From positions 26,071,215 through 26,135,214 of the forward strand of contig CM026554.1 in assembly GCA_015143295.1 (NCBI GenBank): a DNA stretch of 64,000 bases. The letters run 5' to 3'. The stretch's first letter is position 1, and every line of letters starts with the position of its first letter. A program made the position numbers and the translations under genes. This stretch comes from Tetracentron sinense (Eukaryota; Streptophyta; Magnoliopsida; Trochodendrales; Trochodendraceae). Under the pieces are notes generated by a model. That model was not told the DNA's origin, searched no databases, and was given only the letters and a program-made list of their open reading frames with translations. This document shows positions 1 through 64,000 of this stretch, in pieces.

Positions 1-113
1 ATCTTGGTCAATTACCCATAATGAATTCACAATAGATAAAGAAGATATCTTTATTAATCCAATCAATAAGAATCTTACAATCTAAATGACTTTTTAGGGC
101 ATAATGTCCAACA
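1..113 (-). repeat. Partial 3' LTR of the copia element
   Basis: These bases match 8844-8956 with only a few substitutions and end in the terminal CA (TG on the minus strand). The polypurine tract follows at once. The remaining roughly 2.1 kb of this LTR lies beyond the window edge. Confidence 0.9.
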
Positions 114-130
114 ATCTCCCACTTGCCCTT
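114..130 (-). promoter_or_regulatory. Polypurine tract of the copia element
   Basis: On the minus strand this reads as a purine-rich stretch (AAGGGCAAGTGGGAGAT) abutting the LTR start TGTTGGACATT. This is the position and composition of a plus-strand DNA priming site. Confidence 0.75.
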
Positions 131-134
131 AAAG

Positions 135-830
135 TCACTGTGACATAGATTTCAGTCCCATACTATCTAAATGTGTTACAAATACTTTATCTGATAAAGC
201 TTTTGTCATCGGGTCAGCAACATTAAGTTGAGACCTAATCTTTGTAAGAATAATGTCTTGCCTTTCAATAATCTCACGAATGAGATGATACTTCCGCTCC
301 ACATGTTTCATCTTCTTGTGGCTCCTAGGTTCTTTGCTATGCGCTACTACACCATTACTATCACAAAAGAGAGTGATAGGTTTAAGTGTTGAAGGAACAT
401 TTCCTAACTCTTGCAAAAACCTTCTGAACCAAACTATTTCTTTTGCAGCTTCAGAAGCCGCAATATATTTTGCTTCTGTGGTGGAGTATGTAATACTCTT
501 CTGCTTTATGTTGTGCCAACTCACAGCAGCACCACCCAGTGTGAACACATATCCAGATGTGGAAGCTCTATTGTCCGAATCAGATTGGAAATTGGAATCA
601 GTATAACCCAATCCAACGAGATCTTCAGATTGAAAAGTAAGCACATAATCCCTAGTCCTTTTCAGGTACTTCATGATGTACTTCACAACAGTCCAATGAT
701 TGACTCCGGGATTGCTTTGGAACTGACTAACAACTACCACTGCATGATAGATATCCGGTCTGGTACATAACATGGCATACATGAGGCTTCCAACTGCCAA
801 AGCATATGGGCACCTCTTCATCTGCTCGAT
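135..830 (-). pseudogene. Copia pol, RNase H end
   Basis: An open frame of about 230 codons running into the natural pol stop at 135. It has the copia signature near YALAVGSLMYAM, a tract like GYTDSNFQSDSDNRASTSGY, AVSWHNIKQKSI, the STTEAKYIAASEA motif, and an ADPMTKAL C-terminus just before the polypurine tract. It joins the RT block but is separated from it by the hAT insertion at 831-1903. Removing that insertion and one duplicated octamer restores a continuous frame across the junction. Confidence 0.88.
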
Positions 831-1903
831 CATAGTTGTCAAGGCGACTAGGCGACTTGAGGCGATAGACCCCATGGATGCTTGAGGCAGTAGCCTGAGG
901 CGCCCGAGGCGTCGCCTGATGAACTTTTTGTTTAAAAAATTCCCCCTAATATGAGATCTATGTATGATGCATTTTCTTTTAAAAGAGATCCTACATTCAT
1001 ATAAATTATACCATTGTCAAGATGCACTTTGATAAAACCATCGTTAGAGACAATTCTAAAAATAATAAAAGAGAATTTCAAGTGTTGAAAAAAAATGGAA
1101 TAAAAATTAAGTCTACAATGACTGTTAAAAAGGGGGGGAGAGAGAGGAATTGTGAGGGATAAAAAATAGACAGCCCAATAGGAAAAAGAGAGAGAGAGGA
1201 GGGAGAATATAAGACTGAATAAAAACTAAAAAAATAACCCGATAGTCAAATGTGATGCTGAACAAAGGAGAAAGAAGAGGGGGGAGAGGGAGATATCATA
1301 CCTCTTACTCTCAGTTCTTTTTTTTTCGATTATACTCAATATAAGTAATAAATATAATATTGATAAGTAAAATATATAACTATAAGGTCTGCACATATTT
1401 AAATTATAAAAGATTCCTTTAAATATGAGTTTATGAGAGTTTTGGGGGTCGTAGAAAGGTTCTTAATTTGTTATTGGGCCGCCTGAGCTAGCTGTAATTT
1501 AACAACCATGAAAAAAAACAAATAGGGACTATATAGTCCACCCATAAACAGAGGGAGAGAAAAATAGGTCCACCCATTGAGAGAGATAACAAGTTAACAT
1601 GAGATAAACATACTTAACACCGTTCGTCTCTTCTTTCTTCTTCTATCTATTAACTTTTTTTTGTTGGATATACAAATCATAACATATTATATTGTAAAAG
1701 TCATGAGAAGTATATAAAATAACATATTTTTTATTTATCGAACAATCATATTCAAATAAAATAAATTTTATATCCTTAAATAATAATAATATTACATATA
1801 TCAGATTTTTTATGATGACCGCTTGAGGCGGCCAGTCGCCTGAGCCCAGAAGAATGCCTAGTCGCCTAGGCGACCGCCTGAGGCGACGCCTTTAACAACT
1901 ATG
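831..1903. mobile_element. Non-autonomous hAT-type DNA transposon nested in copia pol
   Basis: The 1,073 bp element is bounded by the 8 bp direct repeat TGCTCGAT (823-830 and 1904-1911). Its termini are inverted: CATAGTTGTCAAGGCG at the left and the complement of CATAGTTGTTAAAGGCG at the right. Eight-base duplications and short imperfect TIRs are hallmarks of the hAT superfamily. Both ends carry clustered GGCGAC/GTCGCC words (about 838-905 and 1825-1890), as expected for subterminal transposase-binding repeats. The interior is AT-rich, with purine runs around 1130-1290 and no open frame, so transposase must come from elsewhere. It inserted after the copia element. Confidence 0.85.
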
Positions 1904-1911
1904 TGCTCGAT

Positions 1912-2907
1912 CTCATCAGTTGACATAAGAGCCATCTTTTTAGACAAAGTAACACCATGTCTAAAAGGAATGAGAGTTGTCTTACAATCACTCATACTGT
2001 ACATTGACAAGATCTTGTCAATGTAGGAAGTTTGGCTCAATCCCAACATCTAGTATTTTCTATCTCTCAGGATCTTAATTCCGAGAATATAGGATGCCTC
2101 TCCTAAGTCTTTCATTGGGAAATGTTGAGAAAGTCAAATCTTGACTAATGACAACATCCCTATATCATTCCCAATGAGTAGGATGTCATCTACAAATAGA
2201 ATAAGGTATACTACCTCTCTCCCACTATCCTTCCTATAAATACAAGATTCCTCTAAATTTTTTTGGAATCCAAATTCTTTGATCGAAAGATCAAATCTTT
2301 GGTTCCAGCTTCTAGAAGCTTGTTTTAAACCATATATTGACTTGTTAAGTTTGCATACCATGTTCTCCTGATTAGAAGCAATGAAGCCCTCAGGTTGCTT
2401 TATATAGATTTCTTCTAACATTCTATTTAGGAAAGCAGTTTTGACATCCATTTGCCATATCTCATAGTCATAATGTGCAATTATAGCTAGCAATATCCAG
2501 ATGGATTTGAGCATAGCTACTGGTGAAAATGTATCCTTATAATCAACTCGTTGAATTTGAGTATAACCTTTTGCAGCAAGTCTTGCTTTATAGGTTTCCA
2601 CGCCGTTGTCATACATTGAATCTATTTCAGCATTCATGGCTTTATTCCATTGAGATGCATCTACATCTAATGTAGCTTCCTGATAAGTATTAGGATCTGT
2701 ATCCTTGTCATCAGGGGAAACTAGATAAACTTCACTATTGTAATATTGAAGTCTATCTGGTGGTCTAGAAACTTTTTCACACCTTCTCAGTGGAATAGAA
2801 TTAGAAGAGATTGTAGTGGAAGAATTAGGTTCAAGTGGGATACTGGCTATGTTGTCTTTCATCTCATGAAATTCAACATTTTTAAGAAGATCCATATCTT
2901 CCTCCAA
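1912..2907 (-). pseudogene. Copia pol, reverse transcriptase
   Basis: The minus strand has the copia RT core in two pieces: 2134-2907 and, after a frame change near 2050-2130, 1912-2049. Visible motifs are AMNAEIDSMYDN, ARLAAKGYTQ, the thumb-side YEIWQMDVKTAFLN, EEIYIKQPEGF, KSIYGLKQASRSWN and the catalytic LILFVDDILLIGND, whose FVDD replaces the more usual YVDD. The length fits a normal copia RT. The frame break disables the polyprotein. Confidence 0.9.
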
Positions 2908-2997
2908 GAAGGTGGCATGATTCCTAACAACAATTGTTTGGTCTGCCTTGGAGTAGAAATAGAAACCCTTAGTTTCTTTTGGATACCTTACAAAATT

Positions 2998-3563
2998 TCA
3001 TTTTTTTGTTCTAGATTCCAACTTGGTAGGTTCGAGCTTGCGAACATGCGCAGGACAACCCCATACCCTTAGATGTTGTAAACTAGGTTTTCGCCCAGTC
3101 CACAATTCATAGGATTTAACTGGTATTGATTTAGAAGGAACCCTGTTCAGAATATAAATGGCCGTTTGTAAAGCATACCCCCAAAGATAGGAAGGTACAT
3201 CGGCATGACTCATCATAGATCGAACCATATCTAATAAGGTTCGGTTTCTTCTTTCAGAAACACCATTTTGTTGAGGTGAGACAAGGCTTGACCATTGTGA
3301 GATAATCTCATTATCTAATCCATAAAATCGTTGGTGAGGTATTCACCACCTCGATCTGATCGAAGTGTCTTTATGGATTCGTCTGTTTGATTCTCAACTT
3401 CTAATCTGAATTCTTTGAACTTTTCAAAAGTATCAGAATTGTGTTGCATCGTATAGACATATCCATATGTAGAATAGTCATCAGTAAATGTAACAAAATA
3501 CCGGTATTGACCTCTTGCAACAATATTAAATGGACCACATACATCACTATGTATGAGACTCAA
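2998..3563 (-). pseudogene. Copia pol, integrase core
   Basis: Two open pieces (3315-3563 and 2998-3228) encode the DDE integrase core: IHSDVCGP, VTFTDDYS, SDRGGEY, then the PQQNGVSERRNRTL segment between the pieces, followed by SYLWGYALQTAIYILNRVPSK and ELWTGRKPSLQHLRVWGCPAHV. A frameshift near 3310 separates the halves. The HHCC zinc-binding end (about 3570-4090) is too degraded to read continuously. Confidence 0.87.
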
Positions 3564-4100
3564 CTTCTCTTCAGCTCTTCCCTACCTTTTTAGGGTAAGG
3601 CTTCTTCATCTTCCCTTCAAGACATGACTCGCAAGTAGGGATTGGTTCTACCTTGAGAAATTAAAGGGGACCATCTTTTACCAACCTCGTGATCCTATCA
3701 AGATTAATATGACCAAGTCTATTATGCCAAAGATAAGTTGACTGTGCAATGTCTCTTCATTCTAGATATTCTAGATGATGAGGCATTGTCACTAAGCAGA
3801 CTTACATTATTTACCAAATATTAAATAGAGACCGTTGATAAGATTACCAGTAATTAAGACCATTCCATCTTTCTTAATCTCAACAATTGAATAGAAAAGG
3901 ACAGAGTAACCACAATGTAAAAGTCTTGAAACTGAAACCAAATTCCTGTGTGCACTAGGCACATAAAAACAGTCTAGGCACATAAAAACAGTCTTCTAAA
4001 ATTGAAGTTTTTCCTTGAGGTAAATAAAGAGTAAAAACACCTATTGACTTGACTGCAACATTTGCACCCGAGCCAACTCTAAGTTTCTGCTTCTGTTTTG

Positions 4101-5093
4101 TCAGTTTTCTGGTTTCCATGAATCCTGGAAATTATTGCAAACATGTACAGTGGATCCAGAATTCACGCACCATGAATTAGGGGGACCATCCAGAAAATTT
4201 AACTCAACGGTAATTAGTACTTCAAAGCATCTCATACCTTGAGTACCGTCGCCACCCTTCTTAAGAGTTGCGAGGTAAGTCCTACAGTTTCTCTTCCAGT
4301 GGCTTATCTTGCCATAGTGGAAATATTTTCCATTTCCTTTGTTATCCTTGTCAGCATCTTTTGAAGAACCTTTGACAACTTTTGCCTTGCCCCTGTAGTC
4401 TTTAAGCTTCCCTTTACCCTTGTTCATTTTTCTATTCTTTTTGTTTCGCTTGGAGGTATCAGGTTTATCGACAATTAATGTTTCACCCTTTGTTGACTTT
4501 TTGATCAAATCTTCTGCAGCCAGCAGTGAGTTCATAAGCTCACTTAGTGATATTTCACTCTTATTCATGTTATAATTCAACACGAACGCATTGTAGGACG
4601 AAGGAAGTGACTGTAAAACTGTATTAACTTGAGTGATGACATCCATCTCTCCACCAAGAATTTCTAGTTCATTCAATAAACCCATCATCTTTATAATGTG
4701 CTCTCTGACTGGAGTTCCCTCAACCATCTTGGTGTTAACAAGGGTTTTCAACTTTATTTGTCGAGCTGACCTATTTTACTCACGAAACATCTCATACAGG
4801 TTTTGCAAAATGTCATAAGCTTTATCCATGTGTTCATACTGGCTTTGCAAAATGTTAGACATTGAAGCCAGAATGTAACACTTGGTCATCTGATTGGACC
4901 TCTCCCAATGCTCCAACTCAGCCTTTTGGGCTGGTGATGTATCTTCAGGAATCTCGGGTTTAGGTGTCTTAAGACACAGGTCAAGGTTGTCTGTGGCAAA
5001 TACAATTATAATTTTTCTTTTCTAGTCAACATAGTTAGTTCCAACTAACTTCTCTTCACGTAAAATTTCAGTTAGAGGGTGAAGGCCTGTCAT
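4101..5093 (-). pseudogene. Copia gag and protease start
   Basis: Translation starts with the ATG at 5091-5093 and is broken by a stop near 4777. It then runs openly to 4101 through the gag core (VNTVLQSLPSSYNAFVLNYNM), a lysine-rich linker and the protease start. The zinc knuckle reads YFHYGKISHWKRNC: both first cysteines are tyrosine. The aspartic protease motif reads VNSGST, with Asn (codon at 4161-4163) where the catalytic Asp belongs. All three changes are G-to-A on the coding strand, as expected from deamination of methylated cytosine. Confidence 0.85.
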
Positions 5094-6733
5094 GATCTAA
5101 TCAAATGACAAAATTAAAGACAGTATTAGGGATCTATTGAATTCATTTAAAACTATTAGATTATGGGTTTGTTTCTAATAGTATTACCAATATAGGGAGA
5201 ATTAATTGGCATCGAATACCTAGTCACTGGCTTAATGTAATCCCGCATTTGGGCGCAATATCACATTACCTTGAATAGACAGATAGAATCTATCTTCTCT
5301 ACTTTCACAGATCTTATCATGTGAATCTTGGAGCATTCGATCTTCTGTCTGATCTATAAGGGATGTTATACTCACGCTTTGGCATTATTGTATGACATCT
5401 CTTATTCATGTGCCTACCCACCATGAACCTAATAAACATTTAGCGAAAGCTCATGCTTTGGCGTTATTGCTTCCATTATTTGCTTATAAAGTTTTCACCA
5501 TGTTTTCACATAGGTGAGAGGGATTGGGCCTGACTTTGGCCTGTCAGCTTACTCACACTCCCCACTATAAGAGCACATAGTGTATGGTAGAAGATCATAA
5601 TACATAGAGACTTATCCCCAGTCTTATATACACATGATATATAAGAGCACATAGTGTATGGTAGAAGATCAGCAGTAAATATCATCTCATTATAAACTAA
5701 ACAAGTATCATCTCATGACAATAAACAACAATAATGATTATATGAGATTAATTACTATGGGTCAAATAAAATAAAATGCATGAATGCAAGAGAATGAGGT
5801 AAGAATTAAGGCAACTCGCAAACAGCTTCGTGATCCCTTCCTTTATCATTTAATCGAGATCCTTCTCGCATTAAGGGGAACTGAGATACTGCTTGTCTTG
5901 TCCAAAAATAGCTCACCCTCATCCAATGCATGATATTTAAAATAAATGACATTAGGGAAACCAAATTTCCATTCGCCCTTTATCAGGGAAACTGAATGAA
6001 TCTACCCTTTACAAATTGCCAAAAACCTACTATATATTTTCCTTTAATATGAATGCATGATAAATAATTTATCACAATTAATAAAATTGACCGATAACTA
6101 TAATCTCATACAATTAAATGCAACATGGTGATGGAGTACTTTTTCCGATATTTTAAAAGATTAAAAAATGATAACAATTATCATTGAGCTCAAAAAATCT
6201 ATATCTCATATAGATCAAACCGGAAAATAATAAAATTATATTTTCCTGCAAACAATTTTAATAAAATTATTTTAAAATTCGTATAGAATTTTCTTAACTT
6301 CTATTTCAAACTCTATGATCTTTTATTCTTTTATTGAATGCAAGATCATTTCATAAAGATTGGTTCTGATATTATTCAAGATTGGTTCTAATATTATTCA
6401 AAATTAAAAACAAAAACCAAGAGGAGGAATGAGAGGAAAATCCTAAATATGATCTCATCACAAAAAAGGAAAGTTTTATATTTAATAAAATACATATGAT
6501 CTTATCATGGCCGAAATACTTTATTTCGATAAAATTAAATAGAACCAAAACTTCCTTTTATTAATTATTAATTTATCAAATCTCATTCGATAAAAAAAAT
6601 AATTATTTATTTATTCATCTCATTAACAGATAAAAGAAAAACTACGAGCTTAAATAAATAAATAAAATTCATCTCATGAATTCTTTTATTTATTTAATTA
6701 ACCTTTAAAAAATGAAAAAATAACTCCTTAACC
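5094..6733 (-). other. Untranslated leader of the copia element
   Basis: A 1.6 kb AT-rich stretch between the primer-binding site and the gag ATG, with no open frame of note. It includes a repeated phrase (ATAAGAGCACATAGTGTATG at about 5569 and 5640) and a short duplication near 6360-6400. Such a long leader is unusual but not unknown for plant copia elements. Confidence 0.6.
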
Positions 6734-6734
6734 A

Positions 6735-6750
6735 TGAGCTCTGATATCAC
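6735..6750 (-). promoter_or_regulatory. Primer-binding site of the copia element (initiator tRNA-Met type)
   Basis: The minus strand reads TGATATCAGAGCTC right after the LTR end. This matches the usual plant sequence complementary to the initiator tRNA-Met 3' end (TGGTATCAGAGC) with one change. It fixes the inner boundary of the 5' LTR. Confidence 0.8.
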
Positions 6751-6751
6751 T

Positions 6752-8956
6752 TGAAGGGAATTTAGATAAAAAATTATGCGAAAAACTAGATCCCAAAGAT
6801 CTTAACACCATAGAAAACATTTAATATAATCTACTTTAAACAAGAAGATTACCTCGGTGAATGATGTTCACCGGTGAAGCACAAAAACGATAGAACTTCA
6901 GAACTCTTTGTAGATATTTCTCGAAGAAATATTCCAAGCTCGATCCTCGTTCTGCTATCTCCGTGAAGCTTTCGAATCTTTCCTTGGTCTTTTTGAAGAA
7001 CAAATTATCTTCGGATAAATCCTTTGAAGAAGATCCTTGGATGAATAGGAGATGATGGAGATTATGAAATTCTAACAACTTAGAACCCCACAAATCAATC
7101 CACGAAAATCCCTTGGAGTTCTCCCTTGTAGCACACGAAAATCCTTATGTGCTCTCCCCTTGTGCTCACGAAAATCCTTGAGGAATCTTCTCTCTAGCTC
7201 ACGAAATTCTAGAGTAGAAAAATAATGAACATCCCCTCCCCCACGGTTTTGGGTTGGATATATATAGATATGGATGGACATGTATCTTATCCATATCTTG
7301 ATCATTATCTAATTATGGTCATTATCTATTAGAGTTTCTAATAATGATAACTCTTATCATTAATAGACTCTTAGTTTATCCACAATTGGTTAGTTAAAAC
7401 AAACCTTCTACTTTAGGTTTCCTTTTCCAAAAAGGACTCCTTAATAATAGGGATATAACTAACTCCCTAAAAATTAGGGATTATAAAATCTAGATAATTT
7501 AGATTCTCCACAAGAGGGGGGCGTGAGCAACATGGTAGGGATTAGGGATTATCCTTATCTCTTTTGTTTCTTAAAGGCCAAGTAATTATCTAATCTCATT
7601 AGATAAGGGATAATTAATTAATAATTATTTACTAACTAAAATCCCTTAAATTTAGGGAACACAAAAGTAGGCGCCACTTTGGGGTCTTCTCCCATGGGCC
7701 TGGGCCCACCTATAAGGTCCATCTTATATGGGTTTTTATGAATATGGGTCCAACCCATATTCCCTTATATTTGGTTGGTCAAATAATTATTATTTTATCC
7801 CTTTAATTTAGATTAACATTTAATCTATTTAATATAGATTAACATTTAATCTATTTAATAAGAACTTGTATTTCTTTATGAGCACCTCCACAGATTGCTC
7901 TGGGACATTCTAACCATGGCTTACCTGGCGTTATCCCATTGACCCTGTAATAGGAAGGACACCGGAATTGCAAGTGACGTGAGATATCCATGTTGCAATT
8001 GAATCCCAGTGTAAGAAGATAAACCAAAAAGGATCCCGCCACATGAACTATTGAATTCGAATGATCCTTCCAATAACATTATCCCTAATAGGCCTTTGAG
8101 ATTAATATGCTATCTAACTCATAACCTATTGTACATCATCCGGGTTTTCAAGACATTTGATTAAGCCATGAGAAACTTATTTCTCATGTTAAAACATTTT
8201 GAAAAAAATCTTTTATTTAGTATAATATATTTTATTAAAAATATATTTCAAACATATTTGATTTCAAATTAACCTGCACAGACTTTAAGCTAAATAGACT
8301 GTCTTACCCGGAACTTTGATTATCTCTCAATTTAATGAGCATGGATTTCTTATTTGAAATTCATCATGACTTGAACAACATTCTGAATATCCAACTGTTA
8401 CCTTATCGTAGTCCCTCAGGTAGAGAGTACTTAGGTGCAGTCAAAACAGTCAGATCACTACTCAGTTATAAATGAACTCATCAGATCTGAGGATCCTCAA
8501 AACTGTTCAATGTAAATGAGAGACCATCTATCTGATAGTATGTTTATGCAAGAGGTCTCTCATTGTATGCAATTAGTCAATGTACATTTAAGCACCCATA
8601 TGCCAATGTGTAGTCTTCACTACAATAGTTTGAGATAAAACTACATCTCAACCATTAAGAACATCTTAGCATTGTGGCAGCCATATAAGTGAAGTGCCCA
8701 GCTTCACCCATAGCTGTGACTCTATAAGGTATAAGGAACTGGAAAGCTATATCTACCTGTGTCAGTCCATAATCAATCACATAGCTTTCCTACAATATAT
8801 CTTAGGGATCTTTTTCGATATCTCATATCGTATAGATCTGATGACCTTGGTCAATTACCCATAATGAATTCACAATAGATAAAGAAGATGTCTTTATTAA
8901 TCTAATTAATAAGAATCTTACAATCTAAATGACTTTTTAGGGCATAATGTCCAACA
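6752..8956 (-). repeat. 5' LTR of the copia element (about 2.2 kb)
   Basis: Bounded by TG at 6752 and CA at 8956 on the plus strand; its right 113 bases equal the partial 3' LTR at the window start. A TATA-like stretch (7257-7272) lies well inside, with a purine-rich leader toward the primer-binding site. Short open frames within it have no family features and are not called as genes. Confidence 0.82.
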
Positions 8957-9407
8957 AGATCAACCTATTCATTACCCTATTCAATATGTTAGCTAGCGTC
9001 TATGCTATAATCTTGATGAATGCAAACTTGTATATACTGCAAAAAATAATCTAATTTGACTTGAACAACCTGGTTTAATGAGATGGGGATTTGACTTTGA
9101 TCATCTTACTTTCAGGCTCTCACAAAGTTGTAAATGCCAAGGAAAAGAAAGATGGTGCTTTAATATTTATGCATTTGGCATAGTTAACTTTAGATTTTAG
9201 AAATAATTGGCATTTTCATCCAGATTGTGACCAACTGATCATGTAATTCTCAGCCAATGTGCCCCATCAGCATTGGTAATCAAAGGATAATGTCTTACAT
9301 GGTGCACCCAAGCCTTGGTAGTCTTTTAATTACCTTAAAATACCAAAAATGGTTTATTGTTTGCCTAAATTGTGAAACTGATTTATTTTATTTTATTTTA
9401 TTGCAAG
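8957..9407 (+). other. Remnant of CAC2 intron 1
   Basis: 451 bp between the copia LTR and the acceptor of the first visible CAC2 exon. It is AT-rich, ends in a T-rich tract and AG at 9406-9407, and holds no transit-peptide-like exon. I see no other feature in it. Confidence 0.6.
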
Positions 9408-9733
9408 GGTTTATTTGCGGGGCGAACTCAAGGAATCAGGAGCTCCCAGTGTAGCTTTATGATGGGAAGCAGGGTGAATTTTCGTAGTCAGAGGGCTCAA
9501 GATGCTCATGTTAGGCGAAAGTCCAAGAAACTTGGAGGAGCTCTCTGTGCCACATGTCGCGATGATAAGATTCTAGTGGCTAATAGAGGAGAAATTGCAG
9601 TCCGTGTGATACGATCTGCTCACGAGATGGGAATACCGTGTGTTGCAGTTTACTCAACCATAGATAAAGATGCACTTCATGTGAAACTTGCAGATGAAGC
9701 AGTTTGCATAGGTGAAGCACCGAGTAATCAATC
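9408..9733 (+). CDS. CAC2: CAC2 exon 2: transit peptide end and N-terminal domain
   Basis: Encodes residues 1-109 of the visible protein: a Ser/Arg-rich stretch ([17 protein letters not shown]) typical of the plastid transit peptide, then the start of the mature enzyme at about residue 50 ([13 protein letters not shown]). The acceptor is AG at 9406-9407, the donor GTAAGT at 9734. The in-frame ATGs at 9459-9464 lie within the transit peptide and are unlikely to be the start. Confidence 0.93.
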
Positions 9734-12700
9734 GTAAGTGGCCTTAATTTTCCTTTTACATTCTTCTTCTTCCTCGAGCATCATAGTCATCATTGTCATC
9801 ATCCTAACTATTTATTCTATTGTATGTGCATACAGCTATATTTCTGAACTATCATCTATTCATTTCTATAATTTTTGGATCCAATATCAACTTAGGTAGC
9901 ATGAATACTAGGCTCTTCCTCCAACAATTCTTTGGACATGACCACAATTGAACAAAATTGCAGTTTTACCTTTTTCAAACAAATTTTTTTTTTGTTATTT
10001 ATTCCAAACAATTTTTCTTGCCTTTTCAAATTTTATGGATAATTTTTCTTCAACCCTTGGTATGATTTATATTGTGTACTTTTCTTTTTATTCTTTCAGG
10101 TATTTAGTGATCCCAAATGTTCTGTCTGCTGCTGTTAGCCGTGGATGCACCATGCTGCATCCTGGATATGGGTTCCTTGCAGAGAATGCTGTTTTTGTTG
10201 AAATGTGCAGAGAGCATGGAATCAACTTTATTGGGCCTAATGTAAGTACTTTAAATCGGGATACATAATGGTAATAAACCATTACTTTATAGAGGATTAA
10301 GCCTTTCACAAGGAATATGTATGCAATTTATCCTTTCATTCACATGAATCTGTCGCTATTGTAATATATGGTCATATATGCATATCTGGTGTTGTCTGTG
10401 AAAATTCCGAGTAACCTTAAGAGGAGATTTAAGTTTTTTGTCATGTAGACTTTAAAGAATGGTATACAGATGAGATGGCCATTCGTGTGGTGCACATAGG
10501 GGTTGGGAGGATGCATCCCATGTTGATCATATAGTTATGGACTCGATAACAAGTAATTAGACGAACTGAACTGTAGAATGCCTACTATGGGAACTTTAGA
10601 TCATTCAAGATGCTTGTGCATGAAGGAAGGGAGAAAAAGTAAGAGCGAGGGTTATAATATTCTCTCACATGCTAAGGGGTGCTAACAAGTTAGTAGTCAT
10701 TGGCCAAATATGGTGTATATAGTCTCTTTGTACATTTAGGAGTACTACTCCTTTGCCCATAGTTTAAACTTTAAAGTATCGGTGTCGAGATATGTATTGA
10801 TAAGTCCAAAATAGGAAACATATCGAGGATACACATAGAAACACTGTAAAAAATTCAACATTGGATACACATAGAAACTCATTTAAAATTGAACCCAAAC
10901 TTATTTCAATGCAAAGATAACATCAAAAAAGATGGTTAGAGTCTATAGATATTATGTGAACTATCTATATGAGTTTCTACTATGCAACTTCTTAGAACCG
11001 CAGATACGTTGCTTGTACATATATAAATAATTATTTATATATAGAGGATGAATGATTCTAGTATTTTTAATTAACATAAATAAAGTAAGAATGGTTCAAG
11101 TTGAATCTAACCAGTGCAACACTGAATAATAAATTAATAACTAATAAGAATACAAGTGAAATAATAAAAAAGTTTGACTTATTTTAATAATTATATTTTA
11201 AAATAATGAAAAAATATATTTAATTAACATAATAAACTTTTAATCTATGGACCTAATAGATCATCCATTGACTAATCTCCTATAATTATTTGAACAAAAA
11301 CACTTAGCATATTATCACTTTTATAAAAATTAAAATAAAAGGAAAATTCCCCTAAAATTAAGGTTGCCGTGGGGGTCTGATAGATCCCACCCTTTCCACA
11401 TTTACATGTACTTAAATTACACCTAAATGAGTATTATAAAGGGCTTAAAATGAATTTTTTTAATGTACTTTCAGATTGTTAAAAAACCCAAAAAATCCAA
11501 CTTCAAATCTTCTTGATGTAAAAGTATGTTTTGATTCATTTTAAGCGATATAAACACTCTAAAATAGAAAATAAATAGAATCAAACATACCTCAATGAAT
11601 AGTGAAAAAACGGTTTTGATTCGATCTCCATGGTGTTTGAATCTTGTTTTCAATCGTTCAAAAGCAACAATGTGTTTAATTTTAGGGTTAGAAGAAGGGA
11701 TTTGGAGGTAATCAAAAAAGAGCTCAATAGAGAATTTTAGCTCAATTTATAAGCCCCTGTTCAATACGATCGAAACTCATGTAATTTTTTAGTACTTGAT
11801 TGTATCGTATCGGTAACCTAGAAAACTTTTACATATTGTACAATACGTATTGATATGCTCGATATTTTAAACCATGCCCTAGCCTATGGATTTTAATGTA
11901 CATAAAACAATACAATACAGTTACCAATAAATTTTTTTTTGTCTATTTTTTATAGTTTGTATAGATACATGTGGGTTTCTTATTTTCATGATTCAGTAGG
12001 CCTTACAGAATGAATGATAATATTCTTTGTTGAATTAAAATTTTCCAAGAAGTATGCATAGCATATTGTTGTTTTTTCCTTCCAACATTGTCCAGTGTTT
12101 TTGGCTCTTGATATTACATAGTGTAGACTGGGACGGACCCTTTAAGCTATATGTTATTTACAAAACAGATTTTTAATTAATTTCAGGGGTTTTAGAATGT
12201 TTCCTTAAACACAACCATTTTTTTAAAAGTGTGTCAAGTGTCTTGGGGAATTTTGTGCAGGCTTTCTGCATCTAGCTCTCTCTGTCGAAGAAGGGGAAGG
12301 TGGAATCCTCCCCCCCTTCTCTCACTCTCTCTCTGTGTATCTCTTTTTTTTAGCACTAAGACAAATAAGCAATTTTTTTTTCATGTTTGTTTGACCTTCA
12401 TTACTTCACTGCTCAGTTGTAAACTATGCTCTTTATCTTTTGCATTGATATTCTGATCTTATCTATGTTTTCTTTCCAGTTTTTAGTATTTATTTTTGTC
12501 GTCTTGCCTAGCGGACCTCTATCTCCTAAGCATTGCCTGGATGCTTTGACTACACTGATTTTACGTTCTTACAGCCTGACAGCATTCGTGTTATGGGTGA
12601 CAAAGCTACTGCCAGAGAAACAATGAAGAATGCGGGCGTTCCAACTGTGCCAGGAAGTGATGGATTGTTACAGGTATCAAGAATTCCATTTTAACTTCTT

Positions 12701-15700
12701 TAATCATATTATTTTTTCCTTTTCAATTTATATATACTTTTCTTTGCTGCAAGGAGAAAAGAAAATTTTTGATTCATTAGTTTACTTTATTATTGGCATG
12801 AATTTACATCTCTAAGACCATCTTGGTAGCTCAATAGATTGAAAATGTTAATTTTGCTACTAATTTCATCAGTTTCTTATAACAATTATAATTCCAGAGC
12901 ACAGAGGAAGGTATCAAGCTCGCTCATGAGATTGGCTATCCTGTAATGATCAAGGTATACTGTCTTTTTCTCTCTTAAAATTAGTTTTATAAGATTTATT
13001 TACTGTGGATAATTAGAATTGCAGAAAACCATGTAAATGTGTATGACAAATATCAGAAGACAAAAAGATCTAATTTGAATTTTCAATAACCTTGTCATTT
13101 TCTGTTGGGCATCAATGTTCTTCAGTGGAACTATTTAAAAAATGAGGGATCCTTATTACATTGACTTTTAACTGTCTCCATCATTTGGGATGAAAATCAA
13201 CCACTACACACAAGCTCTTGTACTTAGTTCATGATTAAGGGATATTAAATCACCTTAGAGTTCTGATTTTCAGACTTTTTTTCTAGGAATTTCTTGTATT
13301 CTTTTTATCCCAGTTTATTTCATCCTGTATAAGTCACAATAGATAATTTTACTCATGAATTACGGGTTCTACCTCGTGCGAGTCACCCAGATTGTGTTTA
13401 AGAAACCTCTTGGGGGTTCTATCTTGTCAGTATTTGAAGGGATATGTACTATAATTTGAGATTTAATATGGTGCTTTTCTAAACTGTATCCGTAATTAAT
13501 TTTTCCGTAAAGTTAAACTGTATCTGGAATTTGCCATGGAATTTCAGTAAACCTAATATACATTTTTTATGCTTTGAAGGCAACAGCTGGTGGTGGAGGA
13601 CGTGGAATGCGTCTTGCTAAAGAACCTGATGAGTTTGTGAAGTTGTTACAGGTATGCCCTTAGCCTTAGCTGTTCTCTTTGCTGCTAACATCAGTGGTGG
13701 ATAGAACTTATTGAGTCCTCCTTTAATTTTTCTATTATTGATTATTTTGTTTGCCCACATGTTAAATATACCATATTTTTCCAAAACTCGTATTATTTTG
13801 TGTTGGAAAATTTCGAGGTTTTATATGATTTATTAGGAAAGCTGATAATGGAAAGACCTTAGATTTCGAAATTTGAATATGTAGGGTCATGCTTGTTCTA
13901 GTCCCACATTGGGAATCTGGAGCTTATATATACTTATCTCTTCCTTTCTTTGGTTTACCTATTCTATTAACTATTCGCTATGGTTGTGTGCACACATACC
14001 CATGCACACATATGCACCCGCGGGCATGGAGGTATGTGGAGAGCGGACCCTGACACCTAGGATGCACTCTTCACATCGTGTATGAAGATCTTGATGAGGC
14101 TCTTTTAGTTTCACAGTTGATCAAGCAATATTTTGCTAAGACGTCTAATTGATCTCAATTATAGCATTATGATGGGATGAAATGGTGTATATGATTAATA
14201 CATGTGGCGCTGGTTTCTTAGGCAGCAGTTGACAAGGGCTAGTTGGGATGGTTAGCTGATTAACAATATCCATTAGGTGCCTTAAAGAAACTTATGAAAT
14301 TCAGATGATGTCTTAGGTGATTGTTAGGCCTTAACAGTCACTGAAAGGCATTGGTTAGAGATGTAAAGGTGTGTCCGGAAAATATACACCCCCCTTGAAA
14401 CACCATGTAATCTATGTAAGAACCGGGGAGAAGGTTTGCATTGTCGAAAAGCTCTCAAGCCTAAGTGAGTTGGTGTAATAGCGAGTAATATTTCTTTGCA
14501 TACACCGAGTTTCAAAACCTAAACATATTAGCCAGTGCTTGCCATTTCTGCAGATTGAAGAAGTTCAGGGATCGTACTTCAACTGTGTAAATCACACTAC
14601 AGTACAGGGTTCTTCGAGGTTTGTTGCATCATGGAGACGGATCTGGCGAGACCTCTTTTGCATCCTTGATCAATTCTAGTGGAGGGGCAAAACACTATCT
14701 AAAAAATAGCGACTAACATAACATGCCCAGGCCCTCATCACACCCATTCCTTTTTAGGTGATTTTGTTCCAACATCCTGCAATTAACCATAATGGGTTTA
14801 TTGCTTATTTGGTTGGTCATATTTAAGTGGTTCCAAACTACTACTGCCCAACTTTATCAAAATCGAACCAGATTGGAAAATTGTAATGGGTGGGATTTAA
14901 ACTGAATTGGGATTCAAATTGTAAGATTGTAGGATTTGTAAAGATTTTCTTTATAATTTAAGCAAAATAATTAAAATAATATCCAAAAACCTAAAAGAAA
15001 ATGGGATATGCTCAAATCATCCATAATCCTTCATATAAGAATAAAAAAAATAGCTGTATATCACGAATATTAACATCACGTGTATACCAGGCATATTTTT
15101 AGAATTAAAAAAAAAAGAAGCTATATATCACCGACTTAAACTAATTCATGTGCCCTCTCATAATCTCATTACAATTTTTTTTTTCAAAAACCAAGTGACA
15201 TTGTTTCCACCTGATATAAACACTTACACATGGCATCTTCTCATACCAAACTAATCCAAACAAGCTGTAGAGTCTAAAAAGAGCAATAAGTATTTTACTT
15301 GATTGTAGATACCATACATCACCTTCAAAAATATTGAATAAATGGCTCCTCATGATGCACTCTATCCATATCATGCTTTTGTTGGGAACAAATTGAAGAT
15401 TTTAGGTCTAGGGCTTTTTGAAGAGGAGAAAACTCAAAATTCCCAAAATCATCTTTCTCTAGAACTGATAAGCAAGTAGAACTGAAAAACAAGTGGGCCT
15501 CTTTTGTTTAAAATATAAAAGAGGGATTTAGTTAGTGTTTATTAATGATAAAACTAAAATTTACAAAATGGGACTTTCGGTCAACATAGTCTTCGTGGCA
15601 TAAGAATCCAAGTTGACTTGTATGAACGTACTGTAATTGGTTTATATGCAAACCAAGCATCTATTTTAAGAAAAAGACTTAATTGCTTCTCAACTAACCA

Positions 15701-18700
15701 GCCTATCGTCAACTCTATGACACGAGCAAATTCAAACAAGTATGGGAATCACCTTGTCAACTCAAAATTTCAATTTAAGCGAACAAAACAAAATTTCAAC
15801 CATATTAACCAATCATTTGATACTATAATCAATGTCCTCTAAATCTCCATGTTGGAAATCTTTTTCATAATAAAGAAAAAAATATTGAGTGGATGGGGGG
15901 TTTGGTGTGGCCCCTACCAATTTATTAATAAACAAAAGATATTACGATGTAGAGAGAGAGAGAGAGAGAAGGGAGGGGATGTAAAAGCCTTACCTTTAGA
16001 GAAAAAACAGTTAAAATTATAAAAGAAACTTTACATATTAGACAGGCATCATGGGCATGCCCACTTTAACCACAAAAATAATACTTGATATATAGGTATA
16101 TGTTTAGGGACATCTAGAGGATTTTTTTTGACCGGTAATTAAGCATGTATATTAAAATATGGAGAAATAGATCTACAAAAACATAATAATGAGAGAGTCC
16201 AAAAAAGAGAGAGATGGAAAGAAAGAAAGCAAGTATCAATGTAGTCCCTAACTGCACGCCCAAAAATTATCCAGGTAGAACACTTAGCCTAACAAAACCC
16301 CCACATCTGCTCCTACATGGTTGGAGGAGCATCATTCTAAAACGAGCAACCCGATCCTATAACAAATGCGTAAACGAGTGGAATGGGAGTCCTCAAAAAC
16401 TCACTTATTCCTCTCTTTCCATACCGACCACGAAATAGTACCAGGTAGAACTGACCAGATAGCCATCCTAGAACTATCTTCACTCAATGAATCCTAACAA
16501 GATGAGAAAGGAAGAGGGAAAGATCCACTCCACGCCCACTCGGGAAAGAACGAAAGCCCAAATCTCACATGCATTAGGACAATGCAAGAGTAGGTGATCT
16601 ACCGCCTCTTCTGCTTGGAAGCACATAAAGGTAATTGCAGGATTTTCCTCAACAGGGATTCAAATCATTTACCTTAAGATTGATTTGAATCATGTTGAAA
16701 TCGTAAATAGTAAGATATTAACAGAAGTGCTACTGCCAATTAGATAGCAAAATTTCAAGTATTGCAAGGTTGTCTGTCTCAATTTTAAAATGGCATCTTT
16801 AGTTTCAGCGTTGCAGGCCTGTTCATGTATTTATGCCATTTGTTTTCAAAATGCTCCTCCCTTTTATTTTCTGATTTTTTTAAATGTCCTTATATTATAT
16901 TGCACTCATAATCTTATATATACACTTTATTCCCCAGACACCCTTGCCCGTAGAAAACAAATTTTATCGCCTGAGAGCCCATATGTAGCCTGAAATGCCA
17001 TTTACTGAGATATAATTTTGCTTCCAAGACTTTTGTCGGAACAATTCGGAACCACCGGAAGTTTGTGTTTATATCAGTTAATTTTAGTTCGGATTCCGTA
17101 TTTTCACAGCAAGCTAAGAGTGAGGCTGCAGCTGCTTTTGGAAATGATGGAGTTTATTTGGAAAAGTACATTCAAAATCCGAGGCACATTGAGTTCCAGG
17201 TAAATCCATATATGATTTTTTGTTCTTACCCTCTTTCGCATCCAAGATTCTTTAAATGTGCTCATTTGATTAAGCTTAAGGTTGACAAGTTGTGTTGAAC
17301 GAAAATATAGCCAATCCAGTACCCATTGGGTAGATAATAAGTTTATAACAATGGTCTCTACCAACCACTGTTACATGAGGATGAAATGTGGGTAATTTGG
17401 GAAAATGGTACAGAATTTAACAGATCTGTATGGAGATTTTCTAGAAGAAAAGTTGGACCAACTAGAAGATCCTAGGCATTCTATTTACTTTTGGATCACT
17501 CACCGTACCTGCCTGACCATCAGAGGGAATGCAATAGATCACATGATTAGGATCATCTGATCATGTTGATTTTTGACTAGGATAGAATTATTTTTGAGCC
17601 AATTGGATGGTGAGTCCAATTTCCCTTTATGTGCACCATATGTCGTGCAGTGATGTCGGGTGATTGGAGTTCTTTTCTACCTTATTAGTGCTTTACATCA
17701 TGGTTACCAAGTATGGGTATAATAATTAATATGGCAATGATCCATTTGGAAAGTACTGGTGTTATATAGCAAAAACACGGCAAACGTACGGAAAATTTAA
17801 AAAATAATTAATTATTAAAATAAATAAAAAATCGTGATATTAACTAATAACAATCATTTAATACAGAATATGCGTTTAATATGGTAAAAGTATGTCAAAA
17901 ATACGCGTATTTTATGCTTTTAATACGTAATTTGTGTATTAAACATGTATTATATGGCAATACACGTATAATACGTAACACGGCAAAAGTATGCAGTTTT
18001 AAACGGTGACCCCCCCTAAAAGTATTATGCTGTAGTACTATACGGGTGTTTGGAAACTATGCTTTACATTTCTTCTTGCTTCGATCTGTTTGAGTAGAAT
18101 AGGGTGGGAAACCTGCATGTGTAATGTCGCCTTCTTTGAAGAATTTATACTTCATCTCAGCATGGAAGCTTGTGATTCACAATTTAGAATGCTGTTTGGC
18201 TTTACAGGTTCTTGCAGATATGTTTGGTAACGTGGTTCACTTTGGAGAGCGTGATTGCAGCATTCAGGTACTGCTCTACCAACCTTTCCTCGTTTTTATC
18301 TTTGAAGTGTTTTAGCTACTCAAACCCACTATAAAACGCTTATTAACACAAACTTAGCTAAGAGAACCAGTTTGCTCTGTATCTGGGTACCAAATCCAAA
18401 CTCTGGTTGATTTAAATCGACAATGCATGGAGCTTGTGAGTTTTCTAATAACATGGATGGAGAAACTCAGAAACCGGAAGAATGAGTTTCAACATAAGTC
18501 CATTTTCTGGAATTTAGTTATTATATCTTCTAAATGCCAAGTTTGAACCTTTCTTTTGTCACGCTACATTTGCAAGGATCTTAAATAGCTTCCTGTCCCA
18601 ACGCCTAACCCACAATTCTACTTCAAGCTATTTAAGAACCACTTGATTTTTTTTTCCTTTTTTCCATAGCATTCTTAATCCCTTTTCTAAACTGCCTATA

Positions 18701-21700
18701 GCTTCTAGATAGCGGATTTGAGGTGTATCTGGAAAGGGCGACTTGAATTCCCAATTTGTTGACACATTCATGCATATGTACTTGAGAGATAAAAATGTTG
18801 TACGTAGATAAAACTATCCTTCATTCTCTTCTCAGTAGAGCAATCCTTAGATTTGGTGAGTGAGAATGGAGCTGATCTGATACGTGAGCCTTGCAAGCAA
18901 ACTAATGACTAAGATCTATATATCCTCTCTACAGTCAGATCCTTGCAGCTCTAGTGAGACATCATTATTGTAGGCCAACAGTACTCTTTTGAAGTCATAT
19001 AGCTGCTTAAAAAGACCACTGAGTAAGTAGTGATTAAGTGCCTCGAGATTTGCTTCGTTGGTTACAGGTTGGTAGTTAGGTTTGTTCTCCCAAGAGCCCT
19101 TCAGAACTTGGATTCAGATTCTTCTGAGGTTGCGGGAGTGGCAGTGGAGGATTTGGGTCGTGAGGCTGACATTGTCAAAGAGGAATTCACCAAGCCACCA
19201 AAAGTTCGTAAATCATCATTTACTGCTAGGAATGAAGCTTTAGTACACCTTGCTAGAGTATGGCATTATCTATATTATCGATCTATTTGTCCATCATCTT
19301 TACTATATTGAAAGGTATAGAGTGACAGCTGTAGCGTAGTAATCTTGGATTCCATATTTTGTTGTCTTAATAAATCTTTTAAGTACTATTTTATTTTTAC
19401 TTTTTGTTATACATATGATAAAAGTAATTATCATCATCAATGCCTTATCCCAAATACTAGGGTTCAATAACACAAAATTCTGTTCTGCCATTTTGTTTCT
19501 ATTAAAAGCCATGACTTTGGTGAAATTATTTGTTGTCAAATCTTCCCTCACCTTCTCCATCCATGTCATTTTTGGCCCTCCCCTTGCGCTTTTAAGGTCT
19601 TCTGCTTACACCCATTTACTATTCACTGGATCCAATAGTGGTCTTTTGAACTTGTCCAAACCATCTCAATCGATATTCCCTTTTTTTTATCACCTATTGG
19701 AGCCACTCTGAGATCTCTCGAATGTGCTAATTTCTAATCTTGTCTTTCCCTTCATCCATCTCAATTCTCAATAGCCTCTTCTCAGCTACTTAAATAATAA
19801 TACCTAATTATAAGATTAAAATAGAAAATTAATTAAACGTAGAACTGATGAAATGAAAAACTAGCTAATTGGATTAACAAGTTATGCTGAGTATGATTCT
19901 TCAACAGCGAAGAAATCAAAAGCTGCTAGAAGAAGCCCCCTCTCCGGCGTTGACCCCAGAGTTGCGAAAAGCCATGGGTGATGCAGCGGTTGCAGCAGCA
20001 GCATCTATAGGCTATATTGGTGTAGGAACGGTTGAATTCCTTCTGGATGAAAGGGGTTCCTTCTACTTTATGGAAATGAACACTCGGATCCAGGTAAAGG
20101 ACACAAGATGGGAGGCGGATTTTTATTCTAAACATTTCCTCATTACATGCTTTCGATAATATCTATGGTGAGAAATACTATTTTCCTTCTTTTAAAATTC
20201 AGGTGGAGCATCCTGTGACTGAAATGATTTCTTCTGTCGACTTGATCGAGGAACAAATCCGTGTGGCTAGGGGAGAGAAACTCCAGTACAAACAGGTGAT
20301 ATGAAAGAGATATTTTCCTCCTTTTTTGTAAGCAAAAAAGGAGAGTCATTGAGATACTGTGTTGGTTTTCTACCTACAGGAAGATATTGTACTTAGAGGA
20401 CATTCAATTGAATGCCGTATTAATGCGGAAGATGCTTTTAAAGGATTTCGGCCGGGGCCTGGTATGCTTTTATCTGTGTATATGCTCGGATTCACTTGCT
20501 AATAAATATATAAAAGTGTTTTTCGGATTCTTTAGGTCCAAAACCAATGTTCTATTTTTATTCTATACCCTTTTATACACACTTTGTTTTGTTCTCTATT
20601 TTCAGATGAATTGATCGACTATTGTTGCGACTTAAAACTCCAACAAGGGTTATAGTTCCAAGTTTTGCCAGAACCTCACGTACCTTTTGATTTTGAACAA
20701 CAGGGAGAATAACAGCATATTTGCCATCTGGAGGCCCATTTGTGCGAATGGATAGCCATGTCTATCCCGATTACGTGGTTCCCCCAAGCTATGATTCCCT
20801 ACTTGGAAAGGTCTGTCCGTTTTATTCCCTTAATTTGAAGGTATATCAGAGTGCATGCATGTATTTATATACATATATATTATGTATTTACAGGCTCATG
20901 TCTGTGGGTATATATGCATATGTGTACAAATCTATATGTGAGAATCTTTCTGCATACATATATATATATATCCTACTGAATGCATGTTTTCTGATAGATA
21001 TGTATGTGTGTGTGTACATATACTGCTGTATGGACTTTAATATCAGAGAATATTGTGTTCACTGGATTATGTGCTCAAATTGAAATTTTTTGCTCTAAAT
21101 GGTGATTCTAATTTTTTGGCCATCTTTTAGCTCATTGTATGGGCTCCAACGAGAGAAAGAGCAATTGAGCGCATGAAAAGGGCTCTTGACGACACTGTTA
21201 TTACAGGTTTGTAAATTGTAATCCATTCTTGATTAAGATTATACTATGTTCAGGAAGGGAAAGTCTTCTCTACTATTTAATTCTTCAATTATCACTGAAT
21301 ATCACTACAACTTGCTTGATTTCATATAGTTTTGTTGTGGATTGACGGACTTGCACAATAAAAGTAGATATCATCTTTATGTATGCATCAGACTACCATG
21401 CTTGGCATTTCCCAAGGGTTCTTCCTGTTTCTCTATAGTGCATCATGTTTACTTTCTTCTCGTTCAGTCACTAGTAACATCTAGTGTTACAAATCTCGTT
21501 CTCGGGTTTTTATTGGTTGAAATTTTGCTTGGGAGATTTTCAAATCTAAAATTTTTTTTCCCTGGGTATTTCTTGGCTAAATTCTGGCAATAATTAAAAA
21601 AATTGCAGAAAATATTAATAAATATCACCAATTTATAAGTCATCAAACTAGCAATATTGAGTATTTTCCATGAATATTGTAAAATATCGGCTAAATATTG

Positions 21701-22990
21701 TGATATTTACACAATAAAAAAAGAAATCATATTTCTCGTGATATTTTTTAAACTTCGTGTTAAAATTGAATCTTTAAATTTTAAATGTTTTTCTTGGTAT
21801 ATCTCACGAGAAATTGGGTACTTCTCGCGAGATTTGTAACACCGGTAACATCTACCCATCTCCTCTACACTCTTTTTAATTATCTGTGTACTCATCAATA
21901 CAAGTATCTGTCTGTTAATTTGATCTTCACTTCCTTTGGCAGGGGTTCCTACAACTATCGAATACCATAAACTTATCCTTGATATTGAGGTGTGGAAATG
22001 CTCCCATCTACATAAATGATGTGTATTCTTACTTGGTAGACCCTTGTATATTTATTTGTAGCTGTTGAATCGAGCCTTGCCTCACATCTGTGTTGCCTTT
22101 GCACTACAGGACTTCAAAAATGGCAAGGTTGATACTGCTTTCATACCAAAGCACGAAAAGGAGTTAGCTGAGGTAAGAAGTTGAAATAACTCTGAATTGG
22201 AATATTCTGCCTGTGAGTTTTATTCACTAGGAAATGACAAGTCTCATAGAACTAGGCAAAAGGTATCTGTGAAAATTTGCCAGTTGGAGTTAAGAAATAA
22301 GAGCTGAGTTTCTGAAACTCTCGGGTCTAAAGGTTCTTGAGAAGTGGAAATATGTAATTCTGACAATGGATGTTAGGTCTCATCTCTCTAGCCACAATTG
22401 GTGGATATTTCCATTGATCTGGACCATCCCATAGATGAGCATGTCTTGGATGGGGCACATCCTCGAAACCACATCAACTGTCGGATCCTGACTTAGCAAA
22501 TGTGGGTTTCTTTTTCCCTTTGCGTTTGTTTGGAGGGAAAATAGGTGCATGAAATTATTTTCTGGAGAAAATTTACTTTTTGTGTTTGGCATGCTTGAAA
22601 ATAAACTTTTTTATGCAAATAATTCTCCAACATTACTTTATGCTTGAGGGAATTTCTCTCTAGAAAATGAGGAGAAATTATATCTGAGAAAAAAATTATG
22701 TTCCTCAACATTTTCCCTCCAAACAAACTAATTTAAATTTCATGTAGCTGTTCTAGTTATTGTTTGATAATCCGGGTTACTTCTTCTATCATCCGAAAGT
22801 CACTTAGTTTTGGTGGTTCCCTTGAAAGAAAAAAGAAATGATAACAAGAAAAAAAAAACATTTTTCAGTATGTTTATTATTGCTTGAAAATTTTATATGA
22901 TAGTGTGACTGCTTGTTGTCTTTGTATTTACAGCCTCAGAAATTGGTTCTTGCAACCCCTGCCAAAGAGCTGGCTAACTCAACCACTTAG
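9408..22990 (+). CDS. CAC2: Plastid acetyl-CoA carboxylase, biotin carboxylase subunit (15 visible exons; first exon left of window)
   Basis: CAC2 encodes the ATP-dependent subunit that carboxylates biotin on BCCP in the plastid heteromeric acetyl-CoA carboxylase, the entry step of fatty-acid synthesis. Exons: 9408-9733, 10100-10241, 12575-12673, 12898-12954, 13580-13651, 17110-17199, 18208-18267, 19908-20093, 20203-20295, 20380-20461, 20704-20810, 21131-21206, 21943-21989, 22110-22172, 22934-22990. All introns are GT-AG. The exons total 1,557 bp, an exact frame of 518 residues plus stop. Counting from the first visible residue, roughly 50 are transit peptide. The mature enzyme shows [15 protein letters not shown] (56-70), the ATP-grasp glycine loop [11 protein letters not shown] (209-219), [10 protein letters not shown] (273-282), [14 protein letters not shown] (337-350) and [12 protein letters not shown] (382-393). 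Plant homologues are slightly longer, so only a short first exon is missing. No inactivating change is visible. Confidence 0.96.
10100..10241 (+). CDS. CAC2: CAC2 exon 3
   Basis: Completes the Ser codon split across the intron and adds 47 residues, including [16 protein letters not shown], the end of the biotin-carboxylase N-terminal domain. Acceptor TTTCAG, donor GTAAGT. Confidence 0.94.
10757..11877. mobile_element. Probable TIR element in CAC2 intron 3 (about 1.1 kb)
   Basis: The left edge reads ATAGTTTAAACTTTAAAGTATCG and then GAGATATGTATTGATA; the complement of the right edge reads ATGGTTTAAAATATCG and then GAGCATATCAATACG. The two ends are therefore imperfect inverted repeats. GCCC flanks both sides, but I cannot define a clean target duplication. 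The interior is AT-rich and without coding capacity. Superfamily not assigned; a degenerate hAT or Mutator-like element is possible. Confidence 0.4.
12575..12673 (+). CDS. CAC2: CAC2 exon 4
   Basis: 33 residues (157-189), including [20 protein letters not shown], at the start of the ATP-grasp domain; its first lysine corresponds to an ATP-contacting lysine in bacterial AccC. Acceptor TTACAG, donor GTATCA. The preceding 2.3 kb intron holds the TIR-like element and a pyrimidine-rich tract near 12290-12350. Confidence 0.94.
12898..12954 (+). CDS. CAC2: CAC2 exon 5
   Basis: 19 residues (190-208) ending GYPVMIK, whose lysine is the second ATP-binding lysine of the family. Acceptor TTCCAG, donor GTATAC; in frame on both sides. 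Confidence 0.94.
13580..13651 (+). CDS. CAC2: CAC2 exon 6: ATP-grasp glycine loop
   Basis: 24 residues (209-232) carrying the glycine-rich loop [11 protein letters not shown] that closes over ATP. Acceptor TGAAG, donor GTATGC. The next intron is the longest in the gene (3.46 kb). Confidence 0.94.
13801..13990 (+). repeat. Possible short copia LTR fragment in CAC2 intron 6
   Basis: Begins TGTTGGAAAATTTCGAGG and contains GTCCCACATTGGGAATCTGG followed by a TATATATA stretch, a combination common in plant copia LTRs. The right end cannot be fixed and no target duplication is visible. Confidence 0.33.
15951..15969. repeat. (GA)n microsatellite in CAC2 intron 6
   Basis: About nine uninterrupted GA units after ACGATGTA. 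It is a possible length-polymorphic marker; nothing else suggests a function. Confidence 0.8.
16121..16640 (-). mobile_element. 5'-truncated LINE (L1 type) 3' fragment in CAC2 intron 6
   Basis: On the minus strand a broken frame shows the zinc-binding reverse-transcriptase tail ([18 protein letters not shown]) and then the downstream WKERN-like segment. Both are typical of plant L1-type LINE ORF2 C-termini. Stops interrupt it. A run of T at 16122-16130 on the plus strand may be the remains of the poly(A) tail. Confidence 0.7.
17110..17199 (+). CDS. CAC2: CAC2 exon 7
   Basis: 30 residues (233-262): [19 protein letters not shown] and then NPRHIEFQ, the family's arginine-histidine segment near the nucleotide. 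Acceptor TTCACAG, donor GTAAAT. Confidence 0.94.
17750..18010. repeat. AT-rich degenerate repeat in CAC2 intron 7
   Basis: A 260 bp stretch built from many ACG/CGT words around AATACG, TACGTA and CACGGCAAA, with CACGGCAAA near both edges (about 17776 and 17980). It may be a decayed MITE, but neither TIRs nor a target duplication can be set. Confidence 0.3.
18208..18267 (+). CDS. CAC2: CAC2 exon 8
   Basis: 20 residues (263-282) ending [10 protein letters not shown], with the histidine and glutamate that contact ATP in the family. It ends in phase 0 at CAG; donor GTACTG. Confidence 0.94.
19068..19257 (+). other. Orphan exon-like coding segment in CAC2 intron 8
   Basis: 190 bp flanked by TTACAG on the left and GTATGG on the right, exactly like an exon. 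In one frame it reads openly as about 63 acidic and basic residues (including [20 protein letters not shown] and [20 protein letters not shown]). The sequence does not belong to biotin carboxylase and I do not recognise its family. Joined to exon 8, which ends in phase 0, it would reach a TAG at the fourth codon. It may be a captured exon of another gene. Confidence 0.4.
19431..19790 (-). mobile_element. RTE-type LINE 3' fragment in CAC2 intron 8
   Basis: The minus strand contains the RTE reverse-transcriptase C-terminus in broken frames: [14 protein letters not shown], then [21 protein letters not shown] and a short ATGATG-type tail at the 3' end (about 19431-19440). This tail replaces poly(A) in RTE elements. 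It is 5'-truncated and dead. Confidence 0.75.
19908..20093 (+). CDS. CAC2: CAC2 exon 9: catalytic core
   Basis: 62 residues (283-344), the largest internal exon. It starts [15 protein letters not shown] and ends [12 protein letters not shown], with the metal-binding glutamates (EFLLDE, FMEMN) and the conserved arginine. Acceptor CAACAG, donor GTAAAG. Confidence 0.95.
20203..20295 (+). CDS. CAC2: CAC2 exon 10
   Basis: 31 residues (345-375) beginning VEHPVTEMI, the biotin/bicarbonate-side loop whose glutamate acts in bicarbonate activation in bacterial AccC. Acceptor TTCAG, donor GTGATA. Confidence 0.94.
20380..20461 (+). CDS. CAC2: CAC2 exon 11
   Basis: 27 residues plus one base: [20 protein letters not shown] and the GFRPGP turn. 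The arginine in ECRINAED matches the conserved arginine that stabilises enolised biotin in AccC. The donor GTATGC follows a split Gly codon. Confidence 0.94.
20704..20810 (+). CDS. CAC2: CAC2 exon 12
   Basis: Residues 403-438, starting with the split Gly: [20 protein letters not shown] and then YDSLLGK, from the biotin-carboxylase C-terminal domain. The next intron has AT dinucleotide runs near 20958-20972. Confidence 0.94.
21131..21206 (+). CDS. CAC2: CAC2 exon 13
   Basis: 25 residues plus one base ([20 protein letters not shown] and following), C-terminal domain. Acceptor TTTTAG, donor GTTTGT. Confidence 0.93.
21484..21844. mobile_element. Mutator-like MITE in CAC2 intron 13
   Basis: About 361 bp flanked by the 10 bp direct repeat GTAACATCTA (21474-21483 and 21845-21854). 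The ends are inverted: GTGTTACAAATCTCG at the left and CGAGATTTGTAACAC near the right. Duplications of 9-11 bp are characteristic of Mutator-like elements. The right end also holds the palindrome TCTCGCGAGA. No coding capacity. Confidence 0.72.
21943..21989 (+). CDS. CAC2: CAC2 exon 14
   Basis: Completes a split Gly codon and adds [15 protein letters not shown] (464-479). Acceptor GGCAG, donor GTGTGG. Confidence 0.93.
22110..22172 (+). CDS. CAC2: CAC2 exon 15
   Basis: 21 residues (480-500), [20 protein letters not shown] and following, near the C-terminus of the enzyme. Acceptor TACAG, donor GTAAGA. Confidence 0.93.
22524..22728. mobile_element. MITE with perfect 19 bp terminal inverted repeats, CAC2 intron 15
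   Basis: GTTTGTTTGGAGGGAAAAT at 22524-22542 is the exact reverse complement of 22710-22728. The 205 bp between the outer ends is AT-rich and itself partly self-complementary (ATTTTCTGGAGAA, TTCTCTCTAGAAAAT). Flanks show no clear duplication, so the superfamily stays open. Confidence 0.7.
22934..22990 (+). CDS. CAC2: CAC2 exon 16 (last) and stop
   Basis: 18 residues and a TAG at 22988-22990 ([18 protein letters not shown]). This tail is typically variable in the family. Acceptor TTACAG. Confidence 0.92.
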   Translation, partial: PQKLVLATPAKELANSTT

Positions 22991-23451
22991 ACAGGTCTCT
23001 TTGAGCAGTAAATACAACCATATCCGGATATTTTTATGGCTCTATCTCTGATTTGAGGCTACGGTTTTGAGCATGAGATTTGTCAGTTCATCGAGCAAAT
23101 TAATATCAACCTTTTTTCCTTTTCCCAATATATGGAAATTTGTAGGAATAAAAACCTGTAATTTCTATTTGTTTTTGTTAGGGACATGTAAGAAATCTTA
23201 GAAAACTGTTGGAGAGCAGCATTTGTGTGAAGGATAGGATGTTTCTCATATTGGGTGTTCTGATAAGAGCATGTGTTCCTTAAATTGGGCCTGGGCCTTG
23301 GAGTTTGAATGTATATACCTCTGGTAAAGTACTGCTCGCAGTTATTAAAGCTGACCAAGAGGTTCAACCATGTGAGTTCAGTTGAATTGGTGAGAATAGC
23401 AGTCAGGCATGTATTGGTTAACATTTGCGAAAACCATTTCCTATAAATAAA
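22991..23451 (+). other. CAC2: Probable CAC2 3' untranslated region
   Basis: AT-rich and non-coding after the stop codon. A candidate AATAAA polyadenylation signal is at 23446-23451. The exact cleavage site cannot be set from sequence. Confidence 0.45.
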
Positions 23452-23469
23452 TGCATGAAGGGAGAATAA

Positions 23470-25651
23470 ATGGGGGTTTTAATGTTTGTCACAAGTTTGA
23501 GGACAAATGTCGAACTCTCTTGAAATTACCGATATAAAAGTACAGCTGAGCAAATGAAAGCTTAGTGTATACAAAGTTTAGTTGACAATATATCATAGCA
23601 TATCCACATGCTCATGCTTTAACATAAATAACATATCTTACAATTCATGTACGGAAAACATGAAACATACCATTATGCAAAACATATAATTAGATATGTG
23701 CGGACTTGTGAGCCTTATGAGACTTGTGAGATGCATGTCAGTTCTTTCTAGGTTTCTTGTGTGTAGCATATAGCCATGCCAGGTCCTTTCAACCTCATGG
23801 TGTCATGTTTGTTATATTAGCCCTTGCAATCCTATGTTTCCATGTTTGTTGTGACAATCCTTGCAACCACATGTTTTCATGTTTTGTTATATCAGTTTCA
23901 TATCCATACTAGATCCTTGCAGCCACATGTTTCTATGCTTGTATTATCTTTATCCATACCATTTCCATTGTTTCATGGGTCTTACAAGTCTTGTTAGTTT
24001 ATGTAGACTCATGACTTGTGAAACTTATGAGGACTTATCAATTATCATGTCATGAGACTTGTGCTTGATCTTGTAATGATTAACTTTCCTTTAGGTTATC
24101 CCTTAGATTCCGATATCAAATCACCGAATCTCACCAAAGCCACCCATATAACTAAGGTTAGCGAATTTGGGACATTGATATCATTCTCTAAGTATTCCTC
24201 TATCCGAAGTTCAATCAATCAGTATACATGCATATTTTCATATGAATAACATGAGGGAACCACTTCGTAATCTTATTCATACATGAAGAATAATTTACAA
24301 TATAAAATAAGGTTCAACAATTGACAAGGTTAAATCGTAGCATCAATAAAAATTATTAATCTCTAACATTGTCGATAATTCATCATAATTCCATTTTTAT
24401 TTCTATTCTTTTTGTTTCAAGCATAAATCACAATATTAACAGGTTTATTCATATCCTACTTTAATAACTCATGAATCCAAAATTCAATTCATTCCTCCAT
24501 TCTCAATCATAAACATATAAATCATACATCCATTCATTTTAGGTCTTATCATTGAACTTCTCTTCAATTCATGCAAGAAAACATTGCTATATGTTTATTA
24601 AATCTATATAAACACATAAACATCCCTAGATCTTAATTTCATACAAACTCTTAGAGATATTACTAGGTTAGATAATGTATAGTACATAATCATTCATTCT
24701 CTTCCAAATCTTAATATCAAACCCCCTTTAAATCATGTAACTCATACCTTTAACATGCCTATTCAAACCATGATAACACATAGAGACATATCTAGATCTT
24801 AAAAGTATTTATCTTATAAAAATCATTAGCTAGAATAGTGTATAGTATCTCTCTTGATCGTTTTCCTACGATCCCTCGCTTGAGAATGGCCTTGGATGAG
24901 ATCTCCAAGCTCTCTTCCTCTTCAATGAGAACTCTTTAAGAAACCCTAGGTTTTTCTTTCATTTTTCTCTCTAATAAGTTTTAGAATGATATAATACCTA
25001 AAATCCATGATTTTAAGGTCTATTTATAGAGTTTGGAACTCTAAAATATTAAAAAAGTCAAAATCAACGTTTTTCGGAAAAATCCCATTTTCAAACCCGG
25101 CTCCGGTATTTGACCCGTAACTTTTGACTCAGTTATCAGAATTGGACAATTTAAAATGCGTTAGAAACTTTATTCGAAGGGGAACAATTTCTTCTCTAAT
25201 AGAGATGTCTTAATATTAAGTATTTGGATGTCAAAATAGCCCATCAAGTTGGATGAATGTAGGAGATGAACCACAAACTTCTGGGTTAGTACCGAAAACC
25301 CAAGATTAGAACTTTAGACTCCTAGAAGTTAGAAAATAAACAGATTAACCATGTTATAGGCAACAAAATGACCTCGTATACCTGAAACTTTTAATTTAAT
25401 AAAAATAATAATAAGTTAATAACTATTATTATTATATAAGGAGGAACTCACAGTCTCACATTTTTTGATATCTTCAATTTTATGCAATTACATCATAAAA
25501 AAGGCTAATAACGAACGAGATATTTGAGTTTCTACATCTAGGTATTCCACATTAATTCTCATATGAACGCATGCATTAAAATTAGACATTTTTTTTTTGG
25601 GAATTCATATAAATGGAACGAATACCGAAGAATTAAATTCAGGTCTCTACA
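23470..25651 (-). repeat. Decayed gypsy-type LTR, minus orientation
   Basis: It shares the layout of the other minus-strand LTRs here: a CAGCTGAG..CTTAGTGTATAC block (about 23543), CTTATGAG/CTTGTGAG words (23705-24060), a leader with AGATCTCCAAGCTC and AACCCTAGGTTTTTC (24905-24960), a TATA box (CTATTTATAG near 25020) and an end TCTCTACA at 25651. The left side is shortened and no target duplication is visible. No palindrome cluster is present upstream of the TATA box. Confidence 0.5.
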
Positions 25652-26424
25652 ACATAGACACACTAAAGATAAATAGGGGTTCAATATCAATCTTGGGTCG
25701 ATGATGGTTTGAAACGTAAACTGTCATACCCCAAAATACCACCTAAGAGTTATGATACTTTGGTAACGTGACTTATACTTCAAACCATCTTGCAAAGAGT
25801 ATACAAGATATGACAAATAGTGAACCTGAAAATTTCTTCTATAAAATACTTCTTCCAAGTGCTAACATAGACAAAAGACTAAATAAATAATACAACATGT
25901 ACAAAAGGTCAAACACCCGAGTTACTAACTCAAGCCTACATGAAAATCCCCAAAACAAAATCCCAAGATACATGTCTCTCTCACTCAATTCAACCATGAG
26001 GCCACATGTCAAGACCCCTCACATCTGGATGACAATCCCGAGCAAGCTCCTGCTCTCTATGAACCTCCTCGACCCATGGCTCCGGAGCACGACCAATCAA
26101 CCTAGAACACTACCGAAATAATAGTCCGGCTGAGTATTGAATACTCAGCGTATACATACTACTAACTAACCATGTTACAATACATTAATATATCATACGG
26201 AGTACAGTTCATCATCACATATACATAATCAGAGTGCGGAAGTTAAGACAAGATAACAAATATAAAATCTCGAACATCATATTTTAAATCATGCTTTAAG
26301 GTCATGCTTTAACCAACACGTATTTCAATTACCTTGTGAGTCTTGTGAGTTCCTTATGCATCTTATGAGTCTTGTGAGTTTCTTATATGTCTTATGAGAT
26401 TCTTTATTTCACTTATCTTATTTA

Positions 26425-26582
26425 GTTAACACCCGAACTATGAAATGGACGGTCATGCCTAGCGTTTTTCATTTTCATTAACTAGTACCCGAACTATGAA
26501 TGGACGGACATACTAGCATCTTGTCTTGTAGTAACTAGTATCCGAACTATGAAATTGACGGACATACTAGCATCTTGTCTTT
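26425..26582 (-). repeat. 54 bp tandem repeat in G1 3' LTR (about 3 copies)
   Basis: Repeated phrase ACCCGAACTATGAAATGGAC, then GGACATACTAGCATCTTGTC. The first copy is divergent. The partner LTR has about six copies, so the arrays changed length after insertion or during reverse transcription. Confidence 0.8.
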
Positions 26583-27504
26583 CTTATCGTACTTAAAATC
26601 TTATTCTTGTCTTGTCTTGTCTTGGTTTAATTTCATATGATCGTACTTAAAAAACTCGATTCTTGCATACATGCTTGTGCATGGAGATTTGTAAACATAA
26701 ATGTGACATGGAGATAATTAAAGAATAAGATATGGCATTCAAATATTTCTATAGGCATGAAAGATCTTAAAGGAAGCATATATATAGACATTATAGCAAT
26801 TTGACATTTGTGGAAGAGACCTTAAATCATGCTTTCATAGACTTAGGTTTAGATCTCATCTGTGCATTTTATCAAATACATGACATTTAACATTTCTATA
26901 GGCATTTAGCTCGTTTTCATAGTCAAACATTTCATCAAACACCTTGAGTGCATGTTTTATCTGTACATTGCCCTTCCCCATTTGCCATCATATAACCATC
27001 ACATTCTCAATGGCATCCAATTTCACCTCAACCAATCCATACATCCCACACCATTCATGTCCATATTAATTAGTATAAACATATTAAGCTACACATCTTA
27101 ATATCATCTCAATATGGTTTACATCTTGATTTTCACAAAAGGATCACTAAAATAGAATACATATAAATGGATTATAGCAAAGGAGGTTAGTAGAATGTAT
27201 CTACCTTGAGAATGCTTGAGAACTCCTGTGGAAGTGAAATCCAAGCTTCAAGTGATGAGATCCATGCTTGGGGAAGAAGATCCAAGCTTTGAGGAAGGAG
27301 ATCCAAGCCTTGAGGAAGATTTGGGCTCTACCTTGATCTCCAATGAAAACCCCTTTTTAAACCCTAGCTTTTCTCCCTTCTCCTTCCAAAATTTTCCTTA
27401 GGTTTAGATCAATCCCAAAACCCCAAAATGTCCTCTTATTTATAACCCAAGGGGTAGAAATCCTAAAAATCCCATATTTGGGGCTTTTTCGTGACTTACT
27501 GGGC

Positions 27505-27745
27505 ATGACCGTTCGAACGGTCTTTTGATCATTCGAACGGTTGTTCAATCGTTCGAACGGTTGTTCAATCGTTCGAACGGTTATACCTACTGTTTTTGGT
27601 TTCCGAAATTCTGTTTTAACATTTTTTGGCATCGTTCGAACGGTCATGGAACCATTCAAACAATTTAGCTTACTGTCTTCGAATGTTGATGTTTTATTCA
27701 TCATCCACTGGGATCATTCGAACGGTCAGGGAACCGTTTGAACAG
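27505..27745 (-). promoter_or_regulatory. Array of TTCGAA-centred palindromes upstream of G1 TATA box (3' LTR)
   Basis: Seven regularly placed copies of ACCGTTCGAACGGT or close variants, in three groups. Core TTCGAA positions are 27512, 27532, 27552 and 27572, then 27635 and 27655, then 27717 and 27737 (some variants TTCAAA or TTTGAA). Within each group the spacing is exactly 20 bp. The copy nearest the TATA box ends about 62 bp from it. Confidence 0.8.
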
Positions 27746-27972
27746 TTGACCCAATTTTCTTCTATTTTTCACATTTTCTCATTTTCTTTCTTCTTTACGT
27801 AGACCTTTACACCTTTTAACATCACCAAGGGTCCTTAAGATCTTAGCACAAACGCCATAGCTCATTTTTAAACATACACAACATTATCCTAAATCATACA
27901 ACCCAAACCATGCATACATTGAACCCTTTTTGGCTTTAAAACACCTTTCATAGCGCTATTCACCACATGGTG

Positions 27973-28367
27973 AAGCTAATGATGTAGCTGATTTTTTGGC
28001 TAATCATGGGTGCTATTCAATGGATCATCAATATTTTACTACTTTGAATAGCATTCCAAGGAAAGCTAAAACTTTGATATATTTGGATAAAATAGGGATA
28101 GGAAACTTTAGGAAAATTCTTAGGGGTTAGGTCTTGTGCTTTCTTCTGTTTCTTTGTAGGGGTAAGGTTTTATGTCCCCCCCTTTTTTAGTGTCTCTTGC
28201 CCCCCCCCCCCCCCCCCCCCCCCCCTATTTGGTGTCCTTGTAGGAGTTAGGCTTTTTGTTTCTCCCTATTTGGTGTATTTGTAGGGGTAAGGTTTTATGT
28301 CCTCCCCATTTCTTTTGGGTCAGCCAAACCCCCCACTCCTTCTGAGTGGCTTTAAAAAAAAAAAAAA
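27973..28367 (+). mobile_element. LINE 3' tail inserted in G1 LTR, with a 26 bp poly-C run
   Basis: It opens with the last codons of a LINE RNase H (EANDVADFLANHGCY), then about 60 more codons' worth of decayed sequence, a 3' region made of three related GTGT..GTAGGGGTAAGGTTTTATGTCC units, and poly(A) at 28354-28367. C occurs 26 times in a row at 28200-28225. No target duplication is evident. Confidence 0.75.
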
Positions 28368-28390
28368 CTCAGGATTTCCGGGGTTCTTCA

Positions 28391-28715
28391 TCCTCCCCCC
28401 TTATAAGAATTTCACCCCCGAAATTAGGACGATAAGCAATCAAGTAAGGACACATTCCACATTTAACCTTGACTACTGAAGACACCGAACTCTATCGCCT
28501 ATTTTATACCAAAAGAACATGCTACTCCTTCATCGACCAACACAAGGCTAGACACTCGCTTGCTGGCAAAACACTTAGGTGTTGCATACTACTGAACACC
28601 CATGAAAAGCAAGAAAACTTTCATAACATAATATAGCATGTTTATATATATAGGCAACATACTGAAAACAACATTACATCATCCTTTACAAAACAAATTT
28701 TTAATCTCTCTGCAC
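28391..28715 (-). other. G1 polypurine tract and 3' internal non-coding stretch
   Basis: The minus strand reads a G-rich tract (AAGGGGGGAGGA) directly before the 3' LTR, as in G2. The rest, up to the gag stop, holds no coding sequence; this is where pol would be in a full element. Confidence 0.7.
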
Positions 28716-29910
28716 TCATGTAACATCATTAGGTGCTTGAGCACCTTGCCCTGATATAGCAAAGACTTGGCCCTCTTTAGCATGACGTGGCGGTTGTATG
28801 GGCTGCTGGTACCTCGAAGCCTGAAAAGACTCCTGTTGTGTGGGCAGTTGAACTGGTCGCCTGATCCCTCGAGACTGAGTTGGTAGCGGACGGTGAGGAC
28901 AATCTCTAATCCGATGCCTGTAGTCACCGCAATGGAAACAAGCACTCATGCGTGCTTGGCACTCCCCAACTCTATGTTTCCTCCCATAATGTGTACAAGC
29001 CTCAAACGTAGGTGTAGAAGATATTGGCTGCACTTGTTGAGTGACTTGTGTGGTAGTAGGGCGAGGAGCCTGGGGTGGAATAGGAGGGCTCTGCACCTGC
29101 GTATGTCCAGAGGATTGGTATAGAGTCATTCTAGCCCTCTTCTCTGACTGTGCTGAGCCACTGGACTGGCCTCCACAATTTCTCTCCTCTTGAAGAATTC
29201 CTCAGAATTTGTTTCCACCTACTGATCCTTATCCACAACCTCTGCGTATGTCTCATGCCTGAACATTGAGACCTTATCTTTGATGTAGGCCTATAATCCT
29301 CTCTCGAATTTCCTGGTCTTCATTGCTTCCGTGTCTATCAGGTATGGAGCGAACCGAGACAATTCAGAGAACTTGGCCTCGTACTCAGCCACTGTCATGT
29401 TCCCCTGTTCTAAGGTAATGAACTTCAATTCTTTCTTTTCTCTAACTCCTACTGAGAAGTATTTCTTGTAGAAAACGTCGAGAAACTCTTCTCAAGTCCA
29501 TTCTTGACCTGCTCGAGTCAAGTCCCTCATTCTGATGGCGGATCTCCACCAGTGATCTGCCTCACCTTCCATCATAAAGGCGGCCCATGTAACATTCTCG
29601 GCCTCCATAGGCATCAAGACAGAGAACTTCTCTAGCTGCCTAACCCATGCTTCAGCAACCAATGAGTCTATGCCACCATAGAATACCGAAGGCCTCATCC
29701 TTCAAAATTCCTCTATCCCTGTCGTGCTCTGTTTGGAGTAGGGACTAGTGCCGCAACAGGAGGAGTGGCAGGTTGCCTGGCTACGAGCATAGCTAAGATC
29801 TCAGCTATCGATCCCAAGACTTGTGTGAGGACAGGTTGCTCGCCTCCTACTGGAGCATCACCTCCATTTCCTATAGTATGGTAACCGTGACCTCGATTGC
29901 CACGTCTCAT
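28716..29910 (-). pseudogene. G1 gag (chromovirus type), broken
   Basis: It starts MRRGNRGHG (29910) and includes VLGSIAEILAMLVARQ, the retro-gag core (AEAWVRQLEKFSVLM, AAFMMEGEADHWW), a Pro/Gln-rich linker and the zinc knuckle CFHCGDYRHRIRDC, ending in QAPNDVT at 28716. The reading frame breaks at about 29712 (stop) and between 29130 and 29490. The CHCC knuckle itself is intact. Function would be capsid formation and RNA packaging. Confidence 0.85.
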
Positions 29911-30218
29911 GATTGAATCCTGAGATCAATAACAAAGCATAAGTCTAACTTGGAAACCGACTTTATTTCGACCCCAATTTCAACAATCACCTAATGTTTA
30001 TAAGGTACATAATAATACATCGAGGCATACAATAAGATAATATAACCATACAAATAATGTTTCCTAGTGTACGACACTAAGTTCAGTCGAAATTTCAACC
30101 GGTTTTGACTAAGAATAACTTGTTAGTCTACACTTGGAATATAACTTCTAAGATGAACCTAACGCCTTGGTTTACTCGTGGTATCGAACTCTAACGACCC
30201 TAGAAAACCTAATACCTA

Positions 30219-30235
30219 GGCTCTGTTACCATTTC
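30219..30235 (-). promoter_or_regulatory. Primer-binding site of G1
   Basis: The minus strand reads TGGTAACAGAGCC a few bases inside the LTR end, one base from the usual initiator tRNA-Met complement. Confidence 0.78.
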
Positions 30236-30924
30236 TGTCATGCCCCAAAATACCTCCTAGGAGTTATGATACTTTGGTAACGTGACTTATACTTCAAACC
30301 ATCCTGCAAAGAGTATACAAGGTATGCCAAATAGTGAACCTGAAAATTTCTTCTATATAATACTTCTTCCAAGTGTTAACATAGACAAAAGACTAAATAA
30401 ATAATACAACATATACAAAAAGTTCAACACCTGAGTTACTAACTCAAGCCTACATGAAAATCCCCAAAACAAAATCCCAAGATACATGTCTCTCTCACTC
30501 AACTCAACCATGAGGCCACATTGCAAGACCCCTCACATCTGGATGATAATCCCGAGCAAGTTCCTGCTCTCTATGAACCTCCTCGACCCATGGCTCCGGA
30601 ACACGACCAACCAACCTGGAACACTACCGAAATAATAGTTCGGTTGAGTATTGAATACTCAGTGTATGCATACTACTAACAAACCATGTTACAATACATT
30701 AATATGCCATGCGGAGTACAGTTCATCATCACATATACATAATCAGAGTGCGGAAGTTAAGACAAAATAACAAATGTAAAATCTCGAACATCATACTTTA
30801 AGTTCATGCTTTAACCAACACATATTTCAATTACCTTGTGAGTCTTGTGAGTTCCTTATGCATCTTATGAGTCTTGTGAGTTCCTTATACGTCTTATGGG
30901 ATTCTTTATTTCACTTATCTTATT

Positions 30925-31252
30925 TAGCTAGCACCCGAACTATGAAATGGACCGTCATGTTTAGCGTTTTTCATTTTCACTAATTAGTACCCGAATTATG
31001 AATGGACGGACATATTAGCATCTTGTCTTGTATTAACTAGTACCCGAACTATGAAATGGACGGACATACTAGCATCTTGTCTTGTATTAACTAGTACCCG
31101 AACTATGAAATGGACAGACATATTAGCATCTTGTCTTGTATTAACTAATACCCGAACTATGAAATAGACGGACATACTAGCATCTTGTCTTGTATTAACT
31201 AGTACCCGAACTATGAAATAGACGGACATACTAACATCTTGTCTTTCTTATC
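30925..31252 (-). repeat. 54 bp tandem repeat in G1 5' LTR (about 6 copies)
   Basis: Successive near-identical units containing ACCCGAACTATGAAATGGAC and CATCTTGTCTTGTATTAACT. Because 54 is divisible by three it opens a repetitive frame (VRVLVNTRQDA-type units) on the minus strand. I treat that frame as a by-product of the repeat. Confidence 0.85.
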
Positions 31253-32183
31253 GTACTTGAAATCTTATTCTTGTCTCGTGGAAATCACTCTTGTCTTGTC
31301 TTGATTTAATTTCATATGATCGTACTTAAAAAACTCGATTCTTGCATACATGCTTGTGCATGGTGATTTGTGAACATGAATGTGACATGGAGATAATTAA
31401 ATAATAACATATGACATTCAAGTATTTCTGTAGGCATGAGAGATCTTAAAGGAAGCATATATATAGGCATTATAGCAATTTGACATTTGTGGAAGAGACT
31501 TTAAATCGTGCTTTCATAGACTTAGGTTTAGATCTCATATATTCATTTTATCAAACACATGACATTCAACATTTCTATAGGCATTTAGCTCATATTTTCA
31601 TAATCAAACATTTCATCAAACACCTTGAGTGCATGTTTTGTGTGTACATTGCCCTTCACCATTTACCATCATACAACCATCACATTCTCCATGGTATCAA
31701 TTTCGCCTTAACCAATCCATACATTTCATACCATTCATATCCATATTAATTAGTATAAACATATTAAGCTACACATCTTAATATCATCTCAATATGGTTT
31801 ACATCTTGATTTTCACAAAAGGATCACTAAAATAGAATACATATCAATGGATTATAGCAAAGGAGAGAATGTATCTACATTGAGAATGCTTGAAAACTCT
31901 TGTGGAAGTGAAATTCAAGCTTCAAGTGGTGAGATCCATGCTTGGGGAAGAAGATCCAAGCTTTGAGGAAGGAGATCCAAATCTTGAGGAAGATTTGGGT
32001 TGCACCTTGATCTCCAATGAAAAACCCCTTTTTAAACCCTAGCTCTTCTCCCTTCTCCTTCCAAAATTTCCCTTAGGTTTAGATCAATCCCAAAACCCTC
32101 AAATGTTCTCCTATTTATAACCCAAGAGGTAGAAATCCTAAAAATCCCGCATTTGGGGTTTTTTCGTAACTTACTGGGCATGA

Positions 32184-32402
32184 CCGTTCGAATGGTCGTT
32201 TGATTGTTTGAACGGTTGTTCAATCGTTCGAACAGTTATGCCTACTTTTTTTGGTTTCCAAAATTCTGTTTCAACATTTTTTGGCATCGTTCGAACCGTC
32301 ATGGAACCGTTCGAACAGTTTAGCTTACCGTCTTCGAATGTTGATGTTTTATTCATCATCCACTAGGATCGTTCGAATGGTCTAAGAACCTTTCGAACGG
32401 TT
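32184..32402 (-). promoter_or_regulatory. Array of TTCGAA-centred palindromes upstream of G1 TATA box (5' LTR)
   Basis: Same array as in the 3' LTR, with some copies mutated (GTTTGAACGG, GTTCGAACAG). The roughly 20 bp spacing is kept between neighbours. Confidence 0.78.
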
Positions 32403-32799
32403 GACCCAATTTTCTTCTATTTTTCACATTTTCTCATTTTCTTTCTCCTTTACTTAGACCTTTACACCTTTTAACATCACCAAGGGTTCTTAAGACCTTA
32501 GCACACACGCCATAGCTCATTTTTAAACATACACCACATTATCCTAAATCATACAACCCAAAACATACATTGAATCCTTTTTGGCTTTAAAACACCTTTC
32601 ATAGCACTATTCACTGCACGGTGGACTCGGATTTCCAGGGTTTTACATAAGCTGTATCAAGGCTACTCATGAGTTAAGAACTAGAAGTGTGGATGATGCA
32701 AATAGAGGCCCGATCCCCATCAAATACAAGGCATGTAAGGTTTAAGAATTTAATACTACTTAATTGCCTTTAAGGAAGGGACTAATGAAGATAACTGAT

Positions 32800-33793
32800 A
32801 GAATACTCGGATCCATAGGTCGAGTATTAAGTAAAATTTTCTTATATTTTTCAACAATAGATCTAAATATCATAGGTTATAGATCAAAAACTAAACTCAC
32901 ATAGTTTTTCAAGTGTAAAACCACCTATCGATGTCACACTAGATGTCCTTCGAGTTCACGGGCTTCCAAAGAATGAGGGAGATGAACCTCTTGAATTCTT
33001 TAAGTCTTCCTTAAGGTTCTTTGAAAAACCTTGATCTTCAAAGAATGGAAATTAATCTTTAAAGAATGGATGTTAATCCAAAGATATGCACCCACTTAGA
33101 GTTTTGACTAAGATCTAAGCCTTCATCAAATATCCAAGCAAAACCTAAAGTTTCAAACCCCAAAACCTCCACGGTAGCTCATGGACAAGAGGAGAGGAGA
33201 AGGGGCGAGGAGAAAGAGTGGAGAGAGGAGAGAGCTTCGTAATGTTTCTAAGAGAAATCTTCACCCCTTTTGTAACAAACTTAATATTCAAGTTCTAATC
33301 AAATTAAGATTAGGAGATTCTTTTCTTGATCTATAATTAATGACTAGATTGCTTCTAAAGCAAGTCTAATCTATTAAACTAATTGAATTAAATATAAAGT
33401 CTAAGATCATAATTATTCTAATCCTAACTAACTCATGTAATTCAAATAAGGATCTTGAAAGTCAAAATTAAGAAAGTCAAACTTTCTTAATCACCCCTCT
33501 TTCTCTTTAGTGTACAAGCCCATATGGATTCAAGAATCTTAATATTATAATTAAATAATAACAACAAATGTGAACAAGGAGTCTAAATGTGTGAGATCTT
33601 TATTGATCTTCATTTCAAGTATGGGACCCACTAGATTCAATCAAAATTCTAGCGTAACTCGAAAACTCTTTCTAATTTTTAAAATCCTGAGTTTTTAGAA
33701 TGCATATTTTGTTCTTTTACTCGAAAACCCAGAACATTAAAAACTCATAGGACTTTAAAAGCTCATCAAAATGGGTGTTTGAAGACCCAACAA
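32800..33793 (-). repeat. Probable copia-type LTR, minus orientation
   Basis: On the minus strand it begins TGTTGGGTCTTCAAACACCC (ending at 33793) and contains a purine-rich leader (about 33180-33235). The inner end is uncertain: TGATAGAATACTCGG at 32800 is the best TG. No coding region or matching target duplication is visible. The preceding 32653-32799 is host sequence I do not recognise. Confidence 0.42.
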
Positions 33794-35039
33794 AAAGGCT
33801 TGCACATTCAAACACACAAGCTCGTGAGTACAGGAGCCCGACAAATAGAATGAACCCATTCTCCCATTTTTTTCTCCCAAAAGCGTTTCACTTTTCTCAC
33901 AAAGGAGTCTGTCATTGCATAGCCCTCGTCCAAGAGATCGACATTCCTGTTGTCTACCATCATCGTCGCTGTTCCCGTTGTCTGCCATCGCCGTTGCTGT
34001 TCCCATCGTTTGTAGTTGTCGTGGCCGTTGTTGTAACGACCCTAAATTTTAATATAATAAAATTGAGGGGTTATTGGTTCTTAACTGGGGTGAATTTTAC
34101 TAAAAATTAATTACCACTAGTTAAGTGTTTGATAAATGTGTGGGAAGTGAGTTTTTGTTCGGGACTGAGTTGTATTGATAAAACATTAGTGTTTTTCCTC
34201 AAAAATCGCACACAGCGTGCCGATCAGATATCAAGACGATCACCTGTCATATTGGTTCCGTCGCGCATAGATTTGCGAGACCTCCGGGTCCTCGCACGTA
34301 AAAAATCTAGAAATTCGCAGATTTTCAAAATTCAGTCGGGACTCGATATTTATCGATTACTCTAATATAAATCTGCGAAACTTGCACACCGCATGTTGGT
34401 CGACAGTCTGGATGACTGTCTATCGTCTCGGCTATTCATCATTTCAAATGGCGAAACCGCAACGTGTTTTGTGTCCAAAATCAGGAAATTTGTGGGTTTT
34501 GCGATTTTCTTCTGAACTTACTTTTTACTGTCAAAAATCAACATTATCCCCGAAATTCGCATAACGGGTGTCAGACTACCCCTAGTTCGATCACCTGTCA
34601 TTTCGTCACCATCGGGCGTCGTCTCGTGAAGTTACGGGGTCTCGTTCGTGAAAAATCAGGAAACCGCAGGATTTTAGTCAAAGTGGTCAAAGGACCACAT
34701 CTGCGGCCCATGTGCTTGGCACATGGCCCTCGCCACCTTGCGCGCCACCTAGGCACCCAAGGCCTATATAAATGAGGATTCTCTCCCTCATTTCTTCTGC
34801 TCCCAAAATCAGAGAACCCCCTCTGTTCGTGAGTTTTTGGAGAGAGAAAGTAAAGAGAGTAGAGGGAGAAAGTAGGGGTAGAGAGAGAAGGTGTTATACC
34901 TAGGGTTTTTTTGACATTCTGAGCATGTTGGTGACATTTGTTTCACCATACGGAGTCTCGGTTCGCGTGTTGAGAGATAAAAACCCATTCTCTCTTTTCT
35001 ATTTTCCCTGTTATGAATAGTTAACTTTAAACGACTGTA

Positions 35040-35745
35040 AGTTTACGGTTAAAACTTGAAATCGAATGATTCTTGAGCCGTTGGAAAGATACGGAAACCC
35101 TCTTCGATGTTTATGTTGAACAATTTTTCAAATTTTGAGCCTAAGTGAGGTCAAATGGCTGAAAACTGGTCTGCTGCAATTTGTCCCAGGAACAACCAAC
35201 TTTAGGGAAGCCTACTTTTGTAATCGTTGATCGGAATCGAATGATTCTTAAGCCGTTGGAAAGATACGGAAACCCTATTTGATGTTCATGTTGAACATTT
35301 TTCCAGATTTTGAGTCTAAGTGACGTCAAATGATAGAAAACCGAAGACTGGTCTACTGTAATTCATCCCAGGAATAGCCAACTTTAGGGAAACCTAGTTT
35401 TGTAACCGTTGATCGGAATCGAATGATCCTTGAGCCGTTGGAAATATATGGAAACTCTTTTCGATGTTCATGTTGAACATTGTTCTAGATTGTGAATCTA
35501 AGTGAGATCAAATGGATGAAAACTGAAGACTGGTCTGTTGTAATTCATTCCAAGAACAACCAACTTCAGAGAAGCCTAATTTTGTAACCACTGATCAGAA
35601 TCAAATGATTCTTGAGCTGTTGGAAAGATACGGAAACCCTCTTCGATGTTCATGTTGTATATGTTTCCAGATTTTGAGCCTAACTTAGGTTAAAATATCG
35701 AAATATAGAATTGGTCAAACTATTTTGGGATTTCAGGAACAATTA
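35040..35745 (+). repeat. Four tandem copies of a 175-182 bp unit in L2+
   Basis: The phrase CGAATGATTCTTGAGCCGTT recurs at 35063, 35238, 35420 and 35602 (steps of 175, 182 and 182). Each unit also carries GGAAAGATACGGAAACCCT and a CAACTTTAGGGAA segment. The first copy is shorter and the last decays. The unit lies downstream of the TATA box. Confidence 0.85.
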
Positions 35746-36499
35746 ACTTTCGGAGACTGTTTTCATCTATGATTATCTTTTTGGAATGGTTAGTTTATGC
35801 TATGGCATGGATGAAAAAGGGTCTGAGACTTGGTGTATAATGTATGAAAGGGATGAGATTGTGTGTGGATGGAGCAGAGGGGCATAGCCCTTAGTTTCGG
35901 GCTGTTACATCTCAAAATTTAGGCTCGTATTGGATGGGAGATCGATCATCAGCATGCAAAAGCCTGGGTGATCAATCGCCAGTGCGCAGGTTTGGGGATT
36001 TAGGTCCCTGATGTGCTCGGATCCTCCAGGAAGCCCGATTTTGGATTCATTGTGTGATGTGATAATGTTTGAATGTTTATAGGGTGATGAATGGATCCAA
36101 CGACTAGGATATGTTCTCTATCAGAACAACCTTGTGTGATGTGATGATAATGGGGGACTGATATGGCGATGAAAGGATTCATCGACTGGATAATGTTCTA
36201 CACCGGAGCGGTATACTCTCGGACTTGGTCCAGGGCGTGATGTCCAATTGATTCAATTATTCAAGCGAGACTTGGATTAATTGGGGATTTTCTACGGTTA
36301 GAAAATCTAACCTATGTTGGATGTTAGTGAAGGTTGCTCCGTGACTAATAATTGGGAGTGGGTGGAATAATATCCATTGATCATCTTTGGTGAGGTATGT
36401 GACTGATAGTCAGGAATGGATGAAATAATATCCATGGATCCTTTTTGACTAGGTACGTGACTGATCGTTGGGAGTGGGTGGAGTGTTATCCATAGATCC

Positions 36500-37345
36500 T
36501 CTTTGACTAGGTCAGGAGAAATGAATGTTGGCTTGAGGGGTGATGACCTCTATACTTTGGTTTATTCCAACAATACTTTAAGCGAAGTGTTCCCAAGACA
36601 GGTTAAGGAGTGGGGATCATTGTACTTAGGTATGTCCCAATAGAGCTAGTTTGAATAAATGAAAGTTGGCTTGAGGGGTGGTGACCTTAGTACTTCGGTA
36701 TGTTCTAACAATACTTTGAGTTGTTCCCAAGATAGGTTGAGGAGTAGGGATCGTTGTACTTAGGTATATCCTAATAGAGCTAGTTTGAATAAATGAATGT
36801 TGGCTTGATGGGCGGGGACCTCTGTACTTTGGTTTGTTCCAACAAGACTTTGAGAGAGGTATGTCCCAACAAGACTTTGAGGGAGGTATGTCCCAACAAG
36901 ACTTTGAGGGAGGTATGTCCTAAGACAAGTTGAGGAATGAGGATCATTATACATAGGTATGTCCCAAGATAGGTTGAAGAGTGAGGATCGTTGTACTTGG
37001 GTATGTCCCAATAGAGCTTGGGTGATAGTGACAAATACCCTAAGAGGGTGGTGATCTTTGTATCTAGGTATGTCCCGTGGGGGCAGTGACCTTGTACTCA
37101 GGTATACCCTGATAAAGATCGAATATGATGTACCATAAAGGATGGTGACTTATTTACTTTGGTATGTTCCAACAATACTTTGAGGGATGGAGACCTCTGT
37201 ACTTTGGTATGTTCCAACAAGACTTTGAAGGAAGTATATCCCAAGACAGGTTGAGGAATGAGGATCACTATACTTAGGTATGTCTCAAGACAGGTTGAGG
37301 AATGTGGATCACTATACTTAGGTATGTCCTGAGATGATACAAGTT
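36500..37345 (+). repeat. Degenerate short-unit array in L2+
   Basis: Many variants of GTACTTAGGTATGTCCCAA, GACAGGTTGAGGA and TTGGCTTGAGGGGTGGTGAC. The reverse complement of the same array lies at about 57880-58620 in the inverted L2 copy. Open frames over it reflect the repeat and are not genes. Confidence 0.8.
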
Positions 37346-38256
37346 GTTGATTGTGTGTTGAGTTTAAGGACTCAAAATTGTACGGAGTCTAAGGACTCAA
37401 GATTGTACATAGTCTAAGGACTCAAGGTTGTACGTAGTTTAAGGACTCAAGATTTGATTTCATTGGGTGTAAGCCCGGTTGATCTCGGTAGTTATCAGGG
37501 TGGTATGGGACGCTATGGTAACGGGGTTTTTCAATGGTAACGGAATTTGAAATGGATAACGAGTCTGCGGACTCAAGAATAGAACGTGAGCAGTTATCTG
37601 GAACAGTAACCTGGTGTTGTGGACGATGATTGAGTGAACTTGGCTGTTAGAGGCCAGGAACCTTTGAATAGGCTGAAATAGCCCTGAGTGACCTCAGGTC
37701 ACGAAATACAATATTATATATTATTATAATATGAGAATTGAACTATAATACTATATCGTTATTGATGGTTGTTACTATGTGGAAAATAGTTTAGATGCAC
37801 TGTGGATTTTATTGGGCTCTATGGCTCATCCCTCATTTTATGTCTTCAGATTCTGAAGCGGTTGTTGACTAGCAAAGAGCTATGCTTGATAGATTTTGAA
37901 AAGTGTATCATTGCATTTGTGGTGCCCAAAAGTATAGGTTACTTTAACCAGTGAGGTAACACATTTGCTTATGATGGGTTATTGTGATGACCATTTATTA
38001 TTGCTTATGTAAGCTCTTGAATAAAAGTTTAAAAATTTCTGTATTTTCGCGGGTAAAGTCTTCCGCATGCGTGGTTATGACGAACGAGCATGTATCTCGA
38101 AACACAATTCCTTAGGCGCGGGGTTGGGGCGTCACAATTGTCATCCCTAGGTAAGATCTTCAAAGTTACAACAAAGTCCTTCGCATCATGGAGTCTCACT
38201 TTCCGATCTCTCTTGACAAAGACCACATCAACACCATCACTTTCACCTGACACAAC

Positions 38257-38783
38257 TGTGATGCCTCGAACCCATGCCTTAGGGAATCATGTTCCGAGAC
38301 GCGCTCTTGGTCATCGTTACCATGTAGCGGAAGACTGTGCCCACGTAAATAAGGGAATTTTCAACTTTTTTTATGAGTTTACATAAGATCATAAGCAAAT
38401 GCAATACCTTTACTTGATGCGGCGGTCCTTATAAACCTCAAACGTCTTGTCAGAACCCTCTATTCTCGAGACAGCAGCACCATAATCTATTGACATAAAA
38501 CGTCAGTCTATGAAGCCCAATAAATCCACAATCCATCTAGACTATTTTTCATAAAGTAACATTCATCAATAACAATATAGTATTACAGTCAATTCTCATA
38601 TCATAATAATATGCAGAATAATAATATCAAAATTCGTGACCCCAGGTCACTCAAGGCTATTTCACCCTATTTCGAAGTTCTCGACCTCTAATTTTGAAGT
38701 TTATCTAATTATCGTTCACGATACCAGGTTATCGTTCCAGATAGTTGCTCATGCCCTATCCTTGAGTCATTAGACTTCGTACA
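38257..38783 (-). repeat. L2- LTR, left piece
   Basis: Starts TGTGATGCCTCGAACCC, the inverted counterpart of the L2+ end, 120 bp after it. It continues collinearly until GTACA (38779-38783), where the 19 kb composite inserts. The LTR resumes at 57831. Confidence 0.8.
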
Positions 38784-39646
38784 TGTCGCGCCCCAAAATC
38801 CCCCGAGGAGTTAGGTGAGATCTTAGACGTGACTAACATAACCAGACAAACCATTCTGCAAAATTTACAAGACATGATATAGCGGAAGCGTAAATCAAAA
38901 TACGCAAGCGTGAACTCAAAATTTCTTTTCTATACATAAACAATATTCCAAGTTTGACACAATAACATGACTAAATATAAGAGTGAACATGCCCACCCAT
39001 CAAAATACAAAATATAAAACTCTCGCTCTCTCAGTAGTCACCCTGATAGGGCAAACTATTTAAGTCTCTAGCCTCCACCTGAGGCTTTCATGCAGGCTCC
39101 ACATGAGGCCCTCCTCACCATAGTCCTCGATCCATAGACTATGAGCACAGATATCGAATGGTGTACCTACCGACATCAAAATGTATGGGTGAGTATTGAA
39201 ACACTCATCGAGTACAAGCTACTAGCTAACAGTGATATAATATAATTCATAACATACTAACAATTTAAACGATACATCCATGTGCATGCAAGAAACCCAC
39301 GTGCAAAATTCTCATTTAAATCATATGTGCATACTACATAGATCATACTTGAAATTAGTTTTTCATGTTTTCAAAACTTGTTTGTCGTGCTTAAAACATT
39401 ATTCTTGTCTTGTCACGTGAGAATCATGTTTGTCTTGTCTTTTTCTTGTTCTTGTCATGTGAGAATCATACTTGTCTTGTCTTGTCTTGTTATTGTTCTT
39501 GTTCTTGAAACGACTTGAAGCCGGATGTGTAAACACCATTCATTGAAATGGAAAAAGGTACACTAATATCCTTGACCAACCTAAAGTTTTGCATTATCAT
39601 TCTTACTTGTTTTGTACTTGAAGTCAGATATGACATTATCATTCTA
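38784..39646 (-). repeat. L3 LTR, minus-oriented partial copy
   Basis: Matches the first part of 53128-57825 (for example GCCCCAAAATCCCC, GAACTCAAAATTTCTTTTC and the CTTGTCTTGTC runs). It stops near 39646, where the sequence flips to the plus orientation of the same family. Confidence 0.75.
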
Positions 39647-40116
39647 AACATGTATTGAATGTTTAAAGTTTTCCAAGTATGTTATGATGCTAACAAGCAC
39701 TCTATGCACACTATGTCTCGAATGATCGAAGTTTTCTCGTATGCACAAGCATTTCAAAGTTCATAAGAAGAGTTTTAAGGAAAATCTCATAAGGAAAATC
39801 ATAAGCTTATAAGATTTGACAAGGCCAAACATTGGGTTGGTAAAGTCTAAGATCGGTCACAATTTCTCTACGAATCATAAGTCTAAGATTGGTTACAAAT
39901 GCTTATAAGGATCAAGTCTAAGATCAGTTCACAAGTCTTTAAGGATCATAAGCCTCACAAGGCTCTCATAAGAAATTCATAAGTCTAAGATCAATTCACA
40001 AGCTCATAAGGATCTAGTCGAAGATCGTCTCAAAGTCTCTACAGATCATAAGGCTCATAAGAACTCATAAGGCTCATATGACTCATAAGAACTCATAAGC
40101 TCGTAAGAATTCATAT
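39647..40116 (+). repeat. L3 LTR half, plus-oriented, first piece
   Basis: Begins AAACATGTATTGAATGTTTAAAG, matching 60715 onward in the plus-oriented L3 LTR. It is rich in CTCATAAG octamers. It is interrupted by G2 at CATAT and continues at 49845-50184 and 52727-52989. Confidence 0.72.
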
Positions 40117-40325
40117 TGTAGAGCCCCAGAATTTTTCATGCTTAATGCAGGGCACTTTCGTAGCCAATTTGCCTTTAATGTAGTACAATTAATAAATAAG
40201 GAAGAAATTGAAAATTTCGAAACATCAGAAATGTTCCTTTTCGAAGTACGAACCCAATGCAAGTTGAATCGTCAAAATCCAACGAACAAGTCAAAAGATA
40301 TGGCCAAAACAGTTTCGACCTGCAG

Positions 40326-40515
40326 ACCACCGATCACTCGGTCCATTGTAGCGATCGATTGGTCCACAACCGATCGATCGAAGGCTATTGACTGGTGCAC
40401 ATTTTTGTATGGGGAAATTTTCCAGAGAGCATGTTTTTGACCGGTCGCTCGGTCAAGAACACCGATCGCTCGGTAGGCAACCGATCGATCAGTCATAACC
40501 ACCGATCGCTCGGTC
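40326..40515 (+). promoter_or_regulatory. Array of ACCGATCGCTCGGT palindromes upstream of G2 TATA-like box
   Basis: Seven variants of ACCGATCGNTCGGT. Core positions are 40334, 40355 and 40374, then 40445, 40466, 40485 and 40506, spaced 19-21 bp within groups. The last copy ends about 63 bp before TATTAA. The same array recurs in the 3' LTR (about 47769-47957). Confidence 0.82.
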
Positions 40516-41456
40516 CCCCGTGTTTTGCAGAAATTTCAGTAAGGGTATTTTCATCTTTTGGGCGTTTCACTCTTGCCTATTAAGGCTTGCCCGAGCCTTT
40601 AGGGCTTCATTCACACACTTAGAGTATTTTGAGAGATAGAAAGAGAGGAGAAAGGGTTCTAAACCTAGGGTTTTGTTTTGAGGAGGAATCAAAGGGTTGA
40701 AGACCCACAATCATCCTCAAGCTCGTTTTCCTTCAAGATCAAGGCTCAAGCTCGTGAGGAGTACTTTTCCCAAGCTAGGGCAGCGACTCACACACGTTTT
40801 GCAAGGGGTTTTTTCTTCTATACAAGGTCGGTACCTTTTGCTACCCTTCTAGTTATAGCTTTCCCTTTTCTTTCCCTATTTCCTTATTCTTCATCATCTA
40901 TAAATGTGCTATGAGTTGGGATGTGTGAATGGGGTGAATAGAGATGGATGTTGGCGATTGGATGCCGTGTGGAATGATGTGATGAATGAAATGGGGAGGG
41001 CATTGTATCCATAATAAACATACATGTGTGAGGTGAACATCAACCCGCCTAGAAAGGCATGATGTAGTTTAAATAAATAATGAACACGCTCCATGTTTGA
41101 TGAAATGCCAAGGTGAATACAAATGGGTTGTAAATTAAGAAATTGCATGCTTAATAAACTATGGAAATTCCTAGGGCCTATGATAGTGTGTTTCCTTGTT
41201 TTACCTAAATTGCATGAATATTAACTTGCTCAAATTATCGATGTTATATGTATTGTGAATTACCCAAATGTCATGTTAAATTTCCAAATGCAAGTATGTA
41301 CACGATTCCACGAGCACGGCATGCATGACATGTTTTATCGAGGTTTTCCAAGAACGAGAATTAGAGGTGGGACATGTCCTACGATATGTTTTACCTTGCT
41401 TTTGACAAGAACAAGACATGCATTCATAAAGAAGGGTTTCCCTTCCCTCGCAAGTG

Positions 41457-41692
41457 CATTTAGGAAGAAGGGTCTCTCTTCCCTCACAAGTAGTTTAATT
41501 TCCGAGCAAGCATGATACATGGCATGACAAGCATGAACATTTAGGAAGAAAGGTCTTCCTTCCCTCGCAAGTAGTTTATTTTCCAAGCAAGCAAGATACA
41601 TGACATGGCAAGCATGAGCATTTAGGAAGAAGGGTCTCCCTTTCCTCACAAGTAGTTTATTTTCCAAGCAAGCACGACATGACATGACACGC
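41457..41692 (+). repeat. Three tandem units of about 80 bp in G2 LTR
   Basis: Each unit contains TTTAGGAAGAAGGGTCT, CTTCCCTCACAAGTAGTTTA and TCCAAGCAAGC. GAAGGGT..CCCTTC within the unit is self-complementary. The same array is in the 3' LTR (about 48899-49130), and a related hairpin word occurs in the solo LTR at 50950-51045. Confidence 0.8.
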
Positions 41693-42391
41693 ATGACACG
41701 ACACGATACGACAAGACAAGACAAGATTTCAAACACGCAACAAGTATTTCAAGTCAAGTCAAGTGCACGACTATTTCAAGAGGTTTTATCGGGTTTTCTG
41801 TGATGCAAGCATGAATATAAATTGCCTTACTTCCTTGTTATGATATGAATTGTTTCCCAGCGTTATAATATGAATTGTCATCTACTTTATACATTGCTAT
41901 GATTATGCTATGACTGTTTGGTTAGCATTTGGTACACGCTGAGTATTCCATGCTCAGCCGTACTTTTTATGTCGGCAGGTCCTGAGGGAGCTACTGCTCC
42001 ATTCGATGTCTGTGCTCCGAGCCCTTGGGTGGAGGAGGAGTACGTCGAGGAGCCTATGGAGGAACCTTCGGTAAAGGGCTACTATTAGGTGGTGGTAGAT
42101 TCTGAGTGAGTGAGCTGTGGGTGAGTTGAGAGAGATATATACATGTATTTTGGCGGGCCTGTCCGCATTTTCTTTTGTTTGAACTTGGATCATATATATG
42201 TATATACACATAGAGGTTTTTGGTTAAGTCTTCCGCTGTGTTTTGTTGTATGTTTCCGCTATTATTGTCCTCTATTGTATATGCTCCAAGTGTTTTTGCA
42301 GGATTGTTTGTCAAGCAAGTCATGTAAGTCATGATCAGTCGTCCAAAGTTCACTCTAACTCCTAGAGTGGGTTTCAGGTCGCGACAAGAAG

Positions 42392-42403
42392 TGGTATCAG
42401 AGC
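42392..42403 (+). promoter_or_regulatory. Primer-binding site of G2
   Basis: TGGTATCAGAGC, an exact match to the usual initiator tRNA-Met complement, five bases after the LTR end. Confidence 0.92.
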
Positions 42404-42742
42404 TTAGGCTTTAGGTCTCTAGGGTCACTTAGAATCTAATACCACGGCTTGCCAAGAGCATATGTTAGGAAACAAGTTAGGAAGGAAGTAAGTCGGAAGT
42501 GAGTCATGATCCAAGTGTAAGACTAAACTTTAGTCTTAGTCAAAATGGTTGCTTCAACAAAGTACGAGTCCTAGGAACGCTAGAACACCAAGGTAAAATA
42601 TTATAAATACACCAATGGTTGTGATGCGATGTATATTAGTATTATACAACTAATACAAATTGAATTATTGTGAAATGGAACTGCGATACTTTGCGGTTTC
42701 AAGTTAGACTCATGTGGTGCTATTGTTCTCAGGACTTTTGTC

Positions 42743-43989
42743 ATAAGACGAGGCACACGGGGTCATGGGCCACACACTAGAGCTTCATCTTCTTCACGAG
42801 ATGAGGATGAGCAGCCGGACCTCTCTCAGGTCTTAGGCTCTATTGCTGAGACTCTCGCCATACTGGCGGCTCGGCAGGCTATACCATCATCGGTGGCACC
42901 TACTCCACCGCCCGCAGCTCCAGTACATTGTACAGCTGGAGTTGAGGCATTCAGGAGATTGAGGCCTCCATCCTTCCATGAGAGTGTGGACCCTCTTGCT
43001 GCGGAGGCTTGGATCCTCCAAGTGGAGAAGATATTTACGGTTCTCTCTCCGACAGAGGAAGAGAAAGTAGCATGGGCTGTTTTCATGCTAGAAGGTGAAG
43101 CCCATCATTGGTGGTTGTTCGCATTAAGGACGCGAGATTTGACCATGCAGGGTCAACCTTGGACTTGGGAGGAGTTCAAAGAGACTTTTTATAAGAAGTA
43201 TTTTCTGATTGGAGCACGGGAAAAGAAAGAGAGAATTCATCAACCTAGAGCAAGGTTCGATGATTGTGGCCGCTTATGAGGCTAAGTTCTTGGAGCTTTC
43301 TAGATTTACGACTCATATAGTTGCCACCGAGGCAATGAAGGTGAGAAGGTTTGAGCAAGGGCTCAAGGATGTTATCATGGAGAAGGTTTCAGTTTTCAGA
43401 CATGCTACCTACCCTGAGGTAGTGGACAAGGCCTTATTGGTTGAGGCCAATTCTGAAGTACTGTCCAAGAAGAGGGAATTGACGAGAGGCCAAGCCAGTA
43501 GTTCAGCACCTCCAGAGAGGCGGGCTCGTACCGACCCTTATCAGTATGCGTGGCCAGCACCACCGATGATGCCATCTTATGCGCCTCCAGCTCCACGGCA
43601 GTATGTGCCTCAGGCACCGCGACCTCAGGCTCTTCCGGACCCACGGCCTGTTGCACCTCAGGTAGCGTGGTATGCACCACCTCTGGCCCCTCCGACTTAC
43701 ACATATGAGGTCTGCCCTTCATGCGGCCAAAGGCACCCTGTAGGAGATTGCCGAAGAGCATCGGGTGGATGTTATCATTGCGGTCACCAGGGCCATAGAA
43801 TCAGAGATTGCCCCACTCGGCATTTACCAGGCCAGTCTCAGGGGATTAGGCCCCCAGCACGCCCAACAGGATCATACCAGGCGTCATCTCAGCCTACACG
43901 TTTTGCACCTCCACCTCGCCAGGCGAACCAAGGGTGAGTTTTTGCCTTGACAGAGGGTGATGCACTTGCATCTGACGATGTAGTGCAAG
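42743..43989 (+). pseudogene. G2 gag
   Basis: Homologous to G1 gag from its first residues (RRGTRGHGPH, SQVLGSIAETLAILAARQ). The start codon position reads ATA (42743-42745), not ATG. The retro-gag core (AAEAWILQVEKIF, FMLEGEAHHWW) ends in a frameshift near 43235. The second part (43209-43937) has the Pro-rich linker and zinc knuckle CYHCGHQGHRIRDC. A TGA at 43935-43937 interrupts the run into VFALTEGDALASDDVVQ, which ends at a splice-donor-like GTACGC. Confidence 0.88.
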
Positions 43990-44132
43990 GTACGCAGTTG
44001 TAGTTTATTTAATTATCCTTAAAATCATATTATGCCTTATTCCTTGTGTACGTATGTGGCGTGCTATATATATCTATCTACCTATATATATGATGTTGAT
44101 GCATGGATTGACTTAGCTAGTTAAAATTTCAG
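43990..44132 (+). other. Probable 143 bp GT-AG intron between G2 gag and protease
   Basis: Starts GTACGCAG and ends AAAATTTCAG, is AT-rich with stops in all frames, and separates two coding parts. Removing it joins CAAG to GAACCTTA and restores a Gly codon, so the frame flows from the gag tail into the protease (TLLVNECLARVLIDTGST). The GT/AG borders, AT bias and exact phase support splicing; no transcript was examined. Confidence 0.62.
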
Positions 44133-45934
44133 GAACCTTACTAGTCAATGAGTGTTTGGCTCGAGTGTTGATTGATACCGGGTCTACTCATTCGTTTGTC
44201 TCGCCGAGTTTTTCAGAAGGCTTTTCTGTGGAGCCTAGTCAGCTAGAACAGGAGTTGGCCATTTCGACTCCTCTTGGCAAAACAGTATTGGCAGATAAAG
44301 TGTATAGAAACAGTGTGGTTCAAGTGGGGAGCCACGAGTTGGTGGTTGATCTAATTGTTCTCAAATTTCAAGACTTTGATGTTATATTGGGAATGGATTG
44401 GTTAGCAGCGCATCATGGGCATGTAGCTTGCTTTGAGAAAATGGTACTCTTTAAGCCAGTAGAAGGAAAACCATTTCACTTTCGAGGGTTGAAAAGTAGA
44501 GGTATTGCTCGCTTTGCGGCGTTGAGTTTAGCGAACCCTGAGGCAAAGGACTCTTCGACTATTCCGGTCGTGAGTGAATTCCTGGATGTATTTCTAGAGG
44601 AGTTGCTAGGATTGCCTCCAGACAGGGATATTGAGTTTGTGATCGAGCTTGCACCAGGCACAGCTCCCATTTTCAGGGCTCCGTATAGAATGACCCCTAT
44701 TGAACTAAAGGAGTTCAAGACTCAGTTGGAGGAATTGTAAGGCCTTGGTTTTATTCGACCAAGTGTCTCACCGTGGGGTGCCCCGGTGTTATTTGTTAAG
44801 AAGAAAGATGGCTTGATGCGGATGTGCGTCGATTATCGGCAATTGAACAAAGTCGTTATAAAGAATAGGTACCCATTGCCTAGGATTGATGACTTGTTCG
44901 ATCAGTTGAAGGGAGCAAAATTATTCTCTAAGATAGATCTTCGATCGGGCTATCACCAGTTGAAGATTAAGGCGGAATATATTCCCAAAACTGCTTTCCG
45001 GACTCGATACGGACACTACGAGTTCTTGGTGATGCCTTTCGGTCTCACGAACACGCCGGTAGCCTTTATGGATTTGATGAACCGGGTGTTCCAGCTATGT
45101 CTTGATCGATGTGTGATCGTGTTTATCGATGACATCTTGATATATTCCCAAACACGGGAAGATCACATGTGAGACCTTCGTCTTGCTTTGGGAATGCTGA
45201 GAGAGCACAAGCTATATGCCAAACTCAGTGAGTGTGAGTTTTGGTTGGAAAAGGTGGCATTCCTAGGCCACGTCGTTTCTGTGGAAGGCATTTTGGTGGA
45301 TCCGAAGAAGATAGAGGCAGTCATGAGTTGGGCAAGGACCAAGAGTATTACAGAGATACGTAGTTTCCTTGGGTTGGCAGGCTACTACAGGAGATTTGTA
45401 GACGGTTTTTCTAGCCTTGCTGCACCACTCACTTACCTGACAAGGAAGAATGCCAAGTTCGTATGGAGTGATAAGTGCGAGATCAGTTTCACGGAACTGA
45501 AGAAGAAGCTTACCACAGCCCCTGTCCTTACACTGCCATCCGGACATATTGGGTATGAGGTGTATAGTGATGCTTCACATGTCGGACTTGGGTGTGTGCT
45601 CATGCAACACAAGAAAGTCATTGCCTATGCATCCAGGCAATTGAATGAGCATGAAAAGAATTACCCCACGCATGACTTGGAACTTGCCGCAGTCGTGTTT
45701 GCGCTTAAGATTTGATGACATTACTTGTACGGGGTAGAATTCTATGTGTATACCGATCACAAGAGCCTCAAGTACCTCTTTTCCCAAAAGGAATTGAATT
45801 TAAGGCAATGACGTTGGATGGAATTTTTGAAAGACTATGACTGCCCCATCCAATACCTCCCGAGCAAAGCAAACATTGTAGCGGACGCCTTGAGTAGAAG
45901 ACCTCTGGGTTTGTTGGCTCACATGTTGGTGTAA
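44133..45934 (+). pseudogene. G2 pol: protease, reverse transcriptase, RNase H
   Basis: Protease has LIDTGSTHSFV. RT shows [48 protein letters not shown] and the catalytic [10 protein letters not shown]. The RNase H part has [60 protein letters not shown] and ADALSRRP. Stops interrupt at 44738 (TAA), 45170 (TGA), 45713 and 45716 (two TGA), 45809 (TGA) and 45932 (TAA). Each can be derived by one transition from an Arg, Gln or Trp codon at these conserved places. Confidence 0.92.
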
Positions 45935-47469
45935 GGATGGAAGCTATTGGAAGATTTGACAAATCTGGACATCAGTGTGAATGATTCCGTCCACAGTCCT
46001 GTTTTGGCAAATGTCACGGTTCGGCCGTACGTTATAGATTTGATCCAAGAATATCAAGCCACGGATGCAGAACTGTTGGCTTTCCGGGACAAGGAAGTTG
46101 CCAGGGGTAGTGAGGACTTCTGTTTCACTAGCCGAGGTGCTATCACATTCAAGGGAAGGCTTTGTGTTCCGGCCAATGCAGATCTTCGACGAGAGATTAT
46201 GGATGAAGCCCATCGGGCAAAGTACACGGTGCATCCAGGGGGTACAAAGATGTACCGGAACCTCAAGAGTCACTTTTGGTGGCGGAATATGAAGAGGGAT
46301 GTTGCAGAATATGTGGCACGGTGTTTGGTGTGCCAGCAGGTGAAAGTAGAGCACATGCGGCCCGCAGGTCTATTACAATCTCTTCCTATTCTCGAGTGGA
46401 AATGGGAGAACATCTCTATGGACTTCATAGTTGGCTTACCAAAGACGGCAAGGAACTCAGATGCGATTTGGGTTGTGGTGGACCGTTTGACAAAGTCAGC
46501 GCACTTCTTGCCCTACCGGACCACGTTCAATTCTAGCCAGTTGGCCGCTCTGTACATCAAGGAAGTGGTTAGGCTACACGGGGTGCCAGTCAGTATTGTG
46601 TCAGATCGGGATCCAAGATTCACATCAAGATTCTGGAAGAGTTTTCAGGATGCAATGGGTTCCCGACTTGACTTCAGCACCGTATTTCATCCACAGACGG
46701 ATGGACAAACCGAGAGGGTGAACCAAGTCATCGAAGACATGCTTCGAGCTTGTATGCTGGATTTCAAAGGCAGTTCGAAAGAGCACTTGCTTTTGGTTGA
46801 ATTTGCCTATAACAATAGCTACCAGGCGAGTATCCAAATGACACCTTTTGAGGCCTTATATGGGCGAAGCTGCAGGTCTCCTCTCTATTGGGATGAGGTA
46901 AGAGAGAGGAAGGTGTTGGGTCCGGAGTTGATCAAGCAAACTGCTAGTATAGTCAGGATCATCCGAAATCGGTTGAAAGCCGCTCAAGATCGTCAAAAGA
47001 GCTATGCAGACACGCACTGTAGGGACTTAGAATTCCAGGTTGGGGATCAAGTCTTTGTGAAGGTATCTCCTAGCAAAGGAGTTATGAGATTTGGCAGGCG
47101 AGGCAAACTTAGTCCTCGATATGTTGGTCCATTCGAGATCATCACGCGAGTTGGTGAAGTTGCTTACAGGGTAGCTCTTCCACCTCACATGGCCACGGTT
47201 CACAACGTTTTCCATATGTCTATGCTTCAGAAGTACATTGCGGACCTTTCGCATGTTATAGACTTGGAACCGTTGGAAATTCGAGAGGATCTCACTTTAG
47301 TTGAGAGGCAGGTCCATATATTGGATCGGAGAGATCAAGTCCTTCGCAACAAAACGATTCTGGTGGTTCTCGTGCAGTGGCAACATCAAGCTCGAGAAGA
47401 GGCTACGTAGGAGCGAGAGGCCGAAGTCAAAGCGAAGTACCCAGAATTGTTTGAAAGAGTTTTTGTATA
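45935..47469 (+). pseudogene. G2 pol: integrase and C-terminal chromodomain-like tail
   Basis: A 487-codon open stretch (45947-47410). It shows the HHCC zinc finger (HRAKYTVHPGGTKMYRNLK, then CLVCQQVK), the DDE core (MDFIVGLPKT, VVDRLTKSAHF, SIVSDRDPRFTSRFW, THPQTDGQ-type FHPQTDGQTERVNQ), the GPF motif region (SPRYVGPFEI) and a chromodomain-like tail. A TAG at 47408 falls where a conserved Trp is usual in these tails; the frame then continues to 47469. Confidence 0.92.
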
Positions 47470-47545
47470 GGTTTTGTATATGACTTGTAATTTTGTTTTG
47501 GTTTGTAATGCAAGTATCGTCTAAATTTCGAGGACGAAATTTTTG

Positions 47546-47558
47546 TAAGGGGGGAGGA
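47546..47558 (+). promoter_or_regulatory. Polypurine tract of G2
   Basis: TAAGGGGGGAGGA directly before the 3' LTR start TGTAGAGCC, the priming site for plus-strand DNA. Confidence 0.88.
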
Positions 47559-49839
47559 TGTAGAGCCCCGGACTTTTTCATGCTTAATGCAGGGCACTTT
47601 TGTAGCTAATTTTCCTTTAATGTAGTACAATTAATAAATAAGGAAGAAATTGAAATTTTTGAAATGTCAGAAATGTTCCTTTTCGAAGTACGAACCCAAC
47701 ATAAGTTGAATCGTCAAAATCAAACAAACAAGTCAAAAGATATAGCCAAAACAGTTTCGACCTGCAGACCACCGATCGCTCGGTCCATTGTAGCGATCAA
47801 TCGGTCCACAACCGATCGATTGAAGGCTATCGACTGGTGCACTTTTTTGTATGGAGAAATTTTCCAGAGAGCATGTTTTTGACCGGTCGCTTGGTCAAGA
47901 ACACCGATCGCTCGGTACGCAACCGATCGATTGGTCATAACCACCGATCGCTCGGTCCCCTATGTTTTGCAGAAATTTTAATAAGGGTATTTTCATCTTT
48001 TGGGCGTTTCACTCTTGTCTATTAAGGCTTGCCTGAGCCTTTAGGGCTTCATTCACACACTTAGAGTATTTTGAGAGATAGAAAGAGAGGAGAAAGGGTT
48101 CTAAACCTAGGGTTTTGTTTTGAGGAGGAATCAAAGGGTTGAAGACCCACAATCATCCTCAAGCTCGTTTCCTTCAAGATCAAGGCTCAAGCTCGTGAGG
48201 AGTACTTTTCCCAAGCTAGGGCAGCGACTCACACACGTTTTGCAAGAGGTTTTTTCTTCTATACAAGGTCGGTACTTTTTGCTACCCTCCTAGTTATAGC
48301 TTTTCCTTTTCTTTCCCTATTTCCTTGTTCTTCATCATCTATAAATGTGCTATATGAGTTGGGATGTGTGAATGGGGTGAATGGAGATGGATGTTGGCGA
48401 TTGGATGCCGTGTGGAATGATGTGATGAATGAAATGGGGAGGGCATTGTATCCATAATAAACATACATGTGTGAGGCGAACATCAACCCACCTAGAAAGG
48501 CATGATGTAGGTTAAATAAATAATGAACACGCTCCATGTTTGATGAAATGCCAAGGTGAATACAAATGGGTTGTAAATTAAGAAATTGCATGCTTAATAA
48601 ACTATGGAAATTCCTAGGGCCTATGATAGTGTGTTTCCTTGTTTTACTTAAATTGCATGAATATTAACTTGCTCAAATTATCGATGTTATATGTATTGTT
48701 AATTACCCAAATGTCATGTTAAATTTCCAAATGCAAGTATGTACACGATTCCACGAGCACGGCATGCATGACATGTTTTATCGAGGTTTTCCAAGGATGA
48801 GAATTAGAGGTGGGACATGTCCTACGATATGTTTTACCTCGCTTTTGACAAGAACAAGACATCCATTCATAAAGAAGGGTTTCCCTTCCCTCGCAAGTGC
48901 ATTTAGGAAGAAGGGTCCGCCTTCCCTCACAAGTAGTTTACTTTCCGAGCAAGCATGATACATGGCATGACAAGCATGAACATTTAGGAAGAAGGGTCTT
49001 CCTTCCCTCGCAAGTAGTTTATTTTCCAAGCAAGCAAGATACATGGCATGGCAAGCATGAGCATTTTGGAAGGAGGGTCTCCCTTCCCTCACAAGTAGTT
49101 TATTTTCCAAGCAAGCACGACATGACATGACACACATGACACGACACGATACGACAAGACAAGACAGACAAGACAAGATTTCAAACACGCAACAAGTATT
49201 TCAAGTCAAGTCAAGTGCACCACTATTTCAAGAGGTTTTTTCGGGTTTTCTGTGATGCAAGCATGAATATAAATTGTTTTACTTTCTTGTTATGATATGA
49301 ATTGTTTCCCCGCATTATAATATGAATTGTCCTCTGCTTTATACATTGCTATAGTTATGCTATGACTGTTTGGTTAGCATTTGGTACACGCTGAGTATTC
49401 CATGCTCAGCCGTACTTTTTATGTCGGCAGGTCCTGAGGGAGCTACTGCTCCATTCGATGTCTGTGCTCTGAGCCCTTGGGTGGAGGAGGAGTACGTCAA
49501 GGAGCCTATGGAGGAACCTCCAGTAGAGGGCTACTATTAGGTGGTGGTAGATTCTGAGTGAGTGAGCTGTGGGTGAGTTGAAAGAGATATATACATGTAT
49601 TTTGGCGGGCCTGTCCGCACTTTCTTTTGTATGAACTTGGATCATATATATGTATATACACATAGAGGTGTTTGGTTAAGTCTTCCCGCTGTGTTTTGTT
49701 GTATGTTTCCGCTATTATTATCCTCTATTGTATATGCTCCAAGTGTTTTTGCAGGATTGTTTGTCAAGCAAGTCATGTAAGTCATGATCAGTCGTCCAAT
49801 GTTCACTTTAACTCATAGGGTGGGTTTCGGGTCGCGACA
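47559..49839 (+). repeat. 3' LTR of G2
   Basis: 2,281 bp, collinear with the 5' LTR, with scattered substitutions and small indels (for example a GACAGACAAG addition near 49160). Ends GGTCGCGACA followed by the CATAT duplication. Confidence 0.93.
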
Positions 49840-49844
49840 CATAT

Positions 49845-50184
49845 GCTCATAAGACTCATAAGAACACATAAGACATGTTTAGTTTTCTACGAAGGCTCTT
49901 AAGATAAAGTGTTGGAAACTATGCACTGTTACTTGAGATTTGAATTATTGTTCTAAGTTCAATTTAATGAACGAATTATAAATGGTTTCTTTTAAGTACT
50001 CACATGATATTATTGACATTATAACATTGTTAGCTACTAGTTTGTAAACATTGAGTATTCCATGCTCAGTCGTACATTTTATGTCGGTAGGTCCATTTGA
50101 CAATTGTAACCCCGAGCCATGGGTTGAAGAAGAGTATGTTGAAGAAGAGGCGATCTCAATGCAGCTTCAAGAGGATAGGGATCT
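49845..50184 (+). repeat. L3 LTR half, plus-oriented, second piece
   Basis: Continues the CTCATAAG-rich segment after G2. It contains TTGAGTATTCCATGCTCAGT and CGTACATTTTATGTCGGTAG, shared with L3+ and G2 LTRs. It ends at AGATA (50185-50189), where the solo LTR inserts. Confidence 0.7.
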
Positions 50185-51964
50185 AGATATGTCGCGACCC
50201 AAAACCCACCCTAGGAGTTAGAGTGAACTTTGGACGACTAATCATGGATTACATGACTTACTTGACAAACCAACCTGCAAAAACCCACAGAGCATATACA
50301 ATAGAGGATATAAACAGCGGAAACATACTCTAACATAGCACAGTGGAAGATTAACAAACCTCTATGTATATACATACTTAAATCCAAGTTTACACAATAA
50401 GGAATCCATAAGAAAGTGCGGACATGCCCGCCAAAATACATAAATCTAACTCTCATCTCACCCACAGCTAATCCACTCAGAATCTAACACCACCTACTGA
50501 TAACCCTCTACGGGAGGTTCCTCCAAAGGCTCCTCGACGTACTCCTCCTCCACCCATGGACCAGGAGCACAAACATCAAATGGAGCAGCAGCTCCCTCAT
50601 AACCTGCCGACATAAGAAGTACGGCTGAGCATAGAATACTCAGCGGGTACTAAATACTAACCAACAATTATAGCATAACAATGGCAATGCATAATCAAGA
50701 GCAATTCATATATGTCAGGCAGAAACAATTCATATCATACAGGGAAGTAAAGCAATTTATAATCATGCTTGTATTTCGTAGAAAGCCGATAAAACCTCTT
50801 GAAAACATCGGTACTTGAAAGCTTGTCTTGTTTGTCTTGCTTGATTCTTGTATATTGTGTCTTGTCATGCATGTCATGCGTGCTTGCTTGTGATCATGTA
50901 ACCTGTGAGATGCACTTGTGAGATGTACTTGTGAGATGCGCTTGTGAGATGCCTTGAGAGGGAAGGGAGACCCTTCTTTATGCAATGCACTTGAGAGGGA
51001 AGGGAGACCCTTCTTCATGTTATGCACTTGTGAGTGAAGGGAGACCCCTCATGTAATGTTGGTTCTTGTCTTCTTGTGAAAAGCGAGGTAAAACATATCA
51101 TAGGATATGTCCCACCTCTAACCATGTTCTTGAAAACCTCGATAAATCATGTCATGCATGCCGTGCTCGTGGGAACCGTGTACATACTTGCATTCAAATT
51201 TAAAAATGACATTTGGGAAATTTCACAACACATATAGCATCAAAGATTGAGCAATGTAATATTCGTAGCATTTTTTTTTTGGAAAGCAGGCAACACACTA
51301 TCATGGGCCCTAGCAATATTCAGAATTTATTAGGCATGCACTTACTAATTTACAGCTCACTTTATTCACCTTGGCATTTCATCAAACATGGTGTGTTCAT
51401 TATGGATTTACCCTACAACATGCTTTTCTAGATGGATTTTACTCAAATCATACATGTATATTCATTATTGGAACAATGCCCTTCCCCATTTGTTCATCAC
51501 ACAACCATTGGCATCCAATCGCCCATTCCATCTCCATTCACATTCACCATTTACCATTCATCCATCTCATAGCACATGTGAAAATGAAAGAAAATAAAGA
51601 GAAAAGAAGGGGAAAGAGGAACTATAACTAGGAGGGTAGTAAGAAGTACCGACCTTGAAGAGATGAGGAAGAAATCCCTCTTCCAAACGACTGTAAGTTG
51701 CTGTCCTAGCTTGGAACACGAGCTTCGCACGAGCTTGGGCCGAGATCTTGAAGAAAAACCGGATTGGGAGTGATCTAGGGTCTCAAAACCCTTTGATTTC
51801 TCTCCAAACTGGAAACCCTAGGTTTAGGAATCGCCTTCTCCTCTCTTCTTATCTCCCAATCTCTCTAAGTGTCGAATGATGCCCTAAAGGTTCGGGTTAA
51901 ACTCTTAAGGTAAGAGTGAACTGACAAAAGACCATAATACCCTTACTAAATTTCTGTAAAAACA

Positions 51965-52195
51965 CGAGTGCCGAACTCGTTGTGCTGTGAACAGTGCCAA
52001 CTCGTTGTGCTGTGAACAGTGCCAACTCGTTGTGCTGTGAATAGCACCAACTCGTTGTGCTGTGAATAGTGCCAACTCGTTGTGCTGTGTGAACAGTGCC
52101 AACTCGTTGTGCAGTGAATAGTGCCAACTCGTTGTGCTGTGTGAAGGGTGCCGAGCCCGTTGTTACGTTGTGTCATGCATAGTGCTGAACTCGTA
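51965..52195 (-). repeat. 25 bp tandem array in the solo LTR cassette
   Basis: At least seven copies of GCCAACTCGTTGTGCTGTGA plus AYAGT, with small insertions (GTGTGAACAGT) and two decayed copies at the right. The unit contains the self-complementary word CTGTGAACAG. Confidence 0.87.
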
Positions 52196-52327
52196 GTCCG
52201 TTGTCTTATGTACAACGTGCCCATTGTGCAGTACAACGTACACGTCGTCTGCTGCAAGACGTAACCGTTGTCTGTTGCACAACGCACCCGTTGTCTGTGC
52301 ATTGTCTGTGCCTTATCAGAGCACGTT

Positions 52328-52506
52328 GCCCAAGCTACGTCCTTAGTGCATAACCGAGCTACGTCCTTAGCGCATAACCGAGCTACGTCCTTAGCGCATA
52401 ACCGAGCTACGTCCTTAGGGCATAACCGAGCTACGTTCTTAGCGCATAACTGAGCTATGTCCTTAGCGCATAACCGAGCTACGTCCTTAGCGCCTTCCGA
52501 GCTACG
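52328..52506 (-). repeat. 24 bp tandem array in the solo LTR cassette
   Basis: About eight copies of GAGCTACGTCCTTAGCGCAT plus AACC, in strict 24 bp register, with point changes. Between the two arrays (52196-52327) are scattered GTTGT and ACAACG words in both orientations. Confidence 0.87.
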
Positions 52507-52726
52507 ATTGCCTGTAGGTCCAGACTGTTTTGGCCATATCTCTTGACTCGTTCATCCGATTTTGACGATTCAACTTGCGTTGTGTTCGTACTTCAAAAAG
52601 GAACATTTTTGACATTTCAAAATTTTGAAATTCTTCCTTATTTATTAATTTTACCTCTTAAAAAGGCAAAATGACAACGATAGTGTCATGTATTAACTGT
52701 AAAAAGGTCCGGGGCTCTACAAGATA

Positions 52727-52989
52727 GGTGGCCCTATCTAGATTATTGTTGAGAGGAGTGATGGAGATATTACATTTTGTATTTTATTAAAGTGGGCATG
52801 TCCACTTCAATTTTTGGATTATGGAGTTGCGTATAAATTTGGAATACTGTCTTATATATGTTAAAGAAATTTTTAGTTTACGCTTCCGCTATGTTGTGCC
52901 TTATGTCTTTTATTTAGAATGGTTTGATATGGCAGGTTAGTCATGTACAAAGTCACACCTAACTCCTAGGTGGGATTTTGGGGTGCGAC
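52727..52989 (+). repeat. L3 LTR half, plus-oriented, last piece
   Basis: Contains AAGTGGGCATGTCCACTTCA and the end GGGATTTTGGGGTGCGAC, matching the 3' end of L3+ (61640-61839). The terminal A is missing. Confidence 0.72.
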
Positions 52990-53127
52990 TGTTATAGACT
53001 ATGACTAACTGATTAATCCATACTTGGAATACGACTCTTTTTTTAAACCTAATGCCTTGTTTCAATTCATGGGATCAACTCTAAGTGACCCTAAAGAACC
53101 TAATGCCTAAGCTCTGATAATAAACTC
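52990..53127 (-). other. L3 leader and primer-binding site
   Basis: Adjacent to the 5' LTR. The minus strand reads TTATTATCAGAGC, a damaged initiator tRNA-Met site, then CTTAGGCATTAGGTTC as in the G1 leader (30150-30235). The coding part of the L3 element that should follow is gone. Confidence 0.7.
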
Positions 53128-55481
53128 TGTCGCGCCCCAAAATCCCCTTACGAGTTAGGTGAGACTTTAGACGTGACTATCATAACCTGACAAACCATCC
53201 CGCAAAATATATAAGGCATGATATAGCGGAAGCGTAAATAAATGTATGTTAGCATGAACTCAAAATTTCTTTTCTATACATAAATAATATTCCAAGTTTG
53301 ACACAATAACATGACTAAATGTAAGAGTGAACATACCCACTCATCAAAATACAAAATATAAAACTCTCTCTCTCTCAGTAGTCACCCTGATAGGGCCAAC
53401 TATCTTAGTCTTTAGCCTCCACTTGAGGGTTTAATGTAGGCTCCACATGAGACTCCTCACCATAGTCCTCGATCCATGCACTAGGAGCACAGATATCGAA
53501 CGGTGTATCTACCGACATCAAAATGTACGGCTGAGTATTAAAACACTCAACGAGTATAAGCTACTAGCTAACAGTGATATAATACAATTCATAGCATATT
53601 GGAAATTTAAACGATACATCCCTGTGCATGCAAGAAACCCAAGTGCAAAATCCTCATTTAAATCATATGTGCATACTACATAGATCATACTTGAAATCAG
53701 TTTTTTCAGTTTTCAAAACTTGTTTGTCGGGCTTAAAACATTATTCTTTTCACGTGAGAATCATGTTTGTCTTATCTTATCTTGTTCTTGTCATGTGAGA
53801 ATCACACTTGTCTTGTCTTATCTTGTTTTTGTTCTTGTTATGTGAGAATCATATTTGTCTTGTCTTGTTCTTGTTCTTGAAGCTAGATATTGGTGCCTTG
53901 AAACTACTTGAAGCCGGGTATGTAAATACCCCTCATCGAAAATACTTGAAACAACTTGAAGCAGGGTTTGTAAACACCCTTCATTGAAATAGAAAAAGGT
54001 ACACTAATATCCTTAACCAACCCAAAGTTTTGCATTATCATTCTTACTTGTTTTGTACTTGAAGCTAGATATGGCATATCCTTGGATATGCCCTATCGTT
54101 GACCAAGCCAAAGTTTAGCATTATCATTCGTTCGTGGAATCACTTGTCTTATAGTTTGGTTTACTTTTAATTTCTTGTATTTAGAAAATCTCGATCATGC
54201 AATACATACTTGTACATAAGGGATTTGTGAGCATCGTGATAGCATATGAAAGCTTAAAGTAAACGCATGTTGGACTTAAAAACATTTTTATATTCATGAA
54301 ATACCTTTAAACATGCATTCATAGTCATCGGCATCATTCATATGGCATACGTTGCATCAACCATGGGTACTTAGCCTATTACATCCATAACATGCTTTAT
54401 AGTCCATACATTTTAGGGAAACGTGATCAATTTAGAAAATAGGAACTACTTGTGAGCACGGGATTTCACTTCGGGTCACAAGGAGATGTGTGTTGAGAGT
54501 CACCACCTATTAATTCAGAATGGATAAATCCTTGGGTTGTGGATAAGGTCTTGGTCTGTTTTAAAGTTCTAGTTAAGAGGTTCGGTTAAGTCCAAGGAAG
54601 GTGTTAGGTACCCGAGACTCTATTTTTCAATGGTTCCCTACTTTCTAGGTGTAAGCCAATTTAAATCGATGTTTGTTCAAATGCCTAAGTGTTTAAGATA
54701 ATGCTAAGCCAAGAAAGAAAAGCTAACTAAAGTCGAACCAGGGTTGGGTTGCCTACTTACTCACAAGGGTGAGATAAGACCGAGCGTAGTTCTGGCACAT
54801 GAGCCCGTGCCAAGGCTAGGGAGTGTATGTGTGTGCACCAATGGTGGCTAATGGACTAATCTAGTAGACTAGGATTTGGTTGACCGATTTTGGTCAAGTG
54901 AATGGTTTAAGCCTGGTAGGCTTATGGTTAGTCTGGTAGACTAAGGGTTTAGGCCAGGTAGGCCAAAGGGTAAGTCTAGTAGACTTGATTGAGCCTGGTG
55001 GGCTAAAATCGGATTTAACCAAAGTTAGGGTTGCTAACCGAGATTAAGGGTCAAACTAATCATGGTTAGGGTTGCTAACCACAGTTGAGGGTAACATGGG
55101 TAAGCTCGGTACGTTGAGGTTGGGCCCGGTAGGCTAAGGGTGAAGCCGGTAGGCTAAGAGATTAGGCCCAGTAAGCTAAAAATCATATTTAACCGAGGTT
55201 AGGATTGCTAACCGAAGTTAAATAGGTAAAGTAACCATGGTTAGGACTGCTAACCATGGTGAAGAGGCCAAAGCAGTAGCATTTTGGACATATAGCAAGA
55301 TTTCAGAATTTTTTGGTATTGTTTCAGAATTTTACCAAGGGTTAAGGGTGCTTAACCATGGTTAAAAGTTAACTAGAGTTGGGTTACGAAAGTCCAGGGA
55401 ATGTCCTGGGCCTTTGGTGGGTCAGGAAGAGGTTTGGAGTGGGCCCCATGATGGGCTAAAGCCACTGCACTTGGTATACTG

Positions 55482-55510
55482 TAATGGCGGTAGATAGTCT
55501 ACCGCCATTA
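55482..55510. repeat. Perfect hairpin with 13 bp arms
   Basis: TAATGGCGGTAGA, 3 bp loop, then its exact complement. Related imperfect hairpins are at about 55674-55706, 56338-56370, 56385-56417 and 56489-56516. Confidence 0.85.
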
Positions 55511-56629
55511 AGCTAATCTTGGTTTCAGGCCAAATTAACCATGGTTAAGCAAAGGGGGGACCCTGGAAGGACCAGGGTGGCTAGCTAAAAAGCGTAGGAG
55601 TCTAACCATGGCCCTGGAATGGACCAGGGCCCCACCTAAAGGGGTGTAACTGAGCTGCAAATAGGAAGGTCAGGAATGACAGTAATTATTTTACCGCCAT
55701 TCCTAAAGATTTCCAGAAAATGATTTCTCCCCTACGGGGGCTGCACCAGGGGATCCCTCATGGTTTGAGGGACCCCTAGAAGCATAAGGGGAGCTCTGTA
55801 CTATGGGGGGTCTTGTACCCTTGTTGGAAACCTCAAGGGGGTTCCCTATACATATGAGGAAGGTAGGAGGACCCCTATCCCAGGTTTGTAACTACTATCC
55901 AAGCAATAAACATAAATGAGAGACCCCTGGAATAGGACCAGGGGTCCTTACAAGGCCTTTAAACAAAACTAAAAGGGGGTAGGGATGCTACCCTACTCGA
56001 CTTGGCCCCAACAGTGGCTGGACACGAAGGTGGTGGGCTATGCAGCGGTGGTGCTAGTGGAGGCAGGCCTGTGTTGGCTCTGGAGGAGTCTCCTAGGGGG
56101 TCTAGGACCTTCCTAGAATGAAGACAAAAGCTAAGGGAGGTGAAGACAGGTCTGGCCGAATCCCAACAGGGGTTTAGTGTGGAGGTTTTGGAATGAAGTT
56201 TCAAGGCATGGAGGGGGAGTTTATATAGACTAGAGGGACCCTAGGGTAGTTTGGGCGTTAGTCTAGGTGTGCTAGACAATGAGGGGGTGGAGCAGGAGTG
56301 GCCAAAGGGGGAGCCAGCTACGAAAATGCAGGAACTAGGTAATGGCAGTAATACTATTACCACCATTCCTGATCAAGGGATTTTGGTAATGACGGTAATT
56401 GTATTACCGCCATTCTTGGTATTTTGCCTTAACAGGCCCAACCTGTTCTCACTTGGTCTGGTTCACTGTAGCAGCAACTAAAAAAGGAAATGGCGGTAGA
56501 AAGTCTATCGTCATTCCTGAACTTTGAATTTTGGTGTGTGGGCCCCACACCAATGGCTCCTAAGTATTTGTGGGCCCATGTTTGGGCCCATAGAAGTTTT
56601 TAGGCCTTGGATTTGGGGTTTTTGGGCCC

Positions 56630-56885
56630 TAGGGCTGACCTAGGGTTTACTTAGGGTTAGGCTAGGGTTTACCTAGGGTTAGGCCTAGGGTTTGAGTTTG
56701 AACTAGGGTTAGGCCTAGGGTTCAATCAGGGTTTGCCTAGGGTTTAGGGCTTGACTAGGGTTAGGCCTAGGGTTTGATCAGGGTTTGCCTAGGGTTTAGG
56801 GCTTGACTAGGGTTAGGCCTAGGGTTTGACCAGGATTTACCTAGGGTTAGTCTAGGGTTTTACCTAGAATTAGGATTTGATTGGT
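56630..56885 (+). repeat. Telomere-like CTAGGGTTT array inside the 54451-56959 LTR
   Basis: Many copies of TAGGGTTT, TAGGGTTAGG and CCTAGGGTTT with a longer duplicated period (GGCCTAGGGTTTGATCAGGG near 56765). The unit resembles the plant telomere repeat but is irregular. Confidence 0.8.
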
Positions 56886-57353
56886 ACTCAGTTGGGGATA
56901 ACCATGGTTTAAAGATACTAACCATGGTTAAGGCAGGTGGTAAAAATTAGGTGCTTACATTACTCATACCCAAATCTCAACATTCATGTTTAAAAATCTA
57001 GGTTTAGGATCTACGTCATCACTAAATCAACTAGTAAGGTGTACTTACTCGGCAAAGCCAAATTTTGACTTGAAAGATGGCTTGGACATGAACTTAAGCT
57101 AGAGGGTGAAGATCCACGCTCGAGAAGAAGATCCAAGCTTGAGGAAGCTTTCGAAGCAAGGATCAAGCTCCTCCTTTGATCTCACACGAAACTCCCTTTT
57201 TAGAACCCTAGGTTTTCTCCCTTTTCCTCTCAAAATGTTTCTCTCTAAGTGTTAGAACCCTTAACCCCTCAAAATTTGGATATTTATAGAGTTAGGGTAG
57301 TTAAAAATTGAAAATACCCTTCATGCGTAACTATTCACGATTTTTGCGTGTTG

Positions 57354-57484
57354 GACTCGTCGATGAGTTTGAGTGCCCCCTTTGCATTTGTCGACAAGTT
57401 CAACACCAGAACACTCTGTCATCAAAACTCCAACCAAGTCGTCGACGAATTTTCAAGTCCCAGATGGACTCGTTGACGACTGGA
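57354..57484 (-). promoter_or_regulatory. TCGA-centred palindromes upstream of the L3 TATA box
   Basis: Four variants of ACTCGTCGACGAGT with cores at 57360, 57391, 57442 and 57473 (steps of 31, 51 and 31 bp). The nearest copy lies about 66 bp from the TATA box. Confidence 0.78.
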
Positions 57485-57830
57485 ACCCGATTTTGCCTAT
57501 TTTGCTAATTTTTCACATTCTATCCTACTTAGGACCTTTTCCCTATTATTTTCAAGGACTTTGCTATTGATACCCCCTTAGGTCCAAGACCACCGAGACC
57601 GTGCTCTAAGAACACGAGATTTCAGGTAGGGCCATTTCACATCAGAAGCTTTATCCTATTTTCAACACCTATAAACACCAAATGACAATTCGTTTAAGGT
57701 TTTAAAACATCCATCACACTACGTTTCATTTCAAAATATAAAATCATAATTACATCAAGGCTTTTTGGCCCTTTTTACAAGAACTATTGACACGAACAAT
57801 GAATCCAAGTTTCTGGGGTTCTACAGTACA

Positions 57831-59471
57831 ACCTTGAGTCCTTAGACTCAGCACACAACCAACAACATGTACCATCTCATGACATACTTAAATACAGTGA
57901 TTTCCGTTCCTCAACCTGTCTTAGGACATACCTAAGTACAATGATCCCCATTCTTCAACCTGTCTTGGGGCATACCTCCCTCAAAGTCTTGTTGGAACAT
58001 ATTGAAGTATAGAGGTCCCCACCCCTCAAAGTATTGTTGGAACATACCAAAGTAAATAAGTCACCATCCTTTATGGTAAAACATCATATTCAATCTTTAT
58101 CAGGGCATACCTGGGTACAAGGTCACCACCCTCACGGGACATACTTGGATACAAAGATCACCACCCTATTAGGATATTCGTCACACCCAACAAAGCTCTA
58201 TTAAGACATACTTAAGTACAATGGTCCCTACTCCTCAACCTATCTTGGGACATACCTAAGTACAATGATCCCCGTTGCTCAACCTGTCTTGGGACACACC
58301 TCCATCAAAGTCTTGTTGGAATATATCGAAGTACATAGGTCCCCACCCCTCAAAGTATTGCTGGAACATACCGAAGTACAGAGGTCACCACCCCTCAAGC
58401 CAACATTCATTTATCCAACCTCTATTGGGACATATTAGCCACTATAGATCACCACCCCTCAAGGCAACATTCATTTATCCAACCTCTACTGAGACATACC
58501 TGCCACTACAAATCCATCCCTCAAGGAAAACTTCTATAGGGACATACCTACTATATAAAGGTCACCATCCCCACGGGACATACCTACTATACAAAGGTCA
58601 CCACCCCGCAAGTCAACATACGAATCACTTGGCCTTCACCCAATAGGGGACATCGCCCATAGTCCATTGACTCGATACAACCTTGGGTCCATAGACCCGA
58701 TGCCATCCTAACTCTCCCGACTATCAGTCACAGAGGAACCTCGGATCTTAGTAGACCCACCTATCCAGACCAAGTCAAAGAGGGACCACGGATAGCTTTT
58801 AACTCAGGTTAGATTTTCCAACCGTAAGAAATTCCTAATTATATCAAGCTTTGCTTGAATAATTGAATCCATTGGGCATCGTGGAGAAATTTTAATAGTG
58901 TACCGTTCCGATGGGGAACATTATCTGATCTAATGGATCCATCCATCGCCTTATAAGTTCCCAATAATCAATATCTCATACAAGAGTTGTTTTGATAGGG
59001 AACTTATCCGGGCCGATGGATCCGTCCATTGCCTCTAACAAATTTCAATAATGCCACCTCATCCAAGGTCGTTCCGATAGGGAACATATCTTAGGCGATG
59101 GATCCGTTCATCGCCTCTAACAAGTTGAAATAATCATTTCGTCAACCAAGGGTGACATCATAACACACCAAGGATCCAAACCGGGCTTCCCGAAGGGTCC
59201 GAACACAATCGGGGTCCAAATCCCCAAACCCTGCGTGCTAGCGATCAATCACCAGTGTTGGGTGATCGATCGCCCAGGCTTCTATATGTTGGCGATCGAT
59301 CGCCCAGACAGTGGATCAAATGCCTATCCTCTGCCAAGCCTACATTTCAAGTTTTTCAGCCCGAAACCGAGGGCTACAGCCCTCTACTCGATTACAATCC
59401 ATTCCTATCCATTCCATACACATAATACCAGGTCTTCGACCATTTTTCATCCACTCCATACACAATCGAAC
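57831..59471 (-). repeat. L2- LTR, right piece
   Basis: Resumes after the second GTACA with CCTTGAGTCCTTAGACTC and continues the inverted L2 sequence. It includes the array at 57880-58620 and GGCGATCGATCGCC palindromes at 59241-59310 (cores 59245, 59266 and 59296). It stops at 59471, where L3+ begins; the rest of L2- (counterpart of 34032-35800) is absent. Confidence 0.76.
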
Positions 59472-61839
59472 TGTAGAACCCCAGATCTTGATGACATGGT
59501 ATTGTGAATAGTACTGTGAATAGTGTTGAGGCATTGAAGCCTTCATGTGTTCCTTGAGTGTCATTAATGAAGAAGAAGGTTTTCGAACATGATTTGGGTA
59601 TCTAATGTGTTGTGTCATGTGTGAGAGTCTTAGAGTATTCTTTTATGTTCATGGGTGTTAAAAACAAAGTAGGAAAGGAGTCTAAATGAGAAAAATAGGA
59701 AAGCAGCAAAACAGGGAAAATCAGTGCCCACTCGTCGATGAGTCCATTCCACTCATTTACAAGTCATTGAAACATTGAGTTGGGAAAATTCCAGAAGCCC
59801 CACTCATCGACAAATACTGTTGGAAGACCCAAACTCATGAGTCCACTCATCGACGAATGGAACCCACTCGTCGACGAGTCAAATGCGCAGAAATCGGGAA
59901 TAGTTACATGTGAAGGGTATTTTCGAGTTTTGGCAACCCTAACTCTATAAATACCCAAATTTTGAGGGGTTAAGGGTTCTAACAGTTAGAAAGAAACATT
60001 TTGAGAGGAAAAGGGAGAAAACCTAGGGTTCCAAAAGGGGGTTTCTTGTGAGATCATAAGAGGAGCTCGATCCTTGCTTCCAAAGCTTCCTCAAGCTGGA
60101 TCTTCTTCCTTGAGCGTAGATCTTCTTTCTCAAGCTCAGATTTCGTGTTCAAGGCATTTCTCAAGCTAAGAGTTGATCTTTAAAAAGTAAATACATTCTC
60201 CTATCTAGCTTTATTATAATCCAAGTCTTGAAATGTGGGTTTTAAATGGGGATTTCTCAAGAATAATAGTAAATACTTCTACTTGTTCGTTTTGTTATAA
60301 TTGTATAAGTAAATACACCTACTCTCTAGCTTTGTTATTGATTAAACCTAGAAATGAGGGAGAAATGTTTGGCATTTTCATTTAGATGGGGAAAAAAGTC
60401 TTCTATGCTTGATTTGGTGGGGTTTTTCCTTAAAGAAATTATGATTCTAAGTAAATAGGCATAGTAGCTATGATTATTGTGATTCCATTGCTATGAATGA
60501 TGTTCTATGATGGGGTTTTTCCATAACAAAATTATGATTCTAAGTAAATAGGCATAGTAGCTATGATTATTGTGATTCCATTGCTATGAATGATGTTCTA
60601 TGACCATGCTTGAATGTTTAAGGGTTTCCTATGCTTACTATGATGCTCATAAATTGTATATGATTATGGTTAAGGGTTCTACGTATATTCTAATGCTCCT
60701 ATGATTTTATCTAAGCATGTATTAAATGTTTAAAGATTTCCAAGTATATTATGATGCTCACAATTATCTTATGCTCACTATGCTTTGCACTATCGAGGAT
60801 TTCTCATAAGTATGGGTATCTGACATTCATGAACTCATAAGCTATAATAAGAATTAATAAGCTATAGCTCACAAGCTCAAAAGCATTGATAAATCCAAAC
60901 GTTGGGTTGGTCAAGGATAGGGCATATCCAAGGATATGTCATATCTAGCTCAAAGAAAATCTCATAAGTTGATAAAGCCAAACTGAGGGTTGGTTAAGGA
61001 TGATGGCACGCCTCTTCTATGTACCTTCATTGAAAGACATTTACATGCCCAGCTCATAAGTCTCTAAAGGGGTGCTATCATTTGGCTCATAAGGATCTCA
61101 AAAGTTTCAAAAGTCTCATAAGCTCATAAGGATCTCATAAGCTCATAAGTCTTATAAGCAAAGATCTCGAAAGAACTCATAAGTGATTCTCATAAGCTCA
61201 AAGATCTCATAAGAACCTTGATTCACACAAGAACTCAAAAGATTCATAAGTTACGGTTTCTCACAAGACTCATAAGTTTGATTTTTAATGAAATCTCATA
61301 AGATTATATTTTTGGAAAATTATGCATATTTCTAAGTTAAGATGGATATATGGATTCCGTCCTTTGCTCTATGATTTTGATGAATTGTTGCATGTTAATG
61401 TTTCATGACATTGTTAGATAGTAGCTTGTATCACGCTAAGTATTTCATGCTCAATCGTACATGTTTATGTCAGCAGGTCCATTTGATATTTGTACTCCCG
61501 GTTCATGGATCGAGAGGACTATTGTGAGGAGGAGCCGAAAGAGTTTCAGTCAGAAGAGGATAGAAACCTGGATAGGTGGCCTTATCCTGGATACTACTGA
61601 GCGAGAGTGAGGGAGTGATAGTATTTTGTTGTTTTGTTAAAGTGGGCATGTCCACTTCATACTTTTGTCATGTACAGTTTTGTTGTAACTTGGAATATTG
61701 TTGATATATATAAAAGAAATTTTGGTTCACGCTTCCGCTATATTAGTTGCCTTGTTTATTTATATAGGATGGTATGATATGATGTACAGTCACGCTTAAA
61801 GTCTCTTTTAACTCCTAGGTAGGATTTTGGGTCTCAACA
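59472..61839 (+). repeat. L3+ LTR, plus orientation
   Basis: TGTAGAACCCC to TTGGGTCTCAACA, 2,368 bp, inverted relative to 53128-57825. TCGA palindromes lie at 59729-59880, with the last copy ending about 65 bp before the TATA box (CTATAAATA, 59945). A duplication of about 107 bp covers 60418-60620; CTCATAAG octamers fill 60830-61300. Flanking pentamers CGAAC and GAGTT do not match, so an end was probably rearranged. Confidence 0.75.
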
Positions 61840-63113
61840 GAGTTGGTATACGGAGGACCCTCTCATCTCGAAGGCTATTGGTAATCCCCAAAGCAATATC
61901 ACTATAGCTTCTCTTCTTAATGAAAATGGGGACTGGAACCTCTCTCAGATCAATCCTTTTCTTATGCCTCCAATCATTGAGGACATTAAAGCTGGAAACT
62001 TTTACATCTCGGATGAAGAGGATAAATATGTTTGGAACTCCTCATCGACTAGAGATTTCTCGGTTGGGACCGCTTGGGATATGATGAGAGAAAATGGAAA
62101 TGAGCTTGAGTGGATGAAATAATGGAATCCGATTGTTCCTACCAAAATTCGTGTATTATGCTGGAAAATTATGCGTAGTGTCATTCCTACTGACATGTCA
62201 ATTCAAAAGATTGGCATTCGGATGGTTAGTAAATGTTATTGCTGCACTTATCCTAGTATTGAGAGTACTAACCATCTTTTGAATGATAGTGAACTTGTTG
62301 CCCTTGTTTGGAAACACTTCTCCTCATGGTGTTCCATTTATTACACCAAGACTAATCCCATTCAATGCACTATAACAAGGTGGTTTAGAGTGGCCTTTGC
62401 TCAGAAAAAATGATCTTTTTATTCTCATTCCAGCATTGATTGTTTGGGAGATTTGGATAGAGATATGCAAGTGGAAACATGACTCTAAGTCGAGAAATGC
62501 TAGAGCCATCATCTCCTTTATTACTAAAAAGGTTTGTGCTATTCACTCTATTTATGAGAATAATAAATTTGACTTATCTCCTTTATCTTCGACTAGAGTT
62601 CTTTCTCACAGTAAATTCAGGGTGGTGATTATTAAATGGATATATCCTCCTCGGTCCAAGTACAAGTTGAATGTTGATGGGGCGTCTAAAGCTAACCCTG
62701 ATAATGCGGGAGGTGGGGGTATTATTCGAGATCACAATGGTAATTTTATTGCTAGTTTTTTCTCTCACTATGGGATTTGCTCTAATTATACATCGGAAAC
62801 TCGTGCTCTTTTAGATGGATTAAATCTTTGTAAGAGCCTTCACTTAGAGCATGTGATTATTGAATCAGATTCTAAGAGCATGATTGATGAGTGGAATGGT
62901 AAAGCAAATGGATCTTGGAAGAGACGGATAATTTCTCTCTTCATCACATCTTTCGGGAAGTTAATTCAGTGGCAGATGCGTTGGCTAATATGGGGTGTGA
63001 TAGAATGCATTCGGGTAATTTCCACATTCATGATAATCTTCCTGGGGAAGGCAAAGATCACCGAGAGTAATTCAAAGGAGTTTTTCCAGAGAGGCATGAT
63101 GAGGGGTCAGTCT
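61840..63113 (+). pseudogene. LINE (L1 type) ORF2 C-terminal half
   Basis: Broken frames encode the linker after RT (SWYTEDPLISKAIGNPQSN, NGDWNLSQINPFL), the zinc-binding domain (KIRVLCWKIM, CYCCTYPSIESTNHLL) and an RNase H domain (LNVDGASKANPDNAGGGGII, SETRALLDGLNLC, VIIESDSKSMID). The final HIFREVNSVADALANMGC lies in another frame after a shift near 62940. The 5' side abuts the L3+ LTR and the 3' side a new LTR, so both ends are lost. Confidence 0.85.
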
Positions 63114-64000
63114 TGTGACGCCCCGAACCCGTGCTTTAGGGAATTATGTTCTAAGACGCGTGCCTGTTCGTCATTAACACACAACGGAAGACTTATGCCC
63201 GCCAAAAGTGCGGAAAATTTTAAACTTTATATCAAGAGCTTAAAAGAAATTATAATTGGTCATCACAATAACCATCACATCCAAAACAAATACCTGTATT
63301 AAGTATCATTAAGCCTTTTCCAAAAAGGGGCACCTATCATACGCCATATATATTCTTTTACAACTTTCCAACTTATTCTCCTAAGTCTAGAGTCAACGAA
63401 CTATGGCATCTTGATCTGTTGACATTAGACGTCAGTGAGCTATGAGACTCAACAAAATTCTCAATCCTTCTAATCATATTCCATGCATCATCGATAATAG
63501 TAACATAAGGGAATTAGCAGTTCAAGTTATATTATCCAAATTAACATATGCAAGAGCATAATAAAGTAACAATAATATCATGAAATATAACCGCATAAAC
63601 CCTAGCTTATAGGCTCACAACACGTTTCATTCACATAACGACCCATGGTCCTTTAGGGCTATTTCACCCCATCGAGGTTTATGACATTAGCCCGTTTTCC
63701 AAGATCAAGTACATCCAACACACGTGGTGTCCATGACATTAAGTTACAATCCCAGGTAACCAACACCTTCAACCCTTAAGTCTGTATACTCCATACAATC
63801 AACCAGGACTATATCTGTCGGAACTAAACTGTGAGTCGTTAAACTCTAAACACAGACCAGACCTTAGTCCATTTACACCCATACCTTGAGTCATTTAGAC
63901 ACAATACAACCCTAGGTCTACGGACCAGTGCCACCTTGAATCCGTAGACTCAATACCTACCCCAAGTCTTCACCCATTAGGACTAATTGTCCTTAGGTCG
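63114..64000 (-). repeat. Another L2-type LTR, minus orientation, cut by window end
   Basis: Starts TGTGACGCCCCGAACCC, matching 38257 onward and the complement of the L2+ end. It keeps GGAAGACTTATGCCC, GACGTCAGTGAGCTATGA and the Cys-free TTTAGGGCTATTTCACCCCA segment. It continues past the window. Confidence 0.78.

Follow-up and report, generated by a model that had tools for sequence, protein, structure and literature searches.

We found clusters of 14-bp near-palindromic words in the U3 region of the G1, G2 and L3 LTRs, upstream of the promoter, with 4–8 words per LTR. We consider it somewhat probable (about 60%) that these clusters occupy an exchangeable enhancer slot, in which phased sites bound by dimeric host proteins would activate the LTR promoter from upstream. 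All counts, shuffles and comparisons of arrays were made within the window, the whole 64,000-nt stretch of DNA analysed (Table 1).

Elements carrying the arrays

Element G2, bounded by CATAT repeats at 40112–40116 and 49840–49844, encodes protease, RT, RNase H and then integrase between two LTRs, although stops split the coding region into separate reading-frame pieces; its best solved relative is Ty3. By this coding order, the Ty3 relative and the CATAT flanks, G2 is a Ty3/gypsy LTR retrotransposon, not a Ty1/copia element. Its last 118 residues matched SH3_Tf2-1 and, at a score under its own cut-off, Integrase_p58_C; these were the sole matches in a search for a chromodomain past the integrase, where the frame ends shortly after. 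The gag-like piece of G1 had no Pfam match and was 48% identical to the G2 gag over 82 residues. No coding part was recognised for L3, G3 or L4. Element G1 is flanked by the 5-bp sequence TAAAC at one end versus TAAGC at the other, and its 3′ LTR, whose upstream end is approximate, is broken by an insertion at about 27964–28376. Against a collection of viral contigs (not plant genomes), the G2 integrase piece gave four pattern matches and no confirmed relative, and each of three array patterns gave no match.

Table 1 Features of the window that bear on the palindrome arrays
Feature	Position	Strand	Basis or remark
G1a, 3′ LTR of element G1	25722..28390	-	self-BLAST with G1b 90-93%; sequence
G1a palindrome array, 8 copies ACCGTTCGAACG(A/G)T	27508..27746	-	spacings 20,62,20,63,20,20,20
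G1a TATA box TATAAATA	27437..27444	-	63 bases to proximal word
G1b, 5′ LTR of element G1	30236..32647	-	self-BLAST, sequence
G1b palindrome array, 7 copies	32183..32401	-	spacings 20,62,20,63,20,20
G1b TATA box TATAAATA	32112..32119	-	63 bases to proximal word
L4b, 2 copies of L4 word in related segment	35937..35980	-	spacing 30
G2a, 5′ LTR of element G2	40117..42386	+	self-BLAST
G2a palindrome array, 7 copies ACCGATCG(C/A)TCGGT-like	40329..40514	+	spacings 21,19,71,21,19,21
G2a TATA-like TATTAAGG	40578..40585	+	63 bases to proximal word
G2 internal coding: gag, protease, RT, RNase H, integrase	42674..47410	+	Ty3/gypsy order
G2b, 3′ LTR of element G2	47559..49839	+	self-BLAST
G2b palindrome array, 7 copies	47771..47956	+	spacings identical to G2a
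G2b TATA-like TATTAAGG	48020..48027	+	63 bases to proximal word
G3 solo LTR, sister of G2, flanks AGATA/AGATA	50190..52721	-	self-BLAST; counterexample
G3 slot, 23- to 25-bp tandem repeats instead of palindromes	51967..52511	-	0 near-palindromes
L3a, U3/R part of LTR, remainder interrupted	57040..57825	-	sequence alignment
L3a palindrome array, 4 ACTCGTCGACGAGT-like copies	57355..57481	-	spacings 31,51,31
L3a TATA box TATAAATA	57281..57288	-	66 bases to proximal word
L4a, 3 GGCGATCGATCGCC-like words	59240..59304	+	spacings 21,30; without recognised promoter nearby
L3b LTR	59472..61839	+	sequence alignment
L3b palindrome array, 5 copies	59730..59879	+	spacings 21,51,43,21; copy at 59751 weak, 4 mismatches
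L3b TATA box TATAAATA	59946..59953	+	66 bases to proximal word

Near-palindromic words and their enrichment

Counting as a copy any 14-mer with at most four mismatches to the family word, we obtained 8 and 7 copies in G1a and G1b, which differ by one 20-bp unit that G1b has fewer, 7 in each G2 LTR, and 4 and 5 in L3a and L3b. The initial annotation had described 14-bp palindromes or near-palindromes with a central TCGA, each family word in several copies. The clusters are as it located them, but exact palindromes are rare, the consensus words of G1 and G2 pairing at 6 of 7 positions, and the words as it spelled them do not recur: ACCGTTCGAACGGT is present once (27508), ACTCGTCGACGAGT once (59866), and ACCGATCGATCGGT nowhere in the window, while ACCGATCGNTCGGT occurs five times, every one TCGC-centred. 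It also overlooked a fourth word family, L4 (GGCGATCGATCGCC), which is placed away from any recognised TATA box and whose LTR membership is putative.

For the comparison with shuffled LTRs that the initial annotation had proposed, we scored a 14-mer as a near-palindrome if 6 or 7 of its 7 pairs matched, and used dinucleotide shuffles (1000 per slot, 300 per whole LTR) of the LTRs in the window. The G1 slots held 4 and 3 TCGA-centred near-palindromes against shuffle means of 0.06 and 0.05, and the L3 slots 3 and 2 against 0.02 and 0.02, counts that none of 1000 shuffles reached. In G2, where the commonest centre is TCGC, the TCGA-centred excess was weak: 1 and 1, reached by 32 and 37 of 1000 slot shuffles, with the whole-LTR count reached by 38 and 34 of 300. 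With any centre allowed, the G2 slots held 3 and 6 near-palindromes versus about 0.3 in shuffles (0/1000). The G3 slot, taken here as 561 bp, contained none, and the whole G3 LTR showed some excess with any centre (8 versus 3.5; 10 of 300 shuffles reach it). TCGA as an essential feature is ruled out, as the G2 centre is mostly TCGC and G3 is without any.

Conservation ends at 14 bp, with a mean of 1.52–1.63 bits per base inside the words versus 0.32–0.81 in the flanking 12 bp (four word families). The arms run ACCG..CGGT, in CCG-CGG order, or ACTCG..CGAGT. Strict symmetry is not enforced, because one-sided changes are shared among copies (G13A in 9 of 15 G1 copies; A9C in 8 of 14 G2 copies). 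Neutral turnover, in which U3 repeats arise and decay by slippage and both palindromy and spacing are meaningless, is a distinctly unlikely account. It would accommodate the non-palindromic repeats filling the same slot in G3 and the part of the G1 array that is a plain 20-bp tandem repeat; however, divergence between copies is greater in the flanks than in the 14-bp words, all four families are near-palindromic (consensus 6 or 7 of 7 pairs, though they were chosen for that), and the spacings 31, 51 and 71 cannot be built from repeats of a single 20-bp unit.

CpG transitions make up 37 of the 75 changes from perfect words (four families), and part of the disorder is therefore likely to be decayed methylated CGs in once more uniform words. 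The words might instead be kept as clustered, symmetrical CG targets, a small CpG island controlling or escaping methylation. Each perfect word does carry three CGs, and CpG observed/expected is 1.05–1.93 in the G1, G2, L3 and L4a slots (<240 bp, GC 0.40–0.54) versus 0.56 for the window. But the G3 slot is CpG-rich as well (1.10) without the words, arm bases beyond the CGs are conserved too, and transitions at 37 of 258 CpG bases (four families) are frequent enough to suggest that the CGs are methylated and decaying, all of which makes such a target very unlikely.

Spacing by helical turns

The distances between word copies in G1, G2, L3 and L4 fall at multiples of a helical turn of about 10.3 bp, a period that was noticed post hoc. 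The 22 adjacent spacings of five arrays (G1a, G2a, L3a, L3b and L4a) fit 10.3 bp with a mean cosine of 0.88. Distinct spacings alone gave a mean cosine of 0.82, which 0.011% of 100000 random sets equalled or exceeded, and with near-equal spacings merged by hand to six it was 0.85, reached by 0.26%; with the period fixed at 10.5 bp, the two sets gave 0.024% and 0.46%. These percentages come from a test with a uniform null that was devised after the spacings had been seen, and the spacings of any one array partly go back to a single duplication. The phasing was stable at word thresholds of 2, 3, 4 and 5 mismatches. Alternative 14-mers as query, taken from the top five words per slot, added or lost matches, and the mean cosine fell to 0.62 (G1a), 0.42 and 0.63 (G2a) and 0.39 (L3b). 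A shortened palindrome, ACTCATGAGT at 59833–59842, does not qualify as a copy under the match rule and stands off the helical phase relative to its neighbour.

The genomic RNA carries a copy of U3 at its 3′ end, and in this transcript the palindromes may form hairpins from which small RNAs are made or through which RNAs pair, a reading that we regard as unlikely. RNAs of the arrays fold better than dinucleotide shuffles in eight slots, including G3 (z −2.4 to −7.0; 60 shuffles per slot, 20 for G3), and the best 110-nt window falls below −40 kcal/mol in four of the eight (G2a, G2b, G3 and L4a), as do 76 of the 6390 windows across the entire stretch. In passages of PMC10760457, this value is a miRNA-like cut-off, and a small-RNA excess at Sirevirus palindromes is described with reference to Bousios 2016. 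However, the non-palindromic G3 slot folds equally well against its shuffles (z −4.8), and folding therefore fails to single out the palindromes. The best L3b window, at −27.4, is ordinary, 15% of windows being lower; hairpins predict neither the helical spacing nor the set distance to TATA; and maize Ty3 elements generally have no peak of such structures, according to the same passages (PMC10760457).

Distance to TATA and array replacement

The gap from the proximal word to the TATA-like box, which the initial annotation had put at 62–66 bp, measured 63 bases in each of the G1 and G2 LTRs, where the G2 box is a weak TATA-like TATTAAGG, and 66 bases in each L3 LTR. Comparison of the promoter linkers against single-base shuffles suggests homology between G2 and L3 (z 4.5 and 3.1); two G1–L3 pairs scored z 2.9 and 1.35, and the G1–G2 pairs z 0.8 and 2.5. 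Downstream of TATA, G1 and L3 align at about 71–78%. Since the G2 and L3 linkers look homologous, the fixed word–TATA distance is in part an inheritance that came with the core promoter.

The words themselves may share descent. It is possible, on balance below even odds, that one ancestral word drifted, the G1, G2 and perhaps L4 words deriving from one array whose position was simply inherited. The G1 and G2 words differ at a single symmetric base pair (positions 5 and 10), the L4 word and the TCGA form of G2 have the inner CGATCGATCG in common, and the G2–L3 and G1–L3 likenesses above point the same way. By contrast, the L3 word found no match in the G1, G2 or L4 arrays at up to four mismatches, the G1–G2 linkers score only 0.8 and 2.5, G2 and G3 have the promoter in common and not the array, and the symmetric two-base change would still need a reason. 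The earlier view that the words are not one shared ancestral sequence thus stands for L3, and is weakened by the closeness of the G1 and G2 words and by the G2–L3 linkers.

G2 and G3 are 80–82% identical upstream of the array and 75–79% from the array end onward, with unrelated arrays between. They are close relatives with alignable flanks and unrelated U3 arrays, a case of modular U3 evolution. L3a and L3b are alignable only downstream from the proximal word and over 43 bp around the distal word. The "fixed template" that had been proposed is too strong: G3 is without the words, the L4 words stand away from any recognised promoter, and other palindromes precede a putative TATA box at 54451–56959. 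The latter include inverted repeats 101 and 47 bp apart, out of phase.

A proposed replaceable enhancer slot

Seen directly are the words, with conservation confined to their 14 bp, their position and spacing, and the difference between G2 and G3. From these we infer that a host protein binds the arrays, that it is dimeric and that its binding activates the promoter, so that the clusters would act as its upstream activating part. Each array would offer a dimeric DNA-binding protein a set of 14-bp sites, in each of which TCGA or TCGC stands between inverted arms of 5 bp. Sites about whole helical turns apart would set the bound dimers on one face of the DNA, the proximal one about seven turns from the TATA-like box (70.5–73.5 bp, dyad centre to TATA). 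The slot would be modular, with core promoter and flanks inherited and the array replaced or re-worded between families; exchanging the array, and hence the word, would presumably change which host protein is used. The dimeric transcription-factor platform, one of the initial suggestions, appears to fit best, because the conserved footprint equals the dyad and the spacing tracks the helical repeat. Several observations run counter to the model: G3 manages without palindromes or phase, the inverted repeats in 54451–56959 are unphased, and one-sided changes shared among copies depart from strict symmetry.

A broader proposition seems doubtful to us: that Ty3/gypsy LTR promoters here are an exchangeable cassette of an inherited core and a slot ending 63–66 bases before TATA, with a different dyad word in most families and rotational register with TATA, in which the regulator would be changed via the word, and helix-face geometry rather than sequence would be conserved. 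If phasing and array replacement hold genome-wide, LTR families could be sorted by the host regulator that they use, and the question of how related retrotransposons evade a common control could be addressed by swapping promoters.

Comparison with known systems

The MSA element, bound by MYB3R, has an AACGG core in the passages of PMC8964727 considered. The G1 arms likewise hold AACGG/CCGTT, 8 times in the G1a slot and 4 times in G1b versus 0.14 expected per 200 bp at the window rate; the 545-bp G3 slot has 4. MSA/MYB3R cannot explain the shared form, because the motif is absent from the G2, L3 and L4a slots. The CHR-type motif that DREAM complexes use is similar to the G1 centre TTCGAA. CCG-N6-CGG spacing is associated with LBD sites, and among the slots it is restricted to G2 (4 and 3) and G1a (1), with none in G1b and L3. 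LBD factors are described in passages of PMC10118128, citing other work, as dimers that discriminate palindromic DNA by a "molecular calipers" mechanism, with GCGGCG as binding sequence. LOB-domain (LBD) factors may be a lead for the G2 words. Of AACGG/CCGTT (G1 and G3 only) and CCG-N6-CGG (G2 and G1a only), neither fits as a single motif common to all slots.

A full-text literature search for the words themselves returned only papers that seem unrelated by title and abstract opening. Among the titles and abstract openings of related literature, with most subscription papers outside the search, none described TCGA palindromes in helical phase for Ty3/gypsy LTRs. Tnt1 is a Ty1/copia element. 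In the Tnt1 superfamily, related elements differ mainly in U3, the remainder being conserved (passages of PMC1838419; its main text has no occurrence of "palindrom", "tandem" or "inverted" and does not report Tnt1 palindromes). G2 and G3 are similar in this respect, differing in the U3 array with flanks kept.

The closest likeness is to the RM boxes of Sireviruses (Bousios et al. 2010, BMC Genomics 11:89, PMC2829016), described there as palindromic CpG-rich words in multiple copies shortly before TATA that differ between elements, with 3–14 per 3′ LTR and at least 8 per element. Two RM words are TCGA-centred (Vitis CGGTCGACCG and Tnd-1 ACAATCGATTGT), OPIE-2 and PREM-2 share one word, and all except Tnd-1 carry a CGG-CCG core. 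The G1, G2 and L3 LTRs likewise repeat a palindromic word, mostly as near-palindromes and in 4–8 copies, shortly upstream of TATA (here 63–66 bases). Thus, the kind is already known, from RM boxes and from the modular U3 of Tnt1, contrary to the initial statement that no description existed. Unlike the RM cores, the G2 arms have the reverse order, CCG-CGG, and the L3 arms neither, a lack that Tnd-1 shares. The passages of PMC2829016 seen make no mention of helical spacing, a feature here, and call the RM motif Sirevirus-specific from a comparison that covered Ty1/copia elements, whereas G2 is Ty3/gypsy. What is new here is the Ty3/gypsy setting, shown for G2, the phasing, and the array replacement between sister families; if true, the Sirevirus pattern of Ty1/copia would extend to Ty3/gypsy elements.

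Elements in the window

Nested LTR retrotransposons of plant type are densely packed in the window. We assign the two-LTR element G2 to Ty3/gypsy because its coding pieces run in the order gag, protease, RT, RNase H and integrase, and because the best solved relative of its integrase piece is yeast Ty3. Two internal pieces of G1 gave no Pfam match; one of these is 48% identical to G2 gag over 82 residues. A reading frame beyond the LTR L3b carries an RVT_3 domain and is not gag, the product expected past a 5′ LTR.

Elements, word segments and repeats, with spacings (bp) between adjacent word copies; a and b denote the two LTR copies of a family or, for L4, the two segments
Feature	Position	Strand	Description	Adjacent spacings
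G1	25722-28390 and 30236-32647	minus	LTRs; short internal part retained	G1a: 20, 62, 20, 63, 20, 20, 20
Insertion in G1a	27964-28376		relative to G1b; long C run near 28200
Tandem repeat, ~54 bp	30914-31245		contains ACTAGTACCCGAACTATGAAATGGACGG; more copies in G1b than in G1a
Tandem repeat, 182-bp unit	34986-35706		four copies, beside segment related to that preceding L3b
L4	59240-59304; 35937-35980 (minus)		fourth word family, TCGA-centred (GGCGATCGATCGCC), in two related segments	L4a: 21, 30
G2	40117-49839		two LTRs and coding pieces; CATAT at both flanks	G2a: 21, 19, 71, 21, 19, 21
G3	50190-52721	minus	solo LTR; AGATA at both flanks
Solo-LTR-like segment	54451-56959		nested in L3a; TG..CA ends, flanks CTACT/TTACT
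Repeats in nested LTR	56641-56848		rich in CCTAGGGTTT, akin to telomere-like words
L3a	from 57825	minus	LTR	31, 51, 31
L3b	59472-61839		LTR	21, 51, 43, 21
RVT_3 frame	62376-63302		308 residues, RNase H-like domain, downstream of L3b

A replaceable slot upstream of the TATA-like box

Up to the point where the array begins (40325/52512 for G2a, 12 bp later for G2b), the G2 and G3 LTRs align from their very first base at 80–82% identity, and their alignment resumes at 40519/51966 with 75–79% identity. Between these flanks G2a has 193 bp of palindromes, whereas G3 has 545 bp of unrelated tandem repeats. L3a and L3b align from the proximal word onwards (84%) and across a 43-bp stretch that includes the distal word (79%), with no alignment across the remaining U3; for G1 and L3 the alignment is confined to the sequence past TATA, at about 71–78%. 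These patterns argue that promoter and array have separate histories, the intervening slot being replaceable.

The initial annotation had placed the proximal word 62–66 bp from the TATA-like box. The distance itself holds, at 63 bases in both G1 and both G2 LTRs and 66 in the two L3 LTRs (70.5 or 73.5 bp when measured to TATA from the dyad centre), but its independence does not hold in every family, because the linker between word and box is itself similar between some of them. Scored as z against single-base shuffles, linker similarity was 12.8 for G2–G3, 4.5 and 3.1 for G2–L3, 3.1 for G3–L3, 2.9 and 1.35 for G1–L3, 0.8 and 2.5 for G1–G2 and −0.6 for G1–G3. No TATA box was recognised near either L4 segment.

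Word copies, palindrome enrichment and alternative readings

The words had also been described as present in several copies each. As exact words they are rare: ACCGTTCGAACGGT and ACTCGTCGACGAGT occur once each, and ACCGATCGNTCGGT five times, always with C at N. Allowing up to four mismatches to the family word, we counted 8 copies in G1a, 7 each in G1b, G2a and G2b, 4 in L3a and 5 in L3b. Compared with 1000 dinucleotide shuffles per slot, near-palindromes (at least 6 of 7 pairs) centred on TCGA were in clear excess in G1 and L3 (0/1000 reach the count) and weakly so in G2 (32 and 37/1000 reach 1), where near-palindromes with any centre were in excess (0/1000 as high). No near-palindrome lies in the G3 slot, although 8 occur across the full G3 LTR, where 3.5 would be expected (10/300 shuffles). 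Outside L4a and the six palindrome slots, the window holds 180 near-palindromes of any centre, one of them TCGA-centred.

Conservation is concentrated in the 14 bp: aligned copies carry 1.52–1.63 bits inside and 0.32–0.81 outside, the high G1 flank scores arising in part because neighbouring copies sit 20 bp away. The consensus pairs at 7/7 positions in L3 and 6/7 in G1, G2 and L4. Some changes on one side only are shared by many copies (G13A by 9/15 in G1, A9C by 8/14 in G2), so the units from which the copies derive were already slightly asymmetric. Among all departures from the perfect word, CpG transitions make up 13/25 in G1, 7/23 in G2, 11/18 in L3 and 6/9 in L4.

The arrays could be a source of RNA hairpins: predicted folding beats shuffles in all eight slots, and a 110-nt window falls below −40 kcal/mol in four (G2a, G2b, G3 and L4a). 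The palindrome-free G3 slot is among those that fold well, however, so strong folding is not peculiar to the palindromes. Likewise, the words could be symmetrical CG targets, and CpG density is elevated in 8/8 slots, but G3 is again among them.

Possible helical spacing of the copies

The spacings bear on a reading of the arrays as phased sites for dimeric host proteins, for which MYB3R (G1) and LOB-domain factors (G2) are the leading candidates. G1b, G2b and L4b repeat the tabulated values and were excluded from the test. Within the 10–11 bp range, a period of 10.3 bp fitted the 22 spacings best (mean cosine 0.88), and a scan over 6–24 bp peaked there as well. Random spacing sets did as well in 0.011% of cases with distinct values only and 0.26% with near-equal values merged by hand; with the period fixed at 10.5 bp, the fractions were 0.024% and 0.46%. 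Phasing was stable at thresholds of 2–5 mismatches (null fractions 0.00115, 0.0002, 0.00005 and 0.00005). Other slot 14-mers used as query gave lower cosines in places (among five shown per slot, G1a 0.62; G2a 0.42 and 0.63; L3b 0.39). A short palindrome at 59833–59842 is out of phase, and the G3 tandem units show no phase. We grade the helical phasing as suggestive to moderate, because the test was post hoc on spacings already seen, its null was uniform, and distances from the same array cannot count as independent observations.

Relation to known elements

The arrangement had been thought to lack a prior description. According to PMC2829016, however, palindromic, mostly CpG-island-forming repeated motif (RM) boxes lie upstream of TATA in Sirevirus LTRs; they occur in 13 elements with varying words, one word being common to two elements. 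The window holds a candidate for comparison. The segment nested in L3a has five AATGGCGGTA-N7-TACCGCCATT inverted repeats (0–2 mismatches) and several AACCATGGTT palindromes, and its inverted repeats share the half-site GCGGTA/TACCGC with the RM of Inga as published in PMC2829016. On the minus strand, three of the five stand before a TATA-like site, with out-of-phase spacings (101 and 47). The segment may be a Sirevirus LTR.

Citing earlier work, PMC10760457 reports that small RNAs are attracted to Sirevirus palindromes and that, in several element families, the cis-regulatory regions consist of repeat arrays, sometimes palindromic; modular U3 evolution is described for Tnt1 (PMC1838419). Literature searches, which returned mostly titles and the beginnings of abstracts, yielded no prior description of phasing or of array replacement between sister families, and within that scope these two are the new parts. 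The finding as a whole is a Ty3/gypsy variant of the known palindromic-array and modular-U3 kind.
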